A stretch of DNA of 64,000 bases. Origin: Antedon bifida (Eukaryota; Echinodermata; Crinoidea; Comatulida; Antedonidae). The notes under the pieces are model-generated. The model searched no databases, had not been told where the DNA came from, and worked only from the letters and a program-made list of their open reading frames with translations. This document shows positions 1 to 64,000 of this stretch, piece after piece. The translations under genes were made by a program, and so were the position numbers. Location: the NCBI GenBank assembly GCA_963402885.1, contig OY727102.1, forward strand, positions 18,290,001 to 18,354,000, in the 5' to 3' direction. Numbering within the stretch: the stretch's first letter is position 1; each line of letters opens with the position of its first letter.

Positions 1-190
1 TTTAGAGCAATATGCAGATTTAGTTGTCATTATTTTTATTAGGTGATAATACAGTTTTTATTATCTAATTTTTATGACGTAATACAAAATTTTCATTGAT
101 TTGAGAAGTATAACAATAATTATTAATCTTTATTAGCAAATGCAAAACAATAATTTATTTGAAAATAATGTGAATTGAAAATCCCTTTAA
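1..190. other. AT-rich flank, nothing recognised
   Basis: Very AT-rich DNA with poly-A and poly-T runs. No coding frame, RNA or repeat can be recognised. It ends in the TTAA (187-190) that forms the left target duplication of the first MITE. Confidence 0.5.
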
Positions 191-515
191 AGATATATTG
201 TCCCCCTAAAAAAATATTTTTTTAAATTTTTTTTTTGAATATGTTATTTTAATGTCACATAATATTTATTCACTCTCACAAAAAATTGGGTCTGAAAAAA
301 ATTTATTTACCTGAGAAAAATGTAATTTAAAGCAAAAAATTGTCAAATTGTCTGGAAGACAATGAGTTTTTGGGTAATTTAACTGTTTATTTTGTCTTTT
401 TATAGGTGAAATAATTTTTTTTCCCCGATTAACTTCATTAAAACTGCAAAATGGCCTATTCAAAGTCCGATTTTAAAAATCTTTATTTTTCATGATTTTG
501 GGGGACAATACATCT
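191..515 (+). mobile_element. TTAA-flanked MITE, copy 1 (complete)
   Basis: A non-autonomous inverted-repeat element of 325 bp. Its left end reads AGATATATTGTCCCCC and its right end is the complement of AGATGTATTGTCCCCC. TTAA lies directly outside both ends (187-190 and 516-519). TTAA target duplications are the rule for piggyBac-type transposases, so that is the likely mobilising superfamily, although the terminal bases are not the usual piggyBac CCCT. The interior is AT-rich and carries recurring blocks (TTGGGTCTGAAAAAA, AAAACTGCAAAATGGCC) found in all full-length relatives here. A 65-codon minus-strand frame lies inside it and is not a gene. Confidence 0.8.
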
Positions 516-714
516 TTAAGCTAACTGTACAATTGCCATAAAATATTTTTCTAAAAAACTTTAAAAACATAAGATTTTAAAAATGATTTACCCACAACAA
601 ATATTAACAATTACATTTTAAAATGTACTAGTTTCTTTCTTTATTTACAATAGAAGTTTAGATGCTATAAAAATGGGATGCTGCCCTCTTGAGATCAAAG
701 ATCAACTTAATTAA

Positions 715-1051
715 ATTGATGTATTGTCCCCCGAAAACATTAAAAATTAAGATTAATTAAATCAGACTTTGAATTAGGTTATTTTGTAGTTTTAATAGTT
801 AAACCATTCCGAAAAAAAATAAGAAATTCTCATATAAAATGACAAAATAAATGGTCAAATTCAACCAAAAATCCAGTGGCAGGCAGCCAATTTAAATATT
901 TTTTGCTTTAAATTACAGTTTTTCAGGTAAATAATTTTTTTTTCGATTCATATTTTGTTCAAAGTGGTAAACTATTATATGTGACATTAAAATGGAATAT
1001 TCAACGAAAAAATTGTTCAATCATTTTTTTTTTCAGGGGGACAATACATCT
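715..1051 (-). mobile_element. TTAA-flanked MITE, copy 2 (inverted relative to copy 1)
   Basis: Same family as the element at 191-515 but in the opposite orientation, 199 bp away. The left end is slightly changed (ATTGATGTATTGTCCCCC) after TTAA at 711-714. The right end is intact (GGGGGACAATACATCT) and followed by TTAA at 1052-1055. Two inverted copies this close could fold into a large cruciform or produce double-stranded RNA if transcribed. Confidence 0.75.
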
Positions 1052-1690
1052 TTAAAACAATAGTTTTATTTATTTAGTAGAAAAGTCTACCTACTCTGTT
1101 TTAAATCAGCATTGTTGTTAGTCCGAATATAAGTTTGAATGCCTAGGAAGGATAGGAAAATATTTGGTGGCCTCTGGGTGATGTGACGTTAATTTATGTT
1201 AATATCTAAAGTGATCAACGATTAATACAGCTGTTATAGGCTTAACAACATCCCTCTGTGGATTAAAAGGCTTTGTTTCCCTTTATTTAACACATTCATT
1301 TTTCGTAGAGAATCACAATTTTATCTTCCAACCTATTAATACATGTTGCATTATTAGTTGTAGGTACTTTATTAGTATTATTGTACTACTGTAAGTTCTT
1401 TAAAGTGCACTAAATATTTTGTGTACACTGGACCTATGGTTTATAGTCCTTATCCGAGAAGACTCGTAAGAACCATGGAGTGAGTGAGAACAAACAAATT
1501 TCTTCTCTAAAAATTGAATATTATACATAATAACTTAAAAAGGGCAACCTTTCTAACATAATAAAAATCCAAAGGCGAGTTACTGAAAAAATGACAATGC
1601 TGTGGGTATCAGTGGCTGGATCTCAATGGAGATACAAAAAAAAAGTGAAAAGCTAAATCAAAACGATAAAGTAAAACAGCCAGAAAAGTT
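1052..1690. other. Unassigned AT-rich stretch
   Basis: No exon-like frame, RNA gene or clear repeat is seen. Poly-A tracts near 1630-1650 lead into the ribozyme-like motif that follows on the minus strand. Confidence 0.4.
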
Positions 1691-1735
1691 AGCAGAGCTT
1701 TCGGGCAACACTAGCCCTTCATCAGTGCAAGTGAA
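1691..1735 (-). ncRNA. Hammerhead-ribozyme-like motif, probably a Penelope-like element relic
   Basis: Read on the minus strand this contains the hammerhead core box CTGATGA (complement of 1719-1725). One nucleotide follows, then a 4-bp stem GGGC/GCCC closing a 7-nt loop, then the second core box GAAA (complement of 1699-1702). A possible 2-bp stem III, GC-TCT-GC, follows. Known from the literature: Penelope-like retroelements carry hammerhead motifs in their terminal repeats, and CTGATGA...CCCGAAA strings are common relics of them in animal genomes. Against activity, there is an extra base between the core box and stem II, and I see no convincing stem I. It is best read as a degenerate retroelement fragment. 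Confidence 0.4.
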
Positions 1736-4700
1736 GGAATTTGGATAACGTCATAGCATAAGAACTGGCAAGTGTTATAAAAAACATTTATCTCTCTTTC
1801 AAAGAAAATGATTAAATACCTCAATGTTTCTATTTTAGAAACATAATAATTATAAATTTAACCTTAAATAAAATATATGTTGTTGTATTTATTTAAAGCA
1901 TAGTTGCTACATTATAACTTGTCACTTTACATAATCATCAGTTTGATGTTGACACCGTCAATATTATTTGCCAGCCAATGAATGCAACAAGCTGTATTAT
2001 ATAATGCTTGAATATATTTCTAAAGACAAACACATCAGAATTGATTTAAGTGAAATAAATATTGATGTTTACTCCATTGTGAAAAATAAGAAAATAAAAG
2101 ACTAATTTTATTTAGTTTTGAAGGTAAAAAGTGTTTGTAAAAATTAAATTAATTATAGTGTGGGAAAGAAAATGTTAATTCATATCTTGTAATTGTTATT
2201 CCAACTGAAATAAAATATAATTCATAAATCATAGAGTGAGCAGATTTAAGCTTTTAATATTTGTAAACTGTAACATTTTTTTTATGATCAATAGAACAAA
2301 ACGTTGTCGTAATGCGATGTCATTTGAGAAACTTGCCAAATTCTGTAGATCTCAATACAGGTTTCACACGAATGTAAATTTGTAATTTTAGTAGTTTTAT
2401 TTTTTTTAACTAATTATAAAAATTGTCTTTTTTAATGTTATGTACACCATACAAAACTATCCAGAGTTTTACAAGGCAGTGTGAACGTGTACTGTCTTCA
2501 TTACATAAATCAAAATTGCTAAACTGTACATCCAAACAAATTTGGTATTTTTTATATGATTACAATTTCTTGTTACTTAAATAGAAATGGTAGCAACTTA
2601 GAAAGTTTTCTATTGTAACTTATTACAATAGAAATGCCAAAAAAAAACCCTTCATATAATTTACTTATGCCACATAAGATTGTTTGAAAGAATACAAAGA
2701 AATTATTACCAAACAGTGTTACTAACATTGAGCTAATCATCAAAGTTAGTTGAGTGAGTGACCTCTTAATGACATTAATAATCTGTTCTAAATTGTAAGT
2801 TGAAGTATCACTCTTTGAAATTGTTGTTGTACGCATCAGGCCATTTGGTCATTGAACGTATTCAGGTAAATTTGTGGCTACTTACTTCATTTCAGCCAAT
2901 AACACGTTTAGATTTATCAGGATCTTGATATTTCAGTCTGCATTTTTTGTTTGATTGAAGAATGCAATTACCGGTTGGGTCTACCTTCATTTTTCATTTC
3001 ACTGGGAGAAAAAAAAAAGTAATTTTGTTGAGTGGTTTGTGGATATAAACATTTTTACATTCAGATGTTGCTAAATAATATAACGAGGATATTGCTTTTA
3101 GTTTTGGGTTTTGACTTTTTTTAGTCAATAATAGCTCTGTAAAAGGCCAGTAGCTTACTGTAGGGTTTAAGTCCCTTAACATCTGATCTTAAGGTACCTT
3201 GATAAAGTTCATATACTTTGGCGTTTCTCGTTTTAAGAAAAATACAACTTTTGCTATGTTTTGTTGTGTATTTTTCCCCTAGTCAGCATTTTTGCCTGTC
3301 AAAACTAAGCAATATTTTATGATGTCAATAAATTCATGTTATGAATCCTTATGTGCTTAAAAATAGTAAGCTTTTTAGGAGTATTAGATTGGTTCTATTT
3401 GTGTATCCTTAAATATGATATTCAATATTATAAATTCTACATTTTCTTTTACTAATCATTATTAATTAACTTTATCTTAAGAATTAATAACATTGCATTT
3501 TAGTTATTTGGTGAGAATCATATTTTGTTTTTCAAAGGTATAGAAAAAAAGAAAGAAGTGATCTGCGCTTATTACAAGTTGTTCACTTATGAGTGGTGGT
3601 TGTAACTAAAATAAATGCACTTGAATTGCAATTAAAATTATGACTAATAATAATAAAAAAATTTGAAAAAGCGTCAATGATGTTTATTGAATATGGGACA
3701 GGATATCATGTGTTTTATATTAATTATCCTAGCAACACCTGACCAGAAACACTATGGTATGCAAATTCTCGAAGGAACGCTATGACACAACATACAAATA
3801 TTCTAAAACAGTGGTACGTTAAGTATCTGCAGCGGCCCAATAACCTTTTATTGTCAATAATTCTAAAATTGTGTCAATTAATTCTGTCAGAACTGTGATA
3901 TTTGTTATCATTTTTGTTTCCAATAATATTAATTACAGTTAATTGTATCTACGAGTGGTTTTTAATTCGCCATACAATAAGAAGATTAAGATTGTCTACA
4001 AAAGTATTAAATTATTAGGATTTTATTAGAATAATTTTAATAATAAATAATAAAAAGAAAAGAAATAATGAGGATTAAATTTACATAGGGCAAGAGAATG
4101 TAGGACTATTAAAATCGTTAAAGCTTGATTGCTGTTTTAAAAAATACTCACTGTAATTTTATAAATGGATTTGACTTTATAGAATACTTTTTAAAGAATA
4201 AATTAAATTGTTTAAATTGTAAGATTTAAACAAGTTGTATAAAATTAATAATTAAAAAAATATATTGGTACCACTAATTTAAATGTTTGCAAATAACTTC
4301 AAAGAATTGTTGTCTTGAATTGTTGTGTTTTCATCTTTTAATGTTTTTTCTGGATTCAAGTTAATTAGTTTTATACTTTTACCCCACAAAGAAAACTAGT
4401 AAATATTTATGATTTGGAAACTTACTTATAAATTAATTATAAATGATATTCTATAATTGAGAAAAACATTTTTGGAAATTTAAAAAAAAAGATGCATTAA
4501 TGACAAAATGGAATTTTTTTTAAAGATTGGTCGAATTTAGCCATAAGCACTGACCACATTAATCCAGATCTTGTTAACTTTTAGTCCTCATTCTGTCTAC
4601 GCAATCTTTTCAACCGGTTTCCTAACTTGCGGTTTGTAAACATTTATTTTGAGATGGTCTGTAAGATGATCAAAGTAATTAAACAGATATATGGTAGCGC

Positions 4701-5270
4701 CTAGGCCCGAGGATATGTGTCCAAGTCAGTACACATAGAGTATTTGAAGCAGAATGACCCTGCCTCTAGGAACCTGCTATACCTTTTCCTACTAAAGAAG
4801 AGGCTTAGAAATAATGTAACATGATTCAACTGTCGAATAGCAAAGTTACTTTCGTTTAAAGTCAACGACCGTTACAAACTTAATCTTGAACTGTCGTTCA
4901 TGTTGTTGATGTTGTTTGTAATTTCACATTTTTTCCCTGATAATTGTAATGAGAAGTACTGTCTTTAGATATATTAGTTCTTATAGGTACCTCTAAGTAC
5001 AGTAGAGGTAGGTTTAAAAAGGCATGAAATACTAAATTACCACTATCATAAATGTTCTAGTACTCCGGAGTAGATTTGTTTAAAAATCCACAATAATCTG
5101 TCAGTTTTTTATGTATTGTTGTAAAGGAAAAATAATGAAATATTTTAAATAAAACAAAAAAAAAATTGTATATAAAGTAAATGTTATTTTACAAGAAAAA
5201 CAAATGTGTAAAGTGAAATTTCTTGCAATTTTTGTACAAAATTAAAATGAAATTCAGCTTTAAAGAAAAT
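1736..5270. other. Unassigned AT-rich stretch
   Basis: About 3.5 kb of AT-rich DNA. The only open frames are short and dominated by Phe, Leu, Lys, Asn and Ile (around 2573-2836 and 2994-3182, minus), as chance frames in AT-rich DNA are. A slightly less AT-rich stretch at 4680-4800 contains no codon-like pattern that I can support. Confidence 0.4.
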
Positions 5271-5357
5271 AAATAAGTTTTCTCCAACTTAGGGAAACAT
5301 AGCCTAAAGGTTAAAGGTTACCTTTATGTTTACGAGTGAGTTGGAGAAAACTTATTT
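5271..5357. repeat. Long perfect inverted repeat (87-bp hairpin)
   Basis: AAATAAGTTTTCTCCAACT (5271-5289) is followed at 5339-5357 by its exact 19-bp complement. Inside, AAACATA and AAAGG on the left pair with CCTTTATGTTT on the right across a small bulge, so the fold extends towards a short loop. Size and shape resemble a microRNA precursor, but a short palindromic transposon relic looks much the same. Strand and expression cannot be decided from sequence. Confidence 0.6.
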
Positions 5358-7349
5358 TACATTTTTTAAAAGCTTAATTGTATTTTAGTTTTTTTTAAAT
5401 ATTTTTTTCATTCATATAATATTTAAACATCAAATATCCACTTTGGCTTAAAAGAAATGGTTTTCTAGTAGGGTGTTTGAAAGAGTGAGTTAGTATTTAC
5501 TTTTTAAAGGTTGACAATTTATGTTGAGCTGTCCTCAGAGTGCAGTACTAGAAGTAGAAGAAGTACTAAAATCGACTACCAATTCACTACAGGTTTTTCT
5601 TTTAAATAAATATTAAGCTAATGTTATCTTTAATGTATTAAAAGTCTAATGAGTGTTGTAATTGTCGTAAAAGCCTTACACTTACTGACAGCCTCTTAGC
5701 ATTCAGGTATCATAAGCCCAAGGCCTTACACGCCGTCCAATTATTACCTAATGCTTTAATAACATAGATAACGACAAAGCTGCAATTTTACTACAATCTT
5801 AATTATCTAATATTATTTGTTACGTATCCATCAGCACATAACCAAAAATAGTTTAGTACAAATTTAATCATACTTAGTTTTACCCTAAATCAAACAGGAG
5901 GTTCAACAATTTTTTTTTTTTTAATTTTTTTTTGTGCTTATCAAATGTCAGAAACTTCCTTTTGAAATGTTACAAGTTGAAGTGGTTTGTTAATGACAAA
6001 ACGGAAACTGATTGGCGGAATGATTCGAACCCAAGGGCTAGATTTGTAGGATATTACTTTAGGAGTGGTTCAGTCTTTCAACCATGGATGAGGCCGAATC
6101 TGGAAAGTTTGAAAAGAAAAAAATTATTTTTTGTTCTCACAAAATTTTGAATTTTGCATTAACTCAAGTATGAGGTTAATTTTGCAACTTTTTTGCAAGA
6201 TTTTCTGAATACTCAATGTATCAAACTCTTAAAAGAATCAATAAATACGATATATTCCCACCTCTTTTAGAAAAAATATAAATTTATGTATGTATTTTGC
6301 TTTTGTTTTTACGTGATAACGGTCTTGTGGAAGTCTGGCGACCAAGTTTTTTCCATTACAAAATCAAAGATATTTTTATTTATTTATGAGAATGTATAAA
6401 GAAAAAAATACATGGACACATTTAAGGAGCATTACAATACTCAATTCTAGAAATATTTGGCCAAAAAAAACATAAATAAGCAGCATGATTGTATACAATG
6501 TAATTTGGGGAATAAATTGAAGGACTTGAACCTGCTCATCAGGATGTTTAATGCCAGTGATAAATTTCCAAACCGCTTCATTAAGTATGAAAAAAATATA
6601 TGCCCTATAGGTAAAATTTAGTACTTTAAATTCTTCTAGGTATTTTGCAATAGTATCTACGTAATATATACTCGTATAATTTTGTTTCGTCGTATTTAAT
6701 ATTTTTCAATATGTTATTCTATCTGTGGCAATATTAGTGACCAATCAGAGAGGACATGTTATTAGAAATAATGTAGTGATGCTGAATTATCACTTTGTAG
6801 ACGTTAAGTACCGTTGAAAGATCATGGCATAAACATAAAAGGTAAAATTATAATTTAAACATGTCAATTTCACTTTTAATACTAGAAAAAAGTTTGAAAT
6901 TTTAAAAGTCTTCTAAGAATACGATTAAGTTAAACATTTTTAGTAATAATTCAATTCTAATGCTCACTACACAGTGTATATACACACAACAAATTATTTT
7001 GGTTATTTTAAAAATATTTCGTGCTTTAGGAACATTTTGTACGATTATTATTATTATATTGGGGGTGGTGTTTGGTGGAGAGATAAAGGAAATTCAGATA
7101 AGTCAACTTGAACTCAAATTATAGATATTTGGTATAAAATTAGATTATCAATTTTTAATAGAATTTTCAAAAACCTTGAACTCTTATTAACATCATGATT
7201 TTGATTTCTTTACAATATTTGTTGAAAATACAATAACAAAAAGTGTTCATGCCGTTTTTGTGTGCGAGTTGAATTAAGACGTGCTTTAAGTCTCTGTCAT
7301 ATACCCATCACTATCTTGTCACAAGATCTCATCATTTAGTAGCACTAGT
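5358..7349. other. Unassigned AT-rich stretch
   Basis: No supportable gene. A 72-codon frame at 5932-6150 (+) has no recognisable domain. A GGTTCGAATC string, a possible tRNA B-box, occurs on the minus strand near 6025 without a convincing A-box. Confidence 0.35.
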
Positions 7350-7560
7350 TTTCCGATATGTAAGCAATTTGATCCGGTAATCTTGACGTATTAAATACTA
7401 GGGGAGGGTAAATCTTACCCCTTTTACCAAATTGTCCCTGTGGCAATCACCCTGACACTTATCCTTCTGAGATCATTGTGGCTAATCCTACGTCATCTTA
7501 TAATCCCCTTCTTCGCTTTCTTGATAATTAGTCTTCGCTCTCAGCAATACGGCGATGAAC
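7350..7560. promoter_or_regulatory. Candidate cis-regulatory island
   Basis: This interval has visibly more G+C than its flanks, few homopolymers and no open frame. It contains two TAATCC strings (near 7474 and 7500) and a TTTGATCC string, which match the Otx/Bicoid-class homeodomain core and resemble a TCF site. Site matches this short occur by chance. The call rests on contrast with the flanks and is inference. Confidence 0.2.
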
Positions 7561-8159
7561 CTTTAGGATAATGACACACAAATTTACAAAACTTTTTATA
7601 AATGAAATCAGTTTGTAAAGTCTATATTTGATTTGGTGATAATTTTGTTACTTTGTAATAGTAGGTAATTGGTAAAATTCCTCATCTGTTGCCACATAAA
7701 CTAGCTTTTTATCCTTCTCACAGTGTCATACTGTATTTTACTGTTGATTTTATCAAATACTTGTAATCTATGATATAATAATATTAATAATAAAGAGCTT
7801 TCGTTTTGCACGATCTAGGAAGTAGTTACAGCAAGTTAATTCTTGATGCGAATCAACGGACATTTGGATGTGTTTCTTCAACATAGTTTCGACAAATTCT
7901 AGGTCCAGGCAGCGATCAGAATTCCCTTATTCCAAGCCAACTTAACACTTTCCCCTTCTCATACTATAATCTACTAAAGCAGTACATACCATACACTAGG
8001 AATCTGTCATCATGGGAAATAGGGGTGTGTGAGTGTTTGGTCACCAATCAATGTTTCCTCCACTGAAATGTTAACATCAGTTTTTTTTTCCTGGTTTTCT
8101 TATTACCTATCTTATCAGACTTAATTACTGATTTCCACATTAAGTGACGAATGATTCTC
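7561..8159. other. Unassigned stretch
   Basis: No gene, RNA or repeat recognised. Confidence 0.35.
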
Positions 8160-8300
8160 AGAACTCGTAGTTGAGTGGTTTTGTGTACTACGCTTGCCTA
8201 CAAACTCAGGTTCATTGGTTCAAGTCCTGTCTAGTGCTACTGCAACTGAGTTATTATTAATTAATGTAATCTTTGTATACTATCATAAGTTAATAAAAGT
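8160..8300 (+). mobile_element. tRNA-derived SINE fragment
   Basis: The string TAGTTGAGTGG (from about 8170) resembles a tRNA A-box and GGTTCAAGTCC (about 8218-8228) matches the B-box consensus GGTTCRANTCC. The spacing fits an RNA polymerase III promoter. There is no acceptor stem pairing, so this is not a tRNA gene. The 3' boundary and target duplication are not clear. Confidence 0.45.
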
Positions 8301-11229
8301 GTTGTTTTTTGTGTAGTATTCTTTTGATACAAATTTCTATTGTTTATTCTTGCCTTTTATTTCATTCATTTATTTGCTACAAGAAAGAAATGCATATTTT
8401 GCTGTTTGTAAGTGTTTGCACTTTCTATTTATCATTTCTTATTTTAACTAATGAATAATGAAGTTTAGTGAAAAATACAAAATATTGAAATAATCAGTTG
8501 TATTCATCTAAATACTATAAAGTAACAATGACACATTTCTAATTGTTTCTCAACCTTGTGAATTAAAATTACATTTCTTGGACACTCTACAATAATTAGA
8601 CTTGAAGTAATGCCAAGACGGACTCGTAAAAATCAGCTTTGCTTGCCGTAAAATTAGACTTGATAAGGTTGTAGTATATTGATAATGATTGGTCAGTTAA
8701 AACATCTTACACTCTGAGATTAGTGTTAATATTCAACTAACTATCGACACTATAGTAATAAACAGAACAGTTTTAAAGCGGCTATTCTCTGATTATTCTT
8801 ACTGGAAAACCAAGGGCTTTTTCTTTAAAGCATTTGAGATGTGTACATTACTATACTGAATGTCTCTAGAAGCAGTAATGCCAGTATGATGTTTATTGAA
8901 CATGGTGTCCCTTCCTTTAATGAGTATATGCGAAAATCTATCTATGGTTTCATGCAACGTATGTTGAATAGTTGTAATATAAAACAATAATTTTGTTGCT
9001 TGTGTTTGAAAACATATGCTCCATAACTCAAAAATGTATTGTAGATGGAGAAGTATCCTATTTAAGCTTAGAGTTTGCTAATTTGCTTTTTTCTTTTTCT
9101 GTTTGTACGTTTGTTGATATGGATGACATTTCCGAAATAAAAGAAATTGAATATACATCTCAAATGCTTTAACAAATGTGTTAACAAATAATCAAAACTA
9201 AATATATTTTATTAAAAGATGCATGCATCTTCTTCACTATTTACACATTTAATGTTTATTTCAGCATATTATCTTTGTCTATCTTAACGTTGTCTGGAGT
9301 TTCTCTCTTTTTAACTGTTTTTAACTGCAACTTTTCTATGGTTTTGTTGTAAACTTGAAACAACATATTTATTTAGTCTTAATTATTTCTGCCAATACAG
9401 TTTGGGTGACAAGAACCAATTGACAACTTATTTATTTTGATTTAAAGAAGGAAATATTCCATTTGTCTGTTTCTAATTAGAAATGACCATTGACACAGAT
9501 ACTTGGTACTCATGTTTTTATCTGTAGTCTGCAGTTAGCAACAGGGGCATGCAATGTTAACCAGAGAAGACGCTCCCTTTAAAGTATTCAGATAATAATG
9601 CATTCGCTGTAGAAGAAACCAGGCCATACCATAGTTTAAACAGAGTCAAAGTCCCTTTAAGTATTTAGATGTAAACTGTCTATCATAAATGATATTAAAC
9701 TAAAGTGAATTGAACCATTTCATGTAGTTTTGATTGAAAGGTATGAGTGAATAATAAAGTTAAATGAATGGATCGCTGGTTACTGGGCCAATCATGAAAT
9801 GATGTATTGCCAAATTATTTCCTAAGTTGATTGAATATAGGGAGTTGAGTAGGCGATATAATTGAGGCATAAATGTTTGAACCAAACTATGTGATTAGTA
9901 GAGCTTGGTGTCCGGATTGATGTTCGAAAATAAAATATTTAGGTTGCATAAACATGACGTGAGGTGAGCTAAAGACCTCGCCCAAAAGTACAGCTAGTAC
10001 TCGCTTGACCATAGTGTTATGTACATACCTATATGATTTAGTACATTTTAGTTTGTCCAAAGGTTTGTTCAGGCTCACCACTTGACCGTTGTATGTCTAA
10101 TATTTTTCTGTCTGAACTACACTACTCTTTTTGATAAATTTTAATCACTCTTGGAAACTTGTTTGTAATCTTTCAATAATAAAACTTCAAACTCTTCAAA
10201 TGATCTAAAGCCTAAGTTTATTAATAATATGCCTTCTTAATTGAGTAAAATGTTTATACGCTGTTTAGGTTCATCCTCTATACATAAGGTGTAATAAAAA
10301 ATAAATAAATAAAAAAATACTATAAAATGGAAAGTAATGAATTGAGAAACTGTATAATTTGTGGAATACAGATTTGTAGTTTTCTTCAACGGTGGTCACT
10401 TGGAGTAAATAATTCCTTTAGTTACACCAATGTGACTTTGTTCTACTGTGTTAGTATTTGCCAACATAAGCTGTTGGTAGTTTCAGTTGTAAACCACTGT
10501 ACCCATCATTGAACATTTTATGATGCATGACATGTTAACAACTTAATGTTCTGTGGTCATATCGCCATTCTAAACAGTTGATATAATTGTGTAACGTTTC
10601 ATCATTAAGACAGCAGTAAAGACACAAACTAAACTCAGAATGTTGTCAAAAGTTAGAAGAATGTGAATGGGATAAAGATAGATTGTTGTTAAAGTTGCTA
10701 AATGACCCATACTTCAAAGACGTGTCGTATCCTAGCTTAATAAGCCGTACAATCTTAACAAGCTACTGGAACTTTGCCACTAACTAAGTATCAGGGATTT
10801 TTTTAAATAGTAACAACTATAACACTGTAGTCTCGGTATTGTTAGTAGTGAACAACACTACCTTTCTTACCTGCCAAGCCAAGCCTTGCTAAACCTATGG
10901 AAGAAAAATTGTCACTGTTTTCTTTTATAACAAATGTATATAGTATATATAAAAATGGTCATGTATTAACAATATAATATCTTCTTGTCTACAAATATTA
11001 GAAAAAAAATATTTCAGTAGTATACTTAAATATAATTTCTGAAGCATAGTAAGAATGTTAATGCCATTTATTAATTTATTTCTTAATCTTAGTTTCCTCG
11101 TTTTTTTGTAAATCTTTTCCTGGTAAAAATTTTCCATTTTTTTCAGAAAATGTTGTTAATCTTTAGCACATACTATGTAGAAATCATGTTTAAAAAAACA
11201 TTGTTGGAGGACCTGGTATAACCTAACAC
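8301..11229. other. Unassigned AT-rich stretch
   Basis: No exon is supportable. Short frames at 8799-8987, 9887-10081, 10327-10512 and 10925-11137 show no domain and no splice-site context. An A-rich tract (AATAAATAAATAAAA) near 10300 could be a retroelement tail. Confidence 0.35.
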
Positions 11230-11345
11230 CATAAATCCTGGCTCTACCCCCTTTATAAATCATTCTTGACAGCTCATCAATTATTTTGACTGACATTTGC
11301 TAATTAGCAACTCTTTTTATAAGGATTTATTAGGAAGGAAACAGA
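11230..11345. promoter_or_regulatory. Possible regulatory island with homeodomain-like palindrome
   Basis: A short non-repetitive island containing TGACAGCTCATCA (TALE-class TGACAG core) and the palindrome GCTAATTAGC (homeodomain TAATTA core). It has no open frame. The motif matches are short and the assignment is inference only. Confidence 0.15.
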
Positions 11346-12678
11346 GAGGTAAATAGACCGATACCTTCTCCATGCGTATAGTATCACTAGGTGTGCTACA
11401 AATAGAAAGACACTCTGACAAATGTGTAATGTTAAGAATGGTCACTGGTGTTTTGTGTTTTTATTTTAAGAAATTTGTTTACTTTTAGTTTTTCATACAA
11501 ATTTTTTAGCCAGCGTAGTTAGTTTTACCGATATCGTGGCAAGTTCTACTAGGTAGGCAGTGGTCAGTAAAAGTAACCATTGGACTTGGTTAATTATGAG
11601 AGAACTGTAGCCAGTGTTCGGATTGGACGTCTCTAAGTAAATTTAGCCGGCGACTCAGTTAATGTAACCAAATTAAGTCTAGTTTTTTTGGAATATTCCG
11701 TATGAATTGTGTCTCTTACAGTACACCTGTTCCACTTGACTGGAAAGTTCCATTACAATCCTGGTAAAGGGTCTTACAAAGGCCAATAGGAAGATTTGCA
11801 GACATAATGCCCTGTAAACAAATCAGGCGACTTTTTCAAATTAAAGTTCAGCAAGCACCTTAAATAATTCTTCTCCGTTTTCTGAATAATAAAGACTGAA
11901 AAGCATTAAAAAAAACCTAAAATAAAAGGTGGGAAAAATGCAGATAGGAAGAAAAAATACTGTTTGAACATCCTAAAAAACAGTTCAAATTCTTTGAGAA
12001 TAAAGGCCAAAAGGCAGACAGCTTGATATACTTAATCTTCATCATCCACTGTCATGTGACAACATTTGTTGCTTTCTCAAAAACAATAACAAACAGTTTT
12101 TGGGTTTGTCTTGTCATGTGAAGGATTTTTGGCTTGGTAGATGAGGGTTGATGGATGTTGAGTGATGGTCTCTTCAGCATCAGGATGTTGTTTGTTGCAT
12201 GATGTCTTTATGTGGTTGTAAAGATTGCTTGTGTCATACTATATTAAACATTTTTGACTTAATGAATTTGACAGTTCTGTCAAAATGCTGTTCATTTGTC
12301 ATACGGAATGGAATGTAGTGTTTGGAACAAAAAAATGTTTAAAATAAAAACCATGAGAACGAATAATTTAAATTATCAACCTAATTTTCACAATGCAGTA
12401 ATTAATGGTATCAAATTGTTTCTTGTTTTTAGTTAGAAATAAGTAGTATATTAATTTTTTGTAAGAAATTATTTGAATTGTTGAAAACAAAATAAAGTTC
12501 AGGAAATCGAAGAAAAAAAATTATAGCCAGATTAACGGTTGAATGAATGAGGATAAACAGAAATAAGAAAAATTTCTAAAGCTAACAACTTGCAAAAGAA
12601 TTTGCATACAAATATAAACAGTACAAGCAATACATTAAACATGAAGTAACACATGTGTGTAGTTTAGAAAACAAGTAA
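11346..12678. other. Unassigned stretch
   Basis: No gene is recognised. The part around 12030-12240 is less AT-rich and non-repetitive, but has neither a sustained open frame nor a recognisable RNA fold. Confidence 0.35.
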
Positions 12679-12812
12679 AGATATATTGTCTCCCTGAAAA
12701 AATAATTGTATATTTTTTTGTTTCTGTTGCCATTTTCACAAAATAGTTATTCACTTTGACAAAAAATTGGATCGAAAAAAAACCCTTTTATATACCTAAA
12801 AAACTAAATATA
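12679..12812 (+). mobile_element. TTAA-flanked MITE, copy 3 (3' truncated)
   Basis: It begins AGATATATTGTCTCCC and continues with the family blocks ATAGTTATTCACTTTGAC and AAAAATTGGATCG. It then stops abruptly at about 12812, where a 5'-truncated copy of the other MITE family begins. Confidence 0.65.
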
Positions 12813-12815
12813 TAA

Positions 12816-12943
12816 TATATGGACACGATGACATCATATCACTACCATATTTGGGGATATCACTACCCTATTTGGGGATATCACTACCCTATTTGGGTAC
12901 ATCACACTTTTTATCAAACTATTTTGATAGTGTAGACAGAGTT
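12816..12943 (-). mobile_element. Palindromic Harbinger-type MITE, copy A (one end missing)
   Basis: Contains the family's internal blocks (GATGACATCATATCACTACC and three approximate CATATTTGGGGATATCACTAC units) and one intact terminus ending in GTGTAGACAGAGTT, followed by TTA. The other terminus is missing and the element abuts a truncated TTAA-family MITE, so a deletion or nested rearrangement joined the two. Confidence 0.75.
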
Positions 12944-13194
12944 TTATAAAATAAAAATATGCGTTGACACACTTGACACACCATTCAGGAATCTATCTTA
13001 ATTGAAGCATCTTTCATCGACCCCCTTCCCACCTGTTTTACCCCGGTCCATCCTTTCCTCTCTGGTTGCCATCAAGTAAATTAAAACTGACACAAGACGA
13101 CTTCTGTGTCTTTAATCAGGATACTAAAGGCCCTGAACTAGCATTATAAACAGTTGCTGTGGTTGGCCTAAATGCTCCTGTGTACTTGTATTAA
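12944..13194. other. Pyrimidine-rich spacer between MITEs
   Basis: 13010-13080 is rich in C and T and less AT-rich than its surroundings. No open frame or RNA is recognised. The segment ends in TTAA at 13191-13194, the target site of the next MITE. Confidence 0.35.
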
Positions 13195-13520
13195 AGATGT
13201 ATTGTCCCCTAAAAACATGAAAAATGAAGATTGAAGGAACTTTGAATAGGCCATTTTACAATTTTAATAAAATTAATCACTTCCGTAGAAAAAGAAAATA
13301 ATATTTTCACTTAAGAAAAGAAAAATTAAACGGTTAAAATTAACCAAAAACCCATGGACTTCCAGTCAATTTGACTATTTTTTTTGCTTTTACATTACAG
13401 TTTTTCACGTAAATAATTTTGTTTTCAATTTTTGTTTTGGATTGAAGTTAATAATTATTAAATTAGAATATTCAACAAAAAACACTAAAAACAATTATTT
13501 GTTCAAGGGACAGTATATCT
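13195..13520 (-). mobile_element. TTAA-flanked MITE, copy 4 (complete)
   Basis: The left end AGATGTATTGTCCCC follows TTAA (13191-13194). The right end GGGACAGTATATCT is followed by TTAA (13521-13524). The interior blocks match the minus orientation of the 191-515 element. The 326-bp length equals that of copy 1 to within one base, so this is a full-length member. Confidence 0.8.
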
Positions 13521-13524
13521 TTAA

Positions 13525-14542
13525 AGATGAACCTAATGTTATATTTTCAATAATTTCCTGGGTTTAAACGGTAGTAATTGTTTTTAGATGATGATGAAGT
13601 GATGATGGAGTAATTCCTACATAAGCACTTTAGATTCATTTGAATTAGATTTCTTTTATTTTTTTATTTCATATCTTTTATGTCTCAATGTAGTGAAACC
13701 CAATTAAGAAAGTCCAACACGTACAAATATACAGGAAGTTTATAATCAAAGAAAACTCTTTTTTTCAAAAGAGTATTTGAAATGTGTTTCGACTTTTAAG
13801 AACCTTTTTGACAAAATGATTTGCATTTTTGAAGAAATTAATGTTACAATGTCTTGTTCATACAATTGTTTACATGACTCTGATTAGGAATAAACTCGAA
13901 ATGTATTTCGTTTATAACCAAAAGTAAAGTATTTGTTAAACTAATGTGTAGTCCAGGCTTTTCACCATAACAGAAAATACCATAACAATTTTCCCCGAGT
14001 CCTGAACACCTGAGCTAAGCTCTGCAAGGTACACCTGGGCCAGGCCTGCTCAGCATGCAATCAACCTCAAGGGAACCAAGCGTTATTCTCCTGTAAGTAC
14101 AGCTTTGACCGGTGTTTAGCCTAGATCAGATGATAGTCCTAGATTTAGCCTGTGTATGTTTACACAGCATAGGTGCATGTCTGGTGTACAACATTATATC
14201 GGTCACATCTTTACAGTCGCCCTCTAAACTTGAAGAGTAATCATCCGAGTAGTCTGTACCCCCGACCCATTTGACCTTTGTATTGGAATGTCATTATGTT
14301 TGATTATCATTAATTTTATCATGTTATCATTTTATTAAGTTAAACTCTGTGGATCATTATATTATTTAATTCGGTATTTTGACTATTTCAAAATGTAGAT
14401 TGCTTATTTAAAGTTAATCAAATTTGACATTCTTTACAGAATTGTTGTAGGTGATATTTTACAAAGTTAGTTTGGTGGATTGAGTGAAATGTGTTACTAT
14501 CATTATTAACAATTAAGAAAGTTTACCACAATATTTTTTATA
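13525..14542. other. Unassigned stretch
   Basis: The part at 13990-14250 has more G+C and includes CCTGTAAGTAC near 14090, which resembles a splice donor. The frame before it is open for only about two dozen codons and no good acceptor precedes it, so no exon is called. Confidence 0.3.
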
Positions 14543-14874
14543 AGATCATTTTTTGCCCCCCTGAAAATAATTGTTCACTTTTTTTTTGTGCTGAATATGC
14601 CATTTTATTGTCACATATAGTTATCCACTTTGACCAAAAATTGGATCTAAAAAAAATGTATTTACCTAAAAAAAATGTGATTTTAAGCAAAAAATTGTCA
14701 AATTGGCTGCCAGCCAATGGATTTTTGGTTGAATTTAACCATTTATTATGTTATTTTATAAGTGAAAACATTATTTTTTCCCAATTTTTTACTTTATTAA
14801 AACTACAAAATAACCTATTCAAAGTATCGATTTAATTAATCTTCATTTTTCATGCTTTTGGGGACAATAAATCT
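14543..14874 (+). mobile_element. TTAA-flanked MITE, copy 5 (near-complete, diverged)
   Basis: Family interior is clear (TTGACCAAAAATTGGATC, AATTGGCTGCCAGCCAATGG, AAAACTACAAAATAACC). The termini have diverged: the left end is AGATCATTTTTTGCCCCCC after TATA, and the right end is GGGGACAATAAATCT with TTAA displaced a few bases outward. The 114-codon open frame that covers it is a chance frame within the transposon. Confidence 0.75.
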
Positions 14875-16049
14875 TCTTTAAAGTAAATAAAACATTAATA
14901 TTTTCTGGGATAAGAGAAATAAGAAAATTAATTAATATTTTGGTGACCTTTTTTTACCTTTACATAGAGTTCATTTACATGGGTAATTAGGTTTTGCTTT
15001 AATCACTGGCCTTTTGGCTCCACCTTTCCTGGCGACGATCCTTCCTGCCTACCAGGCATTGCCAAGACCAATATGTCGAAAGCGACATGGCATAACCACC
15101 ACCAGCCTCCCTGTCACTTGATTCACCTCATCTAATCACCCACCCACATATATTATTACCACAAATTAATCCAGTTTTAAATCTACCATTTTTGATAACT
15201 ACTGTATTTTGTATAGGTTTATAGTATAGGTTACTTATTCAGGGGACGTTTTGCCAAGAAATACATGTTTTAACACTAATTCAGGAACACCAAAAACACA
15301 AAGGTGTGATCTTCTTAATAGCTCTACTCTGTTTTTATACTTTTACATTATTTTATATTATTAAATCAGCCTGGTTAAAGTATAGTTACTTTACAGAGAA
15401 CACTCCTATTATGGGCAGCATCTGAAGTGAAAAAGGGAAAATGTATTTTAACTATGGTTTTAATCCCTGGTTTAATTAGGTATTTCCAGCAGCAGGGATT
15501 TTAGACTGCTTTAAAATTACTGTCTTTGCTACTGTATGGCCTTTTCTTTTTGCTTTATTTGCTTTACTAATATCTGCTTAACACTTTAGACCAATATTGA
15601 GCCTTATACTTATAGTGCATCAGACAGGCCCCATGCCAAAAAAAAGCTGATCATTTAACTGAAAAACTAAATGACACAACCTTAAAATCTATCAATCAAC
15701 CTCGTCATGTAATAATGTAAACAAAAACTTCCTAAAATACTTTGGAATTAATGAAGAAGGATATAATGGTAATGAGGTAAATGATAGGGTGAATGACCTA
15801 CCAAGGTAGCTATAGAGGATGGGAGTTGATGTCCAAGAATATGATTCAGACAGTGTAATCATGGAGTAATATTCGCTGGGCTGCATAGCTTAGCTAGCTA
15901 GGCCTACCTAGCGCGATCGCTGGCTTAGCTAGGCTCGTGATTTTTTTGTTTTTTGCATATGAAAAAGACATTCCATAACTAAAGTATCTTAGGCAATAGA
16001 AACCATTGATTAAACTATGATTTTTCATAGTTTTATTATTATTATTATT
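14875..16049. other. Unassigned stretch with small hairpins
   Basis: At 15000-15130 there is a less AT-rich, non-coding segment with short complementary stretches: TGCCT/AGGCA around 15050 and ATGTCG-AAAG-CGACAT around 15075. These could be a structured or conserved non-coding element, but no known RNA family is recognised. At 15890-15930 there is a palindrome-rich patch around AGCTAGCTAGGCCTACCTAG. Confidence 0.3.
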
Positions 16050-16156
16050 GTCGGCAGTGTGGATTTTTCGTATGCCGACTAGGCTATGTGATATACCTAT
16101 TTACATTGCCAGTCGGCAAATTGGAATCCAGCAAACTGGGAGTCGGCAAACTGACC
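16050..16156. repeat. GTCGGCA short-repeat cluster
   Basis: The heptamer GTCGGCA occurs at 16050, near 16112 and near 16142, and in inverted form (TGCCGAC) at 16073-16079. The last two copies share AGTCGGCAAA and are 30 bp apart. This is a small degenerate repeat of unknown origin. Confidence 0.45.
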
Positions 16157-18295
16157 AGATACCAATACAGCACCTCCTTAGTTGGGCACATAATACAAAT
16201 TTATTTAATATTTATTGATAAAATATAGTGAAAAGTAATAACAAGGCATAAATAAAACCACCAAGGAAGAAAGGGCTCTAGAAAAAATGCAATGTGCTGT
16301 TTAAAAAAAAATGGCAAATGTTTTAACTGTTTTAACAAATTTGTTGAATGCTTGTAAATATTTTTTTATTTATAATTGTATGACTGAATAACAAAGGATA
16401 TATTATATTCTGTAACTGCAAAACTAATTAAAGAATATTTAATGACGATATCACTAAAATTTAAAAGCATGTTCAATAAAAAAAAAGCAGAAGTTAATCT
16501 AGAAAAAAACTAGACAACACTTCCGTTTGAATTAGCAAATGTTAAAAAAAGAAGTTTATTTTTTAAAGTAGATAAACAGTTTTTTTAAAGTAAAGTTCCC
16601 ATCAGTTCATTGTTCAAAATGTATACGTCATTAACTTTTCAGCGACAATGGCTGATAAAATTACTTTGTATATCGACGACCACCGACCAAAACTACTCAA
16701 ATACTTGAGAAATAAATTAGAAATGATTTAGTACTTAGGAAAGAAGATAAAAGTATGATGTAAGTAGTTTAGTTAGAGTTGCTATGAATAGGTACACAGA
16801 CTCATGAACAGTGTTAAAAATTAATGGTTATTATTTGTGAGATGTCAGTATAATAATTAGACACATGCTAGGCCTTGTTGACTTTAAGATGTTGCAACCT
16901 GTCCAGTACAAAAGGCCTTTTAAAGCACTTTGATAGATTCAAAAACCCACTAGAGAAACAAGTAGCTTTTGGCATTGTTTTCTGCTTAATGAATTTTACA
17001 GTGGGGAAGCACTTGCTGCGTATGCTTATTGCTAGATTGTTTCAAGTTAGTAAGTTCAGTATTGATTTTGAATTTTAGAAAGGTCTTCAGGTTTATGGGT
17101 AGGCCTACTCCTGCAATAGTCTTAATGATTTATATTGTTTTCTAACACCGGCCAATGTCTAACATTAAGTGCAGTCTCATTTTGATATTGCATGGTTTTA
17201 AAATGTTACCGATAAACTAAATTGTTTCAAGAAATAAGAAGAAAGAAATAGACATGGAAAAATCTAGAACCCCAATCACTTATTGGCTTGGTTGCAGTTT
17301 AAAAGAATTTTTTTAGTCACATGAAACGCGACTCTGCAGCTCACTATGTCGATCGTTGGTCGGTTGGTTTGTCAGTTGGTAAACACTAACTCAAATTTGA
17401 GCACGCGACTGCAGCCATGTACAGTATATGGCCTTGTTTACAATCATTTGTCTTTTTTTTGTTCTTTTTTTGGCCGGTCCTCATTTTTAACATCTTCCTG
17501 ATTAAGTAATTAAGATAAAGATATTAACCTTTGACAATAACGTATTCACCTTAAGAAAGTACTTTGGTATAAACAAACAATTTATCACTTTATTATTTAA
17601 TTAATATAATACTTAATGTGACAATACTTTGTCATGTAATTAATTTTGTTTATATCATAATGACCTATGGGAAAACCAGAGGGTCCCCACTGAACATATT
17701 TAGCAGCTAATTTCATATTGTGTTTACTTATTAAATATTATTCTCTGATAATTACTAAAACAAAATTAATAATATGTATACAAGAATAAGCCTTAATTAT
17801 CTTGTAAGAAAAGATTTCAATTTAATATAATACAAACAATTAAGGATTCACCTTTATAATATTGTGGATACATAGTATAATCATTTTATTTTTATTCCTT
17901 TGCTTGAAACATGCCACCTCTTTAGATAATGTTCTTATTTTAGTACAATAAAGTTGTTTATTTTACAGTATTTTCATTTCAGTTCAAACAAATATATAAA
18001 TTATATTGACATTTTTTTCTTTAGTGAAGAAATTATAGAAATAATTCCTTTTTAAAATGTATTCATTATTTATTTCACAAAATTTTAGGATATTAGTAGG
18101 CAGCATGAGCTAATTTTATGGGCCATCGACAAAAAAAAACCATAACAAAGAATTTAAACATATAAATAGGTTTTTTTATTATTCTATTATTCTATCTATT
18201 ATTAATATTATTATTATTGTTAAATATTATTATTATTTTGTTTAATCAAATTGATTCTTGTTTAGTAAAAATAATACAAATCCAAATAAAGAAAA
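16157..18295. other. Unassigned AT-rich stretch
   Basis: Mostly AT-rich, with ATT and TTA triplet runs around 18180-18240. The frame at 16875-17078 has no domain. One exact TAGGCCTA lies at 17100. Confidence 0.35.
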
Positions 18296-18345
18296 TGAAG
18301 ATCTGACATTTCGACCTTTATTAGGTCATCATAAGGAACATATTG
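18296..18345 (-). ncRNA. Second hammerhead-ribozyme-like motif
   Basis: On the minus strand: CTTATGA (one change from CTGATGA), one base, a 5-bp stem GACCT/AGGTC with loop AATAA, then GAAA and TGTCAGATC. The architecture (core box, one extra base, stem II, GAAA) is the same as in the motif at 1691-1735, although the stem sequences differ. The changed core base argues against catalytic activity. It is probably the end of a decayed Penelope-like element. Confidence 0.35.
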
Positions 18346-18569
18346 ATAATGCAAAGGAACAAAAATAATTGTAAACGTCCTAAGGGCGTTCAGGATAACC
18401 CACTTGTGTATCATTTAATTAGCAATTAAACAAACTTAACCCTTGTCAATTGTAATTACCCAATATTACTGAACAGTTCATGCTGGGGTGGTGGAACGTG
18501 GGTTGAGTACTGAGAAATCCCAGGCCTAAAAAACACATTCAATAAAAGTCTGTGTGTGTTATGTCCTAA

Positions 18570-18727
18570 AGCTCTGTCTACATTATCAAACTAGGTTCAC
18601 AACAAAAGTGAGATGTGCCTAAATATGGCAGTAATATACCCAAATATGGTAGTGATATGACATCATGTCCATATGTGGGCACATCACATTTTTTTGTCAC
18701 ATAAAGTTTGATAGTGTAGACAGAGTT
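18570..18727 (+). mobile_element. Palindromic Harbinger-type MITE, copy B (complete)
   Basis: A 158-bp element with termini AGCTCTGTCTACATTATC and the complement of AACTCTGTCTACACTATC. TAA lies directly outside each end (18567-18569 and 18728-18730), a 3-bp target duplication of the TWA type typical of PIF/Harbinger transposition. The subterminal arms (TTTGTCACATAAAG and relatives) extend the palindrome. The centre carries two approximate CAAATATGGTAGTGATATG units. Confidence 0.85.
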
Positions 18728-18730
18728 TAA

Positions 18731-19652
18731 AGTTTACCAGCAATAGATGCCCCCCAAATGGGGTTTGCTGTAAAGATAAGCATATATTCCCCTTGTTAAT
18801 TTCATGAATGGGTGTCCGGTCTACTGTATTTAATAGGGATTGTGCCTCCAAAAGCATGCACAATTCAACATTAATTTATTGCAATATTTTGTGTTTTAAT
18901 GTAAGTTTACTTTCATTTAATTTATTCATACCAATACAAACAGTAAACTTTATTACATAACAAATGATTTTCTTTTTAAATGATTTAATTGCGTAAGAAG
19001 AAATATTTAAATTTGAATATGTGAGATTTTTTTTTACTGCTCTGTTTGTCCATGGAGTTGCAACAATTTTTATTGGGTAATAATTACAAGGAAGGGTTAT
19101 ACAATAAAGACGCTAGCGGTTTTTACTTATAAATGTCGGCAAGAATGCACAGACCATATTATGTTTTTAAATGTAATATAGGTCATTGCTATTACATGTT
19201 ATATTCATTTATTTTCTTCCTTTCGTCTACTGAATTAATAAACTGAAGTTATCCCTAATTTTACACATTCAATCCATTTTGAACAAAGCACTTACCTACC
19301 TAAAAATGTAATTTTCTAATATTTCCAATTCTAAAATGCATTTATATGAAATTCTAAAAATCCTGAATTATGACTATATCGATGAAAATATCAATATTGA
19401 TAATAAATTGGTGTATAGACCTTGAGTTTTGATTTGATTGCAAGTATGCTCATAATAAATGTATTTATTTTATATACATTTATGCTTTTATTTCTATTAT
19501 ATTTAATGTATTAATGTAAAGCAGTGATACCTATATTGGAATAAATAAATAAAAACCTTAAAAGTTAATTTCTTAAGTTCAATCAACTTCTAGAATGTGG
19601 AAATATGTTTAATCCATAATTTTGGTGATTCCAATGGATTATAAATTGTTTA
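18731..19652. other. Unassigned AT-rich stretch
   Basis: No gene is recognised. AATAAATAAATAAAA near 19543 may be a retroelement tail, but no body is identifiable upstream. Confidence 0.35.
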
Positions 19653-19661
19653 TTACATAAA

Positions 19662-19911
19662 GGAGTTGAGGTAGAGTGGTAAGGACACTTGGCATAACAC
19701 AGAAATACTCTGGTTCAATTCCTGATAAAAAAAGAACACTCCAAGCTGTCCACTCAGCTGTAAATGAGTACTGAATGAAAAATATTAGGAAGGATAAGGT
19801 GGCGTGGAAAGGAACTGGCCACCCTACCAGATAATGCAGAGGCTTAGTAAAATGAGCTCCTAACAGCTCATCCCCTATGCACAGAATAAATACAGGACTC
19901 GCCTTTACCTC
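19662..19911 (+). mobile_element. Complete tRNA-derived SINE with 9-bp target duplication
   Basis: The 250-bp body starts with a tRNA-like head: A-box-like GTAGAGTGGTAAGG near 19670 and B-box GGTTCAATTCC near 19712. It continues with an unrelated body (CTCAGCTGTAAATGAGTACT, AACTGGCCACCCTACCAG) and ends in CGCCTTTACCTC. The 9-bp direct repeat TTACATAAA flanks it exactly (19653-19661 and 19912-19920), as expected for LINE-mediated target-primed insertion. The intact duplication suggests a comparatively recent insertion. I do not assign a named SINE family. Confidence 0.8.
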
Positions 19912-19920
19912 TTACATAAA

Positions 19921-20799
19921 AACAGCAATTTACTATTCAATGTGTTCCTCTTTTTTAAGGTGAATTTTTGTTAAATAACAGCAGAAACCAGTTCCTATTT
20001 AGTGTTCTTTATGTAAACAGCAGAAAATTGAAATGCTTAATCAAATAACTGGTATATTAATGGCTGTATTATTTATTTGGTGTTTTTTTATCCTCAATTA
20101 AGAAATTTGGATTAGGCCTACACTATAAATGACAGGGGCTAAGATGGATCAGTACACCTTGTTAATCCCCTACTCTTCCTATGTGCCATGTTTTATATTG
20201 TTTAAAGACATTTTGAAGAGCAAGAATCTTTCTAGCTTAAAGGGTTATCCTTTGATTTGTCTTACTGTAATTTTTAGCAAATGTTGTTGATAATGGATCG
20301 CTATATTATAAACATACATCATGTAGAAAACCAGTTATCCTATCATCATCATCTTCCAAAGCATTGACTTTCATATCTCTGCCATTCATCCATGTTGTCT
20401 AAACTGAAGAGGTAGAAAGTAGCCAGCTCAAGTACGCCGTACATTACTAAACAACTACATATTAGTTGTGTTTACATTGTTTACCTAGAGTTAGTCCGCA
20501 GTAGAAAGTCAGCATATGGCTGTGTACAATCTAATCTGCACTTAAACGACACAAGAAGATGGCCCATAAAAACCAGCCTGTCAAGTGGTCAGGCTTTTAA
20601 CTGGTTATAAGATGAAATGCTTCGTACACATGATAACGTTTAACCTATTACTTGGGGTAATGGAGATACTGTAAAGTACGTTCTTAAGTATCTTTGAATA
20701 CAAAATAGATGTACACATGTTAGGATAGAATGAGATATAAATACACTGAAATTATATATTCAATTTAAAATATATTACTTTATTTATTGTATGAAAGAA
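19921..20799. other. Unassigned stretch
   Basis: No gene or clear repeat is recognised. One exact TAGGCCTA lies at 20113. Confidence 0.35.
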
Positions 20800-20880
20800 T
20801 GTCTCTTGTGGGACTCAAACCTGCAAGCTTCAATGTTAAACTCCAGAGCTACTAATACCACAGATTTCTACCTACAGACA
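20800..20880 (-). mobile_element. tRNA-like SINE head (minus strand)
   Basis: On the minus strand there is a B-box-like GGTTTGAGTCCC and, about 40 bp before it, an A-box-like TGGTATTAGTAGCTCTGG. Acceptor pairing is only partial (GTCT/AGAC) and the T-stem has mismatches, so it is not a functional tRNA gene. An imperfect inverted repeat (TATGAAAG...CTTTCATA) brackets it. Confidence 0.4.
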
Positions 20881-20913
20881 CCTTTCATAAACATCCCTCC
20901 AATAATAAAGGAA

Positions 20914-21200
20914 ACCCAGAATGAATGAATGTAGTATAGTACAAATAATTAATGTTTATGAGTGCAATGGTACAATTATTTACATAATGTAAAAATATTG
21001 CTTTCCGTATAGTGCACTGAAGGAAAATATTTGTTCCATTGCATGAATAGAAAAGATTTACCCAGAAGTACCAACCTAAATGTAGTATAGTACAAATAAT
21101 TAATGTTTATGAGTGCAATGGTACAATTATTTACATAATGTAAAAATATTGCTTTCCGTATAGTGCACTGAATGAAAATATTTGTTCCATTGCACGAATA
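20914..21200. repeat. Near-identical direct duplication of about 121 bp
   Basis: The block starting AATGTAGTATAGTACAAATA occurs at 20929-21049 and again at 21079-21200, 150 bp apart. I see only two differences: AAGG versus AATG and GCATG versus GCACG. An ACCCAGA string precedes both copies. This is a recent local duplication without coding capacity. Confidence 0.85.
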
Positions 21201-22188
21201 TTAACATTTATTTGTTTTATGTAACATAATTAGAGTGCATATATGAATAAACACACATAATACAAATTGCAAAACCAAAAATAAGAGTTCATAATCATCA
21301 TTTTAGAGAGAAGATTTTCAAATTCATTTTCAAGAAGCAGTAAATCCAAAATGAGAAAATCAGATGGTACATTTTAATTATGTACAGGTAATCTAGTACT
21401 CTATGTTTAATAATTAAAGTGCTTTGTGCAAATCTAAGTCTTTTTGTTGGTAAAATCATTATCTTTCTTTCCATTGAATCTTTTTCTTCTGCTATTCTGT
21501 TTTTCCTTTAACAACTGAAGGATCATCTTTTTGTGTTTCCACTGTTTAAATGTGAGATATATAAGATTTTTTGAGTACAGTGAATATGAAAGATATGGTG
21601 CCCTCTATATGTGCATGCACACTAAATAGATGTACAGATTTTTTGTTTTATTGTCTGTTTTAAAGACAAAATGAAATGTTTTCAAAATTTGTTTGTGTAA
21701 ACATCACAGGCACATTTGAGGATCTGTTTGTTTCATCTTTTAACCTTAATTAAGCAATATGCTAATTTATTAGAGGATGAATTCTCATTCCCTGTATGTT
21801 ATATTGGATGTGTACTACTACCCATCACATTACAGGCCTAATATTAATATTATCTGAACAGTAGAAATTTCGTTTTAATACAGTTAGTAAAATAAAAACT
21901 TATATGAGTTTTGAATTTTAATTAAAACTGGTTATTGTTACAAATTTAATACGAGAATTATCATAAAAAATGTTACTCTATCTACACAATACTAGGATAG
22001 GTTTCAGGCGTGCTCAACTGGTATTCAAGCGTGATAGTGATACGATTCTCAATCAAGGAATGGTGTAATTAGTAGGTACTCGGCTTCATACCACAGAGGT
22101 ATAGGTTGAAGTCATATACATTATTGTGATTATTAACAGGGGAGGAGTCAAGGGGCCCCAGTTTGGAAAATTATAATGCAAAAGATAA
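21201..22188. other. Unassigned AT-rich stretch
   Basis: No gene recognised. Around 22050-22120 there is a weak tRNA-like pattern (TAGTAGGTACTCGG, then GGTTGAAGTC) that could be an old SINE head. Confidence 0.3.
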
Positions 22189-22343
22189 AGCTCTGTCTAC
22201 ACTATCAAACTAGTTCGACAAAAAATGTGTGATGTGCCGAAATATCGTAGAGATATGCTCAAATATGGTAGTGATATTACATCATCATGTCCATAGGCAC
22301 ATCACATTTTTTTGTCACAAAGTTTGATAGTGTAGACAGAGCT
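22189..22343 (+). mobile_element. Palindromic Harbinger-type MITE, copy C (complete)
   Basis: A 155-bp element with both termini intact (AGCTCTGTCTACACTATC and its complement) and a perfect TAA duplication (22186-22188 and 22344-22346). The interior has CGAAATATCGTAGAGATATG and CAAATATGGTAGTGATATTA units. Confidence 0.9.
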
Positions 22344-22346
22344 TAA

Positions 22347-23173
22347 GACATGAATTTAAGGTAAAAATAAGTACTTCATTCGCTGCTTATTCACACCTTC
22401 CTACCCTCTCTCAACTTAAAATCCACAATGCAGTAACCCTTGAGTTTTTAAATTGGGTTCCTCTGTACTATTCATAGGTGTTTTATAACCACCACGTGAA
22501 AGTAGGTCGGATATATAAGTGCATTTGTGTTTATTATGGGTGTAGCGGTCTCTTCCTTCATACAATTCCGCTTCACAGACCTAGTTTATTTTACCATTCT
22601 ATCAGGCAGGTGTGACAGGCCAAACTGTTTATATTCAAAGTCGTCTTGTTTATATCATTCTAGGCTCAGATTTTGTTTCTTAAAATTCTAAACTTTTACT
22701 TCCAATTCTATTTCTGTTACTCTAGAAAAATATCTGCAATAAAAATAAAAATTTTTTTGTGTCTTCATAATTCATAAATAAAATGAATGATAAATGAATT
22801 GAATAGTAAAGTATTATTTTAATTAATTTTATATTTGTATTAATGTTTTATGAATCAAAAACAGATAACAATAAAATAGACTATTAACTTGTGGTTTATT
22901 CATTTTTCTATACAGATTGTTGTTTTATTGTTTTATAATTATTCATTATGAGAAAATCAAGAATTTGATTTTCAAATTAAATATTGGATTATTGAAATTT
23001 AAATTACTATTGGAATTAGATTATATTTTTATATAACTACATTTTGTCTATTTTTTAAAAATGGATGAAATATTATGAAATAATAATAATGGAAAAGTAA
23101 CTGAAAACTTAAAATCCTAAAATTATCATTCAATAAAACATGTATTAATCATCATGTCCACTTTTTTTTATGT
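22347..23173. other. Unassigned AT-rich stretch
   Basis: No gene or repeat is recognised. The last 450 bases are extremely AT-rich. Confidence 0.35.
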
Positions 23174-23518
23174 CCCATTCACATGATGTACTGTACAAGG
23201 TAGCATTGATAGCACTAGCTCCCATTCACATGATATACAGGTAGCATTGATGTAACACTAGCTCCCATTCACATGACGTACAATAAACATTGATGTAGCA
23301 CTAGCTCCTATTCACATGATATACAATAAACATTGATGTAGCACTAGCTCCCATTCACATGATATACAATAAACATTGATGTAGCACTAGCTCCCATTTA
23401 AATGATGAACATCAAACATTGATGTAGCACTAGCTCCCATTCACATGATGTACAATAAACATTGATGTAGCACTAGCTCCCATTCACATGATGTACAATA
23501 AACATTGATGTAGCACTA
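23174..23518. repeat. Minisatellite, 43-bp unit, 8 copies
   Basis: Units start CCCATTCACATGAT and end GATGTAGCACTAGCT. They begin at 23174, 23221, 23264, 23307, 23350, 23393, 23436 and 23479. The spacing is exactly 43 bp except for the first, diverged unit (47 bp). Units differ at a few positions, for example ATAC versus GTAC. No coding frame. Unique spacers are absent, so it is not a CRISPR-like array. Confidence 0.95.
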
Positions 23519-23559
23519 TTTATGATAACATCAGTCACAAACAGTGATTTTGCCAGATT

Positions 23560-23900
23560 GTAAGAGTCCGTAGAAGATTGATTCTTATGTTAACGGGTCA
23601 TTTGTTGGTCTGACTTGATCATATCTTGTAAGATTGATGGTCTAGTTTTTCAGTGGGATGATACTCCTGATAGCGATTGTTGTGGTTCAAGTCTGTTTGT
23701 TTACATGACGTCAAATCACCTTCCAACTTGTTAATATTACTCGGTGTTAGGACACCGATCAAACTTGACAATTACGATTGTATGCACAGACGGTCAGGTT
23801 TGTTTGGAAATGTAGTAGGATGTAGAGTCAACGAGGAGACTGACATTCAGGTTGTGTTATCGGTCATTTTCAAATATTAGTCCGTCGTGATAATGGCGAT
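23560..23900. promoter_or_regulatory. Candidate regulatory island with CRE palindrome
   Basis: Less AT-rich, non-repetitive sequence directly after the 43-bp array. It has a perfect TGACGTCA (23706-23713, the CREB/ATF consensus) and a perfect 6-bp hairpin CGGTGT-TAGG-ACACCG (23742-23757). A 67-codon frame crosses it without domain similarity. The regulatory role is inference. Confidence 0.2.
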
Positions 23901-24210
23901 TACTATGTTGATTTTGAATTCTATGTTTAGACAGAACGATAGCAATTTGGCAAGACGTTATCTTATAACATTATTATTATTATATGGAAAATATCTACTA
24001 TATATTCTTAACACGCCCATACATATTGTAGAAAATATCTGTGGAAAATAATTTAATTCATTTGTATTTTTTAACATTTTTGTTAGTATTTATTGGTTCA
24101 AACAGAAGGACATTTTGTTGCCATTAGCAATTGTCTCTTTTCCACTGTAAAATAAATACATAATTATTCTTTTTTTATTATCATGAAATAGGACTTAGGA
24201 GCCAGTATTC

Positions 24211-24366
24211 TGAAATTCACTGTCAAACTTTATGTGAAAAAAAATGTGATATGTCCATATATGGACATGATGATGTCATATCACTATCATTTTTAAGCAT
24301 ATTACTACCATATTTGGGCACATCACACTTTTTTTGTCAAACTAGTTTGATAGTGTAGAAAGAGCT
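24211..24366 (-). mobile_element. Palindromic Harbinger-type MITE, copy D (one end degraded)
   Basis: The right terminus GTGTAGAAAGAGCT is followed by TAA. The left terminus is eroded, but CAAACTTTATGTGA and GATGATGTCATATCACTATC remain. Reverse orientation relative to copy B. Confidence 0.8.
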
Positions 24367-24369
24367 TAA

Positions 24370-26650
24370 TATAGGTTTCAACACATTTCACAAATAATAT
24401 GACAAAACATTTTTAATAATTATGATTTCCCATAACATTTACCTCAAACCACAGCAGCAATAAACAATACAACGCATATGAAAGCCAAACCAAGCAACAA
24501 AAGATATCTCTATAAAATGAATCCCAAAGGTAAATGCATCGCTACACGGCCGTAAAATAAAACGGCTCGTGACTACATCTCGTTTCGTGAAAACAGGCAA
24601 ACAATCTTTATGTTGGCGGATTTATGTGTAGTGATCTAAACTGGATTTCACCTTTTTATTAGACTTCTTTTGGCATATGATTTCAAGAAATGACTGGTAT
24701 TGATATATATCTGACAATGATCAACGTATTATAAAAAAGAAAATGATATTCCTAATAAAAATGATAGTATGAGATTAATGATTTATATCTCATTATCTCT
24801 TATAATTTGTATTGTTTGAAGGTTTTACACGGTGGATCAAATATTTGCAGTAACATGACACATTTTAGTTCATTAAAAGTGAAATATTTTATTATAAAAA
24901 TCAAAATTGATATTATCTGTTGATGGGAGTGGCAATGTCCGATAACATACATGTTTGAGTCATGGTTTCGGATATGACAAATTCATAATGCTCCAAACGT
25001 CTTTTCTGCCATTGTCCAACAGGACAACCTCAGGTCAAAGTTAACAACCTCAAGTCAAAGTTTACAAAATATCATTGTACAAGTATTAATATTTAATCAT
25101 AAATAACTGTACTTGATAATGTATTTATTTTTTTTCAAATTCATTAAAAAAAACTTACAAACAAAACATTTAAATACTGACCGAATCATTGACATATAAA
25201 AACGTGTACTTTACCATGTGTTCGCTCGCGTACCATCTAGTAAGACTTAATTATTACAAGAACTAAACATCAATAAAAGCAAGAGCGTTTAAGTTTATAT
25301 CATCACTCTACTTAGAATAGGAGCTAGGAATTATCTCTGTAAAGATCTTAGCTTGTTAAATCTTGCTACGGTATAATTATCTTACGCCAGACACAAACTT
25401 ATAATAATAAAACAGAAATTGATCGTAGATATTACAACTGCTCTTAAAACTAAGAATTTAAGGAGGGTTTAGCAGTGGAATAGGGTAATGAGGTACAAAG
25501 AGTAAAATGATTTAAATTAGATGCTTTTCATTGTTATATTTGGACATAATTCTATGTATAAATGATGGTTTTTATATATTTTCAAAGCACAATTAAATTT
25601 TGTGAAATATTTCTTAGTACTATAGATATCATGTAGATATTTAAATTGAAATATTAGTTAGAAGTGGAAGGGCCTTTTTGTAAAAGGGGAAAATGAGGGA
25701 AAGCTGTTCGCTCCCTTTCATACCTCTGTAACCCATCCTTGTAAATTATACAGACTGGTCAAAAATAATGTTTGCAATAGTCAAAAGCACATACAAAATA
25801 TTCATAAAGAATAAACAACAAATTTATATATTTTTATTTTTAAAATGTTATGCACTATTTTTTGCAAAAAAGTTACTTGCCAAATACTGGTGAATGATCA
25901 AGAATCATTTGGATTCATTCCTTCATGATTTATACAACAAACTTGTTAGTATTCCTTTTATTAGGATCACCAGTTAGTGTTTCATTTTTGTCCATAACTT
26001 GATTTCATCCCAAGTATAGATAGGTATACAATACATGAATATTAAGCCAAATTATGGTCTAGTACCTAGACTAAACCACCTGCTATGTCAAAGTTCTGAA
26101 CTTAAGGGAAAGACTACTGGATACTAGTAAAATTCGCCTTGTGTTGTGTAAGGAAATCTCACTCTACCTGAACAATGTGTTATCATATTATTTGTTTTAA
26201 GTAATAAGAATATCTCTCTTCTCCTCAAACTTGGTATGGTAAAAGCTAACTACTATAAAATGAATGGCAGATGAAGTATGGGACTAATGGATTGATACGG
26301 GAGGTGGTTGAATGATAGATGCATGATGAAGGCTAATGTAAATTTGGGTGGCATCAATGTCTGACAGACAGATTAGGATTAAATGCAAGATTTGTTTAAT
26401 AAGATTGATTGTCTTTTTAAAATGATAAATAGAAGAGAGATGGATGTTAGATTAGATGGTAGATAGATTAGAAAGAGATAAATGGGTTCTTAATGGGTGG
26501 TTAGATGAGTAGGTGATGTATAGATGAGCGGAGCAAAGGAAACAAATGAAACATTGAGAGACAAATGAAGGAAAGGGTTGATGTGATGGATAATGCAGAC
26601 ATTTGTCCATTTTGTCATTGTCAAAGAATAACAGAGTGACATCTGAATAA
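24370..26650. other. Unassigned stretch grading into GATA/GATG-rich DNA
   Basis: No gene recognised. From about 26230 to 26650 the plus strand becomes purine-rich with many ATGGATG, AGATAGAT and GATAAAT strings. This cryptically simple sequence looks like the ancestral ground from which the following 31-bp array expanded. Confidence 0.35.
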
Positions 26651-26652
26651 AT

Positions 26653-27048
26653 AAAGGATAAATAGAGAAATCAGAAAAAGCATGAAGAAATCAGGAAAAT
26701 GATGAAGGATAAATAGAGAAATCATAAAAATGATGAAGGATAAATAGACAAATCAGAAAAATTATGAAGGATAAATAGAGAAATCAGGAAAATTATAAAG
26801 GATAAATTGAGAAATCAGGAAAATTATAAAGGATGAATAGAGAAATCAGGAAAATGATGAAGGATAAATAGACAAATCAGAAAAATTATGAAGGATAAAT
26901 AGAGAAATCAGGAAAATTATAATGGATAAATTGAGAAATCAGGAAAATTATAAAGGATGAATAGAGAAATCAGGAAAATGATAAAGGATGAATAGAGAAA
27001 TCAAGAAAATGATAAAGAATGAGTAGTGAAATCAGAAAAATGATAAAA
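26653..27048. repeat. 31-bp minisatellite with 124-bp higher-order repeat
   Basis: About 12 units of the type AAGGATAAATAGAGAAATCA follow each other with a strict 31-bp period from 26705 (26705, 26736, 26767, 26798, 26829, 26860, 26891, 26922, 26953, 26984, 27015). A looser first unit lies at 26653. The block 26736-26859 (four units) is repeated almost exactly at 26860-26983, with about two substitutions, so a four-unit block was duplicated as a whole. Confidence 0.95.
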
Positions 27049-27861
27049 TAGCATTAGTTCATTTCTTTCAAGTAATATAGAATTTATTCTATGCCTGTTC
27101 AGTTAGATTAAAATAAAAGTATAAAACCAAACTAATTTTCAAGTTCCACACACTACAGTAATATCAAAAGATAATACAGAGACATATGGTATTTAATTTA
27201 ATGAAAGATGAATTTACAATGAACATGTTACTTTAGTCAACAGAGATACTAAGCACCATCATGTAATTGAGTTATTATAAACATTGTTGCTGCTATAAAG
27301 TAATTAATCATCATTGTAAGGGTAAGTAAGAAGTTGATATTCACATGACGTTCACATTGCCATTGATTTACTGATGTCTAGATATGACGATATCTTCTGC
27401 AATCTTTTCACAGTGTGAAACATTTATCAAGAAATTACTGAAAAATGTAATGCCAAGGAACATGTGTAATTAAGAAAATAGAGTTAAAGGAAATGTTGCG
27501 TATCGTTTGTTTGAAAAGCTACGGTGAGGTTCACAGATAGCTTTTTCAGAAAATACATTAATATTTCTAACAGGTTTTTTACATTGTTTCTCTTTCTATG
27601 GATACTGAAAAATAAAAAAGAATGAATTTATTCTAACTTTATTTAGAGAGTGTACAGCTAAAACTATGTTCCGATATTTCAGTGGTCCTCTTTGATTTAT
27701 GCAGTGTTGCTCTGTACCTGCAACAGGTTTCCAGGAACCAGACAAGTACAGTACTGCATCTGCTTTTCATCATTTTTCGATTGCCACCTTTTCTTTGGTT
27801 TTAAGAGTGTTATAATCTACAAGTAGAAACTATAAGTGTAAACAAAGCGAGCAATAATTCT
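27049..27861. other. Unassigned AT-rich stretch
   Basis: No confirmed gene. Around 27680-27800 an acceptor-like TTTGATTTATGCAG precedes a region open in two frames. Neither gives a recognisable protein, so no exon is called. Confidence 0.3.
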
Positions 27862-27965
27862 GTGTTCTTAAACGAAGACTAACTTTAGTTCTGGCCTAAA
27901 GTTAAGATTTAGTCCAGGACTATCCTAAAACGGTGTTCTTGAAAGAGGACTAACTTTAGTCCTAG
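27862..27965. repeat. Decayed repeat with ACTAACTTTAGT motifs
   Basis: GTGTTCTT-AAACGAAGACTAACTTTAG recurs 71 bp later as GTGTTCTT-GAAAGAGGACTAACTTTAG. Between them AACTTTAG and CTAAAGTT form an inverted pair. Probably the remains of a palindromic element. Confidence 0.5.
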
Positions 27966-28090
27966 ACTGAACCTGTATGTAGATAGTGTAACAAAGAGAG
28001 TAATAATATTACTGTATATAACCGAGAATTTTCTCTCATGGTAAGAAATTTAACAAAAAAATAGATGGCATGTTTATTTAACCTAATTAA

Positions 28091-28265
28091 AGGGTCTTTC
28101 ACACCTGTTCCAGCATGGTTTTAGTCCGGCGCAGGAAAATCAAGTCGAACATCAATGTTTCGTTTTCACATGGTTATGCGCCAATTGATATGCGCAGAAA
28201 AAACATTAATATTTGATTTGCCGGCGCCGGATTGAAACCGTGCGGTAACAGGTGTGAAACACCCT
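28091..28265. mobile_element. Inverted-repeat MITE with TAA duplication (second Harbinger-type family)
   Basis: A 175-bp element. The left end AGGGTCTTTCACACCTGTT matches the complement of the right end, AGGGTGTTTCACACCTGTT. Similarity continues inward for about 65 bp (TTTTAGTCCGGCGC versus TTTCAATCCGGCGC). TAA flanks both ends (28088-28090 and 28266-28268), again the TWA type. It is more GC-rich than its surroundings. Confidence 0.8.
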
Positions 28266-28268
28266 TAA

Positions 28269-28940
28269 TAGGAGGAGATTACACTCGAGCGTGAGATTAC
28301 ACTTGTGTATGATATATACTGGTTCAGTTTGTATTGTTTGAGAATGCTACTTTAACATTTCTTTGATGATAGGAGCTGTATATAGACTTAATATGTGAGC
28401 TTTATTTGTAAAGAAGACTACCTAAGAATTGACAATGTACGACTTCGAAGTGTAAATCATAGTGTAACAAAGATAATTCAGAATTTGGGGATAATAATAT
28501 CTTTTACTGGTTGCGATTGTATCCGTTGATTTATGTCCTTGTATGGTATACAAATTTGTCAGATGAACTGTGATTTATTCATCTGATTGTCTTCATTGTT
28601 TACAAGACAATTGTCTACTACATGTTAAAGCTTTGTGTTATTTTTTACTTGCTCAACAAAATCTTTTACATTTATATATTTTTATGATATATCTAGGTCA
28701 AAAAATCATTGTTATTTTTCGACAACAATTAGAATTTGGAACACAAATTTGATTTTGTTACAAATTTGAATGCATCGTTAAACCTGTGTCCACAAAAGGC
28801 TCATCCGTACGTTTTACCCTTTTTCAGATTTATAAAGATCCTTACAATTATATTTATAACTTTTTAAATGCTATATTTAGGTCAATCATTTCAAATCATT
28901 TTCATTGTTCAATAACCTAGAATCAGTTAATCCTGTGTCT
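28269..28940. other. Unassigned AT-rich stretch
   Basis: No supportable gene or repeat. A 60-codon frame at 28570-28752 (+) shows no domain. Confidence 0.35.
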
Positions 28941-28986
28941 GCAAATATTACATTTTTTTGTCACATAAAGTTTGATAGACAGAGCT
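28941..28986 (+). mobile_element. Harbinger-type MITE relic, copy E (right end only)
   Basis: Only the right arm remains: TTTTTTTGTCACATAAAG, TTTGATAG, then GACAGAGCT followed by TAA. Four bases (TGTA) are missing from the terminus. The left two thirds are absent. Confidence 0.7.
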
Positions 28987-29726
28987 TAAGAGAAATTAGA
29001 ATTATTTTTAAATTATTTTCAAAACTGACAATAAAAAAAAACGTAAAGCATTAAAAATCAAACAATTTTTGTGAGACGTGTAGAATGGTATTGAATATGC
29101 AACATTATGTAAACAGTGGTAATGAAAAGAAAAATTTCAACAACATTTCTTGATGAATTTCAGCGATAAAACATAAAGGTTTCGATATGACCTATTTCAA
29201 AGTAATATTAAAACATATAAAATTGATTCGATTTACCAAATTATTGTACTGAAATAATTTAATTATAAAAACAAATACTCTCCGGAGACTTGTTTAGTAC
29301 AGAAAGAAAATTATATGTTGACATTCTCGTTAGAATAACAAAGGAAAGAAAATTCTTTCAATGCTTCGAGTACTGAAAGTGTGATGGCTTATGGGTAATT
29401 TATCAGTTTAACCTTTAATGACCTCTCGTTTTGATATTTAAGTCGATATAGAGGGAATGAAACCAGACAACTGACATTTTGTGCAAAAAAAAAACACTTT
29501 AATGCGATTGTGTCAAATAATTGTTGACGTCGTTATCAATATCATCATAGTTATAATCAAAAGAATTATTCTCAAATCCTGATATGAAATATTATTGTAT
29601 CAATTATTTTGCTATTTATAAATATCTTTGAAAATCTGTATTCAAAATTGCTTCTCAATATTTCCACAAACTAGTAACCGGAAGAATAATTTTGAGGCAA
29701 TATTTTGTTTGTCTTCTAACGAACAG

Positions 29727-29813
29727 AAGATTTTAAACTCTGCGAGCTTGCTTAGCTTTGGGGAAATGTCAAAACCACTTAAACGTGTGTTTGATGTGGC
29801 GAGAGCCAAATAA
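29727..29813 (+). CDS. Weak candidate terminal exon, unidentified protein
   Basis: A pyrimidine-rich tract with a branch-like CTAAC ends in AACAG at 29726. It is followed in phase 0 by 28 open codons (ending PLKRVFDVARAK) and a TAA stop that overlaps AATAAA. The stretch is less AT-rich than its surroundings and its amino acid composition is more protein-like than the usual chance frames. No family is recognised, no partner exon is identified, and the branch-like motif is unusually close to the AG. It could equally be chance. Confidence 0.15.
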   Translation, partial: KILNSASLLSFGEMSKPLKRVFDVARAK

Positions 29814-29899
29814 ATGTGATATGTCAAGATCGACTCATTTCACTTTAGGCTACAGGCTTCAAACTCATCTAAAAAGCTACTGAGATACAGCTCTTCCAT

Positions 29900-30260
29900 A
29901 CACAGTGATTGACTTTTTATATCCGGCCACTGACTATGATTTCCATCAATTAATCATCGTGAGCATTCCCTCTGTAAATGCACGCGTATATATAGATATG
30001 TCGTTATTGATTCGGGACCAGTCAATACGGTCCCGGCACGTGTAATTATAGATTAAGAGGTCGTGATGTAGTTCAGCACGAGTATTGTGGATCAATGTGT
30101 GCCATTAGTTGCCGCGTTTGTTTTTGGCGGTCTCTCGTCTATTGACGTCATCATACGCTTAATTAACATTTACTATTCGCCAGCTGAAATAGGTGATCTG
30201 GCGGACTTATCACAAGCAGCGTAAGATAACGACAACAACTTACAATATCTCTGCGGCTTT
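29900..30260. promoter_or_regulatory. Strongest candidate cis-regulatory island
   Basis: A non-coding, non-repetitive island with clearly more G+C than the surrounding AT-rich DNA. It contains a perfect 7-bp hairpin CGGGACC/GGTCCCG (30013-30019 and 30029-30035, 9-nt loop), a perfect CRE palindrome TGACGTCA (30143-30150), a CAGCTG E-box near 30181, a GATA-type CTTATC near 30207, and TTAATTAA near 30160. Clustering of such sites in a composition island is typical of enhancers, but conservation must decide. Confidence 0.3.
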
Positions 30261-31386
30261 TGCAATATTTAGAAGCAAATAAACGACTCCCTTTAGTAAC
30301 ATTTATATCCTTCAGGTCTCAATAGCCAGATTTAAACAATTATTTGAAGATATTCCCTCTTGAGAGAATAGACATATTATACTAATACTAATGGTATATT
30401 TTAATCAATTGAATATGCAAATTACTGTTTTAGAATATTATTTACTAAATTTGTGAAATGTGTTTAAAAAAAGAAAAACGCCATAAAAAAAATAGTGTAT
30501 TTATTACATTCATATCTGCATGTTCAAATACCAAGAATATGTATATGAAATATTGCTTATGACAAGTTAATTTATTGTAACAAATTTAGTTTAATAATTA
30601 ATAATGAATTATTAATTGCTTTTTTAAAATCTAAATATTCATTTATTTTGTTTTTTATTTTAGTTATTTGATTTTTAGTTATTTTTATTATAAACAGAGT
30701 AATTTTGTGTCCCTTATAAACTTTGGAATTATTTGTTTAAACTGAAATAATTTTTAAGGCAGCTAATGGATACCAATGTTTACTTTGTAATTAATTTGTT
30801 TAATTATTAAATAAGTTACTAATGTTTACTCAACTGTAACAACATTTGTTTCAGCAACAATCACTTGTCAGCAACACAAATATTTACTTTTATTAATGAA
30901 TAATTTATGAGCGAACCATGCTTCTTGGCTAACCCATTAGGCACTACATCTATTTAACCACTGTCATATGTAATAATCAATACATTTATTAATATTCCCT
31001 GTAGCTTTTTAATATTTTAAAACCCCCATTTTTCACAATCGTCATCTATTGAAACTTATTGTAAGAACAATTATGTATTGTATGTTCAAATTTTTATCTA
31101 TTTATTTATTTATTGTTTGTTAATAATGTTTTAAGGATTTTTAATGTAACTGAACTTTAAAAAAAACAAGAAATATAATTGAGAATATACCGTATTGGGT
31201 TTCTCTTGTTTCAGTCTTGAATATTATATTCTAAAAATCAATATAGTATCTTTTATTTCTTCAACACTTTTAAGAGAAAATTTAAATGCTAATTGAAATT
31301 TACAAACTTATTTCATGTTTTGTAAACCATGGAGAAATAAATAACTTATTTCTCCATGTGTAAACTAAGCATTGGTGTGAAGCTTA
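30261..31386. other. Unassigned, extremely AT-rich stretch
   Basis: No gene, RNA or repeat is recognised. The stretch ends at the TTA target duplication of the next MITE. Confidence 0.35.
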
Positions 31387-31542
31387 AGCTCTGTCTACAC
31401 TCTCAAACTTTATGTGACAAAAAAATGTGATGTACCCATATATGGACATGATGATGTCATATCACTACCATATTTGGGGATGTCACTACCATATTTGGGC
31501 ACATCATACTTTTTTTGTCAAACTAGTTTGATAGTGTAGACT
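31387..31542 (-). mobile_element. Palindromic Harbinger-type MITE, copy F (right end lost)
   Basis: The left terminus AGCTCTGTCTACACTCTC follows TTA. The interior shows TATGTGACAAAAAAATGTGA, GATGATGTCATATCACTACC and two CATATTTGGG units. The right arm CTAGTTTGATAGTGTAGAC stops before the final bases and runs straight into a tRNA-like segment. Confidence 0.85.
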
Positions 31543-31610
31543 TTGAGATTTGAACCCATGACTTAAGAATGCAAACATAATAATTACCGTGTCAATTTAT
31601 TTAATTTGTA
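31541..31610 (-). mobile_element. Possible tRNA-like SINE fragment
   Basis: On the minus strand GGGTTCAAATCTC fits a B-box, about 35 bp after a poor A-box-like string. It directly abuts the broken end of MITE copy F. Weak evidence. Confidence 0.25.
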
Positions 31611-31655
31611 ATCTTTTATGAATATATTGTTTCATTTAATTCATTTTTTTTATAG

Positions 31656-31759
31656 AAAAAGAAAAGGAGAAAGATGGTTCAACAAGAATGTCTCTAGAAT
31701 CAAGATTTCCAGAAAAGAACTGGCAAGAAGCAATTTCATTTTTCAAAGGAACCTCATGA
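31656..31759 (+). CDS. Candidate 3'-terminal coding exon, unidentified protein
   Basis: A pyrimidine tract ending ATTTTTTTTATAG (to 31655) makes a good splice acceptor. After two bases completing a split codon, 33 codons stay open and end at TGA (31757-31759). The peptide begins KEKEKDGSTRM and continues SLESRFPEKNWQEAISFF before ending KGTS. Its mix of Glu, Arg, Trp, Pro and Ser is unlike the Phe/Leu/Asn/Ile-rich chance frames around it. AATAAA occurs about 100 bp downstream (near 31861) and could be the polyadenylation signal. The longer overlapping open frame in another phase looks spurious. No family is recognised, upstream exons are not identified, and expression is unproven. Confidence 0.3.
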
Positions 31760-32309
31760 CAACTGTTGACGTCATTTCAAATGTAACAAAACATGTTGCT
31801 ATAGAAAATGCTGTTTCTATGACAGTGGCTGAAAGTTTCATTGTGATGTGTTACCATGGTAATAAAAACAATATAACTTTTGAGGAAAGTTATTGATAAC
31901 AAAAAAAAACTTTGACAGTAGTATTGTTTTTATGGAAATTGATGTTTCTATTGGTCGTACTTGGTGATGTTACTATGGAGACAAACATTATGTTGTAACA
32001 GTAATGCGCTCTGATATGAAAGAAACTAAACTGTTGAAAGTTGTGCTCAGTGTTAAAAATTAGCAACCAACAAGTGTGCCAAACAAAATAGTCTTGCTAG
32101 GATGCTCTGCTGAAATATAAGCTAAAAGTCAATTTTATGACAAAAAAAATAAATATGCAATTTTTAAAAGCTGCATTTAAAAGTTTTTTCTCCAATTTTG
32201 CTACTTAAATATTTTTTAATTTTTTTTTTAAACTCATACAAATCTACCGAATTTGTATACCTTTTCCAAGGCTTTAGTAAAAAGATACTTACAATAAAAC
32301 TCCTTTTTT
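31760..32309. other. Possible 3' untranslated region and AT-rich spacer
   Basis: If the preceding exon is real, this begins as its 3' UTR, with AATAAA near 31861. Otherwise it is unassigned. Poly-T and poly-A runs lie near 32210-32310. Confidence 0.3.
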
Positions 32310-32530
32310 TTTGACACCCTCATTCAGGGGACACCCCTATTTATGGTCACCCCTGTTCAAGGGACACTCTTATTAAGGGGACATCCCTATCAAGAGGATA
32401 CTGGTATTGGTAATTGAAAGATGAGCAATATATGCTTTAACACTACAGCCAACCCCTATTCAATGGACACCCCTATTAAGATACACTTTGTTTTGGTCCT
32501 GGAGGTGTCCCCTTAATAGAGGTTCTACAT
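32310..32530 (+). mobile_element. CCCCTTAATAGG-type repeat, copy 1
   Basis: Dense in variants of GGGGACACCCCTATT and CCCCTTAATAG in both orientations. The part 32440-32530 (CCAACCCCTATTCAATGGAC to GTGTCCCCTTAATAGAGG) is the reverse complement of the copy at 33900-33995. A dispersed inverted-repeat family. Ends and target duplication are not resolvable here. Confidence 0.6.
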
Positions 32531-33517
32531 TATTATCATCTTACATCTATATTATTATAGAATGTTAAATAGTGGTTGTATTTAACATACATACAGTAAT
32601 CAGAGGCACCTGTAGAATTCAACCTCCTGTAAGAACACTAGGGCGTGACATTGAGGATGACAACTATTGATGTCACATCAACAACCCCAGGCAAAGGTTT
32701 AATTCAATTAAAAGGTGCCTCATCAAGCCAAACCTTCACCCTCCATTAATCAAACATTGTTGGTACAAAACGCTCAAATCACCCTTTTTTAAATTGCTAT
32801 TAAGCAGCTAACATAAACAGAATAATCAATTCATTGTTCTAATGTCAAAATATGTTTGTTTTTTAACTTTTCAAAGTCCTAGCTTCATTAACAACCGAGA
32901 TACCTTGAAATAATTGTATATATATATATATATATACTGATTCACCTGTGACTGGTCTAAAAAGAAATATGTTCTAATTTAAGACATAGAGTTAACAAAT
33001 AAAAATGTAACAGATAATGTTGATGTTCAGTATACTGTACTAGTTGCCGTCGATCTTGAGTGTGTCGCCCTCTATTATTCTAATAACATCTTTTGTAATG
33101 GTTTAACGGTTTGAGCAGCAGATTATTAGAGCATTACTAAAACAACTGCAGTTTGTCTTCAAGATTTATAAAACAAAACTCTGAAATCCTGTTGTTTCTG
33201 CGTCTTTAATTTACGCCAAAGCCAATGTCCTCGTAAAATCCGTGGAAACATGAACACTTCCCGAGCGGATTACACTTTTTTTTTTATTAAAAAGAATACA
33301 GCAATATTTGTATGTACGCAAGATTTAGATTTAAACTTTTAAAAAGGAAATCTATCCATTGTAAAATATGAGTTAATACTTTATGTCCGTACTGGCGTTT
33401 TTGCAATGTATTAGTGAGTTATCCTTTTGAGCGGTTATTACGAGGCTAATCAACATTATACATACAAACAACATGACTTTGTATGGCGTATAACGCTCTG
33501 GGTTTATTATAAACTAA
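32531..33517. other. Unassigned stretch with a TA microsatellite
   Basis: No supportable gene is seen. (TA)10 lies at 32917-32936. Confidence 0.35.
32917..32936. repeat. (TA)10 microsatellite
   Basis: Twenty bases of perfect alternating TA. Confidence 0.95.
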
Positions 33518-33639
33518 AGCTCTGTTTACACTGTCAAACTAGTTTTTTTAAAAAGTGTGATGTACCCAAATATGATATGCCCATATATAGGAACATCAGA
33601 TTTGTTTTTGTCACAAAGTTTGATAGTGTAGACAGAGCT
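33518..33639 (+). mobile_element. Palindromic Harbinger-type MITE, copy G (complete ends, internal deletion)
   Basis: Both termini are present (AGCTCTGTTTACACTGTC; GTGTAGACAGAGCT) with a perfect TAA duplication (33515-33517 and 33640-33642). Only one CAAATATG unit remains and the element is 122 bp, the shortest complete-ended copy, because of loss in the centre. Confidence 0.9.
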
Positions 33640-33700
33640 TAATATTTATTTTGTCATTGAAAATGTACTATGTATTGTATTCTGATTGGTATATGATTGG

Positions 33701-33776
33701 AACCCCCATTAAGGGGACACATTCAGGACCAAAAAATTGTCCTTTAAAAATAGGGGTGTCCCCTGAATAGGAGTGT
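33701..33776. mobile_element. CCCCTTAATAGG-type repeat, copy 2 (fragment)
   Basis: AACCCCCATTAAGGGGACAC, a CAGGACCAAAA block, and AGGGGTGTCCCCTGAATAGG form an inverted pair. Same family as copies at 32310 and 33900. Confidence 0.55.
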
Positions 33777-33899
33777 ACTGTATTAACAATAACATACAAT
33801 GTTTATATTATACGGAAGGTATAGTATTGTATAAGCTGTGTAATGTATTATATATATATATATGTTTACTATGCACTATGTTTGAGTAAAAAACAGTAA

Positions 33900-33995
33900 A
33901 ACCCCTATTAAGGGGTAACTCCAGGATTCAACAAAGTGTCCCCTTAATAGGGGTTGGCCGTAGTGTTAAAACATATACGGTACTTCCCCACGTTT
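33900..33995 (-). mobile_element. CCCCTTAATAGG-type repeat, copy 3
   Basis: ACCCCTATTAAGGGG and CCCCTTAATAGGGGTTGG form an inverted pair, and GTAGTGTTAAAACATATACG continues the similarity to the reverse complement of copy 1. Three members lie within 1.7 kb. Confidence 0.6.
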
Positions 33996-34121
33996 CATGA
34001 AAATATGTCCCCTGTATTAGCTGTAGTCTACTGTATACAGATCTTATAGTATACCACATACTATGCTGTATATATGCATTATGGTATACAATATACAAAC
34101 AAATGTAGGTTTTTTTTTAAT

Positions 34122-34148
34122 GGGGGTAAGGGGGTGGGGGAATGGTGG
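34122..34148 (+). other. G-rich tract with quadruplex potential
   Basis: Three runs of five G separated by TAA and T, followed by two GG pairs. This is unusual in such AT-rich DNA. A two-layer quadruplex is possible. Four runs of at least three G are not present, so a canonical three-layer motif is not met. Confidence 0.4.
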
Positions 34149-35096
34149 TACACATAGTGAATTCTGTGTGCATTATTACTGTATACAATAATGTGTACTG
34201 TACATTACATACTGTATACATCTAAATGTAGCAGAACTTTAGTTTAATTAATTTCCAAAGGCATTTATTTCCAGATAATTAAATATCTGAAAATGCATTT
34301 TTTAAACCAAATTTGTGACAAATTGTATATTTAGTTAATGGATTTTATGCTGTATAATTGTAATGTATTTATTAATATTTTTATCTATTGTTATACCAAA
34401 GTTTTTGTTTGTTTAGACTTAAGTTTACACTAATGAATATAATCATTTATGAGTCCACATACACATTTCTAATTGGATATACTATTTATAAAACTATAAT
34501 GGTTATTGAAAATATTTAGTTATTATTATTATTATTTCTTTTTGCAAGCCATAAAACATAGGCTTGTATATTACGTTCGTTATATTAATAATAATTTATC
34601 ATTTCTTCATCAAATTATTAATTAGGATTTGTAATAACGTGTGATTAACTATGGATTAGTACAGGACTAGGTAAGATTAGCTTTATCCCTTTTCTTTCTT
34701 CGTTGTAATTAGTTTCGTGTTGTTGAAAAAAAAATCAATATTTTCTTTTACAGAACCGCCATAACTGATATAGAATGTTTAAAACATTATGTAATAAACA
34801 TTTACATGATTGTAGTTTCATAAAGAGGAAAATTACAAGTATAGTACAATTAATTAACAATAGGCCTAACAGAATTTAGACATTTTAAAGCATAAATGTT
34901 AAAATTTTACATTGTCTTAAAGTTTAATTCGGTTTTTTTCCGAAATAAAAGCGGTTATGAAGGCCTTCGGAAGTGGCCTTTCAAAAGTCGCTGTTAATGT
35001 TATGTAATAAAATACGGTATACATAAACAAAATTAATCTGGAATTCCACTCATACATTAATAACAAATTATATAATTCAAACAATCAACATTTTAA
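34149..35096. other. Unassigned AT-rich stretch
   Basis: TACTGTATAC-type strings recur near 34020-34220 as cryptic simplicity. No gene recognised. One TAGGCCTA lies at 34861. Confidence 0.35.
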
Positions 35097-35307
35097 AGAT
35101 GTATGGTCCCCCAAAAACATGAAAATGAAGAGAAATAAAATCAGACTTTAAATAAACCTTTTGCAGTTTTAATACAGTTATCCACTTCTGTAAAAATAAT
35201 TATAATTATTTCACTTATAAAAAGACAAAAGAAACATTTAATTTAAAATATTAAAATGGCATATTCAATGAAAAAAATTGAAAAAAAAGATTAGGGAGAC
35301 AATATCT
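35097..35307 (-). mobile_element. TTAA-flanked MITE, copy 6 (internally deleted)
   Basis: The left end AGATGTATGGTCCCCC follows TTAA (35093-35096). The right end AGGGAGACAATATCT is followed by TTAA (35308-35311). It is 211 bp instead of about 325, so roughly a third of the interior is missing while both ends survive. Confidence 0.8.
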
Positions 35308-35939
35308 TTAACATTTTAAAAAACATAGCATAAACGTGAATTTATGATATTTTATTTAAAACAAATAAATAATATTAACATTAGTTTGCGTGTGTGTGGC
35401 CGTTTACGGTATATTATCATCCGTTAATAAAAACACCTTATTACAACGAAGCCCAGCAAATCGTAGATGGGTCATTGGCTACGTTATATGATGATAGTAA
35501 TATGACAAAGTTATTGTCAATAAAGTTGATAAAACAGATGTTTAAATTAATACCATATTACGGTAGTTTTTAATCTAAAATATTAAATTTCAAATATGAC
35601 ATCTGTTTGTTACATCACAGCGCGCGTATACTACCGTTATTATTTTTTCACATGTTTATTTTTATTTTTTTTGACAAATTCGTTTTCACCTTTATACGAG
35701 ATCAAACAATATTTTTACATAATAAACTGTATTCATCATAAAGGTACGAAAATCGTTAGTTAAAATATCCTTTTAAAAAAATAATAAAAATACATTTAAA
35801 ATACTTATAAATGCACACCATTTTTAAATCTTATATTAAAAAGTTTTCTTGAATTTCGAATTAAAAATAGACCCGTAATACAAACTTAGACAGCCCCCAC
35901 CAACAACTAACCCACTTAGCCTCCCCTTAATGTGAGCAT

Positions 35940-35973
35940 GGAGGAAAAAATGTAATAAATTATTTTTTCCTCC
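35940..35973. repeat. Perfect 12-bp hairpin GGAGGAAAAAAT
   Basis: GGAGGAAAAAAT (35940-35951) and its exact complement (35962-35973) with a 10-nt loop. No T-run or gene context suggests a terminator. Possibly a remnant of an inverted-repeat element. Confidence 0.6.
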
Positions 35974-36407
35974 GATTGTTGTTATTTATAGTAAATGTTT
36001 AAACAATAATTTTGCCAATAACATTTATTTTCGTGAAAATCTTGTAATAATGTTTGCGTGCTTATGGCGCCTTGTCTGACAAGCGATGTAAATCTTAACT
36101 GTGTTATAAAAAAAAATATAATAATTGTGTATATAATAATACTAATTGCCTAACTGACGCACATAAATTAAGTTTAATATTACGGGTTTAGTTTTGGCGA
36201 GTGCAAAAGGTTTTTTTTTTTCTTTCAGGTTGTAAATTTTGCCGTTTTAAGAAAATAAACTTGAGCCATATTTGTTAATTTATTTTGCGTCGTTGATTTT
36301 ATTGTGTAATATATGTGTATTGTTTTAATACTAGGAATATTCTACATGACTTTAGATAATGATATGGTAACGGTATGATGTAGTAGTATGGTATAATGGT
36401 AATGAAT

Positions 36408-36517
36408 GGTCGCTGATGTTTTTCGGTTTTTCGGTCGATGATGCTTTTCGGTCGTTGATATTTATCGGTCGCTGATGTTTTTCGGTCGCTGATATTTTTA
36501 GGTCGCTGATGCTTTTA
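36408..36517. repeat. 17-bp tandem repeat, about 6 units
   Basis: Units of GGTCGCTGATGTTTTTC with small variants (GATGATGC, GTTGATAT). The first unit is lengthened by an extra GGTTTTTC. An 86-codon minus-strand frame crosses the array and is a by-product of it. Confidence 0.75.
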
Positions 36518-37389
36518 TGTATAAACTGTTCCACAGCCACTGTATTGGTTTTATTTTCTTGTAAATGTAGTTTGTATATACTTACATTGACGGCATTACT
36601 ATAATAGCTCACGGCGTTTGGCCGGCAAAAGCCGTTGTTTCGTTGCTATGAGGACTTGTACTGTAGTAGGCAAATTAATATTTTGCTCTTAATATTGGAG
36701 AGTTAAGTATAATGTATTAAAAATGGAATTTAAATTTAAAAAACCCCTGTCCACATTATGACTAAAATTAGGTTAAATATAAAATCAACTTTGATAAAAT
36801 TTTCATGAAATTATACGGTATCGTTGGAATGTTACGGTATAGGTCTATAATGACATATTTATCGTCTAGTATGCCTTCTGTGAAAGATATAAATATATGG
36901 TTTATAGGACCTAAACATAGTTGTATTTGTCTTATCATTACTTTAAAATCTTTGTTTTACTAAAGTTTTGTTTAACGCCTTTATTATAAAGTATCCATTG
37001 TTTCATAAGTTAGTCATTGTTTTGTTGATTTCTCTCCTTTTCTTTTTTTGATCATCAGCGCCTTAATAGCTGCCATTTGGATAAGAATCTTTTCCAAGAC
37101 ATTAACGATGTTTTAACATCTTTCGCTTCTTAGCATCCTAACGCGTTATCAACCGATTTTAGTTTTTGGCAGACTTTCCTAAATGTTAAAGCGACAAACC
37201 GAGTCGTAGAATAGTGCGATGACTAAAAAACTGCGTATTGTTTGCGCGCGTATTATACCTATAAATTATAAAACGCCTTGTTTTACAGACAATCACTGAG
37301 TATTATCAGAAAGAGGATGTTTGTATTTCTAACTTTAAATATTGTAAAAAAAAATATATTATTTTGTTAAAACTGATAACTGGCTCTTT

Positions 37390-37570
37390 AAAATTAAGGA
37401 GTCTGAGTGACGACATCGGCTTCGCCTCACTGCAGCCTCCACGAGCAAGCTAAATCCCCCACTAATGATAATCGTTTTGTTTTTATCTCCTCTGTGTCTG
37501 TCGCATCCAAGCGCGATTTGTGATGGTAAATTACGACTGCATTACGCGAGTAACGCGAGGTGATACAGCT
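37390..37570. promoter_or_regulatory. CpG-containing candidate regulatory island
   Basis: Markedly less AT-rich than its flanks, with several CpGs (CGACATCGGCTTCGCC, CATTACGCGAGTAACGCGAG), a GATAATCG and an ACTAATGATAAT string. It has no open frame. It marks the switch from the AT-richer left part of the window to the CpG-richer right part. Confidence 0.22.
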
Positions 37571-37981
37571 CAATCTATGATATTATGCCGTGTTTTAAGC
37601 TAAAGGGATTTACTGCAATACATTGTACTTTGTACTTTTTTCACAATGGCAAATTGAATGCCGGTTTCATGAAATATTGTGTACATTCTAATTATTGATA
37701 CGTTTTGTGTGAAAAAGATACATTAAGATGAAAGCAATGGAAAAGACCGATTGAATATAATAATGATCATTTTATTGTGACTGATTCGGTAATGATAATG
37801 AATTCTTATTCAATATAGCGCGTAATTACTCAGTCTCATGGGTTTGATGATATAAAACAAGAATAGACTAGGTAACACACTTTATAACAACGATGTATAA
37901 TTCATAATGGCGTACTAATACATAAATCTATTACAGGCTGAGTAGGCCTATAGCGTATGTTTCACTACATTTTCGTAAAAT

Positions 37982-38120
37982 AGCGAACTGTATAAACTTT
38001 AGGCCTATGTGACAAAAAAGTTGATGTACTACCCAAATATGGTAGTGATGTGCTCAAATATGGTAGTGATATGACATCATCATGTCCATTTTTTATCACA
38101 TACAGTTTGATAGTGTAGAC
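37982..38120 (+). mobile_element. Palindromic Harbinger-type MITE, copy H, with a 6-bp GGCCTA insertion
   Basis: The left arm reads AAACTTTA, then GGCCTA, then TGTGACAAAAAAG. Other copies have the same arm without the six bases (AAACTTTATGTGACAAAAAA). The interior has two CAAATATGGTAGTGAT units and GACATCATCATGTCC. The right arm ends TTTGATAGTGTAGAC and the outermost bases are decayed. Confidence 0.8.
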
Positions 38121-38555
38121 AATTCTTTTAAGATTGGTATTCCACATTCCATTTTGTACGAAATAACCATGATTCGCTCAAATTATGGCTGTTCCCTTTT
38201 CCCTACATTACGCGCCTGATAAAATACAAACCAGTATTCCCGACTTTCACTACTTGTTACCGTATTCTATATATTCGTATTACATATTAATATGACCTTC
38301 TACGTCAGATCAGAGCGTTATTGTTGATGAAAACATTGCTAGCGGAGTTTGCGCTCTCCTGAGAAATTCACGTTGACGTTCGCAAACAGGTTGTCGGTGG
38401 TTGCTTATTGTTACAAAGCTAATTAATTTGACCGAAGCGCAATCAATCGAATCCCGGAGGAGATTATCGTCAGTTGGAAGTCGTCGTATCAAGTTTTTGA
38501 GATCTGCCGATTGTTTGACATATTATTATCATTGAACGTGAGCGATGGAGAAGAT
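38121..38555. other. Unassigned, less AT-rich stretch
   Basis: 38300-38500 has more G+C and CpG. A 60-codon minus-strand frame (38310-38492) has no recognisable domain or splice context. Possibly regulatory. Confidence 0.3.
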
Positions 38556-38872
38556 GAAGGGAGTGGTTGTGACGATGATTGATCACGAATAGGGTGTTTT
38601 TTAGAGGGAGTGGTGGTTGGCACACAAGAGTTTTCTGGTGTGATGAAGAAGAGAGAGTGCTGGAAGGGAGTGGTTGTAACGTCATGATGATTGATCACGA
38701 ATAGGGTGTTTATTAGAGGGATTGGTGGTCGTGGTTATTGGCACACAAGAGTTTACTGTTGTGATGAAGAAGAGAAAGCTGGAAGGGAGTGGCTGTGACG
38801 TCATGATGATTGATCACGAATAGGATGTTTATTAGAGGGAGTGGTATGGTCGCTGTGGTTGACAGAGAAGAG
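38556..38872. repeat. Tandem repeat, 107-119-bp unit, 3 copies
   Basis: Units start GAAGGGAGTGGTTGTGACG at 38556, 38663 and 38782. Each contains GATTGATCACGAATAGG and TTAGAGGGA. The middle and last units share TCATGATG, lacking in the first. The open minus-strand frames here follow the repeat and show no domain. Confidence 0.9.
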
Positions 38873-39128
38873 TTGATGTTGGTCTCACGGCAATTGGTGA
38901 CAAAGACGAGGATAACGGTGATAGAGAGCTGAATAATAGAAGAAGTAGGCCTACACAAACAGATAATACAGGGATTTATTTCGAAAAATGCCCAAATTAT
39001 TTTAAGATTCAATTATTATGCGCATATTGCTTTGTATCATCTTATAGAGCCAAAGTAATCAAATTTGTCGAAAATTAAAAGGGTCGAAATTTTGCCATTT
39101 TTGGAAAAATCCCTGTAGCATACTATGC

Positions 39129-39317
39129 ATGCATGGACAAGGATACAATGGAGTCATGTCAAGCAACGGTGTAGTAGAGAGTGATGATGCCATAGAAGAC
39201 ATACTGACAGGAGAAAAAGAGCTGGTGTCATGTCAAAACAAATATACTGCTCTTTTTATCCACAAAATTGGTCTGGTTTTATTTTGTTGTTTCGAGTTGT
39301 TAATTTTTAAGTGTTGA
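39129..39317 (+). CDS. Weak candidate coding stretch, unidentified
   Basis: 62 codons from ATG. The first 40 are unusually protein-like (GVVESDDAIEDILTGEKELV) for this AT-rich DNA. The last 20 are hydrophobic and look like intronic chance sequence, so a donor within the frame near 39230 would be needed for a real exon. The flanking acceptor-like CCCTGTAG (to 39118) is poor. No family is recognised. Confidence 0.13.
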   Translation: MHGQGYNGVMSSNGVVESDDAIEDILTGEKELVSCQNKYTALFIHKIGLVLFCCFELLIFKC

Positions 39318-40503
39318 CTTGCCGTTTCACTATTCCTGCGTAACTTTAGGCCTATAGTATGCAAATGAATTAACATCTTTGTACCGGTCTTCACAAATAT
39401 CATTGAAAAATAATATTTAAGTTTAATGTGATGGATCGGAAAGTTTCCAAGTTTCTTTTATTAAGGCATTATTGGTGGTGTATTATGTCGCATTGCTATT
39501 GTTCACGGGCGTATTTGCATATCAGGTGAAGCATTATATTGAGTAGGCTGCGCGAGTGTTGTTTCAGCAGAAGCATTTTTAGTTGTTGTCTAAGTAAGTA
39601 TAGTATAAAGACTATAAAGAATAATCATAAATTGCGTTTATCATTTCTTTTCGTTACACTTAACTTCATAACGCACAGATAAGAATAAAAACGTTATGAT
39701 TGATGTTTAACGACATATATAGATAACTTCACAATTACAATCAAAAGTCTATTATTGATGGCAGTAATTACAATAATACCTGGACGTTGATTAATGACAG
39801 CTAATTATGATAAATATCACAGTGCTGTATCTTCACATATGACAATATGTGTTCAGTATCATAGAACAATTCATAATACAGCATCCCATGTGTATCACAT
39901 GTGGTACTGTTGCATTTGACGCCACGCATTCCTGTTTATTTTATCCATATAATCGGGTTTTGTCGAAATGGTTTTGTATTCAGATGTGAAAATGAAACAT
40001 AATAATGCCTATAAATTACTCACGTGACGCATCAATCGGTATCTATAAATCGCACGCCTTACGCGCGTCGTCGAATTTACATTTTTTTGTACCACAGTTA
40101 AACCTCGATTAAGCTATATCTGTGATGATTTCCCGCGGGAACATTGTACCCGCATGCTTGAACGCGCCTCAAGGGCTTTGCCACGGAATCGTCTGACTAA
40201 GGATATTCCCGCCTTCACTAAGTTTTGGGAACCGACTAATTTTGATTAAATTGGGAGTCTTTTCCCGTGAGGTTAGTGAATACGAAATGTTTTTACAAGA
40301 TGATCAACGCATTGTAACATATATGATATGTCCCAATGCGTTTACGTCTAAACCTGATAAACGAATACGTTATGCTATGAAATTAAATAGCCTATGCTTT
40401 ATTCCTTAGGATGTCAGGTAAACCCACACGTGGTAATTATAATTCTACAGTAAATTAGCACAAGAATCTATGAAATCATAAGTCAATTTTAACGTATACT
40501 TGG
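39318..40503. other. Unassigned stretch
   Basis: 40020-40260 has more CpG and G+C. No gene or repeat is recognised. Confidence 0.3.
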
Positions 40504-40592
40504 AGCTCTGTCTACACTATCAAACTTTATGTTACAACAAAATGTGATGTGCCCATATATGGACATGATGATGTCATATCACTGCCATATGA
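40504..40592 (-). mobile_element. Palindromic Harbinger-type MITE, copy I (truncated)
   Basis: An intact left terminus AGCTCTGTCTACACTATC continues through GATGATGTCATATCACTGCC, then the sequence breaks into GAGATGAGGCCTATGAG. The right half is missing, and the base triplet before the terminus is TGG, not TWA. Confidence 0.8.
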
Positions 40593-41168
40593 GATGAGGC
40601 CTATGAGATTTTAGAATTAACTTAATTAGAAAATCTTGTTAGATTATTTGACATATTTTGCTTTCCATAGACAAATCAATTTTATTTCAATTTTGTATAA
40701 ACCTATAATTATGGTAAAATAATGAGTAACATTAATAAGCGGTTTAAAAAAACGAAGCGATACGTGACGCGTTTGTCGCAGTATGTTCTGAGGTGTTGGT
40801 ATTGTAATGAACGTAATCAATGGATGATCAGCTTATTCAAAGCCTTTATTAAGATAACGATTTAAAGGCGTATGTTCAATAAAGTTTTATAATTATAATT
40901 TACGATCATAAATTGTGAATGGATTGAGTAGGCCTTGAATGGGGGAATTGAACACGCGCACGCGCTGGATCACATGACATCCAGCACGTCAACAAAAGTT
41001 CAATCAAGCTCTGCCATGGAGCTAATGAAACTGATTTTGTGTTTTAGTTAATTCGTTATCACTCCATTGTAACTTGGGTAAACTTCAAGGCAGTTTTAAT
41101 TATTCAGCAATGAATAATCCATTACGATTAGTGAGCTAATTTCGCATAAATTTTTCAGTAGTTGATAG
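40593..41168. other. Unassigned stretch
   Basis: No gene or repeat is recognised. Confidence 0.35.
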
Positions 41169-41585
41169 ATGTTCGTCTTTATGTTCGTGTATATTCGTGT
41201 ATGTTCGTGTTTTATGTTCGTGTATGTTCGTTTTTATTTCGCATATCTTGCTGTTTACAAACAACCATATCACATCATTTACCTCATTTCAGAAAGTGAT
41301 GTAATAATTGATCTATTTTTCAGTCGTTGGTGTTCATCTTTATGGTCGTGTATGTTCGTGTTTTTATGTTCGTGTATGTTCGTCTTATTCGTGTATATTC
41401 GTGTCTGTTTGTGTTTATGTTCGTGTATGTTCGTCTTATTCGTGTATATTCGTGTCTGTTTGTGTTTATGTTCGTGTATGTTCGTTTTTAATTCATTCAA
41501 CATATCTTGCTGTTTACAAACAATCATATCACATAGGCCTAATATTGCTCATTTCGGAAAGTGACGTAATAATCGATTTATATCA
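41169..41585. repeat. TTCGTGTATG minisatellite inside a local duplication
   Basis: Degenerate GTTCGTGTATGTTCG strings run from 41169 to 41235 and from 41340 to 41490. In the second block a 51-bp unit starts at 41363, 41414 and 41465 with near identity. Downstream of each block lies the same unique segment: CATATCTTGCTGTTTACAAA at 41242 and 41501, and AAGTGATGTAATAAT at 41293 versus AAGTGACGTAATAAT near 41559. The whole region is therefore a duplication with a 259-bp offset. Frames of 82-131 codons on both strands arise because 51 is a multiple of three. Confidence 0.9.
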
Positions 41586-41718
41586 AACCCTTTTTTTTAT
41601 GCTTGAAGGCTATTTATTACATGATTTTAAATGTGTGAATACTATTTGAGGCCTCTGTTTGACATTATTATTAGGATCAATTCTGTTAATTGTTTGTTGT
41701 TTATCTGTGAAAATCTGA

Positions 41719-41769
41719 CCCGAGAATATGAACATCGGACCAGAGACTATGAACATCGGACCAGAGACT
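41719..41769. repeat. 21-bp tandem repeat, about 2.5 units
   Basis: ATGAACATCGGACCAGAGACT occurs twice in perfect tandem (41728 and 41749), with partial units on both sides. Confidence 0.8.
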
Positions 41770-43949
41770 TCTCATATTAGGTTGTGATGCGAAATGTCTA
41801 TTACTAGTGTAGGCCCTACAGTTTAACTTAAAGTGTGTACCGTTTCAGCCTCGATTTCGTCTAGACCTATATGATCTATCTTTGTCTTATTACCGTATAT
41901 TACGGAAGTTTATCTAAGACCTTCATTAGTCAGTTTTTTTATGAAGTATTTATTTTAATTTTATTTCATTAAACTTTGTTTAAAAGGTCACAAAAGACAT
42001 TGTTATTAGGTGGAAGACAGAGTGAACTTTTGCTTCTAGAATATGGATATAAAAGGTTATAATAGGGCTATAATTGTAATTATCGAATTCATACAATGCA
42101 GAATCGTTTAATTATCATGGGTAACAAAACCCCTAAAGTACATAAAGCCTATTCTGTATGTTATTACCCACCCATAAACTAACAGAGACAAAATGACAAC
42201 TGACGATTTCAATTCATCTATTTTGTAATCGCTTCTTCGTTATCGACTATCTTGTCCTTCTAACTACTCAGCTAAATTAAGTAATTTGTGTACTTTAGTC
42301 TATGAAAAAAGCACCATTACAGTTAAGTACAATTAGTAATTGTTATACCAGTAAGAAATAAATATAACATGGAATATTACGTACCCATTATTAAGATTAC
42401 TTGGGTTTATCGAAAATATATGTTTTTTTTATTACCACCAATGATTGTCGAATGCATTGATGTTTAAGCAATGTTAAACGGCTGATAAACAACCAGAAAA
42501 TATACTCTAAAACTACCGTTTAAAAGTTATTAAAAATAAGCTCGTACTTAGCAGATCATTTGCACGTTTTATTGTTGTAATTTCTCCTTTTTTTTAATCG
42601 AGGTGTTACTTAATTTTCATATAATACGCTATATAAAGTGCACTTGGTTGATGTCGTTATATGAGATGTTTTAAGATTATTCTGTCTATGTTATTAACAA
42701 AGTCTGACAGAGAAAGTTTCCTTAAAGGTGATTCGAGAAGTTTTCTTCTCCTTAAACTTTTTTGGGCTATATTATCCCTATACTTTAGAATATGCTACCC
42801 CTGTAAAACAGGATGCAAAGGTTATTGTAGGTTTATTCTTGCCAACAACTATGATAACTGCCAAAAAAATTACAAATGCACAAAAAAAAGTAAGCAAAAA
42901 TGAACGTTTTAATCACTTCTAAAATAAAAAAATGTTCCATCATTGCAATCATCGCAAAAACTTAAAGATTTAAAAATAGTCATGTCCTCTATTTGATGAA
43001 ATTATTAGAAAATAGTATAGTATGTAAATAAATTAAGTATTGGTGTACCTCAATTGCAGCATTGTTTTTCTTCTTTTTTTTATATACATTTTATCTTTGA
43101 TGTACATTTTATCTTAAATGTAATTTGTGATTATCGTATTGTATATATTTAGTAAAGAATACGTCAATTCAGCACTTGTGCTGCCTTTATATTTTTATAT
43201 TTTATTTTTTTATTGAATAGGCCTAAACATACCGAGATATATTTGTTCGATTTTATTCTGCTCTTTATGACTAAAAACATTAACTTAATTCATTGTCAGC
43301 GTCTTCAAAATTGAAATTATGATTATTATTCAAGCCAACCAACTTCAACCGAGTTAGAGTTGGCACCGCCGATTAATCATACATTTTGTCCCCAACCAAA
43401 CTTGAATTGTTAAATTGTGAAATTTACTATCATTACTGCCGTCATACACAAATAGGCCTACTATACATCATTAAAAAAAACGCACAATTAGACATCTTGT
43501 TCATGTAAGAGAACCATTATTACAATAACATTAATAGTAATTTTAAAGTAATAAAACAGTTTGTGATGCCGTGCGTGTAGGCTACGCTAGCTCAGGTATA
43601 TAGTTGAGTTTTTGACCAGATGACTATGCTGCTGTCATTACAAAATAATGACCGCGTGCTGTTATTACCTGCTGCAACCTTGTTATGAAATTGGTATCGT
43701 TTTTCCATCTTCCAATATTAGATTTTCAAGCATTATGTTTGTCATTACTTTATTCGTTTTCCGTATTTTTTTTTGTTGTGAGTCGATTTATATAGACCTA
43801 ATAAATGCACTCCTAATCTTAGCCCTATATCCATTGCACATTCGTTGTTACTATGTTAATATAGTATTATTAGGCCTAGATGTAATCATAGAAAAATAAG
43901 CAGCCTACCTATTTATCCATGAACTAATCAAATAATGATTTTCCTTTTA
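41770..43949. other. Unassigned AT-rich stretch
   Basis: Overlapping frames at 42661-42922 (+) include a Cys-containing stretch but have Lys/Asn/Phe-rich composition, no signal peptide and no splice context. Not called. The frame at 43648-43899 is hydrophobic chance sequence. Confidence 0.35.
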
Positions 43950-44096
43950 AGCTCTGTCTACACTATCAAACTAGTTTGACAAAAACAAGTGTATTGTGCC
44001 CAAATATGGTAGTGATATACCCAAATATGATAGTGATATGACATCATCGTGTCCATATGGGCACATCACATAAAGTTTGATAATGTAGACAGAGCT
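43950..44096 (+). mobile_element. Palindromic Harbinger-type MITE, copy K (complete)
   Basis: A 147-bp element with both termini intact. The left flank is TTA (43947-43949), the right TTG (44097-44099), one base from a perfect duplication. It has two CAAATATGRTAGTGATAT units in the centre. Confidence 0.88.
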
Positions 44097-44570
44097 TTGC
44101 ACGTATTTGTATATACTCTATTATTAATTATGATAACCTAATTTCTCTTTATCCTAATTTTAGCGCTTTACTTTTAAGTAAGTCAATTTGAGCAAAATAA
44201 AACTGGAGTAGGGCATATTATCTTACAATAATATATGATTCAATGCACGTTGCTATAGCAAATATACAGTTACCACTATATATGCTTTATACCAAATTAT
44301 TACGGTGAAAACGAGCTAAATTAAAATTAAACAACCAATCACAAAACGCCGTTCAGTTTTCAATTAAGTTTTGATACACATTTTCCAATAATTATAATAG
44401 ACGAAAATGATGTATATCTTAAAGTGACGTTATTCTTTGCGGCCTCTCAAGTATTTGAAAGCTATATAAAATATAAATAATTAAACTCAATGGGCGTGTA
44501 TGTTTATTTTACATACTGCATTTATCTATAACATGATGCGCTGCAACACGTGTATTCATATCATGCGATT
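44097..44570. other. Unassigned AT-rich stretch
   Basis: No gene or repeat is recognised. Confidence 0.35.
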
Positions 44571-45130
44571 GTTTTGATCGACGATACATTGTTCAATATA
44601 TTTTTTTTAATTGATTAATTGTTGGAATCGATAATAATAATAATTGATATTAATCGATATAGTTTATTGTTGGATTAATACATTGATCGATTATTGCAAT
44701 AACAGATCGATCGATTATTATATTAATAAATTGATCGATTATTGCATTAATATATTGATCGATTATTTGATTAATATATTGATGGATTATTGGTATATGT
44801 TATTGTTTTGATACGATACATTGTTCAATAAATTGATTTTAATTGATTAATTGTTGGAGTCGATAATAGATATAGTTTATTGTTGGATTAGTACATTGAT
44901 CGATTAATAGATTGATCGATTATTGCATTAATATTGATTATTGCATTAATATTGATCGATTATTGCATTAATATATTGGTCGATTATTTGATAATATATT
45001 GATTGATTATTGGAATTGATTATTGAATTAATAGATTGGACGATTATTGGAACAAAATATTAATCGGTTATTATATTAATATTTGTATTAAGATTATTGG
45101 ATTTGATTGATAATAGATTGATAATCAATT
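44571..45130. repeat. ATTGATCGATTATT-rich degenerate satellite
   Basis: Dense in TTGATCGATTATTGCATTAA variants of 20-27 bp. A larger duplication is visible: GTTTTGATCGACGATACATT (44571) recurs as GTTTTGATACGATACATT (about 44813), followed in both cases by TTAATTGATTAATTGTTGGA and ATATAGTTTATTGTTGGATT. The palindrome ATCGAT recurs many times. Confidence 0.85.
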
Positions 45131-45274
45131 TGTTTGGTTGATCGATGTATTAATTGTTCTTTTCATTAACTTTCTATAACCATTAATAATTGTTTTTGCA
45201 TTCACAGATCACGATGTATTTAAGAGTAAATCAATATTTATAATAATATAAGCATAATTATGTTGTTAATTATT

Positions 45275-45385
45275 TAGGGACCAGAGTGGAAATAAGTTGT
45301 TTTTTTGTACTTTGTACTGTTTTTATCATTGATTGATCCAATTGATCAACAGAATAAATAAATCAATCAAATTAAGTTACCGTAT
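45275..45385 (+). mobile_element. Possible LINE 3' tail relic
   Basis: GGGACCAGAGTGGAAATAAG, then TTGTACTTTGTACTGTTTTT and a tail AATAAATAAATCAATCAAAT. This arrangement resembles 3' ends of non-LTR retrotransposons in invertebrates (short UTR with simple-repeat tail). No coding part is present. Confidence 0.3.
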
Positions 45386-46019
45386 TATAAAGGTAAACTT
45401 ATTTTTAAACCATGATGCTAAGACTATTATGATAATGCTCTAAGCTAATATTCCGTTTTGTAGCCCATCAAAGTAAATGCTAAATAACATTTAGTACTAG
45501 TATACTTGATCAAATGTACTATTAACGTTATATTCTAAGGCAACGAAGAAAAAATAGAAAATGTTGTTGAAAGACAAAATAGTCTAGAAAAGAAAAATAA
45601 ATAAATCAGGAATTACAGTAAAACTATTGTGCTAGAAAGAGAAAAAAAATTGATAATATTCATATAATGTCCATTCATGTTAATTCTATATTTTACCGTA
45701 TTTTGTTTCTAAAAATAAGCTTAATGCTTTGCATGTGTTCCGAATTTAGCACAACAAATTAAAATGAGTCCGTGCTGCATGTCTACAAACAACAGTTTGG
45801 CTTTCTTCCTCGTTCTTGTCTTTAATGGCGTAATCTTCCCAAGGACAATGTTAATATATACATTTTATCCGGCAACTTGTAAATAAAGATTTGCTTTCAG
45901 ACGGATGTACACACAACGTCATTGATGTAATCACCAAACGACCACGGTCGACGTAATGTGTGCACTAATGGACAACATTAGACGTAACCCATGTGGACAG
46001 CACAGTCGGGAATATAAAA
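45386..46019. other. Unassigned stretch
   Basis: No gene or repeat is recognised. 45890-46010 contains several CpGs (ACGACCACGGTCGACG). Confidence 0.3.
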
Positions 46020-46152
46020 ACTACACCGATCTATGATAATAACTGTATCTTTACCTTTATAATTGTATAGACATAGTTTTTTGTTGTTAATGTATACGTA
46101 ATTTTACTTTTTATCGACTAGAGATACCAAAATAAAAGATTGAATGAATGAA
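46020..46152 (+). mobile_element. Possible LINE 3' tail with TGAA repeats
   Basis: The segment ends AATAAAAGATTGAATGAATGAA, an A-rich stretch followed by TGAA repeats. Such tails are typical of several non-LTR retrotransposon clades. The body is not recognisable. Confidence 0.3.
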
Positions 46153-46379
46153 ATATAATATAATTTAAACCTTTTACAAATTGATACAATTGTTTTGGAA
46201 CTGTACCTACTGAATTTAAATTTTTTTTAAAAATTCAATAATTAACAATCAGTTGTATCCATTGGATGGAATAACATGACGATGTAAAAATAATATGTTC
46301 TAACAATATTGAGAGTTACATAACCTCATTAACAAAATAAAAATATACATACAGTTCTGTACTTCCATCTACATTGAGA

Positions 46380-46565
46380 GTTCGGCCAATGACAAACGAG
46401 TTTGAAGTGCGCCCTCACGTGCCAATTCTGTACGTTGTGGCGGTCAAAGATCTTTTGGTACACTTGCGTCTAGTTAACGCACATCCGCTTATCACGCGCG
46501 CGCCAAGTGTTAGGAAACGCGTACGCATTTCCTAATTACGCACTTCCGTGATTCGCGAAACAAGA
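46380..46565. promoter_or_regulatory. CpG-rich candidate regulatory island
   Basis: One of the densest CpG stretches in the window (CACGCGCGCGCC, GAAACGCGTACGC, GATTCGCGAAAC). It contains two CCAAT strings (near 46388 and 46421) and a CACGTG E-box near 46416. No TATA-like or coding sequence follows at promoter distance. Promoter or enhancer function is inference. Confidence 0.25.
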
Positions 46566-47367
46566 AATAATGTTGCGGCTAATATAAAATGGTTGATCAA
46601 CATTGAGAAGGGCTTCAAAGCTCACCATTAGATAGGCCTATTTATATATACTTAAATTTACCAGCATGATTAATATATTAAGATATGATATTATTTTGTA
46701 TAGGACCTATTCCAAGTGTGCCATCTACTATGGCGAGCTAAGTCCGTCATGGTATGGATTGAGGACTTTTGGCGGACTTGGCTTGCCATAATCTATCATT
46801 TCCTTCCCATCACCAAATCGCAGAGAAAAGATTAAGATTAATTTTTTCATCAGAGCAAATGTTTTTTGTCCTAACATTTAAAATTCGATATGAAACATGA
46901 GTATTAACTCGCACTTTTTATGATGTTGATATACAAGACACGAATTGTGGATTTAGGATTTTAGTTACTTATTTTAGTGTTAATCAAATTGACACCTTCT
47001 AACCTTACTGTTGTTTTACCAGTCTTTAGGCCTGCCACCCATCGAGCATTATGTTATGTGAATTGACGCGAAATAAAGCGTTGTCGCCCCGGGGACTTTG
47101 GTGCTTAAAGTTGATATGTTGGTATGCACCCTGGCCTACGGATGCTGGAGGTCTTCTTACGTTCTTTCTACTTTGATTGTTGTAACCTGTTGCACTTTTT
47201 ATTTTTTAGCCAGTAGGATGCAGTTATATTGTAAAGGTTGATATAGGAAACTACAGTTTTTCCCTGTCTGCTATTTACAGTTTAGAGGCGATATTAGCTT
47301 GATCAGTTCCACTAGGCCTACTACTAGTCGCAACACGTAATGATGTAAGCGCAAGGCGCCGTGATTA
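46566..47367. other. Unassigned stretch
   Basis: 46700-46790 contains an imperfect inverted pair (GGCGAGCTAAGTCCG and CGGACTTGGCTTGCC). No gene is recognised. Confidence 0.3.
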
Positions 47368-47517
47368 AGCTTGGTTCCCACTAGGACGCAACGCAAGGAC
47401 GTAGACGCAACGCAAACGAGTTGACCAATGACAAGCGACGGTCGAATAAATCCATCGCTTGTGATTGGTCTAATCCCTTACATTGCGTTACGTCGTTGTG
47501 TTGCGTGGAACCAAGCT
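47368..47517. mobile_element. Inverted-repeat MITE AGCTTGGTTCC with TTA duplication
   Basis: A 150-bp element. The left terminus AGCTTGGTTCCCACTAGG and the complement of the right terminus, AGCTTGGTTCCACGC, agree. Inside, ACGCAACGCAA and GACCAATGACAAGCGACGG on the left pair with CATCGCTTGTGATTGGTC and TTGCGTTACGTC on the right. TTA flanks both sides (47365-47367 and 47518-47520), again compatible with PIF/Harbinger mobilisation. CpG-rich compared with its surroundings. Confidence 0.85.
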
Positions 47518-48018
47518 TTAGTCACAATTACTTGCGCTGCACTTACGGTCGCGCCGTGAGGGTCATTTTCATACAAGTTCACATAGCAGTCTTATATATT
47601 ACGTTGTAGGAGAGGGAGGGTAACTCTTCACTCTATTTAACCACCAACCTTTTATCGAAGTCAAGACATAAGGGCGAATTTAAAACCTTTATGTAACCTC
47701 GCCCAGGGACCTGTCTATCATGACTGTGCTTTATCCATATACGCTTTGCTTTATTTTCTTTTCTAAAGTCACCCTATAATCCGAGTGATTTTAGGAAATT
47801 ACGTTAATAGTTGCTGTGTGGTTGATTTAATTGTTCGGGTACAGAGTGATTAGTAGTTGAATAGAGAAACATTACGTGTACAATTAACGCTATACGACGA
47901 GTGATTGTTCTCGTATAATGCGTTTAGCTGACCCGTTCACGAATACCGATTAGTGGTTGTCACGTTATGGTGCCTATCTTACAGCCATGCTATACTGCAC
48001 TAGCATTGTAACCTATAG

Positions 48019-48191
48019 AGGCCAATTTACACAGACAAGCGGTAACGGTAATACAAATATAGAATCTTATTCCTTATGACCATTTACACACAACGCGGAT
48101 CGGAGGGGCGGTTTTCGATCAGGATAGATACAGATTCTACGTGGGACAAGCTACGCGGTTTACCGCTTACCGTTACCGTGTAAATTGGCCT
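48019..48191. mobile_element. Inverted-repeat MITE AGGCCAATTTACAC
   Basis: A 173-bp element. The left terminus AGGCCAATTTACACAGAC with AGCGGTAACGGTAA matches the complement of the right end (AGGCCAATTTACACGGTAAC, then GGTAAGCGGTAAACC). The 3-bp flanks are TAG and TAA, so a mutated TAA duplication is plausible but not exact. Confidence 0.8.
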
Positions 48192-48242
48192 TAATGTTTA
48201 TTGCAAATAGCATGATTTCGCGAGGGACGTCATTTCACAATG

Positions 48243-48352
48243 CATGATGGGAAGGGTTTGGGAGCAAACGTCACGACGCGTAGGCCTACGTACAAACAAC
48301 AAATCACGTACGTACGCGTCGTGACGTTTACTCCCAAAACCTTCCCTTCATG
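48243..48352. mobile_element. Hairpin element with a GGCCTA insertion in one arm
   Basis: The arms of about 40 bp are near-perfect complements: CATGATGGGAAGGG...CAAACGTCACGACGCGTA on the left and its complement on the right. The left arm then reads GGCCTA-CGTAC where the complement of the right arm continues directly CGTAC, so six bases were added after TA. CpG-rich and palindromic; no coding content. Confidence 0.8.
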
Positions 48353-48804
48353 CGTCGCGCACAAAATATACTAATTCGCCTTTTTGATGTACAGTAATTA
48401 TCCAGCGTGTTGCAGCAATTTCATGAAGATTTTTGACAATGAAACCGTCCGGTTTTTACTCCCTTCATTTGGCCTTAACTAGTTTAGAATAAAATCTTAT
48501 TCTTTTTGTATAGGCCTATTTTTTGGTGCATTGGTGTACACACAGTTAGCCTAAATGCGAAAAATTATTTTTTTAAGAGTAATAGTTACTGTACCTTTCT
48601 GTGCACACTAAGTTCTGTAATATCTAGGTACAATTCATGGAAATAGTTGGTATATATCACACAGTGTTTCTGGTTGTAGAATACCCCCTGTCTTGTTATA
48701 TCGTACCCTTTATTTTAGCCCTGAATGTTGTGTATAAAAGTGTGTGTTCTTAGGTGTAGGCAAAGGCTACTACATGATTGAAAACATCGAAATAACGTTT
48801 CTTA
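48353..48804. other. Unassigned stretch
   Basis: No gene or repeat is recognised apart from one TAGGCCTA at 48511. Confidence 0.35.
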
Positions 48805-48938
48805 AGCCCTGGCTACACTATCAAAATGTATGTGACAAAGAAATGTGATGTGCCCATGGACATGGTGATGTCATATCATTGCCATATTTGGGCACATCAC
48901 ACTTTTTGTCAAACTAGTTTAATAGTGTAGACAGAGCT
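48805..48938 (-). mobile_element. Palindromic Harbinger-type MITE, copy L (complete)
   Basis: A 134-bp element. The left terminus AGCCCTGGCTACACTATC has two changes; the right terminus GTGTAGACAGAGCT is intact. A perfect TTA duplication flanks it (48802-48804 and 48939-48941). Only one CATATTTGGG unit remains. Confidence 0.9.
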
Positions 48939-49137
48939 TTACACTGACTTACACTATACTTGTTTTATGAGGTATCCTACATAATAGCCAAGTGCTAAGA
49001 TGCATAATATTTAGCTCAGGCCTGTTGAAAACTATGTTAATGTTCCATTCGTCATAATTATGGTAATCTATCAAAATTAGTTGTTGTTACGGCGTTATAA
49101 CTGTATCATCATCACCTGATAATCACTTGGCCATTAT

Positions 49138-49637
49138 ACACGGACTGGCTCACACATAAGTGTGAATCTTAACCTACCGTATACCACGATATGGGATAGT
49201 TAGTGTGTACTTATGTCCAACAGGACATGGTTCACACACAAATCTGTATTTTATATCTTACCTACTACGATACATTGTACAGTTAGTGTTAGTACTTATA
49301 CCCAACAGACATGGTTCACACACAAGTCTGTATGTTATTACTTACCGTACCACGATAAATTGTATAGTTAGTGTTAGTAGGCCTACTGTATGCCCAACAG
49401 ACATGGTTCACAAGCAAGTCCGTATTTTATACCTTCCGTACCACGATACATTGTATTAGTGTTAGTACTTATACCAACAGACATGGTTCACACACAAGTC
49501 TGTATTTTATATCTTACCGTACCACGATACATTGTATTAGTGTTAGTACTTATGCCCGACAGACATGGTTCACACACAAGTCCGTATGTTATACCTTCCG
49601 TACCACGATACATTGTATTAGTGTTAGTACCTATACC
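49138..49637. repeat. Tandem repeat, 80-92-bp unit, about 6 copies
   Basis: Units carry GACATGGTTCACACACAAGT, CCGTACCACGATACATTGTA and TTAGTGTTAGTACTTAT. The marker GACATGGTTCAC starts at 49224, 49308, 49400, 49480 and 49562, and a diverged first unit starts near 49138. The second unit carries an extra GGCCTA after GTTAGTA (TAGGCCTA at 49378), which partly explains its greater length. The open frames across the array are by-products. Confidence 0.92.
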
Positions 49638-49694
49638 CAACTTTTAAATAACCGAATAAATCAATGTTTCCCAGGTACGCCTAATTACTCTTTT

Positions 49695-49895
49695 TAAATC
49701 AAGGTACTAAATTGGTCAAAGTACCGTAAGCTACCCTGTCCGCACCATGGACAGGGTAGCTTTATAAATCAAGGTACTAAATTGGTCAGAGTACCGTAAG
49801 CTACCCTGTCCGTGGTGCGGACAGGGTAGCTTTATAAATCAAGGTACTAAATTGGTCAGAGTACCTTAAGCTACCCTGTCCGTGGTGCGGCGGAC
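49695..49895. repeat. 70-bp tandem repeat of nested hairpins, 2.8 units
   Basis: AAGGTACTAAATTGGTC starts at 49701, 49771 and 49841. Each unit contains AAGGTAC...GTACC(G/T)T and, in the first two, a perfect 12-bp hairpin GCTACCCTGTCC/GGACAGGGTAGC (49730-49760 and 49800-49830) with a 7-nt loop. The loop is GCACCAT in unit 1 and GTGGTGC in unit 2, which is the other strand of unit 1 with one change. Unit 3 is cut off after the loop. Confidence 0.92.
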
Positions 49896-50060
49896 ATCAT
49901 TAAAGTCAAAACTCATCATTTACCCAACTTTATTTCTGCAGAGGTAAAAGGTATTTTTGCCAAAGGCGAGAAGCTCACCTCGAGTACCATCGTATATCAT
50001 TTTTATACTAGGATCTTATAAACCAGGTCACTTCGACTGTCTTTCAACATTGTACTTCAG

Positions 50061-50190
50061 AATCGGATCTGAGAACCTAGAAACACCCTGGTACATCCGA
50101 TCTCCTCCTGAGGTCTATCCTCTGCATGCTGGTCATTGTGGAACATACCTAAATGGCCAACGGGTCATATCAATACAATTTACTATTTTT
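50061..50190 (+). pseudogene. Possible exon remnant, faint D8C-like pattern
   Basis: An acceptor-like tract (CTGTCTTTCAACATTG ending TTCAG at 50060) precedes about 43 open codons containing ETPWYIRSPPEV and HCGTYLNGQ. The order W-Y, then PP, then HCGT and LNGQ recalls the uromodulin-type D8C domain of secreted proteins, but the usual spacing and later cysteines are missing and the frame ends in TGA at 50191 without a clear donor. The frame also extends upstream to about 49957. It may be a decayed exon or chance; the family suggestion is from memory of the motif only. Confidence 0.2.
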
Positions 50191-50193
50191 TGA

Positions 50194-50979
50194 AAAAATA
50201 TTATTTCCGTATTATGTCGTTTTGGGTCGTGTTTTCTTCCACGCTTGTCGCGTGCTAAATTCAAGTATCGTGGGTCACGACCCGTAGTGACAATAAATCG
50301 CTAGTTAACGAGCATGAGTCGTGTTAAAATCGCCGTAAGCTTTATGAGAACGTAAATCTTGAAATTAGTGCCGGTAATCAGTAAAGACCTCTGGCTCGTG
50401 CCTGTAACATGCTGTGACAATCCGTCGGATAAATCTTTTATTACCGATGTTTTAAACAGAAAATACACGCTGATCAGTGTGCGTTTCATTCGTTCAAAAG
50501 TTTAAAGTAGCGTTTCAAACGTGTTTACGTCACATTGTCACGAGGTAGCCTGACTTTTGTTGGGCACGTTCCGCGGAGCGCGTACCTATAAATTTGAACA
50601 ATTAATACATCCGTCATAATGACGCAACGGCGCGCCATACAACGGACATAAAGTATAAATAATATTAATAGGAAAGCATCATTACTACTACGGTATAATG
50701 TTGTGGAATTGTACACAACTGCAGCTTTAACAGGATAGTAAAATATTGTAAAATATGACCAACAAAAAATTAACGACTTGTATCATAAAACTATGGAATT
50801 TGTGATGGGTTATTGTGTGTGGTCAAGTGACGTTTGCCCACACGCAGCAATTGACCAATGCGTAAATCAATCGCGTATTTAAGTGATAAAACGTAATAAA
50901 AAATACTGAAGAACTTAGTTTGTAAAATGTCCGGAATATTCAACCAGTCAACCATATTATTTCATGATCACATGAACAC
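50194..50979. other. Unassigned, CpG-containing stretch
   Basis: 50220-50640 has more CpG than average (CGCGGAGCGCG near 50570, CGGCGCGCC near 50630). The two minus-strand frames here (50301-50489, 50525-50716) have no recognisable domain. Possible regulatory DNA. Confidence 0.3.
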
Positions 50980-51190
50980 AGAAATGGAATTTGACCAAAA
51001 ACTGGATCGAAAAAAATTATTTATCTGAAAAAAAATTTAATTAAAAGCAAAAAAATACTAAATGTCTGTCAGAAAATGGTTTTTGGTTAAAATTAACGTG
51101 TTTTTTAAAAATAAGAATAACTTTATTACCAAAACTGCAAAATGGCCCATTTAAAGATTTTATTTTCATGTTTTGGGGACAATCATCCTA
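50980..51190 (+). mobile_element. TTAA-flanked MITE, copy 7 (decayed, left end missing)
   Basis: TTTGACCAAAAACTGGATCG, AAAACTGCAAAATGGCCC and TTTTGGGGACAATCATCCT match the plus-orientation family interior and right end. The left terminus and both TTAA flanks are gone. Confidence 0.65.
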
Positions 51191-51627
51191 CAAATAGGCC
51201 TAATTTAAAATTTATTTATTAAAATTAATTATTATAAATTAAATATACATATTTGAGACAATATTCAGTATCACTTTCAGAAAGAACTTTTGGTCGAAAG
51301 CGTTTATCAAATTTTCAAATAATAATAATTACAAATGACGTTCTACATTTTTTATTATGAAGCACTATCAATTTCGATTTAATTCCTGTATTTTATAATG
51401 TGACACATTCAATAAGAACAAAATTAGTAATTATGTTTTAATAAATAATTATTTATGGTACTTAAGTATCAATGTCTAGGCTACAATAATAGCCTTTTAT
51501 AAAAAAAATATATATAAACAATTAATTAACTTTAGTTTAGCTTAAAATGTACGTGTTACGCTAACCAGAACGTGTCTATTTGGGGGATTCCCCAGTAACA
51601 TTCATCTTTGAAATATTAACGCCATAG
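51191..51627. other. Unassigned AT-rich stretch
   Basis: No gene or repeat is recognised. Confidence 0.35.
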
Positions 51628-51848
51628 AGCCTGGGGGTAGCATGGACATCCTTTGAGCCTAGAGGCTGCATGGACAGCCTGTGGGTAACATGGACAGCCT
51701 TTGAGCCTGGAGGCTGCATGGACAGCCTGGGGGTAGCATGGACATCCTTTGAGCCTAGAGGCTGCATGGACAGCCTGTGGGTAACATGGACAGCCTTTGA
51801 GCCTGGAGGCTGCATGGACAGCCTGGGGGTAGCATGGACAGCCTTTGC
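51628..51848. repeat. 96-bp tandem repeat, open on both strands
   Basis: AGCCTGGGGGTAGCATGGAC starts at 51628, 51724 and 51820. Each 96-bp unit is built from alternating 28- and 20-bp subunits beginning AGCCT and ending CATGGACA or CTTTG. The first two units are almost identical. It is G-rich on the plus strand and abruptly different in composition from the AT-rich flanks. Because 96 is divisible by three, frames stay open on both strands (68 codons plus, 117 minus, the latter with a repeated HATPRLSMQP motif). No secretion signal or known repeat protein is recognised, so neither frame is called as a gene. Confidence 0.9.
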
Positions 51849-52436
51849 CGCGCTATCCATCCTAACCTTTCGCTGAGGAACGACAGATGGCGTCGTGCGC
51901 CAACCATCTGCCTCGGCGAAAACTTCCAACCCTTGGGGAAACAGGCGGATTAATATTAGGATCTGATTGGCTGATCAATATCACATTGCTTGACGTTGCC
52001 CATACGTTGATGTCGAGGGTTAATTCGTTCAATGAGGAACAAAATTAATCCTAGGATATTTATTAATAAGAAATAATTTTAGACGAATCTGGTTTCTTTT
52101 TATCGAACAATGAATGCATATTTCTATTATTTTATTATCAATTTTATCTTTTTATATAGGCCTAAATAGAAAGCGTTTGAAGATATCGTATGATGAATAA
52201 CGGAAAACGCTGTAGGCAATTCCTGCAGAATGTAGGCCTCCACTCATTCAGTTTGAAGCATGTTTAAAAGCAGGCCTAGTGAGTAAGTACTAAGTTCGTC
52301 GCTCTCCGTAATTATTCCCAAATTTAAGCTGAATTGACTTGATTACAAAATTTTACAGTTGATATATTCAGGCCTTTAGAATCTTCAACGTTATAAATTA
52401 CTATCTAGTATACAAAAAATATAAACGTGTAGTTTA
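51849..52436. other. Unassigned stretch
   Basis: 51850-52020 is moderately GC-rich with CpGs. No gene recognised. The stretch ends at the target site of the next MITE. Confidence 0.3.
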
Positions 52437-52589
52437 AGCTCTGTCTACACTATGAAACTGGTTTAAAAAAAAGTGTGATATGCCCAAATATGGTAGTGAT
52501 ATGCCAAAATATGGTAGTGATATGACATATATACATATATGGGCACATTACATTTTTGTCACATAAAGTTTGATAGTGTAGACAGACCT
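52437..52589 (+). mobile_element. Palindromic Harbinger-type MITE, copy M (complete)
   Basis: A 153-bp element with termini AGCTCTGTCTACACTATG and GTGTAGACAGACCT, and a perfect TTA duplication (52434-52436 and 52590-52592). It has two CAAATATGGTAGTGATATG-type units. Confidence 0.9.
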
Positions 52590-52614
52590 TTAGAGTTTCT
52601 TTTTTCTAAAAATA

Positions 52615-52690
52615 GATTTGAACCAGGATGAGAAGGATATACTGTAGTATTCAACGCATAGGCCTATCGACCAGTCAGGGTTGTGTGAAA
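52615..52690 (-). mobile_element. tRNA-like SINE head interrupted by TAGGCCTA
   Basis: On the minus strand CTGGTTCAAATC matches a B-box. Upstream, CTGGTCGATAGGCCTATGCG becomes an A-box-like CTGGTCGATATGCG if six bases (GGCCTA) are removed. This is consistent with an insertion into the tRNA-like promoter. Confidence 0.35.
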
Positions 52691-54834
52691 GTGAGGGATG
52701 TATTCGAGGAACAGACGATCAGACCACGGACCGATTTTGCTGAGTGGAGGAAGATATTATTTAGAGAGGGTTAGCTTCAGTTATAGGATTAGCTTGATTA
52801 TTTAGAAAGTTATGTTATTTTTAGGGATAGGCCTATAAAGATGACTCCGAACAATCACGAATACTTATTTGTGTATAATAGTATCATTTCGCCAAGGGCG
52901 TTATTTCGTCAATACGTCACATGGTTGACGCGCTCGTCGTGAAATATAGGGCTTGAAATGCGCGCGTCAAACTCCCTGCCTTGTGTTAAAGCCTGGTCAA
53001 GTTTGCAAACTAAGGGTTGCTATAGAGTGTAGGCTTTACTGACGAGTTTCGATCAGTAGCCGATATCTATCCAGTCCCAGTCACATTCCCCTCCTCCCAT
53101 CAAAAATTTCCGGAATTCATCGCTAAGTTTGAGAGTTATGTCAACCTGCAAATCGTCACTTCGTCGCCCTTTTTTAATTATGTATTGTTTACGCTAGTGA
53201 TTTCCTTGTCTGTTACCTTACACTATGGCCGTGAGCCTGGCTTAATGATAATCTTCCACCAGAAAGATCAATGAAGTATCGGCTAGATAAAATAGGATCC
53301 CTACTCGAGAACTAAACGGCGAGCAATTTGTTTGTGAAACAAAATAATGTCCAAATGACTTATAATGAGAGATAATTGATCTTAAATGCTAACACAAATT
53401 TTAGCGGATAAAGAAACAAGCATGTTTAAGGTTACAGTTATTTCTATAATTTCTATGTAATCTATACGACCTCATTACAACGATATTTAAATATAACAAT
53501 TATCTAGAGATGACGCGTGTGACGTAACGCAGGGACAATAGTGACTTTTACAGCATATCATACAGAGAATGAATATTTTAATATTCAGATGAAAGAACAC
53601 ATGAATCGCTTGCATCAACCAGGACTATAACTAATAGGCCTAATAAACTACGGCGGCGTATACACTAATGTTTTATCGGTATGGGGCGCCAATTTGGCAA
53701 TAATGCCTAATATTGTAGGCCTTTAGGTCTATTAATTAAAAGAAATTATGACTTAGAAGCTACGAAACATCAACGAAATTATGCCTGCTTTTAATGTATA
53801 ATTAGGCCTAAATACTTTCATACTTTCAACAAATATTTGCAGAATGAGCTTACGTATCTGCGTAATTTAACTAGTTCTTTTAAAAAGTAAATATCAATCA
53901 AACTCTACAACAGATTGACCACTTTCCTTTATTAGTATTAATAAAAATAGTAACAGTACGGTATAATTAATATTAACAAATAATAATATACATTGATGTT
54001 TTCCCTGTAACGGTAGTTTAACCACCAGTATTCTAAACATATGTTAGTTCACAACATTCTAGCGAATACAAATAGAATACTTGATACCAGCTGTCCGTTT
54101 GCATGTACCATGTAGATGAGTGGGAAGCAGAGCACCTTTTTGTGAGTAGGTTGAGTATCATTTGTTTTCTTATCTTGCTTATCGTTTCAATACTCATCAA
54201 ATCTCACTAGAAACGTGTGCCTGAAAGGCGATATGAAGCAATCAATGCGACAAGAACAAACTGAGCACAATTTGATGTGTTTGTTTTACGCAGGTAAAAC
54301 ATGCTGTACGATTAGACGAGTAGTATTTGATTCCAAGCGTACAAGTTGCAACAATCCGCGCGTCAACTTTACCGGTAATTGATATCAGACGGTATATTGC
54401 ATTCTGAACGACAACACATTCTATTCAAGAATTATATAGTGACTTGTTTGCCGTGGTTTTTGATGTGTCAATGTGTCACTTCTATTATATATAAAGTTTG
54501 TTTTGTATGATAATTGATAGCAATTGTACGTACAAATTGAAATCGATAAAAACCCTTCCAAGTTCCACAAACTTTAGGCCTATCTGCGTACAAAAATAAT
54601 AGGAATTCAATTGTTGCCGAAATCTTCTCATTCATGCTGTAAAGTTAGTATATAGATGAGTCGTACCTTTTATCGTAAATTGAACAATATTGGACAATGC
54701 ATTAATTTACCATTTTGATCTTGTTGAATTTACAGAAATTTTAAAAAGTATGTCGTAGTAGTATTATTTGTAACCTTCGGCAACTCATTTAATGTATATT
54801 ATTGCGTGATACCTAGGCCCACATCGATACCAAG
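52691..54834. other. Unassigned stretch
   Basis: CpG-containing DNA at 52900-53170, otherwise AT-rich. No gene, RNA or longer repeat is recognised. Five TAGGCCTA octamers fall here. Confidence 0.3.
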
Positions 54835-55293
54835 GCATATACCATAAATACCACCACATTACCATCACCACCGATAAATACCATAATCATACCACCACTA
54901 TTATTATCCTCATTAACAATATTCACGGTCACTGGTACGTCAACACCACCACCAACAACAACAACCATCACCACCAACCACCACCAATCACCACCACAAT
55001 CACCATCAACAACAACAACCACCAACAACAACTACCACCAACCATCACCACCAACTACCACTACCAACCACCACTACCAACCACCACCATCAACAACAAC
55101 AACCAACAACAACAACCACCACCCCCAACAACAACAACAACAACCACCAATCAGCACCAACAACTACCACCAACCACCACCACCAACAACAACAACAGCA
55201 ACAACCACCACTACCACCACCAACAACCACCACCACCAACAACAACCGCCACCACTACCACCAACAACCACCACCACCACCATCTATTCCGTA
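54835..55293. repeat. CCA/CAA trinucleotide-rich tract (A+C-only strand)
   Basis: About 460 bp dominated by CACCAC, CAACAA and ACCACCA. From about 54940 onward the plus strand is almost free of G and T. It is interrupted and degenerate and therefore old. The minus-strand 72-codon frame rich in Val and Gly is a by-product. Confidence 0.95.
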
Positions 55294-57529
55294 GTCATTA
55301 ATAAATTCACCGCTGATAATGAACAGTGACTGTCAGATATTTCCTCCGTGTCTCTAGGCTGACTTCAATTAAACAAGATTAGCTGTGGTTTTTCTTGTAT
55401 TTTTTCAAGTTCTGTTGTGTAATTTAGGTCAGTGTTAGTTAGATATAGGAGAATGAGGCCATCGACAATGGCCGTTCATATACCCACCCTCGATACGTTC
55501 CAGAAACACCTTTTATAGCTTGTAATTCACCTGAGTAGGCCTACACATCCCATGTGACCCACATAAGCAGCAAACTTACCCTAATTCTACAAGGTATACG
55601 CGTTGAACGCATTGTTAAACGCGTCGCATGGTTTGAAGTAGGATGAAGCTCTACTTATAAACGATAATGAGCCAAATTGTAATGTTTTCTTGATTGCCTT
55701 AGAGCATTTTGCAACACATAATATTGTATTCCTTTTATTTGTTCAATCAAAATGACAAAAAAGTTATCAACATGTCGCAGATGACAGATAAAGGAGAAAA
55801 AAAGTGTTCCTCCTTTTGAAAAAATGGGACCATCTGCCGTTTATTATAATCACTCGGCCATTAGAATTAAATTTAAACATCAATAAAAAATTACTGACAA
55901 TATCAAAACAAAGAAAATAACAAGGTTAACGTATATGAATGACGTAAACTTGACTATCATATTAAATAATCGATAACTGTGAATTTGAAATTAGGATGAA
56001 AAATAACCGGCAACATACAATCATTAGAGAAATAGGTAAAGTCCTAATTATTGCTGTAGTTTAAAATGAACCGATGATTTGGATAAAAGAGTACGTAGTA
56101 TAAAAGAGTGAATATAGGCCTGATTTAACAGGTGCTGAGGGGGACGAGACGAGCGATTCCCAGTGGCATTCCGTCGACGTGTAGCTGCAGTGTAGAAGCG
56201 GTCGCGAGATACTTATCCCCTGAGAAAACTATACCACAGTACATCATAACGTAATATAATAGACTTTTGTTTGGAATAAGTTGATAAATGTAGGCCTAAT
56301 GTTTTTATGGTTCACTAAGCCTATTGAAGCTCTTGAAAAGCGTATAATCTGCTTTGATTTAAGTTACATATTAAATGTATGATTTCTTTTCTTCACTAAT
56401 ATGTATCTTCGTAATTATTAATTATTATTAACTGTTTCTTATCAATTATTATAATGTGCAAAACAGGAATGCTTTCATTTTAATTACATATTAGGCCTAT
56501 TTGAATAAATTAGTATAATACCTATGCAATTCACTATGTTCGTTGAAAATGATATTTATGTCTTTGTGATAACAAGTTAGCTATATTACGTTGGAACATC
56601 AATGATATGATATGCATTTTATATTATTATGATAATGTAATATTTATACATATGCAGATACAGTAGTATACAGTTCATTAAATTTAAATTAAAAAGTTTG
56701 TGTGGAGGTATCAACTACAGTTCTTTTAAACATTAAATGTATATATAGTAGGCCTATACATGTATGTGTATAATGTACCGCTGTATAGCAACAGAATGAA
56801 TAAATGTGGGTGATCCCCACGAAAGAGAAAAAAACAAAAAAACATTGTAATCAAGGCGTTTCTGCTACCACCGCCGCTGTCACCCTAAACAAAAGGTTGG
56901 TCTAATAACCGTCTTTCTGGGGTAACAATCCAATTCGGCAACTATAATTAAGTATAAATAATAGCTTAGTTAATTTTAACTAATTTAATAGCCGACGTAA
57001 GAGGACGTGTTTAACATATACTTATCTAAACAATAACAGAAATTAACAGTTTTTTCTTCGGGTATTTAGCGATCACTATATCTGTGGTATTGATATTATG
57101 ATTCTTAATAGGAGATAATCTCTCGGATACCTTTGTCGGTGTGTTTGTCTCACAATCCAGATGAAGGCTCTAGCGTTGCCTGCCGATTTCAATAGCCCTG
57201 TTCGTTTTCAATAGGCTAGCTAATTGCGGTATTTAATACGTATAACAGTTGAGAATGAAATGAGAATACGGACGGCCTCTTTATAGGATAACCACGACAA
57301 GTATTATTAATTTAATTGTTCGAGTTTTACGCCGAGGCAGTTCTATCAGGCATGAACGAAATGCTGTATTTCAATGTTAAATCATTCTAAAAGCCCCCAA
57401 CGACTAAAATGATTACAACATGAAGTCACAAGTTGAAAAGTCATTTTAATAATATTTGGGTTTCGTTCTCTTTTACCGCAGTTCTCGTTTAACAAGACCT
57501 AATCAAATATTTATATTGTCAAATTTATT
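55294..57529. other. Unassigned stretch
   Basis: No gene or RNA is recognised. Four TAGGCCTA octamers fall here. Confidence 0.3.
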
Positions 57530-57707
57530 CTACTGCAGTAAGTACATTTTTTACTGCAGTAATGCATACCGGTAGTTTAGTTTCTTTCAATTTATAAGTT
57601 TATGAGGCAGTCACTCAATCAATGTGTATGCTTACACACTTGGTAAATAATTGCAAACAGCTTAAAGATACAAAATCGTTACTGCAGTAACTTCAGTAAA
57701 ATGTAGA
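57530..57707. mobile_element. Possible inverted-repeat element with TTACTGCAGTAA palindromes
   Basis: The 12-bp palindrome TTACTGCAGTAA occurs perfectly at 57551-57562 and 57679-57690, and a near copy TACTGCAGTA lies at 57531-57540. Outer strings TCTACTGCAGTAAG and CAGTAAAATGTAGA are roughly complementary. It may be a MITE of about 178 bp. No target duplication is clear. Confidence 0.45.
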
Positions 57708-57956
57708 CCCTAAAACCACCTTTAAAAAATGGTAATACATAGCATGTGCATTTCGTGGTAGGCTATACTGTACCATTATCAGAAATTGAAACAATAATAA
57801 GTCTGAATTTTAATTTTGTATACGGTAACTATTATTTAGGTACTTTAGGAACGATTTTTGATAAAAGCGCGTTCAATATTGGAATTCTTGTTATTCTTAG
57901 TCCTATTTCTGTATCGGATTACCTATATTATCTATAGTATAGGCAATGTGTAGACT

Positions 57957-58013
57957 TTCTTCTTCTTCTTCTTCTTCTTCTTCTTCTTCTTCTTCTTCTT
58001 CTTCTTCTTCTTC
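57957..58013. repeat. (TTC)19 microsatellite
   Basis: Nineteen perfect TTC triplets. The uninterrupted GAA/TTC mirror repeat can form triplex DNA. On the minus strand it reads as poly-Arg within a chance frame. Confidence 0.97.
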
Positions 58014-59953
58014 CTGTTTTGATTATTTTACCTTGGCACATATTTTGACCATTAGGCCTAAATAAAAAAATTAAAACAGTAGATACCAGAAATGAATGAT
58101 TTATTTTGCTTTGATGCAAACAAAAATAAAAGACGAAACATATCAGTGTGATAGTCTAATGATACGATTACTGTCTGTAGCCAAGCTTTTGTTACTCTTT
58201 ATTATCACGATAAATACATTGCTTTTGTAACGCAAGTACTAATTGATTAATTAGTTAATCCCGGGGTTAATCCGTTCTTTATTTCGCAAAAGGTGTCCAA
58301 GCTATAACCATAGCTAGGCCTAATGAACGCACTTTGATCATAGAGCACCACCGGGAGCAACACACTTTGATGTACCGGTTTCTAGTCACACACAACCACC
58401 CCACAAAGGTAGCAACACGCTTACGAACTCTTGAGATCGGCATGTGGTCATGTAGGCCAGCCAAGATAACAACAACTTCATGTTGTGATGATGTAACAAC
58501 AGTGTTGTACGCATGTCAGACACGAGTCTTATTTTAAGTGCTATAATTATTGTTTTCTTTCAAATCTTTTAAAATCCTGACGTTTAATTTGTTCCCAAAT
58601 TACCCTGCCCTTGAAACCGTGAACGATTGTCGTCTCTGTGATTAAAATCCGAATAATATAAACTAATTATCTCTGTTTCTTGGACGTATTCAAAAGTATC
58701 CTATGATTACGATTCTTTCAAGAATTAAACCGTAGGTCAGTAATCGTTGCAGGCGAGAAAATAGCGTGCAGTGCGCGCTAAGCGTGTCCCGTACGTCAGA
58801 CTGCCCATCCTAATCCGATAATCTGTATTGGTCAATCTGTGCGCTATAAGATTTGACAAGAAAATGGACAAAGACTAGTTATTATGAGACATAGAACTGA
58901 TTTTGAATGAAAACTAGTGTTCTATAGGCCTACTTATATCATGGAAATCTCAACTTATTTCTCCATGTTTGTTTCCAGCGCAATTAAATGAAAGTAGGTC
59001 TCTGTGGCGAGCGAGTCAACAAGCATAAACCCCGTACCCCAATCTCCACATCATACCATGCGCGATTGAATTCAAAGAAAATTGTGCAATTGATAATTTG
59101 TTACCTATTTTAACAATGGTGCATGTTTTTCCACTTTTGGCACATTTCAACAACAATCTGCTCATTACATAATTTCCTAGCCCAAGCTTAGGTGTGGCGC
59201 TGTGTTAGTACTTGGTGGATTTGGAGACATGACTTTCCAATGCACACAGTATACCACTAATAGAAAAAACAATTATGAATAAAGCATTTGAAATTTAAAT
59301 GCAACTTTTTGTTTAAAGGCCTACATTATTGAACAATAAGTTTTATCCAAATTGTTCCAGAAATGATGATAACGATAATATTAATTGTGATGCTGATAAT
59401 GAGAATGCGAAATAAGCAAGGTAAGTGGTGACGATGACGATAAGTGACGTCATAGATGATGGGCGTACGCGTATATCTACGAAACAAACATACGCGTGAG
59501 TCACCAACGAAGATGGTACAAGATACGTAAAAGCAAATGATCAGAATCTGGAATACGATACACTGACTGGCTTTGTTAGCGTCGTCTTCTAGAAACTATA
59601 CGCCGGATTGGATTAATCATAGCTATCCAACATGCGGAAATTTAATCGAATTCTTCGGCAATTAAGATGATATTAACACGCTAGAATATTACCTGAACAC
59701 AATCCGAATCAATGTAGCGTCTAAATAGGCGAGAACCTCATTTGTAACAGAATGGTGGAGAAACGGATTTCTTCTTCATATTTTTGATTCGAATTCACGG
59801 TGCTGCAATAAATGTGGGTTTTAGAAACACAGCCGCCGTGTGTACAATAATGTGACGTCATGTGTTTGTAGGTGATTGTGAGATTATTCGTATAATTTCA
59901 TACTATTTTATATTGTTAAAATAGATCATTGGCCTGCTGGTGTGTATTTATAA
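58014..59953. other. Unassigned stretch
   Basis: 58720-58830 and 59440-59640 have raised CpG and may be regulatory. The frames overlapping on both strands at 58279-58537 show no domain. Confidence 0.3.
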
Positions 59954-60129
59954 AGCTCTGTCTACACAACAAAAGTGTCCAAATATGGTAGTGATATGCA
60001 CAAATATGTAGTGATATGCACAAATATGGTAGTGATATGCACAAATATGGTAGTGATAAGACATCTTCATGTCCATATATGGTCACATCACATTCTGTTG
60101 TCACAAAGTTTGATAGTGTAGACAAAGCT
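59954..60129 (+). mobile_element. Palindromic Harbinger-type MITE, copy N (expanded centre)
   Basis: A 176-bp element with a TAA duplication (59951-59953 and 60130-60132). The left arm is shortened (AGCTCTGTCTACACAAC then AAAAGTGTCC). The centre holds four consecutive CAAATATGGTAGTGATATG-type units instead of two; one lacks a base. The right terminus is GTGTAGACAAAGCT. It is the longest copy because of the internal expansion. Confidence 0.88.
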
Positions 60130-60698
60130 TAAGTCCAACAACAAATAACAAACAGAATAAATAGAGTTTGGAAAATATTTTTTTTCAAATTTGAATATTC
60201 GTCCTTGATTCCCGATATGGAACGAACTGTCTCTTCTTATCTTCATGGTAAGCATGCATATTAAAATATGCCCCGCCTACGATACCATCTTCACAAATAG
60301 ATGTGTAGGCCTACAATTCGATTATGATCGATTTCATTCAATTTATCTTATAAGGAAGCAGATTATTGTTAAAAAACACAACAATTATATGTAATCGTCT
60401 TACTGCTAATCCCGTTATAATAAATCAGCTTTGATACGAATCCATAAACAACTTGGGTTTAATATCTGAAACATGAACACAAACGGGATTGTAATTTCAC
60501 AGTATAGTTATTGCACACAAGTGAATATCGTATAATATCAATTGCATTGTATATTGTATCTAAATACCAAAATATATACTGAGTAATTTCAGATTGAATA
60601 AACAAAATGGGTAACTTTTAAATACAGAGAATTAAAGCATTTTCAGCATTGTCAGTAATTGTTTTGTGCATTGTATCATTGTTTTCCGTTTCTTCCGA
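60130..60698. other. Unassigned AT-rich stretch
   Basis: No gene or repeat is recognised apart from one TAGGCCTA at 60306. Confidence 0.35.
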
Positions 60699-60856
60699 CG
60701 GAATTCCGACCAGATATCTTCCAGTAGAATGTACGGATTTATACCGCGTTCGGTATCAGGTCGTGACAACGGAATTCCGACCAGATCTCTTCCAGTATAG
60801 ATATGTACGGATTTATACCACATTCGGTATCAGGTCGTGGCAACGGAATTCCGAGT
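60699..60856. repeat. 71-74-bp tandem repeat, 2.1 units
   Basis: The palindrome CGGAATTCCG starts units at 60699, 60770 and 60844. Shared blocks are ACCAGATATCTTCCAGTA, TGTACGGATTTATACC and TTCGGTATCAGGTCGTG. The overlapping frames on both strands follow the repeat. Confidence 0.92.
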
Positions 60857-62485
60857 AGTTATTATAGTACCGATCATACCTTTAACCATTCTAATTCCAT
60901 GGCGTACTAAGTGTAGGCCTACTCTAATTATTAATGTTTATGACTTTTACTGACTTGACCCTATAACAGAAGATGTTTCTGATTTAAATACAACATAGTG
61001 GCCTTTATAAATATTATAGACCTGTGTATACTCTATGTATTAGAATAAGTTTACTAAACTATCGGATACCACACACTCACAAAATTAAAATGAACTCAAA
61101 TATTGCAATCAATTGAAAGAGTTATTGATGCAGATTGAGATTGGTTCTTGGGGAAATAAATAAAAAAGATAAACTTTCTGATTTGTACCAGAACGGCGTT
61201 CTTACAATAATCAAATTATAATGATATTATGTATCAAGTGAAATCAGTATAACTTAATTATAAAGTTATTCTACCCGCGAATCAGTTCATAATATTAATA
61301 CGGTACAGAATAATTGACAAAGGTTAAACAGTATCACTAACCTAAATCAAACCTAGCCTAACAATCGTTAGATTCGCCGTTCATAAAGTCAATAAGAATG
61401 TAGGCCTTCTTGGTGTAACTCATCTTTATTCGACATGCGACTTATTAATACTTTAGAACAATGCAAATAAGCAGTCATAATTCAGTATTGTTGTAAAAAT
61501 AGAATAGGTCTGCCAACAAAATGAGTCACTTTGTACTCTCGTTTTTGGCTCGGTCGATCTTAATTCGTTTAGTATAGATTTGACCACATGTCCTAGTATG
61601 AACGCGCTGATCGACAGAGTTCGTTGAAAAACTAGGCTTTGCATATAGTACCTTGTCGACATCTGTAGACAAGTTGGACAATTATTGGATTTGTTCAGTT
61701 TGTATATAATATTTCGTTTTCTTGACACTTCCAGATGATTCCAATACAACGGTATGGAGTTCCTTCATGATTAAACAATCAAAAGTCATGAAACTTATAT
61801 ATTAATGTAATGTTGTAGGTTTTTACAAGTTGCTTATTCGAGGGGATAAGACGTATAATAGGAAGGGAGGAGAAGATGTAAGATAATGATGAATGTTACA
61901 AGTATACTTAATAAATTAATAATTATATAGCTTTTTTTCAAAACTAGAAATGTTTAAAATTTTAAATAAAGATGCAATTAGTTACTGCTTAATAATAACT
62001 GAAATGATAACTTGTTTATGGTGCTGATACATAGATTTGGATTTGACATGTTTTGTAACACACGTCGTGGCACGATCACAAATTGTGGCGTCGATTGCCT
62101 TCCATACTTTGATAAAGCGATGATCGAAGCCGAACATTTTCGTCGTTGTCTTTAGGAGCAAAATATAAAATCTGCCATTTTATGAGGTGAAAAAATATAT
62201 ATTACATTTATAACTGCGAATAGTATTGATGTACGAAATTAAAAATTGCGAAGTATTTCAAATTAAGAATATAATTCATGCATTCAGTTTTTAATCACAT
62301 GCATTCATGGATTCTATTTTATTTTAGTAGGCAATCGTAAATCATGTTTTCTCTGTTTTAAAAACTAACATGACAAGAAATGGAAGTGTTAATAATCCAT
62401 TTTGGAAATAATGAATATTTTCTGTCTGGAATCGAATTTTAGAAATTAGGACAAGTTCATGATTTTCTTAAATCAATTATTATTG
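60857..62485. other. Unassigned stretch
   Basis: A 98-codon minus-strand frame (61453-61749) has no recognised domain, no signal peptide and no splice context. It is not called. The rest is AT-rich. Confidence 0.3.
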
Positions 62486-62936
62486 AATGTTGTGTGAACG
62501 CAGCTTAAATAATCATGATCCAGGTCATGTGAGACGTAACTAGAAATCATGATCCGCATCCTGTGTGAACGTACAGTAAATCATGAACTGTCTTGATCTT
62601 TTATTGAACGTAGTAGTCTAATGAATCGTGATCGGTGTGTGTGAACGTATATATGTTTAAACATAATCCAGGTTCTGTGTAAACGTAACTTAATTAAGCT
62701 TGGTCTTGTGTGATTGTAGCCTAAAGAATCATGTTTGGTCTTCTTGTGTGAACGTAGCTTAAAGAATCACGCTTGGTCTTATGTGAACGTAACTTAAAGA
62801 ATAATGCTTGGTCTTCTTGTGTGAACGTAGTTTAACGCTTGGTCTTGTGTGAACGTAGCTTAAAGAATCACGACTGGTCTTGTGTAAACGTAGCTTAAAG
62901 AATCACGTCTGGTCTTGTGTAAACGTAGATTAAAGA
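62486..62936. repeat. GTGTGAACGTAGCTTAAAGAATC minisatellite with age gradient
   Basis: Roughly 11 units of 35-50 bp share GTGTGAACGTA-CTTAAAGAATCA and TTGGTCTTG. The left units (62486-62690) are strongly diverged (GATCCAGGTCATGTGAGACG and similar). The right units (62700-62936) are nearly uniform. No coding content. Confidence 0.9.
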
Positions 62937-64000
62937 AAATACCGTTTCCTGGTTCTCAAATATACACAATAATCTACAGATAATTCGTTTAGGAGACATA
63001 AAGTTCACCCCTGGGCAAAAACAATGATTTGGACAGAAAATTAAGTATACTCCATTCATAGTGCTACCTGAAAACCTGAATTGTTCTCTTTCTCACCATG
63101 GTTCATATACCGGTACCTTTATCAAACCATGGATGGTTGAATGTTTTTTTTGGTGGTTTAAGATACTGAAAATGTCAAATGATTATGATTAATGTAATGT
63201 TTTTTTTCTAATTATCCATTCGATCACTAACTCAATGATGATATACGATGATTGAATAACGAGCAGTAATAATACAACAAAGGACCTATATATTATATGA
63301 TTGAAGCGTTGTGGTCATTCCAAATTTAGAAAATGATTTTTTTTATGATGGACATAGTATTTCTCCTACATACACAAGATTCGTCGTATAAACCAACTTA
63401 AGTAATGGTTTCGTCTAGAATCTAGATATCCGGCAAACAGAACGATACTAACGACTGGAAAAAGAGCCTATCATTCAAACGGTTAATCGGCAACAAGTTC
63501 GACTGAACTCTGCAGATGAATGAAATGTCTTAAAGTAAGTAAGTATAAGTTGTATTGGTTTGTACAAAGAATCCTATGTCTTTCTTGATAAACTGAAAGC
63601 AAAACCCATTTAGTTTTCAGCTGATCAATATAGTTGATCATCAGATCAGCCTGTTTTTCACTGACTTACAAAATACTGTTACGGTTGTATCAGCTAAAAA
63701 TAACGGTATCCTATAATAATGTTTCAGTGTGACGTTACGTCATCACATTATTAGTCCATTGGTATACGCTGTAGGTTCTCAGACTCAAATTTTCCGAATG
63801 TTTAAATATTAACTGTATCACTGTTATTCAGTAAATACCCATGAGCAATCTGGCTTTATATATTAATTAGCCTATAGGGCCTATAATAATAATTACCTAT
63901 CACAATGACGTAATTATGACGTTATATTCGCTCACTACTCTGGATTAGTTATTTTTATGAAACATGTGTGCTGTATAAATAGGCCTCTCGTACTTGGCAA
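62937..64000. other. Unassigned AT-rich stretch
   Basis: No gene, RNA or repeat is recognised up to the window end. GGCCTA-like strings near 63870 and 63982 are imperfect octamers. Confidence 0.35.

Follow-up and report, generated by a model that had tools for sequence, protein, structure and literature searches.

The closest described counterparts of the sequence examined here are the footprints of the Tc1/mariner transposons, for which the cited passages give lengths of 2-4 bases (PMC7913693) or of 1-4 bases from the element ends (PMC1925063). For Sleeping Beauty, the footprint is described in the passage cited as the 3' overhang remaining at the donor site (PMC7827188) and the two consensus forms are given as TACAGTA and TACTGTA (PMC4378557, in the part cited), while for the mariner element Mos1 the cited section places the cut 2-3 bases inside and describes footprints that are often less variable in vivo than in vitro (PMC2642840). 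The Stowaway and Osmar5 footprints of grasses likewise consist, in the cited part of PMC1925063, of 1-4 end bases beside a doubled TA. A likeness of another kind is provided by HIP1 (GCGATCGC) of cyanobacteria, an eight-base palindrome that occurs at high frequency (PMC4390886, portion cited).

We report an analysis of the eight-letter palindrome TAGGCCTA in a 64-kb stretch of DNA from Antedon bifida (the window, C15:18290001-18354000, to which plain coordinates refer) and in the genome at large. In common with the Sleeping Beauty/Tc1 footprints, the octamer combines a TA target, a doubled TA and a few bases between, and words of both types occur at one TA site of a MITE family here. It differs from the Sleeping Beauty words in its interior, which is GGCC (four bases, self-complementary) where theirs is CAG or CTG, and no GGCC-ended element was seen in the searches described below; furthermore, a CAG overhang yields either TACAGTA or TACTGTA, whereas a GGCC overhang would yield one product. 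Unlike the octamer, the Stowaway and Osmar5 footprints are heterogeneous, with five putative scars at one site in the cited part of that report (PMC1925063). HIP1 differs in being bacterial and in being discussed together with methyltransferases, insertion at TA finding no mention in the cited portion of PMC4390886. Among the open-licence PubMed Central papers listed in literature searches, none, judged by title and opening lines of the abstract, evidently describes TAGGCCTA as a footprint or takes it as its subject.

The window contains 33 exact copies of the octamer, 29 of which lie within a zone of high density at 37943..60921, recognised from counts of the exact word, shuffles and spacing. 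Four copies lie outside it (15899..15906, 17100..17107, 20113..20120 and 34861..34868). Inside it, exact matching places copies at 37943..37950, 38946..38953, 39347..39354, 43218..43225, 43453..43460, 43871..43878, 46633..46640, 47313..47320, 48511..48518, 51195..51202, 52157..52164, 52828..52835, 53635..53642, 53803..53810, 54575..54582, 55536..55543, 56291..56298, 56492..56499, 56749..56756, 58053..58060, 58315..58322, 58925..58932, 60306..60313 and 60914..60921, besides five that are considered individually below. Spacing within the zone is compatible with random placement (KS p 0.51). One hundred dinucleotide shuffles of the window gave a mean of 0.40 copies and a maximum of 2, and with tandem arrays and MITEs masked the word tops the octamer enrichment of the window (z of about 50). 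The original prediction, which saw in this word a possible footprint of an excised transposon, had called for a genome-wide count; in 315,563,634 bases we find 109,821 copies, whereas a reversed-pattern control occurs 1,444 times and a Markov model whose trinucleotide frequencies come from an octamer-masked 174-kb sample expects about 2,521. This sample, which is position-fixed and not random, comprises the window and eleven 10-kb stretches, each at 3.00 Mb of a contig; within it, TAGGCCTA is the most enriched TA-x-TA word with a four-base interior. The excess is real, genome-wide and far above chance. Nearly all of the genome sits in eleven contigs of 19-37 Mb each. A contig of 15,844 bases is mitochondrial, and its COX3, translated with the echinoderm code, shares 97% identity with that of Antedon mediterranea and 84-87% with the next feather stars listed, which places the genome in Antedon or near it.

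The manner in which the octamer arises can be read from the places where copies with and without it may be aligned. The octamer at 38000..38007 lies in a MITE copy, and six aligned sister stretches have the plain TA with no insert, four of them reading AAACTTTATGTGAC exactly and two differing by one base. In the hairpin at 48243-48352 the left arm, GACGCGTAGGCCTACGTAC, carries the octamer (48281..48288) and the right arm, GACGCGTACGTAC, has plain TA. One of the six units of a tandem array at 49.1-49.6 kb contains it (49378..49385), with a net gain of 7 bases because one G differs besides. These three cases reproduce what was first noticed in the sequence, including the extra G. The fourth, the duplication at 41242/41501, is reproduced too, with an irregularity: the partner of the octamer at 41534..41541 is indeed six bases shorter, but it reads ATATCACATCAT, with TC where TA is expected, so that the TA itself is absent from the partner. 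A weaker fifth case, a tRNA-like A-box at 52659..52666, is unsupported, since neither ARAGORN nor Rfam (gathering cut-off) finds a tRNA in the window; the octamer there is an exact match.

A search for homologues beyond the window returned a spanning homologue for 7 of 88 testable octamer sites. Gain is seen at four of the seven, namely 41534, 49378 and two weaker cases in the 10-kb stretches, L082:1640 (86% identity) and L083:9130 (80% identity). The match at site 56749 is of low complexity, and L082:1787 and L082:5172 are each other's homologue, with the octamer present in both. A looser rerun, extended with loci that are not an unbiased sample, found homologues for 22 of 115 sites; 11 passed a simple rule and five of these were accepted (38000, 41534, 49378, L082:1640 and L083:9130), the first on the MITE sister-stretch alignment and not on the rerun. 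The other six (43218, 56749, L073:1438, L109:1222, L111:2858 and L113:2946) were rejected as weak AT-rich matches or as matching another octamer; L109:1222 and L111:2858 form a second homologous pair that shares the octamer. In all, six comparisons give a gain and two homologous pairs share the word. In the few comparable cases the gain is one of six bases at a single TA, which becomes doubled so that TA stands on either side of GGCC where homologues have TA alone, the TC partner of 41534 being the exception. Support for an insertion that turns TA into TA-GGCC-TA comes from six comparisons (two irregular and two weaker) together with two exact cases in the MITE lists described below, one of which is the window copy. 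Insertion at TA is well supported where comparison is possible: in most of the few repeat copies that can be set side by side, the octamer looks like six extra letters at a TA.

The MITE family allows the same question to be put genome-wide, through whole-genome pattern scans in which two MITE flanks are separated by a free gap. At the site between AAACTTTA and TGTGAC, 75 insertions of 1-12 bases are listed. Counted by hand, the 17 five-base insertions include CAGTA six times and CTGTA four times; the three six-base insertions are GGCCTA (the window copy), GACCTG and TCATTA, and TGGCCTA occurs once among those of seven bases. The flanks of 15 MITE copies with an insertion at this site differ, as judged by eye; some scars may nonetheless be inherited from a common source copy. 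At the site between GTAGTGATA and TGACATC, for which 100 of 147 insertions are listed, the 16 five-base insertions include CTGTA seven times and CAGTA five times, and three insertions are of six bases; GGCC is found in none of these 100. The site between CACTACCATA and TTTGGGCA has six insertions of six bases, each with TA at its end; GGCCTA is one of them, another is a plain tandem duplication and a third may be slippage. Pooled over the three sites, 10 of the 12 six-base insertions among the matches listed end in a new TA, with GGCCTA twice (once the window copy) and GACCTG once. Of the ten, one is the plain tandem duplication and TTATTA is the one that may be slippage. Among the matches listed for the first two sites, CAGTA or CTGTA makes up 22 of 33 five-base insertions (10/17 and 12/16) and the exact octamer occurs once, although in the 174-kb sample the octamer and the CWGTA-type word are about equally in excess (TACAGTA: 120 observed and 43 expected, both strands). 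TA-x-TA scars are common in this genome, since CAGTA/CTGTA and GGCCTA recur at MITE TA sites, and TAGGCCTA is the most striking of them.

On balance we consider it probable, by a modest degree, that TAGGCCTA is for the most part the six-base excision scar of a TA-targeting, Tc1/mariner-like cut-and-paste element. Such an element would target TA and have ends reading GGCC or GG...CC; its transposase would cut within the element, a few bases from the ends; these bases would stay at the donor site in the form of 3' overhangs, which end joining would seal to TA-GGCC-TA, and the scars would then decay through ordinary mutation. The octamer would then work like a Tc1/mariner footprint, a likeness of mode and not a proven membership of that class. 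In this model a four-base GGCC overhang, which pairs perfectly with itself, would give one uniform sealed product, and sealing in a single way fits the dominance of one word with few one-base variants. By analogy with the known systems, the frequent TACAGTA/TACTGTA scars at like sites make transposon excision likelier. Against the footprint reading stand the rarity of the octamer relative to CWGTA at the two MITE sites and the two homologous pairs that share it.

The variants of the word bear on both its origin and its age. In the 174-kb sample TACCTA occurs at expectation, TAGCCTA 35 times against 15 expected and TAGGCCCTA five times against 0.6; words of the kind that imprecise repair should leave are scarce, which also counts against an excision footprint. 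One-mismatch relatives number 88 beside 74 intact octamers, compared with 37.7 expected, and each of the eight positions shows an excess; the window alone has 28 against 14.6. Taken as neutral decay, this excess would correspond to a per-site divergence of roughly 8% for the sample and roughly 5% for the window, both of which are rough upper figures because the trinucleotide expectation may be too low. On these values scars would have arisen perhaps 0.4% as fast as base substitutions (109,821 against 0.085 x 315.6 million).

Terminal-repeat scans of the window and the 174-kb sample revealed no convincing TA-GG...CC-TA or GGCC-ended element, in keeping with the original prediction, which saw no full-length TAGG...CCTA element in the window. 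TAGGCC with A, C or G as its next base stands at 64,142 places in the genome; the 100 of these that are listed, which come from the first 1.04 Mb of contig C1, have no extension in common apart from one local tandem array. A search for transposases of the DDE_3 family gave at least 15 matches in the genome, 14 of them over the cut-off. Twelve of these Tc1-type loci were examined for terminal repeats and none was convincing, the one match being AT-rich. Within the window, Pfam returned no domain above cut-off in ten open reading frames. X-coded translations, covering 19-64 kb in all six frames and 4-19 kb in the three plus frames, likewise gave no domain at E 0.01; these negatives are weak because a frame of the viral contig L057, meant as a positive control, was also blank. 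Viral contigs contain 65 loci with paired octamers. Nine were inspected: tandem repeats account for five, and the remaining four (L033, L037, L062 and L065) are octamer clusters that are not simply tandem and lie in DNA of 44-62% GC; one MITE word sought in the viral contigs gave no match. The proposal of an excision footprint gains from the TACAGTA/TACTGTA scars at like sites and lacks, in these partial searches, its GG...CC element. Neutral scars build up over very many generations, so the genome need not have held more than a few active elements at once, and the lack of resident copies is therefore not fatal. Although it still wants its element, excision accounts for the octamer better than the alternatives below.

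A direct micro-insertion that dispenses with an element, in which a TA-cutting nuclease with a 2-base stagger (a domesticated transposase, for example) is followed by repair that adds a fixed GGCC, is an unlikely alternative. It would accommodate one dominant product with few variants and the lack of a resident element in the partial searches; however, scars of the TACWGTA form, as found at TA sites of the MITE, are the ordinary signature of a transposon, and no enzyme is known to us that would add a fixed tetramer.

More doubtful is local copying, in which recurrent slippage would multiply the octamer in the manner of a short repeat or a minisatellite with AGGCCT units. Overlapping clusters favour it, for instance at C1:18127-18423, where about 300 bases contain 14 octamers, as does a small tandem repeat in L078, but the window copies stand in unrelated flanks with random-like spacing and slippage leaves the first copy at a lone TA unexplained.

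The octamers also show a regional bias. They tend to be denser where CpG is more abundant (Spearman 0.44, 87 bins of 2 kb), and in a Poisson fit over the 87 bins z is 3.9 for CpG and 0.8 for GC. By CpG observed/expected, the octamers per kb are 0.18 below 0.5, 0.12 at 0.5-0.75, 0.48 at 0.75-1, 0.83 at 1-1.25 and 0.43 above 1.25 (7 bins), and within the window the octamer/CpG border lies near 34 kb. CpG depletion usually reflects germline methylation, which in invertebrates is found mostly in gene bodies. On one reading, the octamer bias may reflect a preference for unmethylated, open chromatin.

That the octamer is written by machinery of its own, with no ordinary transposon involved, is to our minds quite improbable; such machinery could be a domesticated TA-cutting nuclease or the programmed developmental removal of TA-bounded DNA, in which case the assembled somatic DNA would record the scars. 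If true, it would explain the 110,000 uniform scars, the unseen elements and the preference for CpG-rich domains.

The same bias (rho 0.44), together with the palindromic form of TAGGCCTA, would suit a protein-binding or chromatin motif retained by selection. We hold this to be very unlikely: the comparisons give six-base gains and not substitutions, and near-misses are in excess at every position, as under neutral decay, a pattern that speaks against upkeep of the exact word but is still compatible with selection on some sites.

That the octamer is a piece of a larger dispersed repeat is highly improbable and was rejected by comparison of flanks, those of the 33 window octamers being no more similar than those of random TA sites (top identity 26/50 over 528 octamer pairs, with a mean best of 26.4 for random TA sites), which gives longer-repeat membership no support.

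If the reading of TAGGCCTA as an excision footprint is right, a vanished element has left its scar at roughly one TA in every 280 here (109,821 octamers among an estimated 31 million or so TA in the genome), and the history of element traffic would therefore be readable from footprints after the elements themselves have vanished. The octamers would furthermore offer presence/absence markers, and would allow the chromatin that once admitted insertions to be tested for across the whole genome.

The words TACAGTA and TACTGTA, known as Tc1-type footprints, are enriched about 2.8-fold on both strands of the window and of eleven 10-kb stretches of the same genome (L074-L084), with 120 occurrences against 43 expected. 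The copies are dispersed, and across the same sequence their density shows no association with CpG-rich bins (rho -0.16, p 0.15). A boundary at about 34000 in the window separates a mostly CpG-depleted domain, with an observed/expected ratio of 0.3-0.8 in most 2-kb bins, from a CpG-normal domain where the ratio is about 1.

Within this 174-kb sample, the palindrome TACTGCAGTA occupies seven sites (window 57531, 57552 and 57680; L080:7712; L081:8643, 9953 and 9980), that is, 14 occurrences on both strands against 0.3 expected. Five of the seven lie within 130 bases of another copy, and a search for an empty-site homologue returned none at the six testable sites. TGACGTCA is also enriched, about 10-fold (36 against 3.7 expected, both strands, window and sample).

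The octamer TA-GGCC-TA is itself grouped in places. At C1:18127-18423 (locus L073 of a genome contig) there are 14 copies, several sharing two bases by overlap and interspersed with words such as TAGGCTA, as if a single spot had been hit several times. Two IMG/VR viral contigs carry octamers close together, eight at L033:2626-3905 and seven at L037:4561-4786, and neither group forms a simple tandem repeat.

About 12 copies of the local MITE family are spread over window 12812-60133, with termini resembling AAGCTCTGTCTACACTATCAAACT and 21-base repeats inside, and MITE words are also frequent across the whole sample. A second, distinct dispersed repeat (window 185-519, 711-1056, 13191-13526, 14553-14875 and 35093-35245) reaches about 340 bases, its copies being 70-80% alike. 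At L079:1312-4293 lies a large inverted repeat, about 3 kb in size, which is possibly a long-TIR element.
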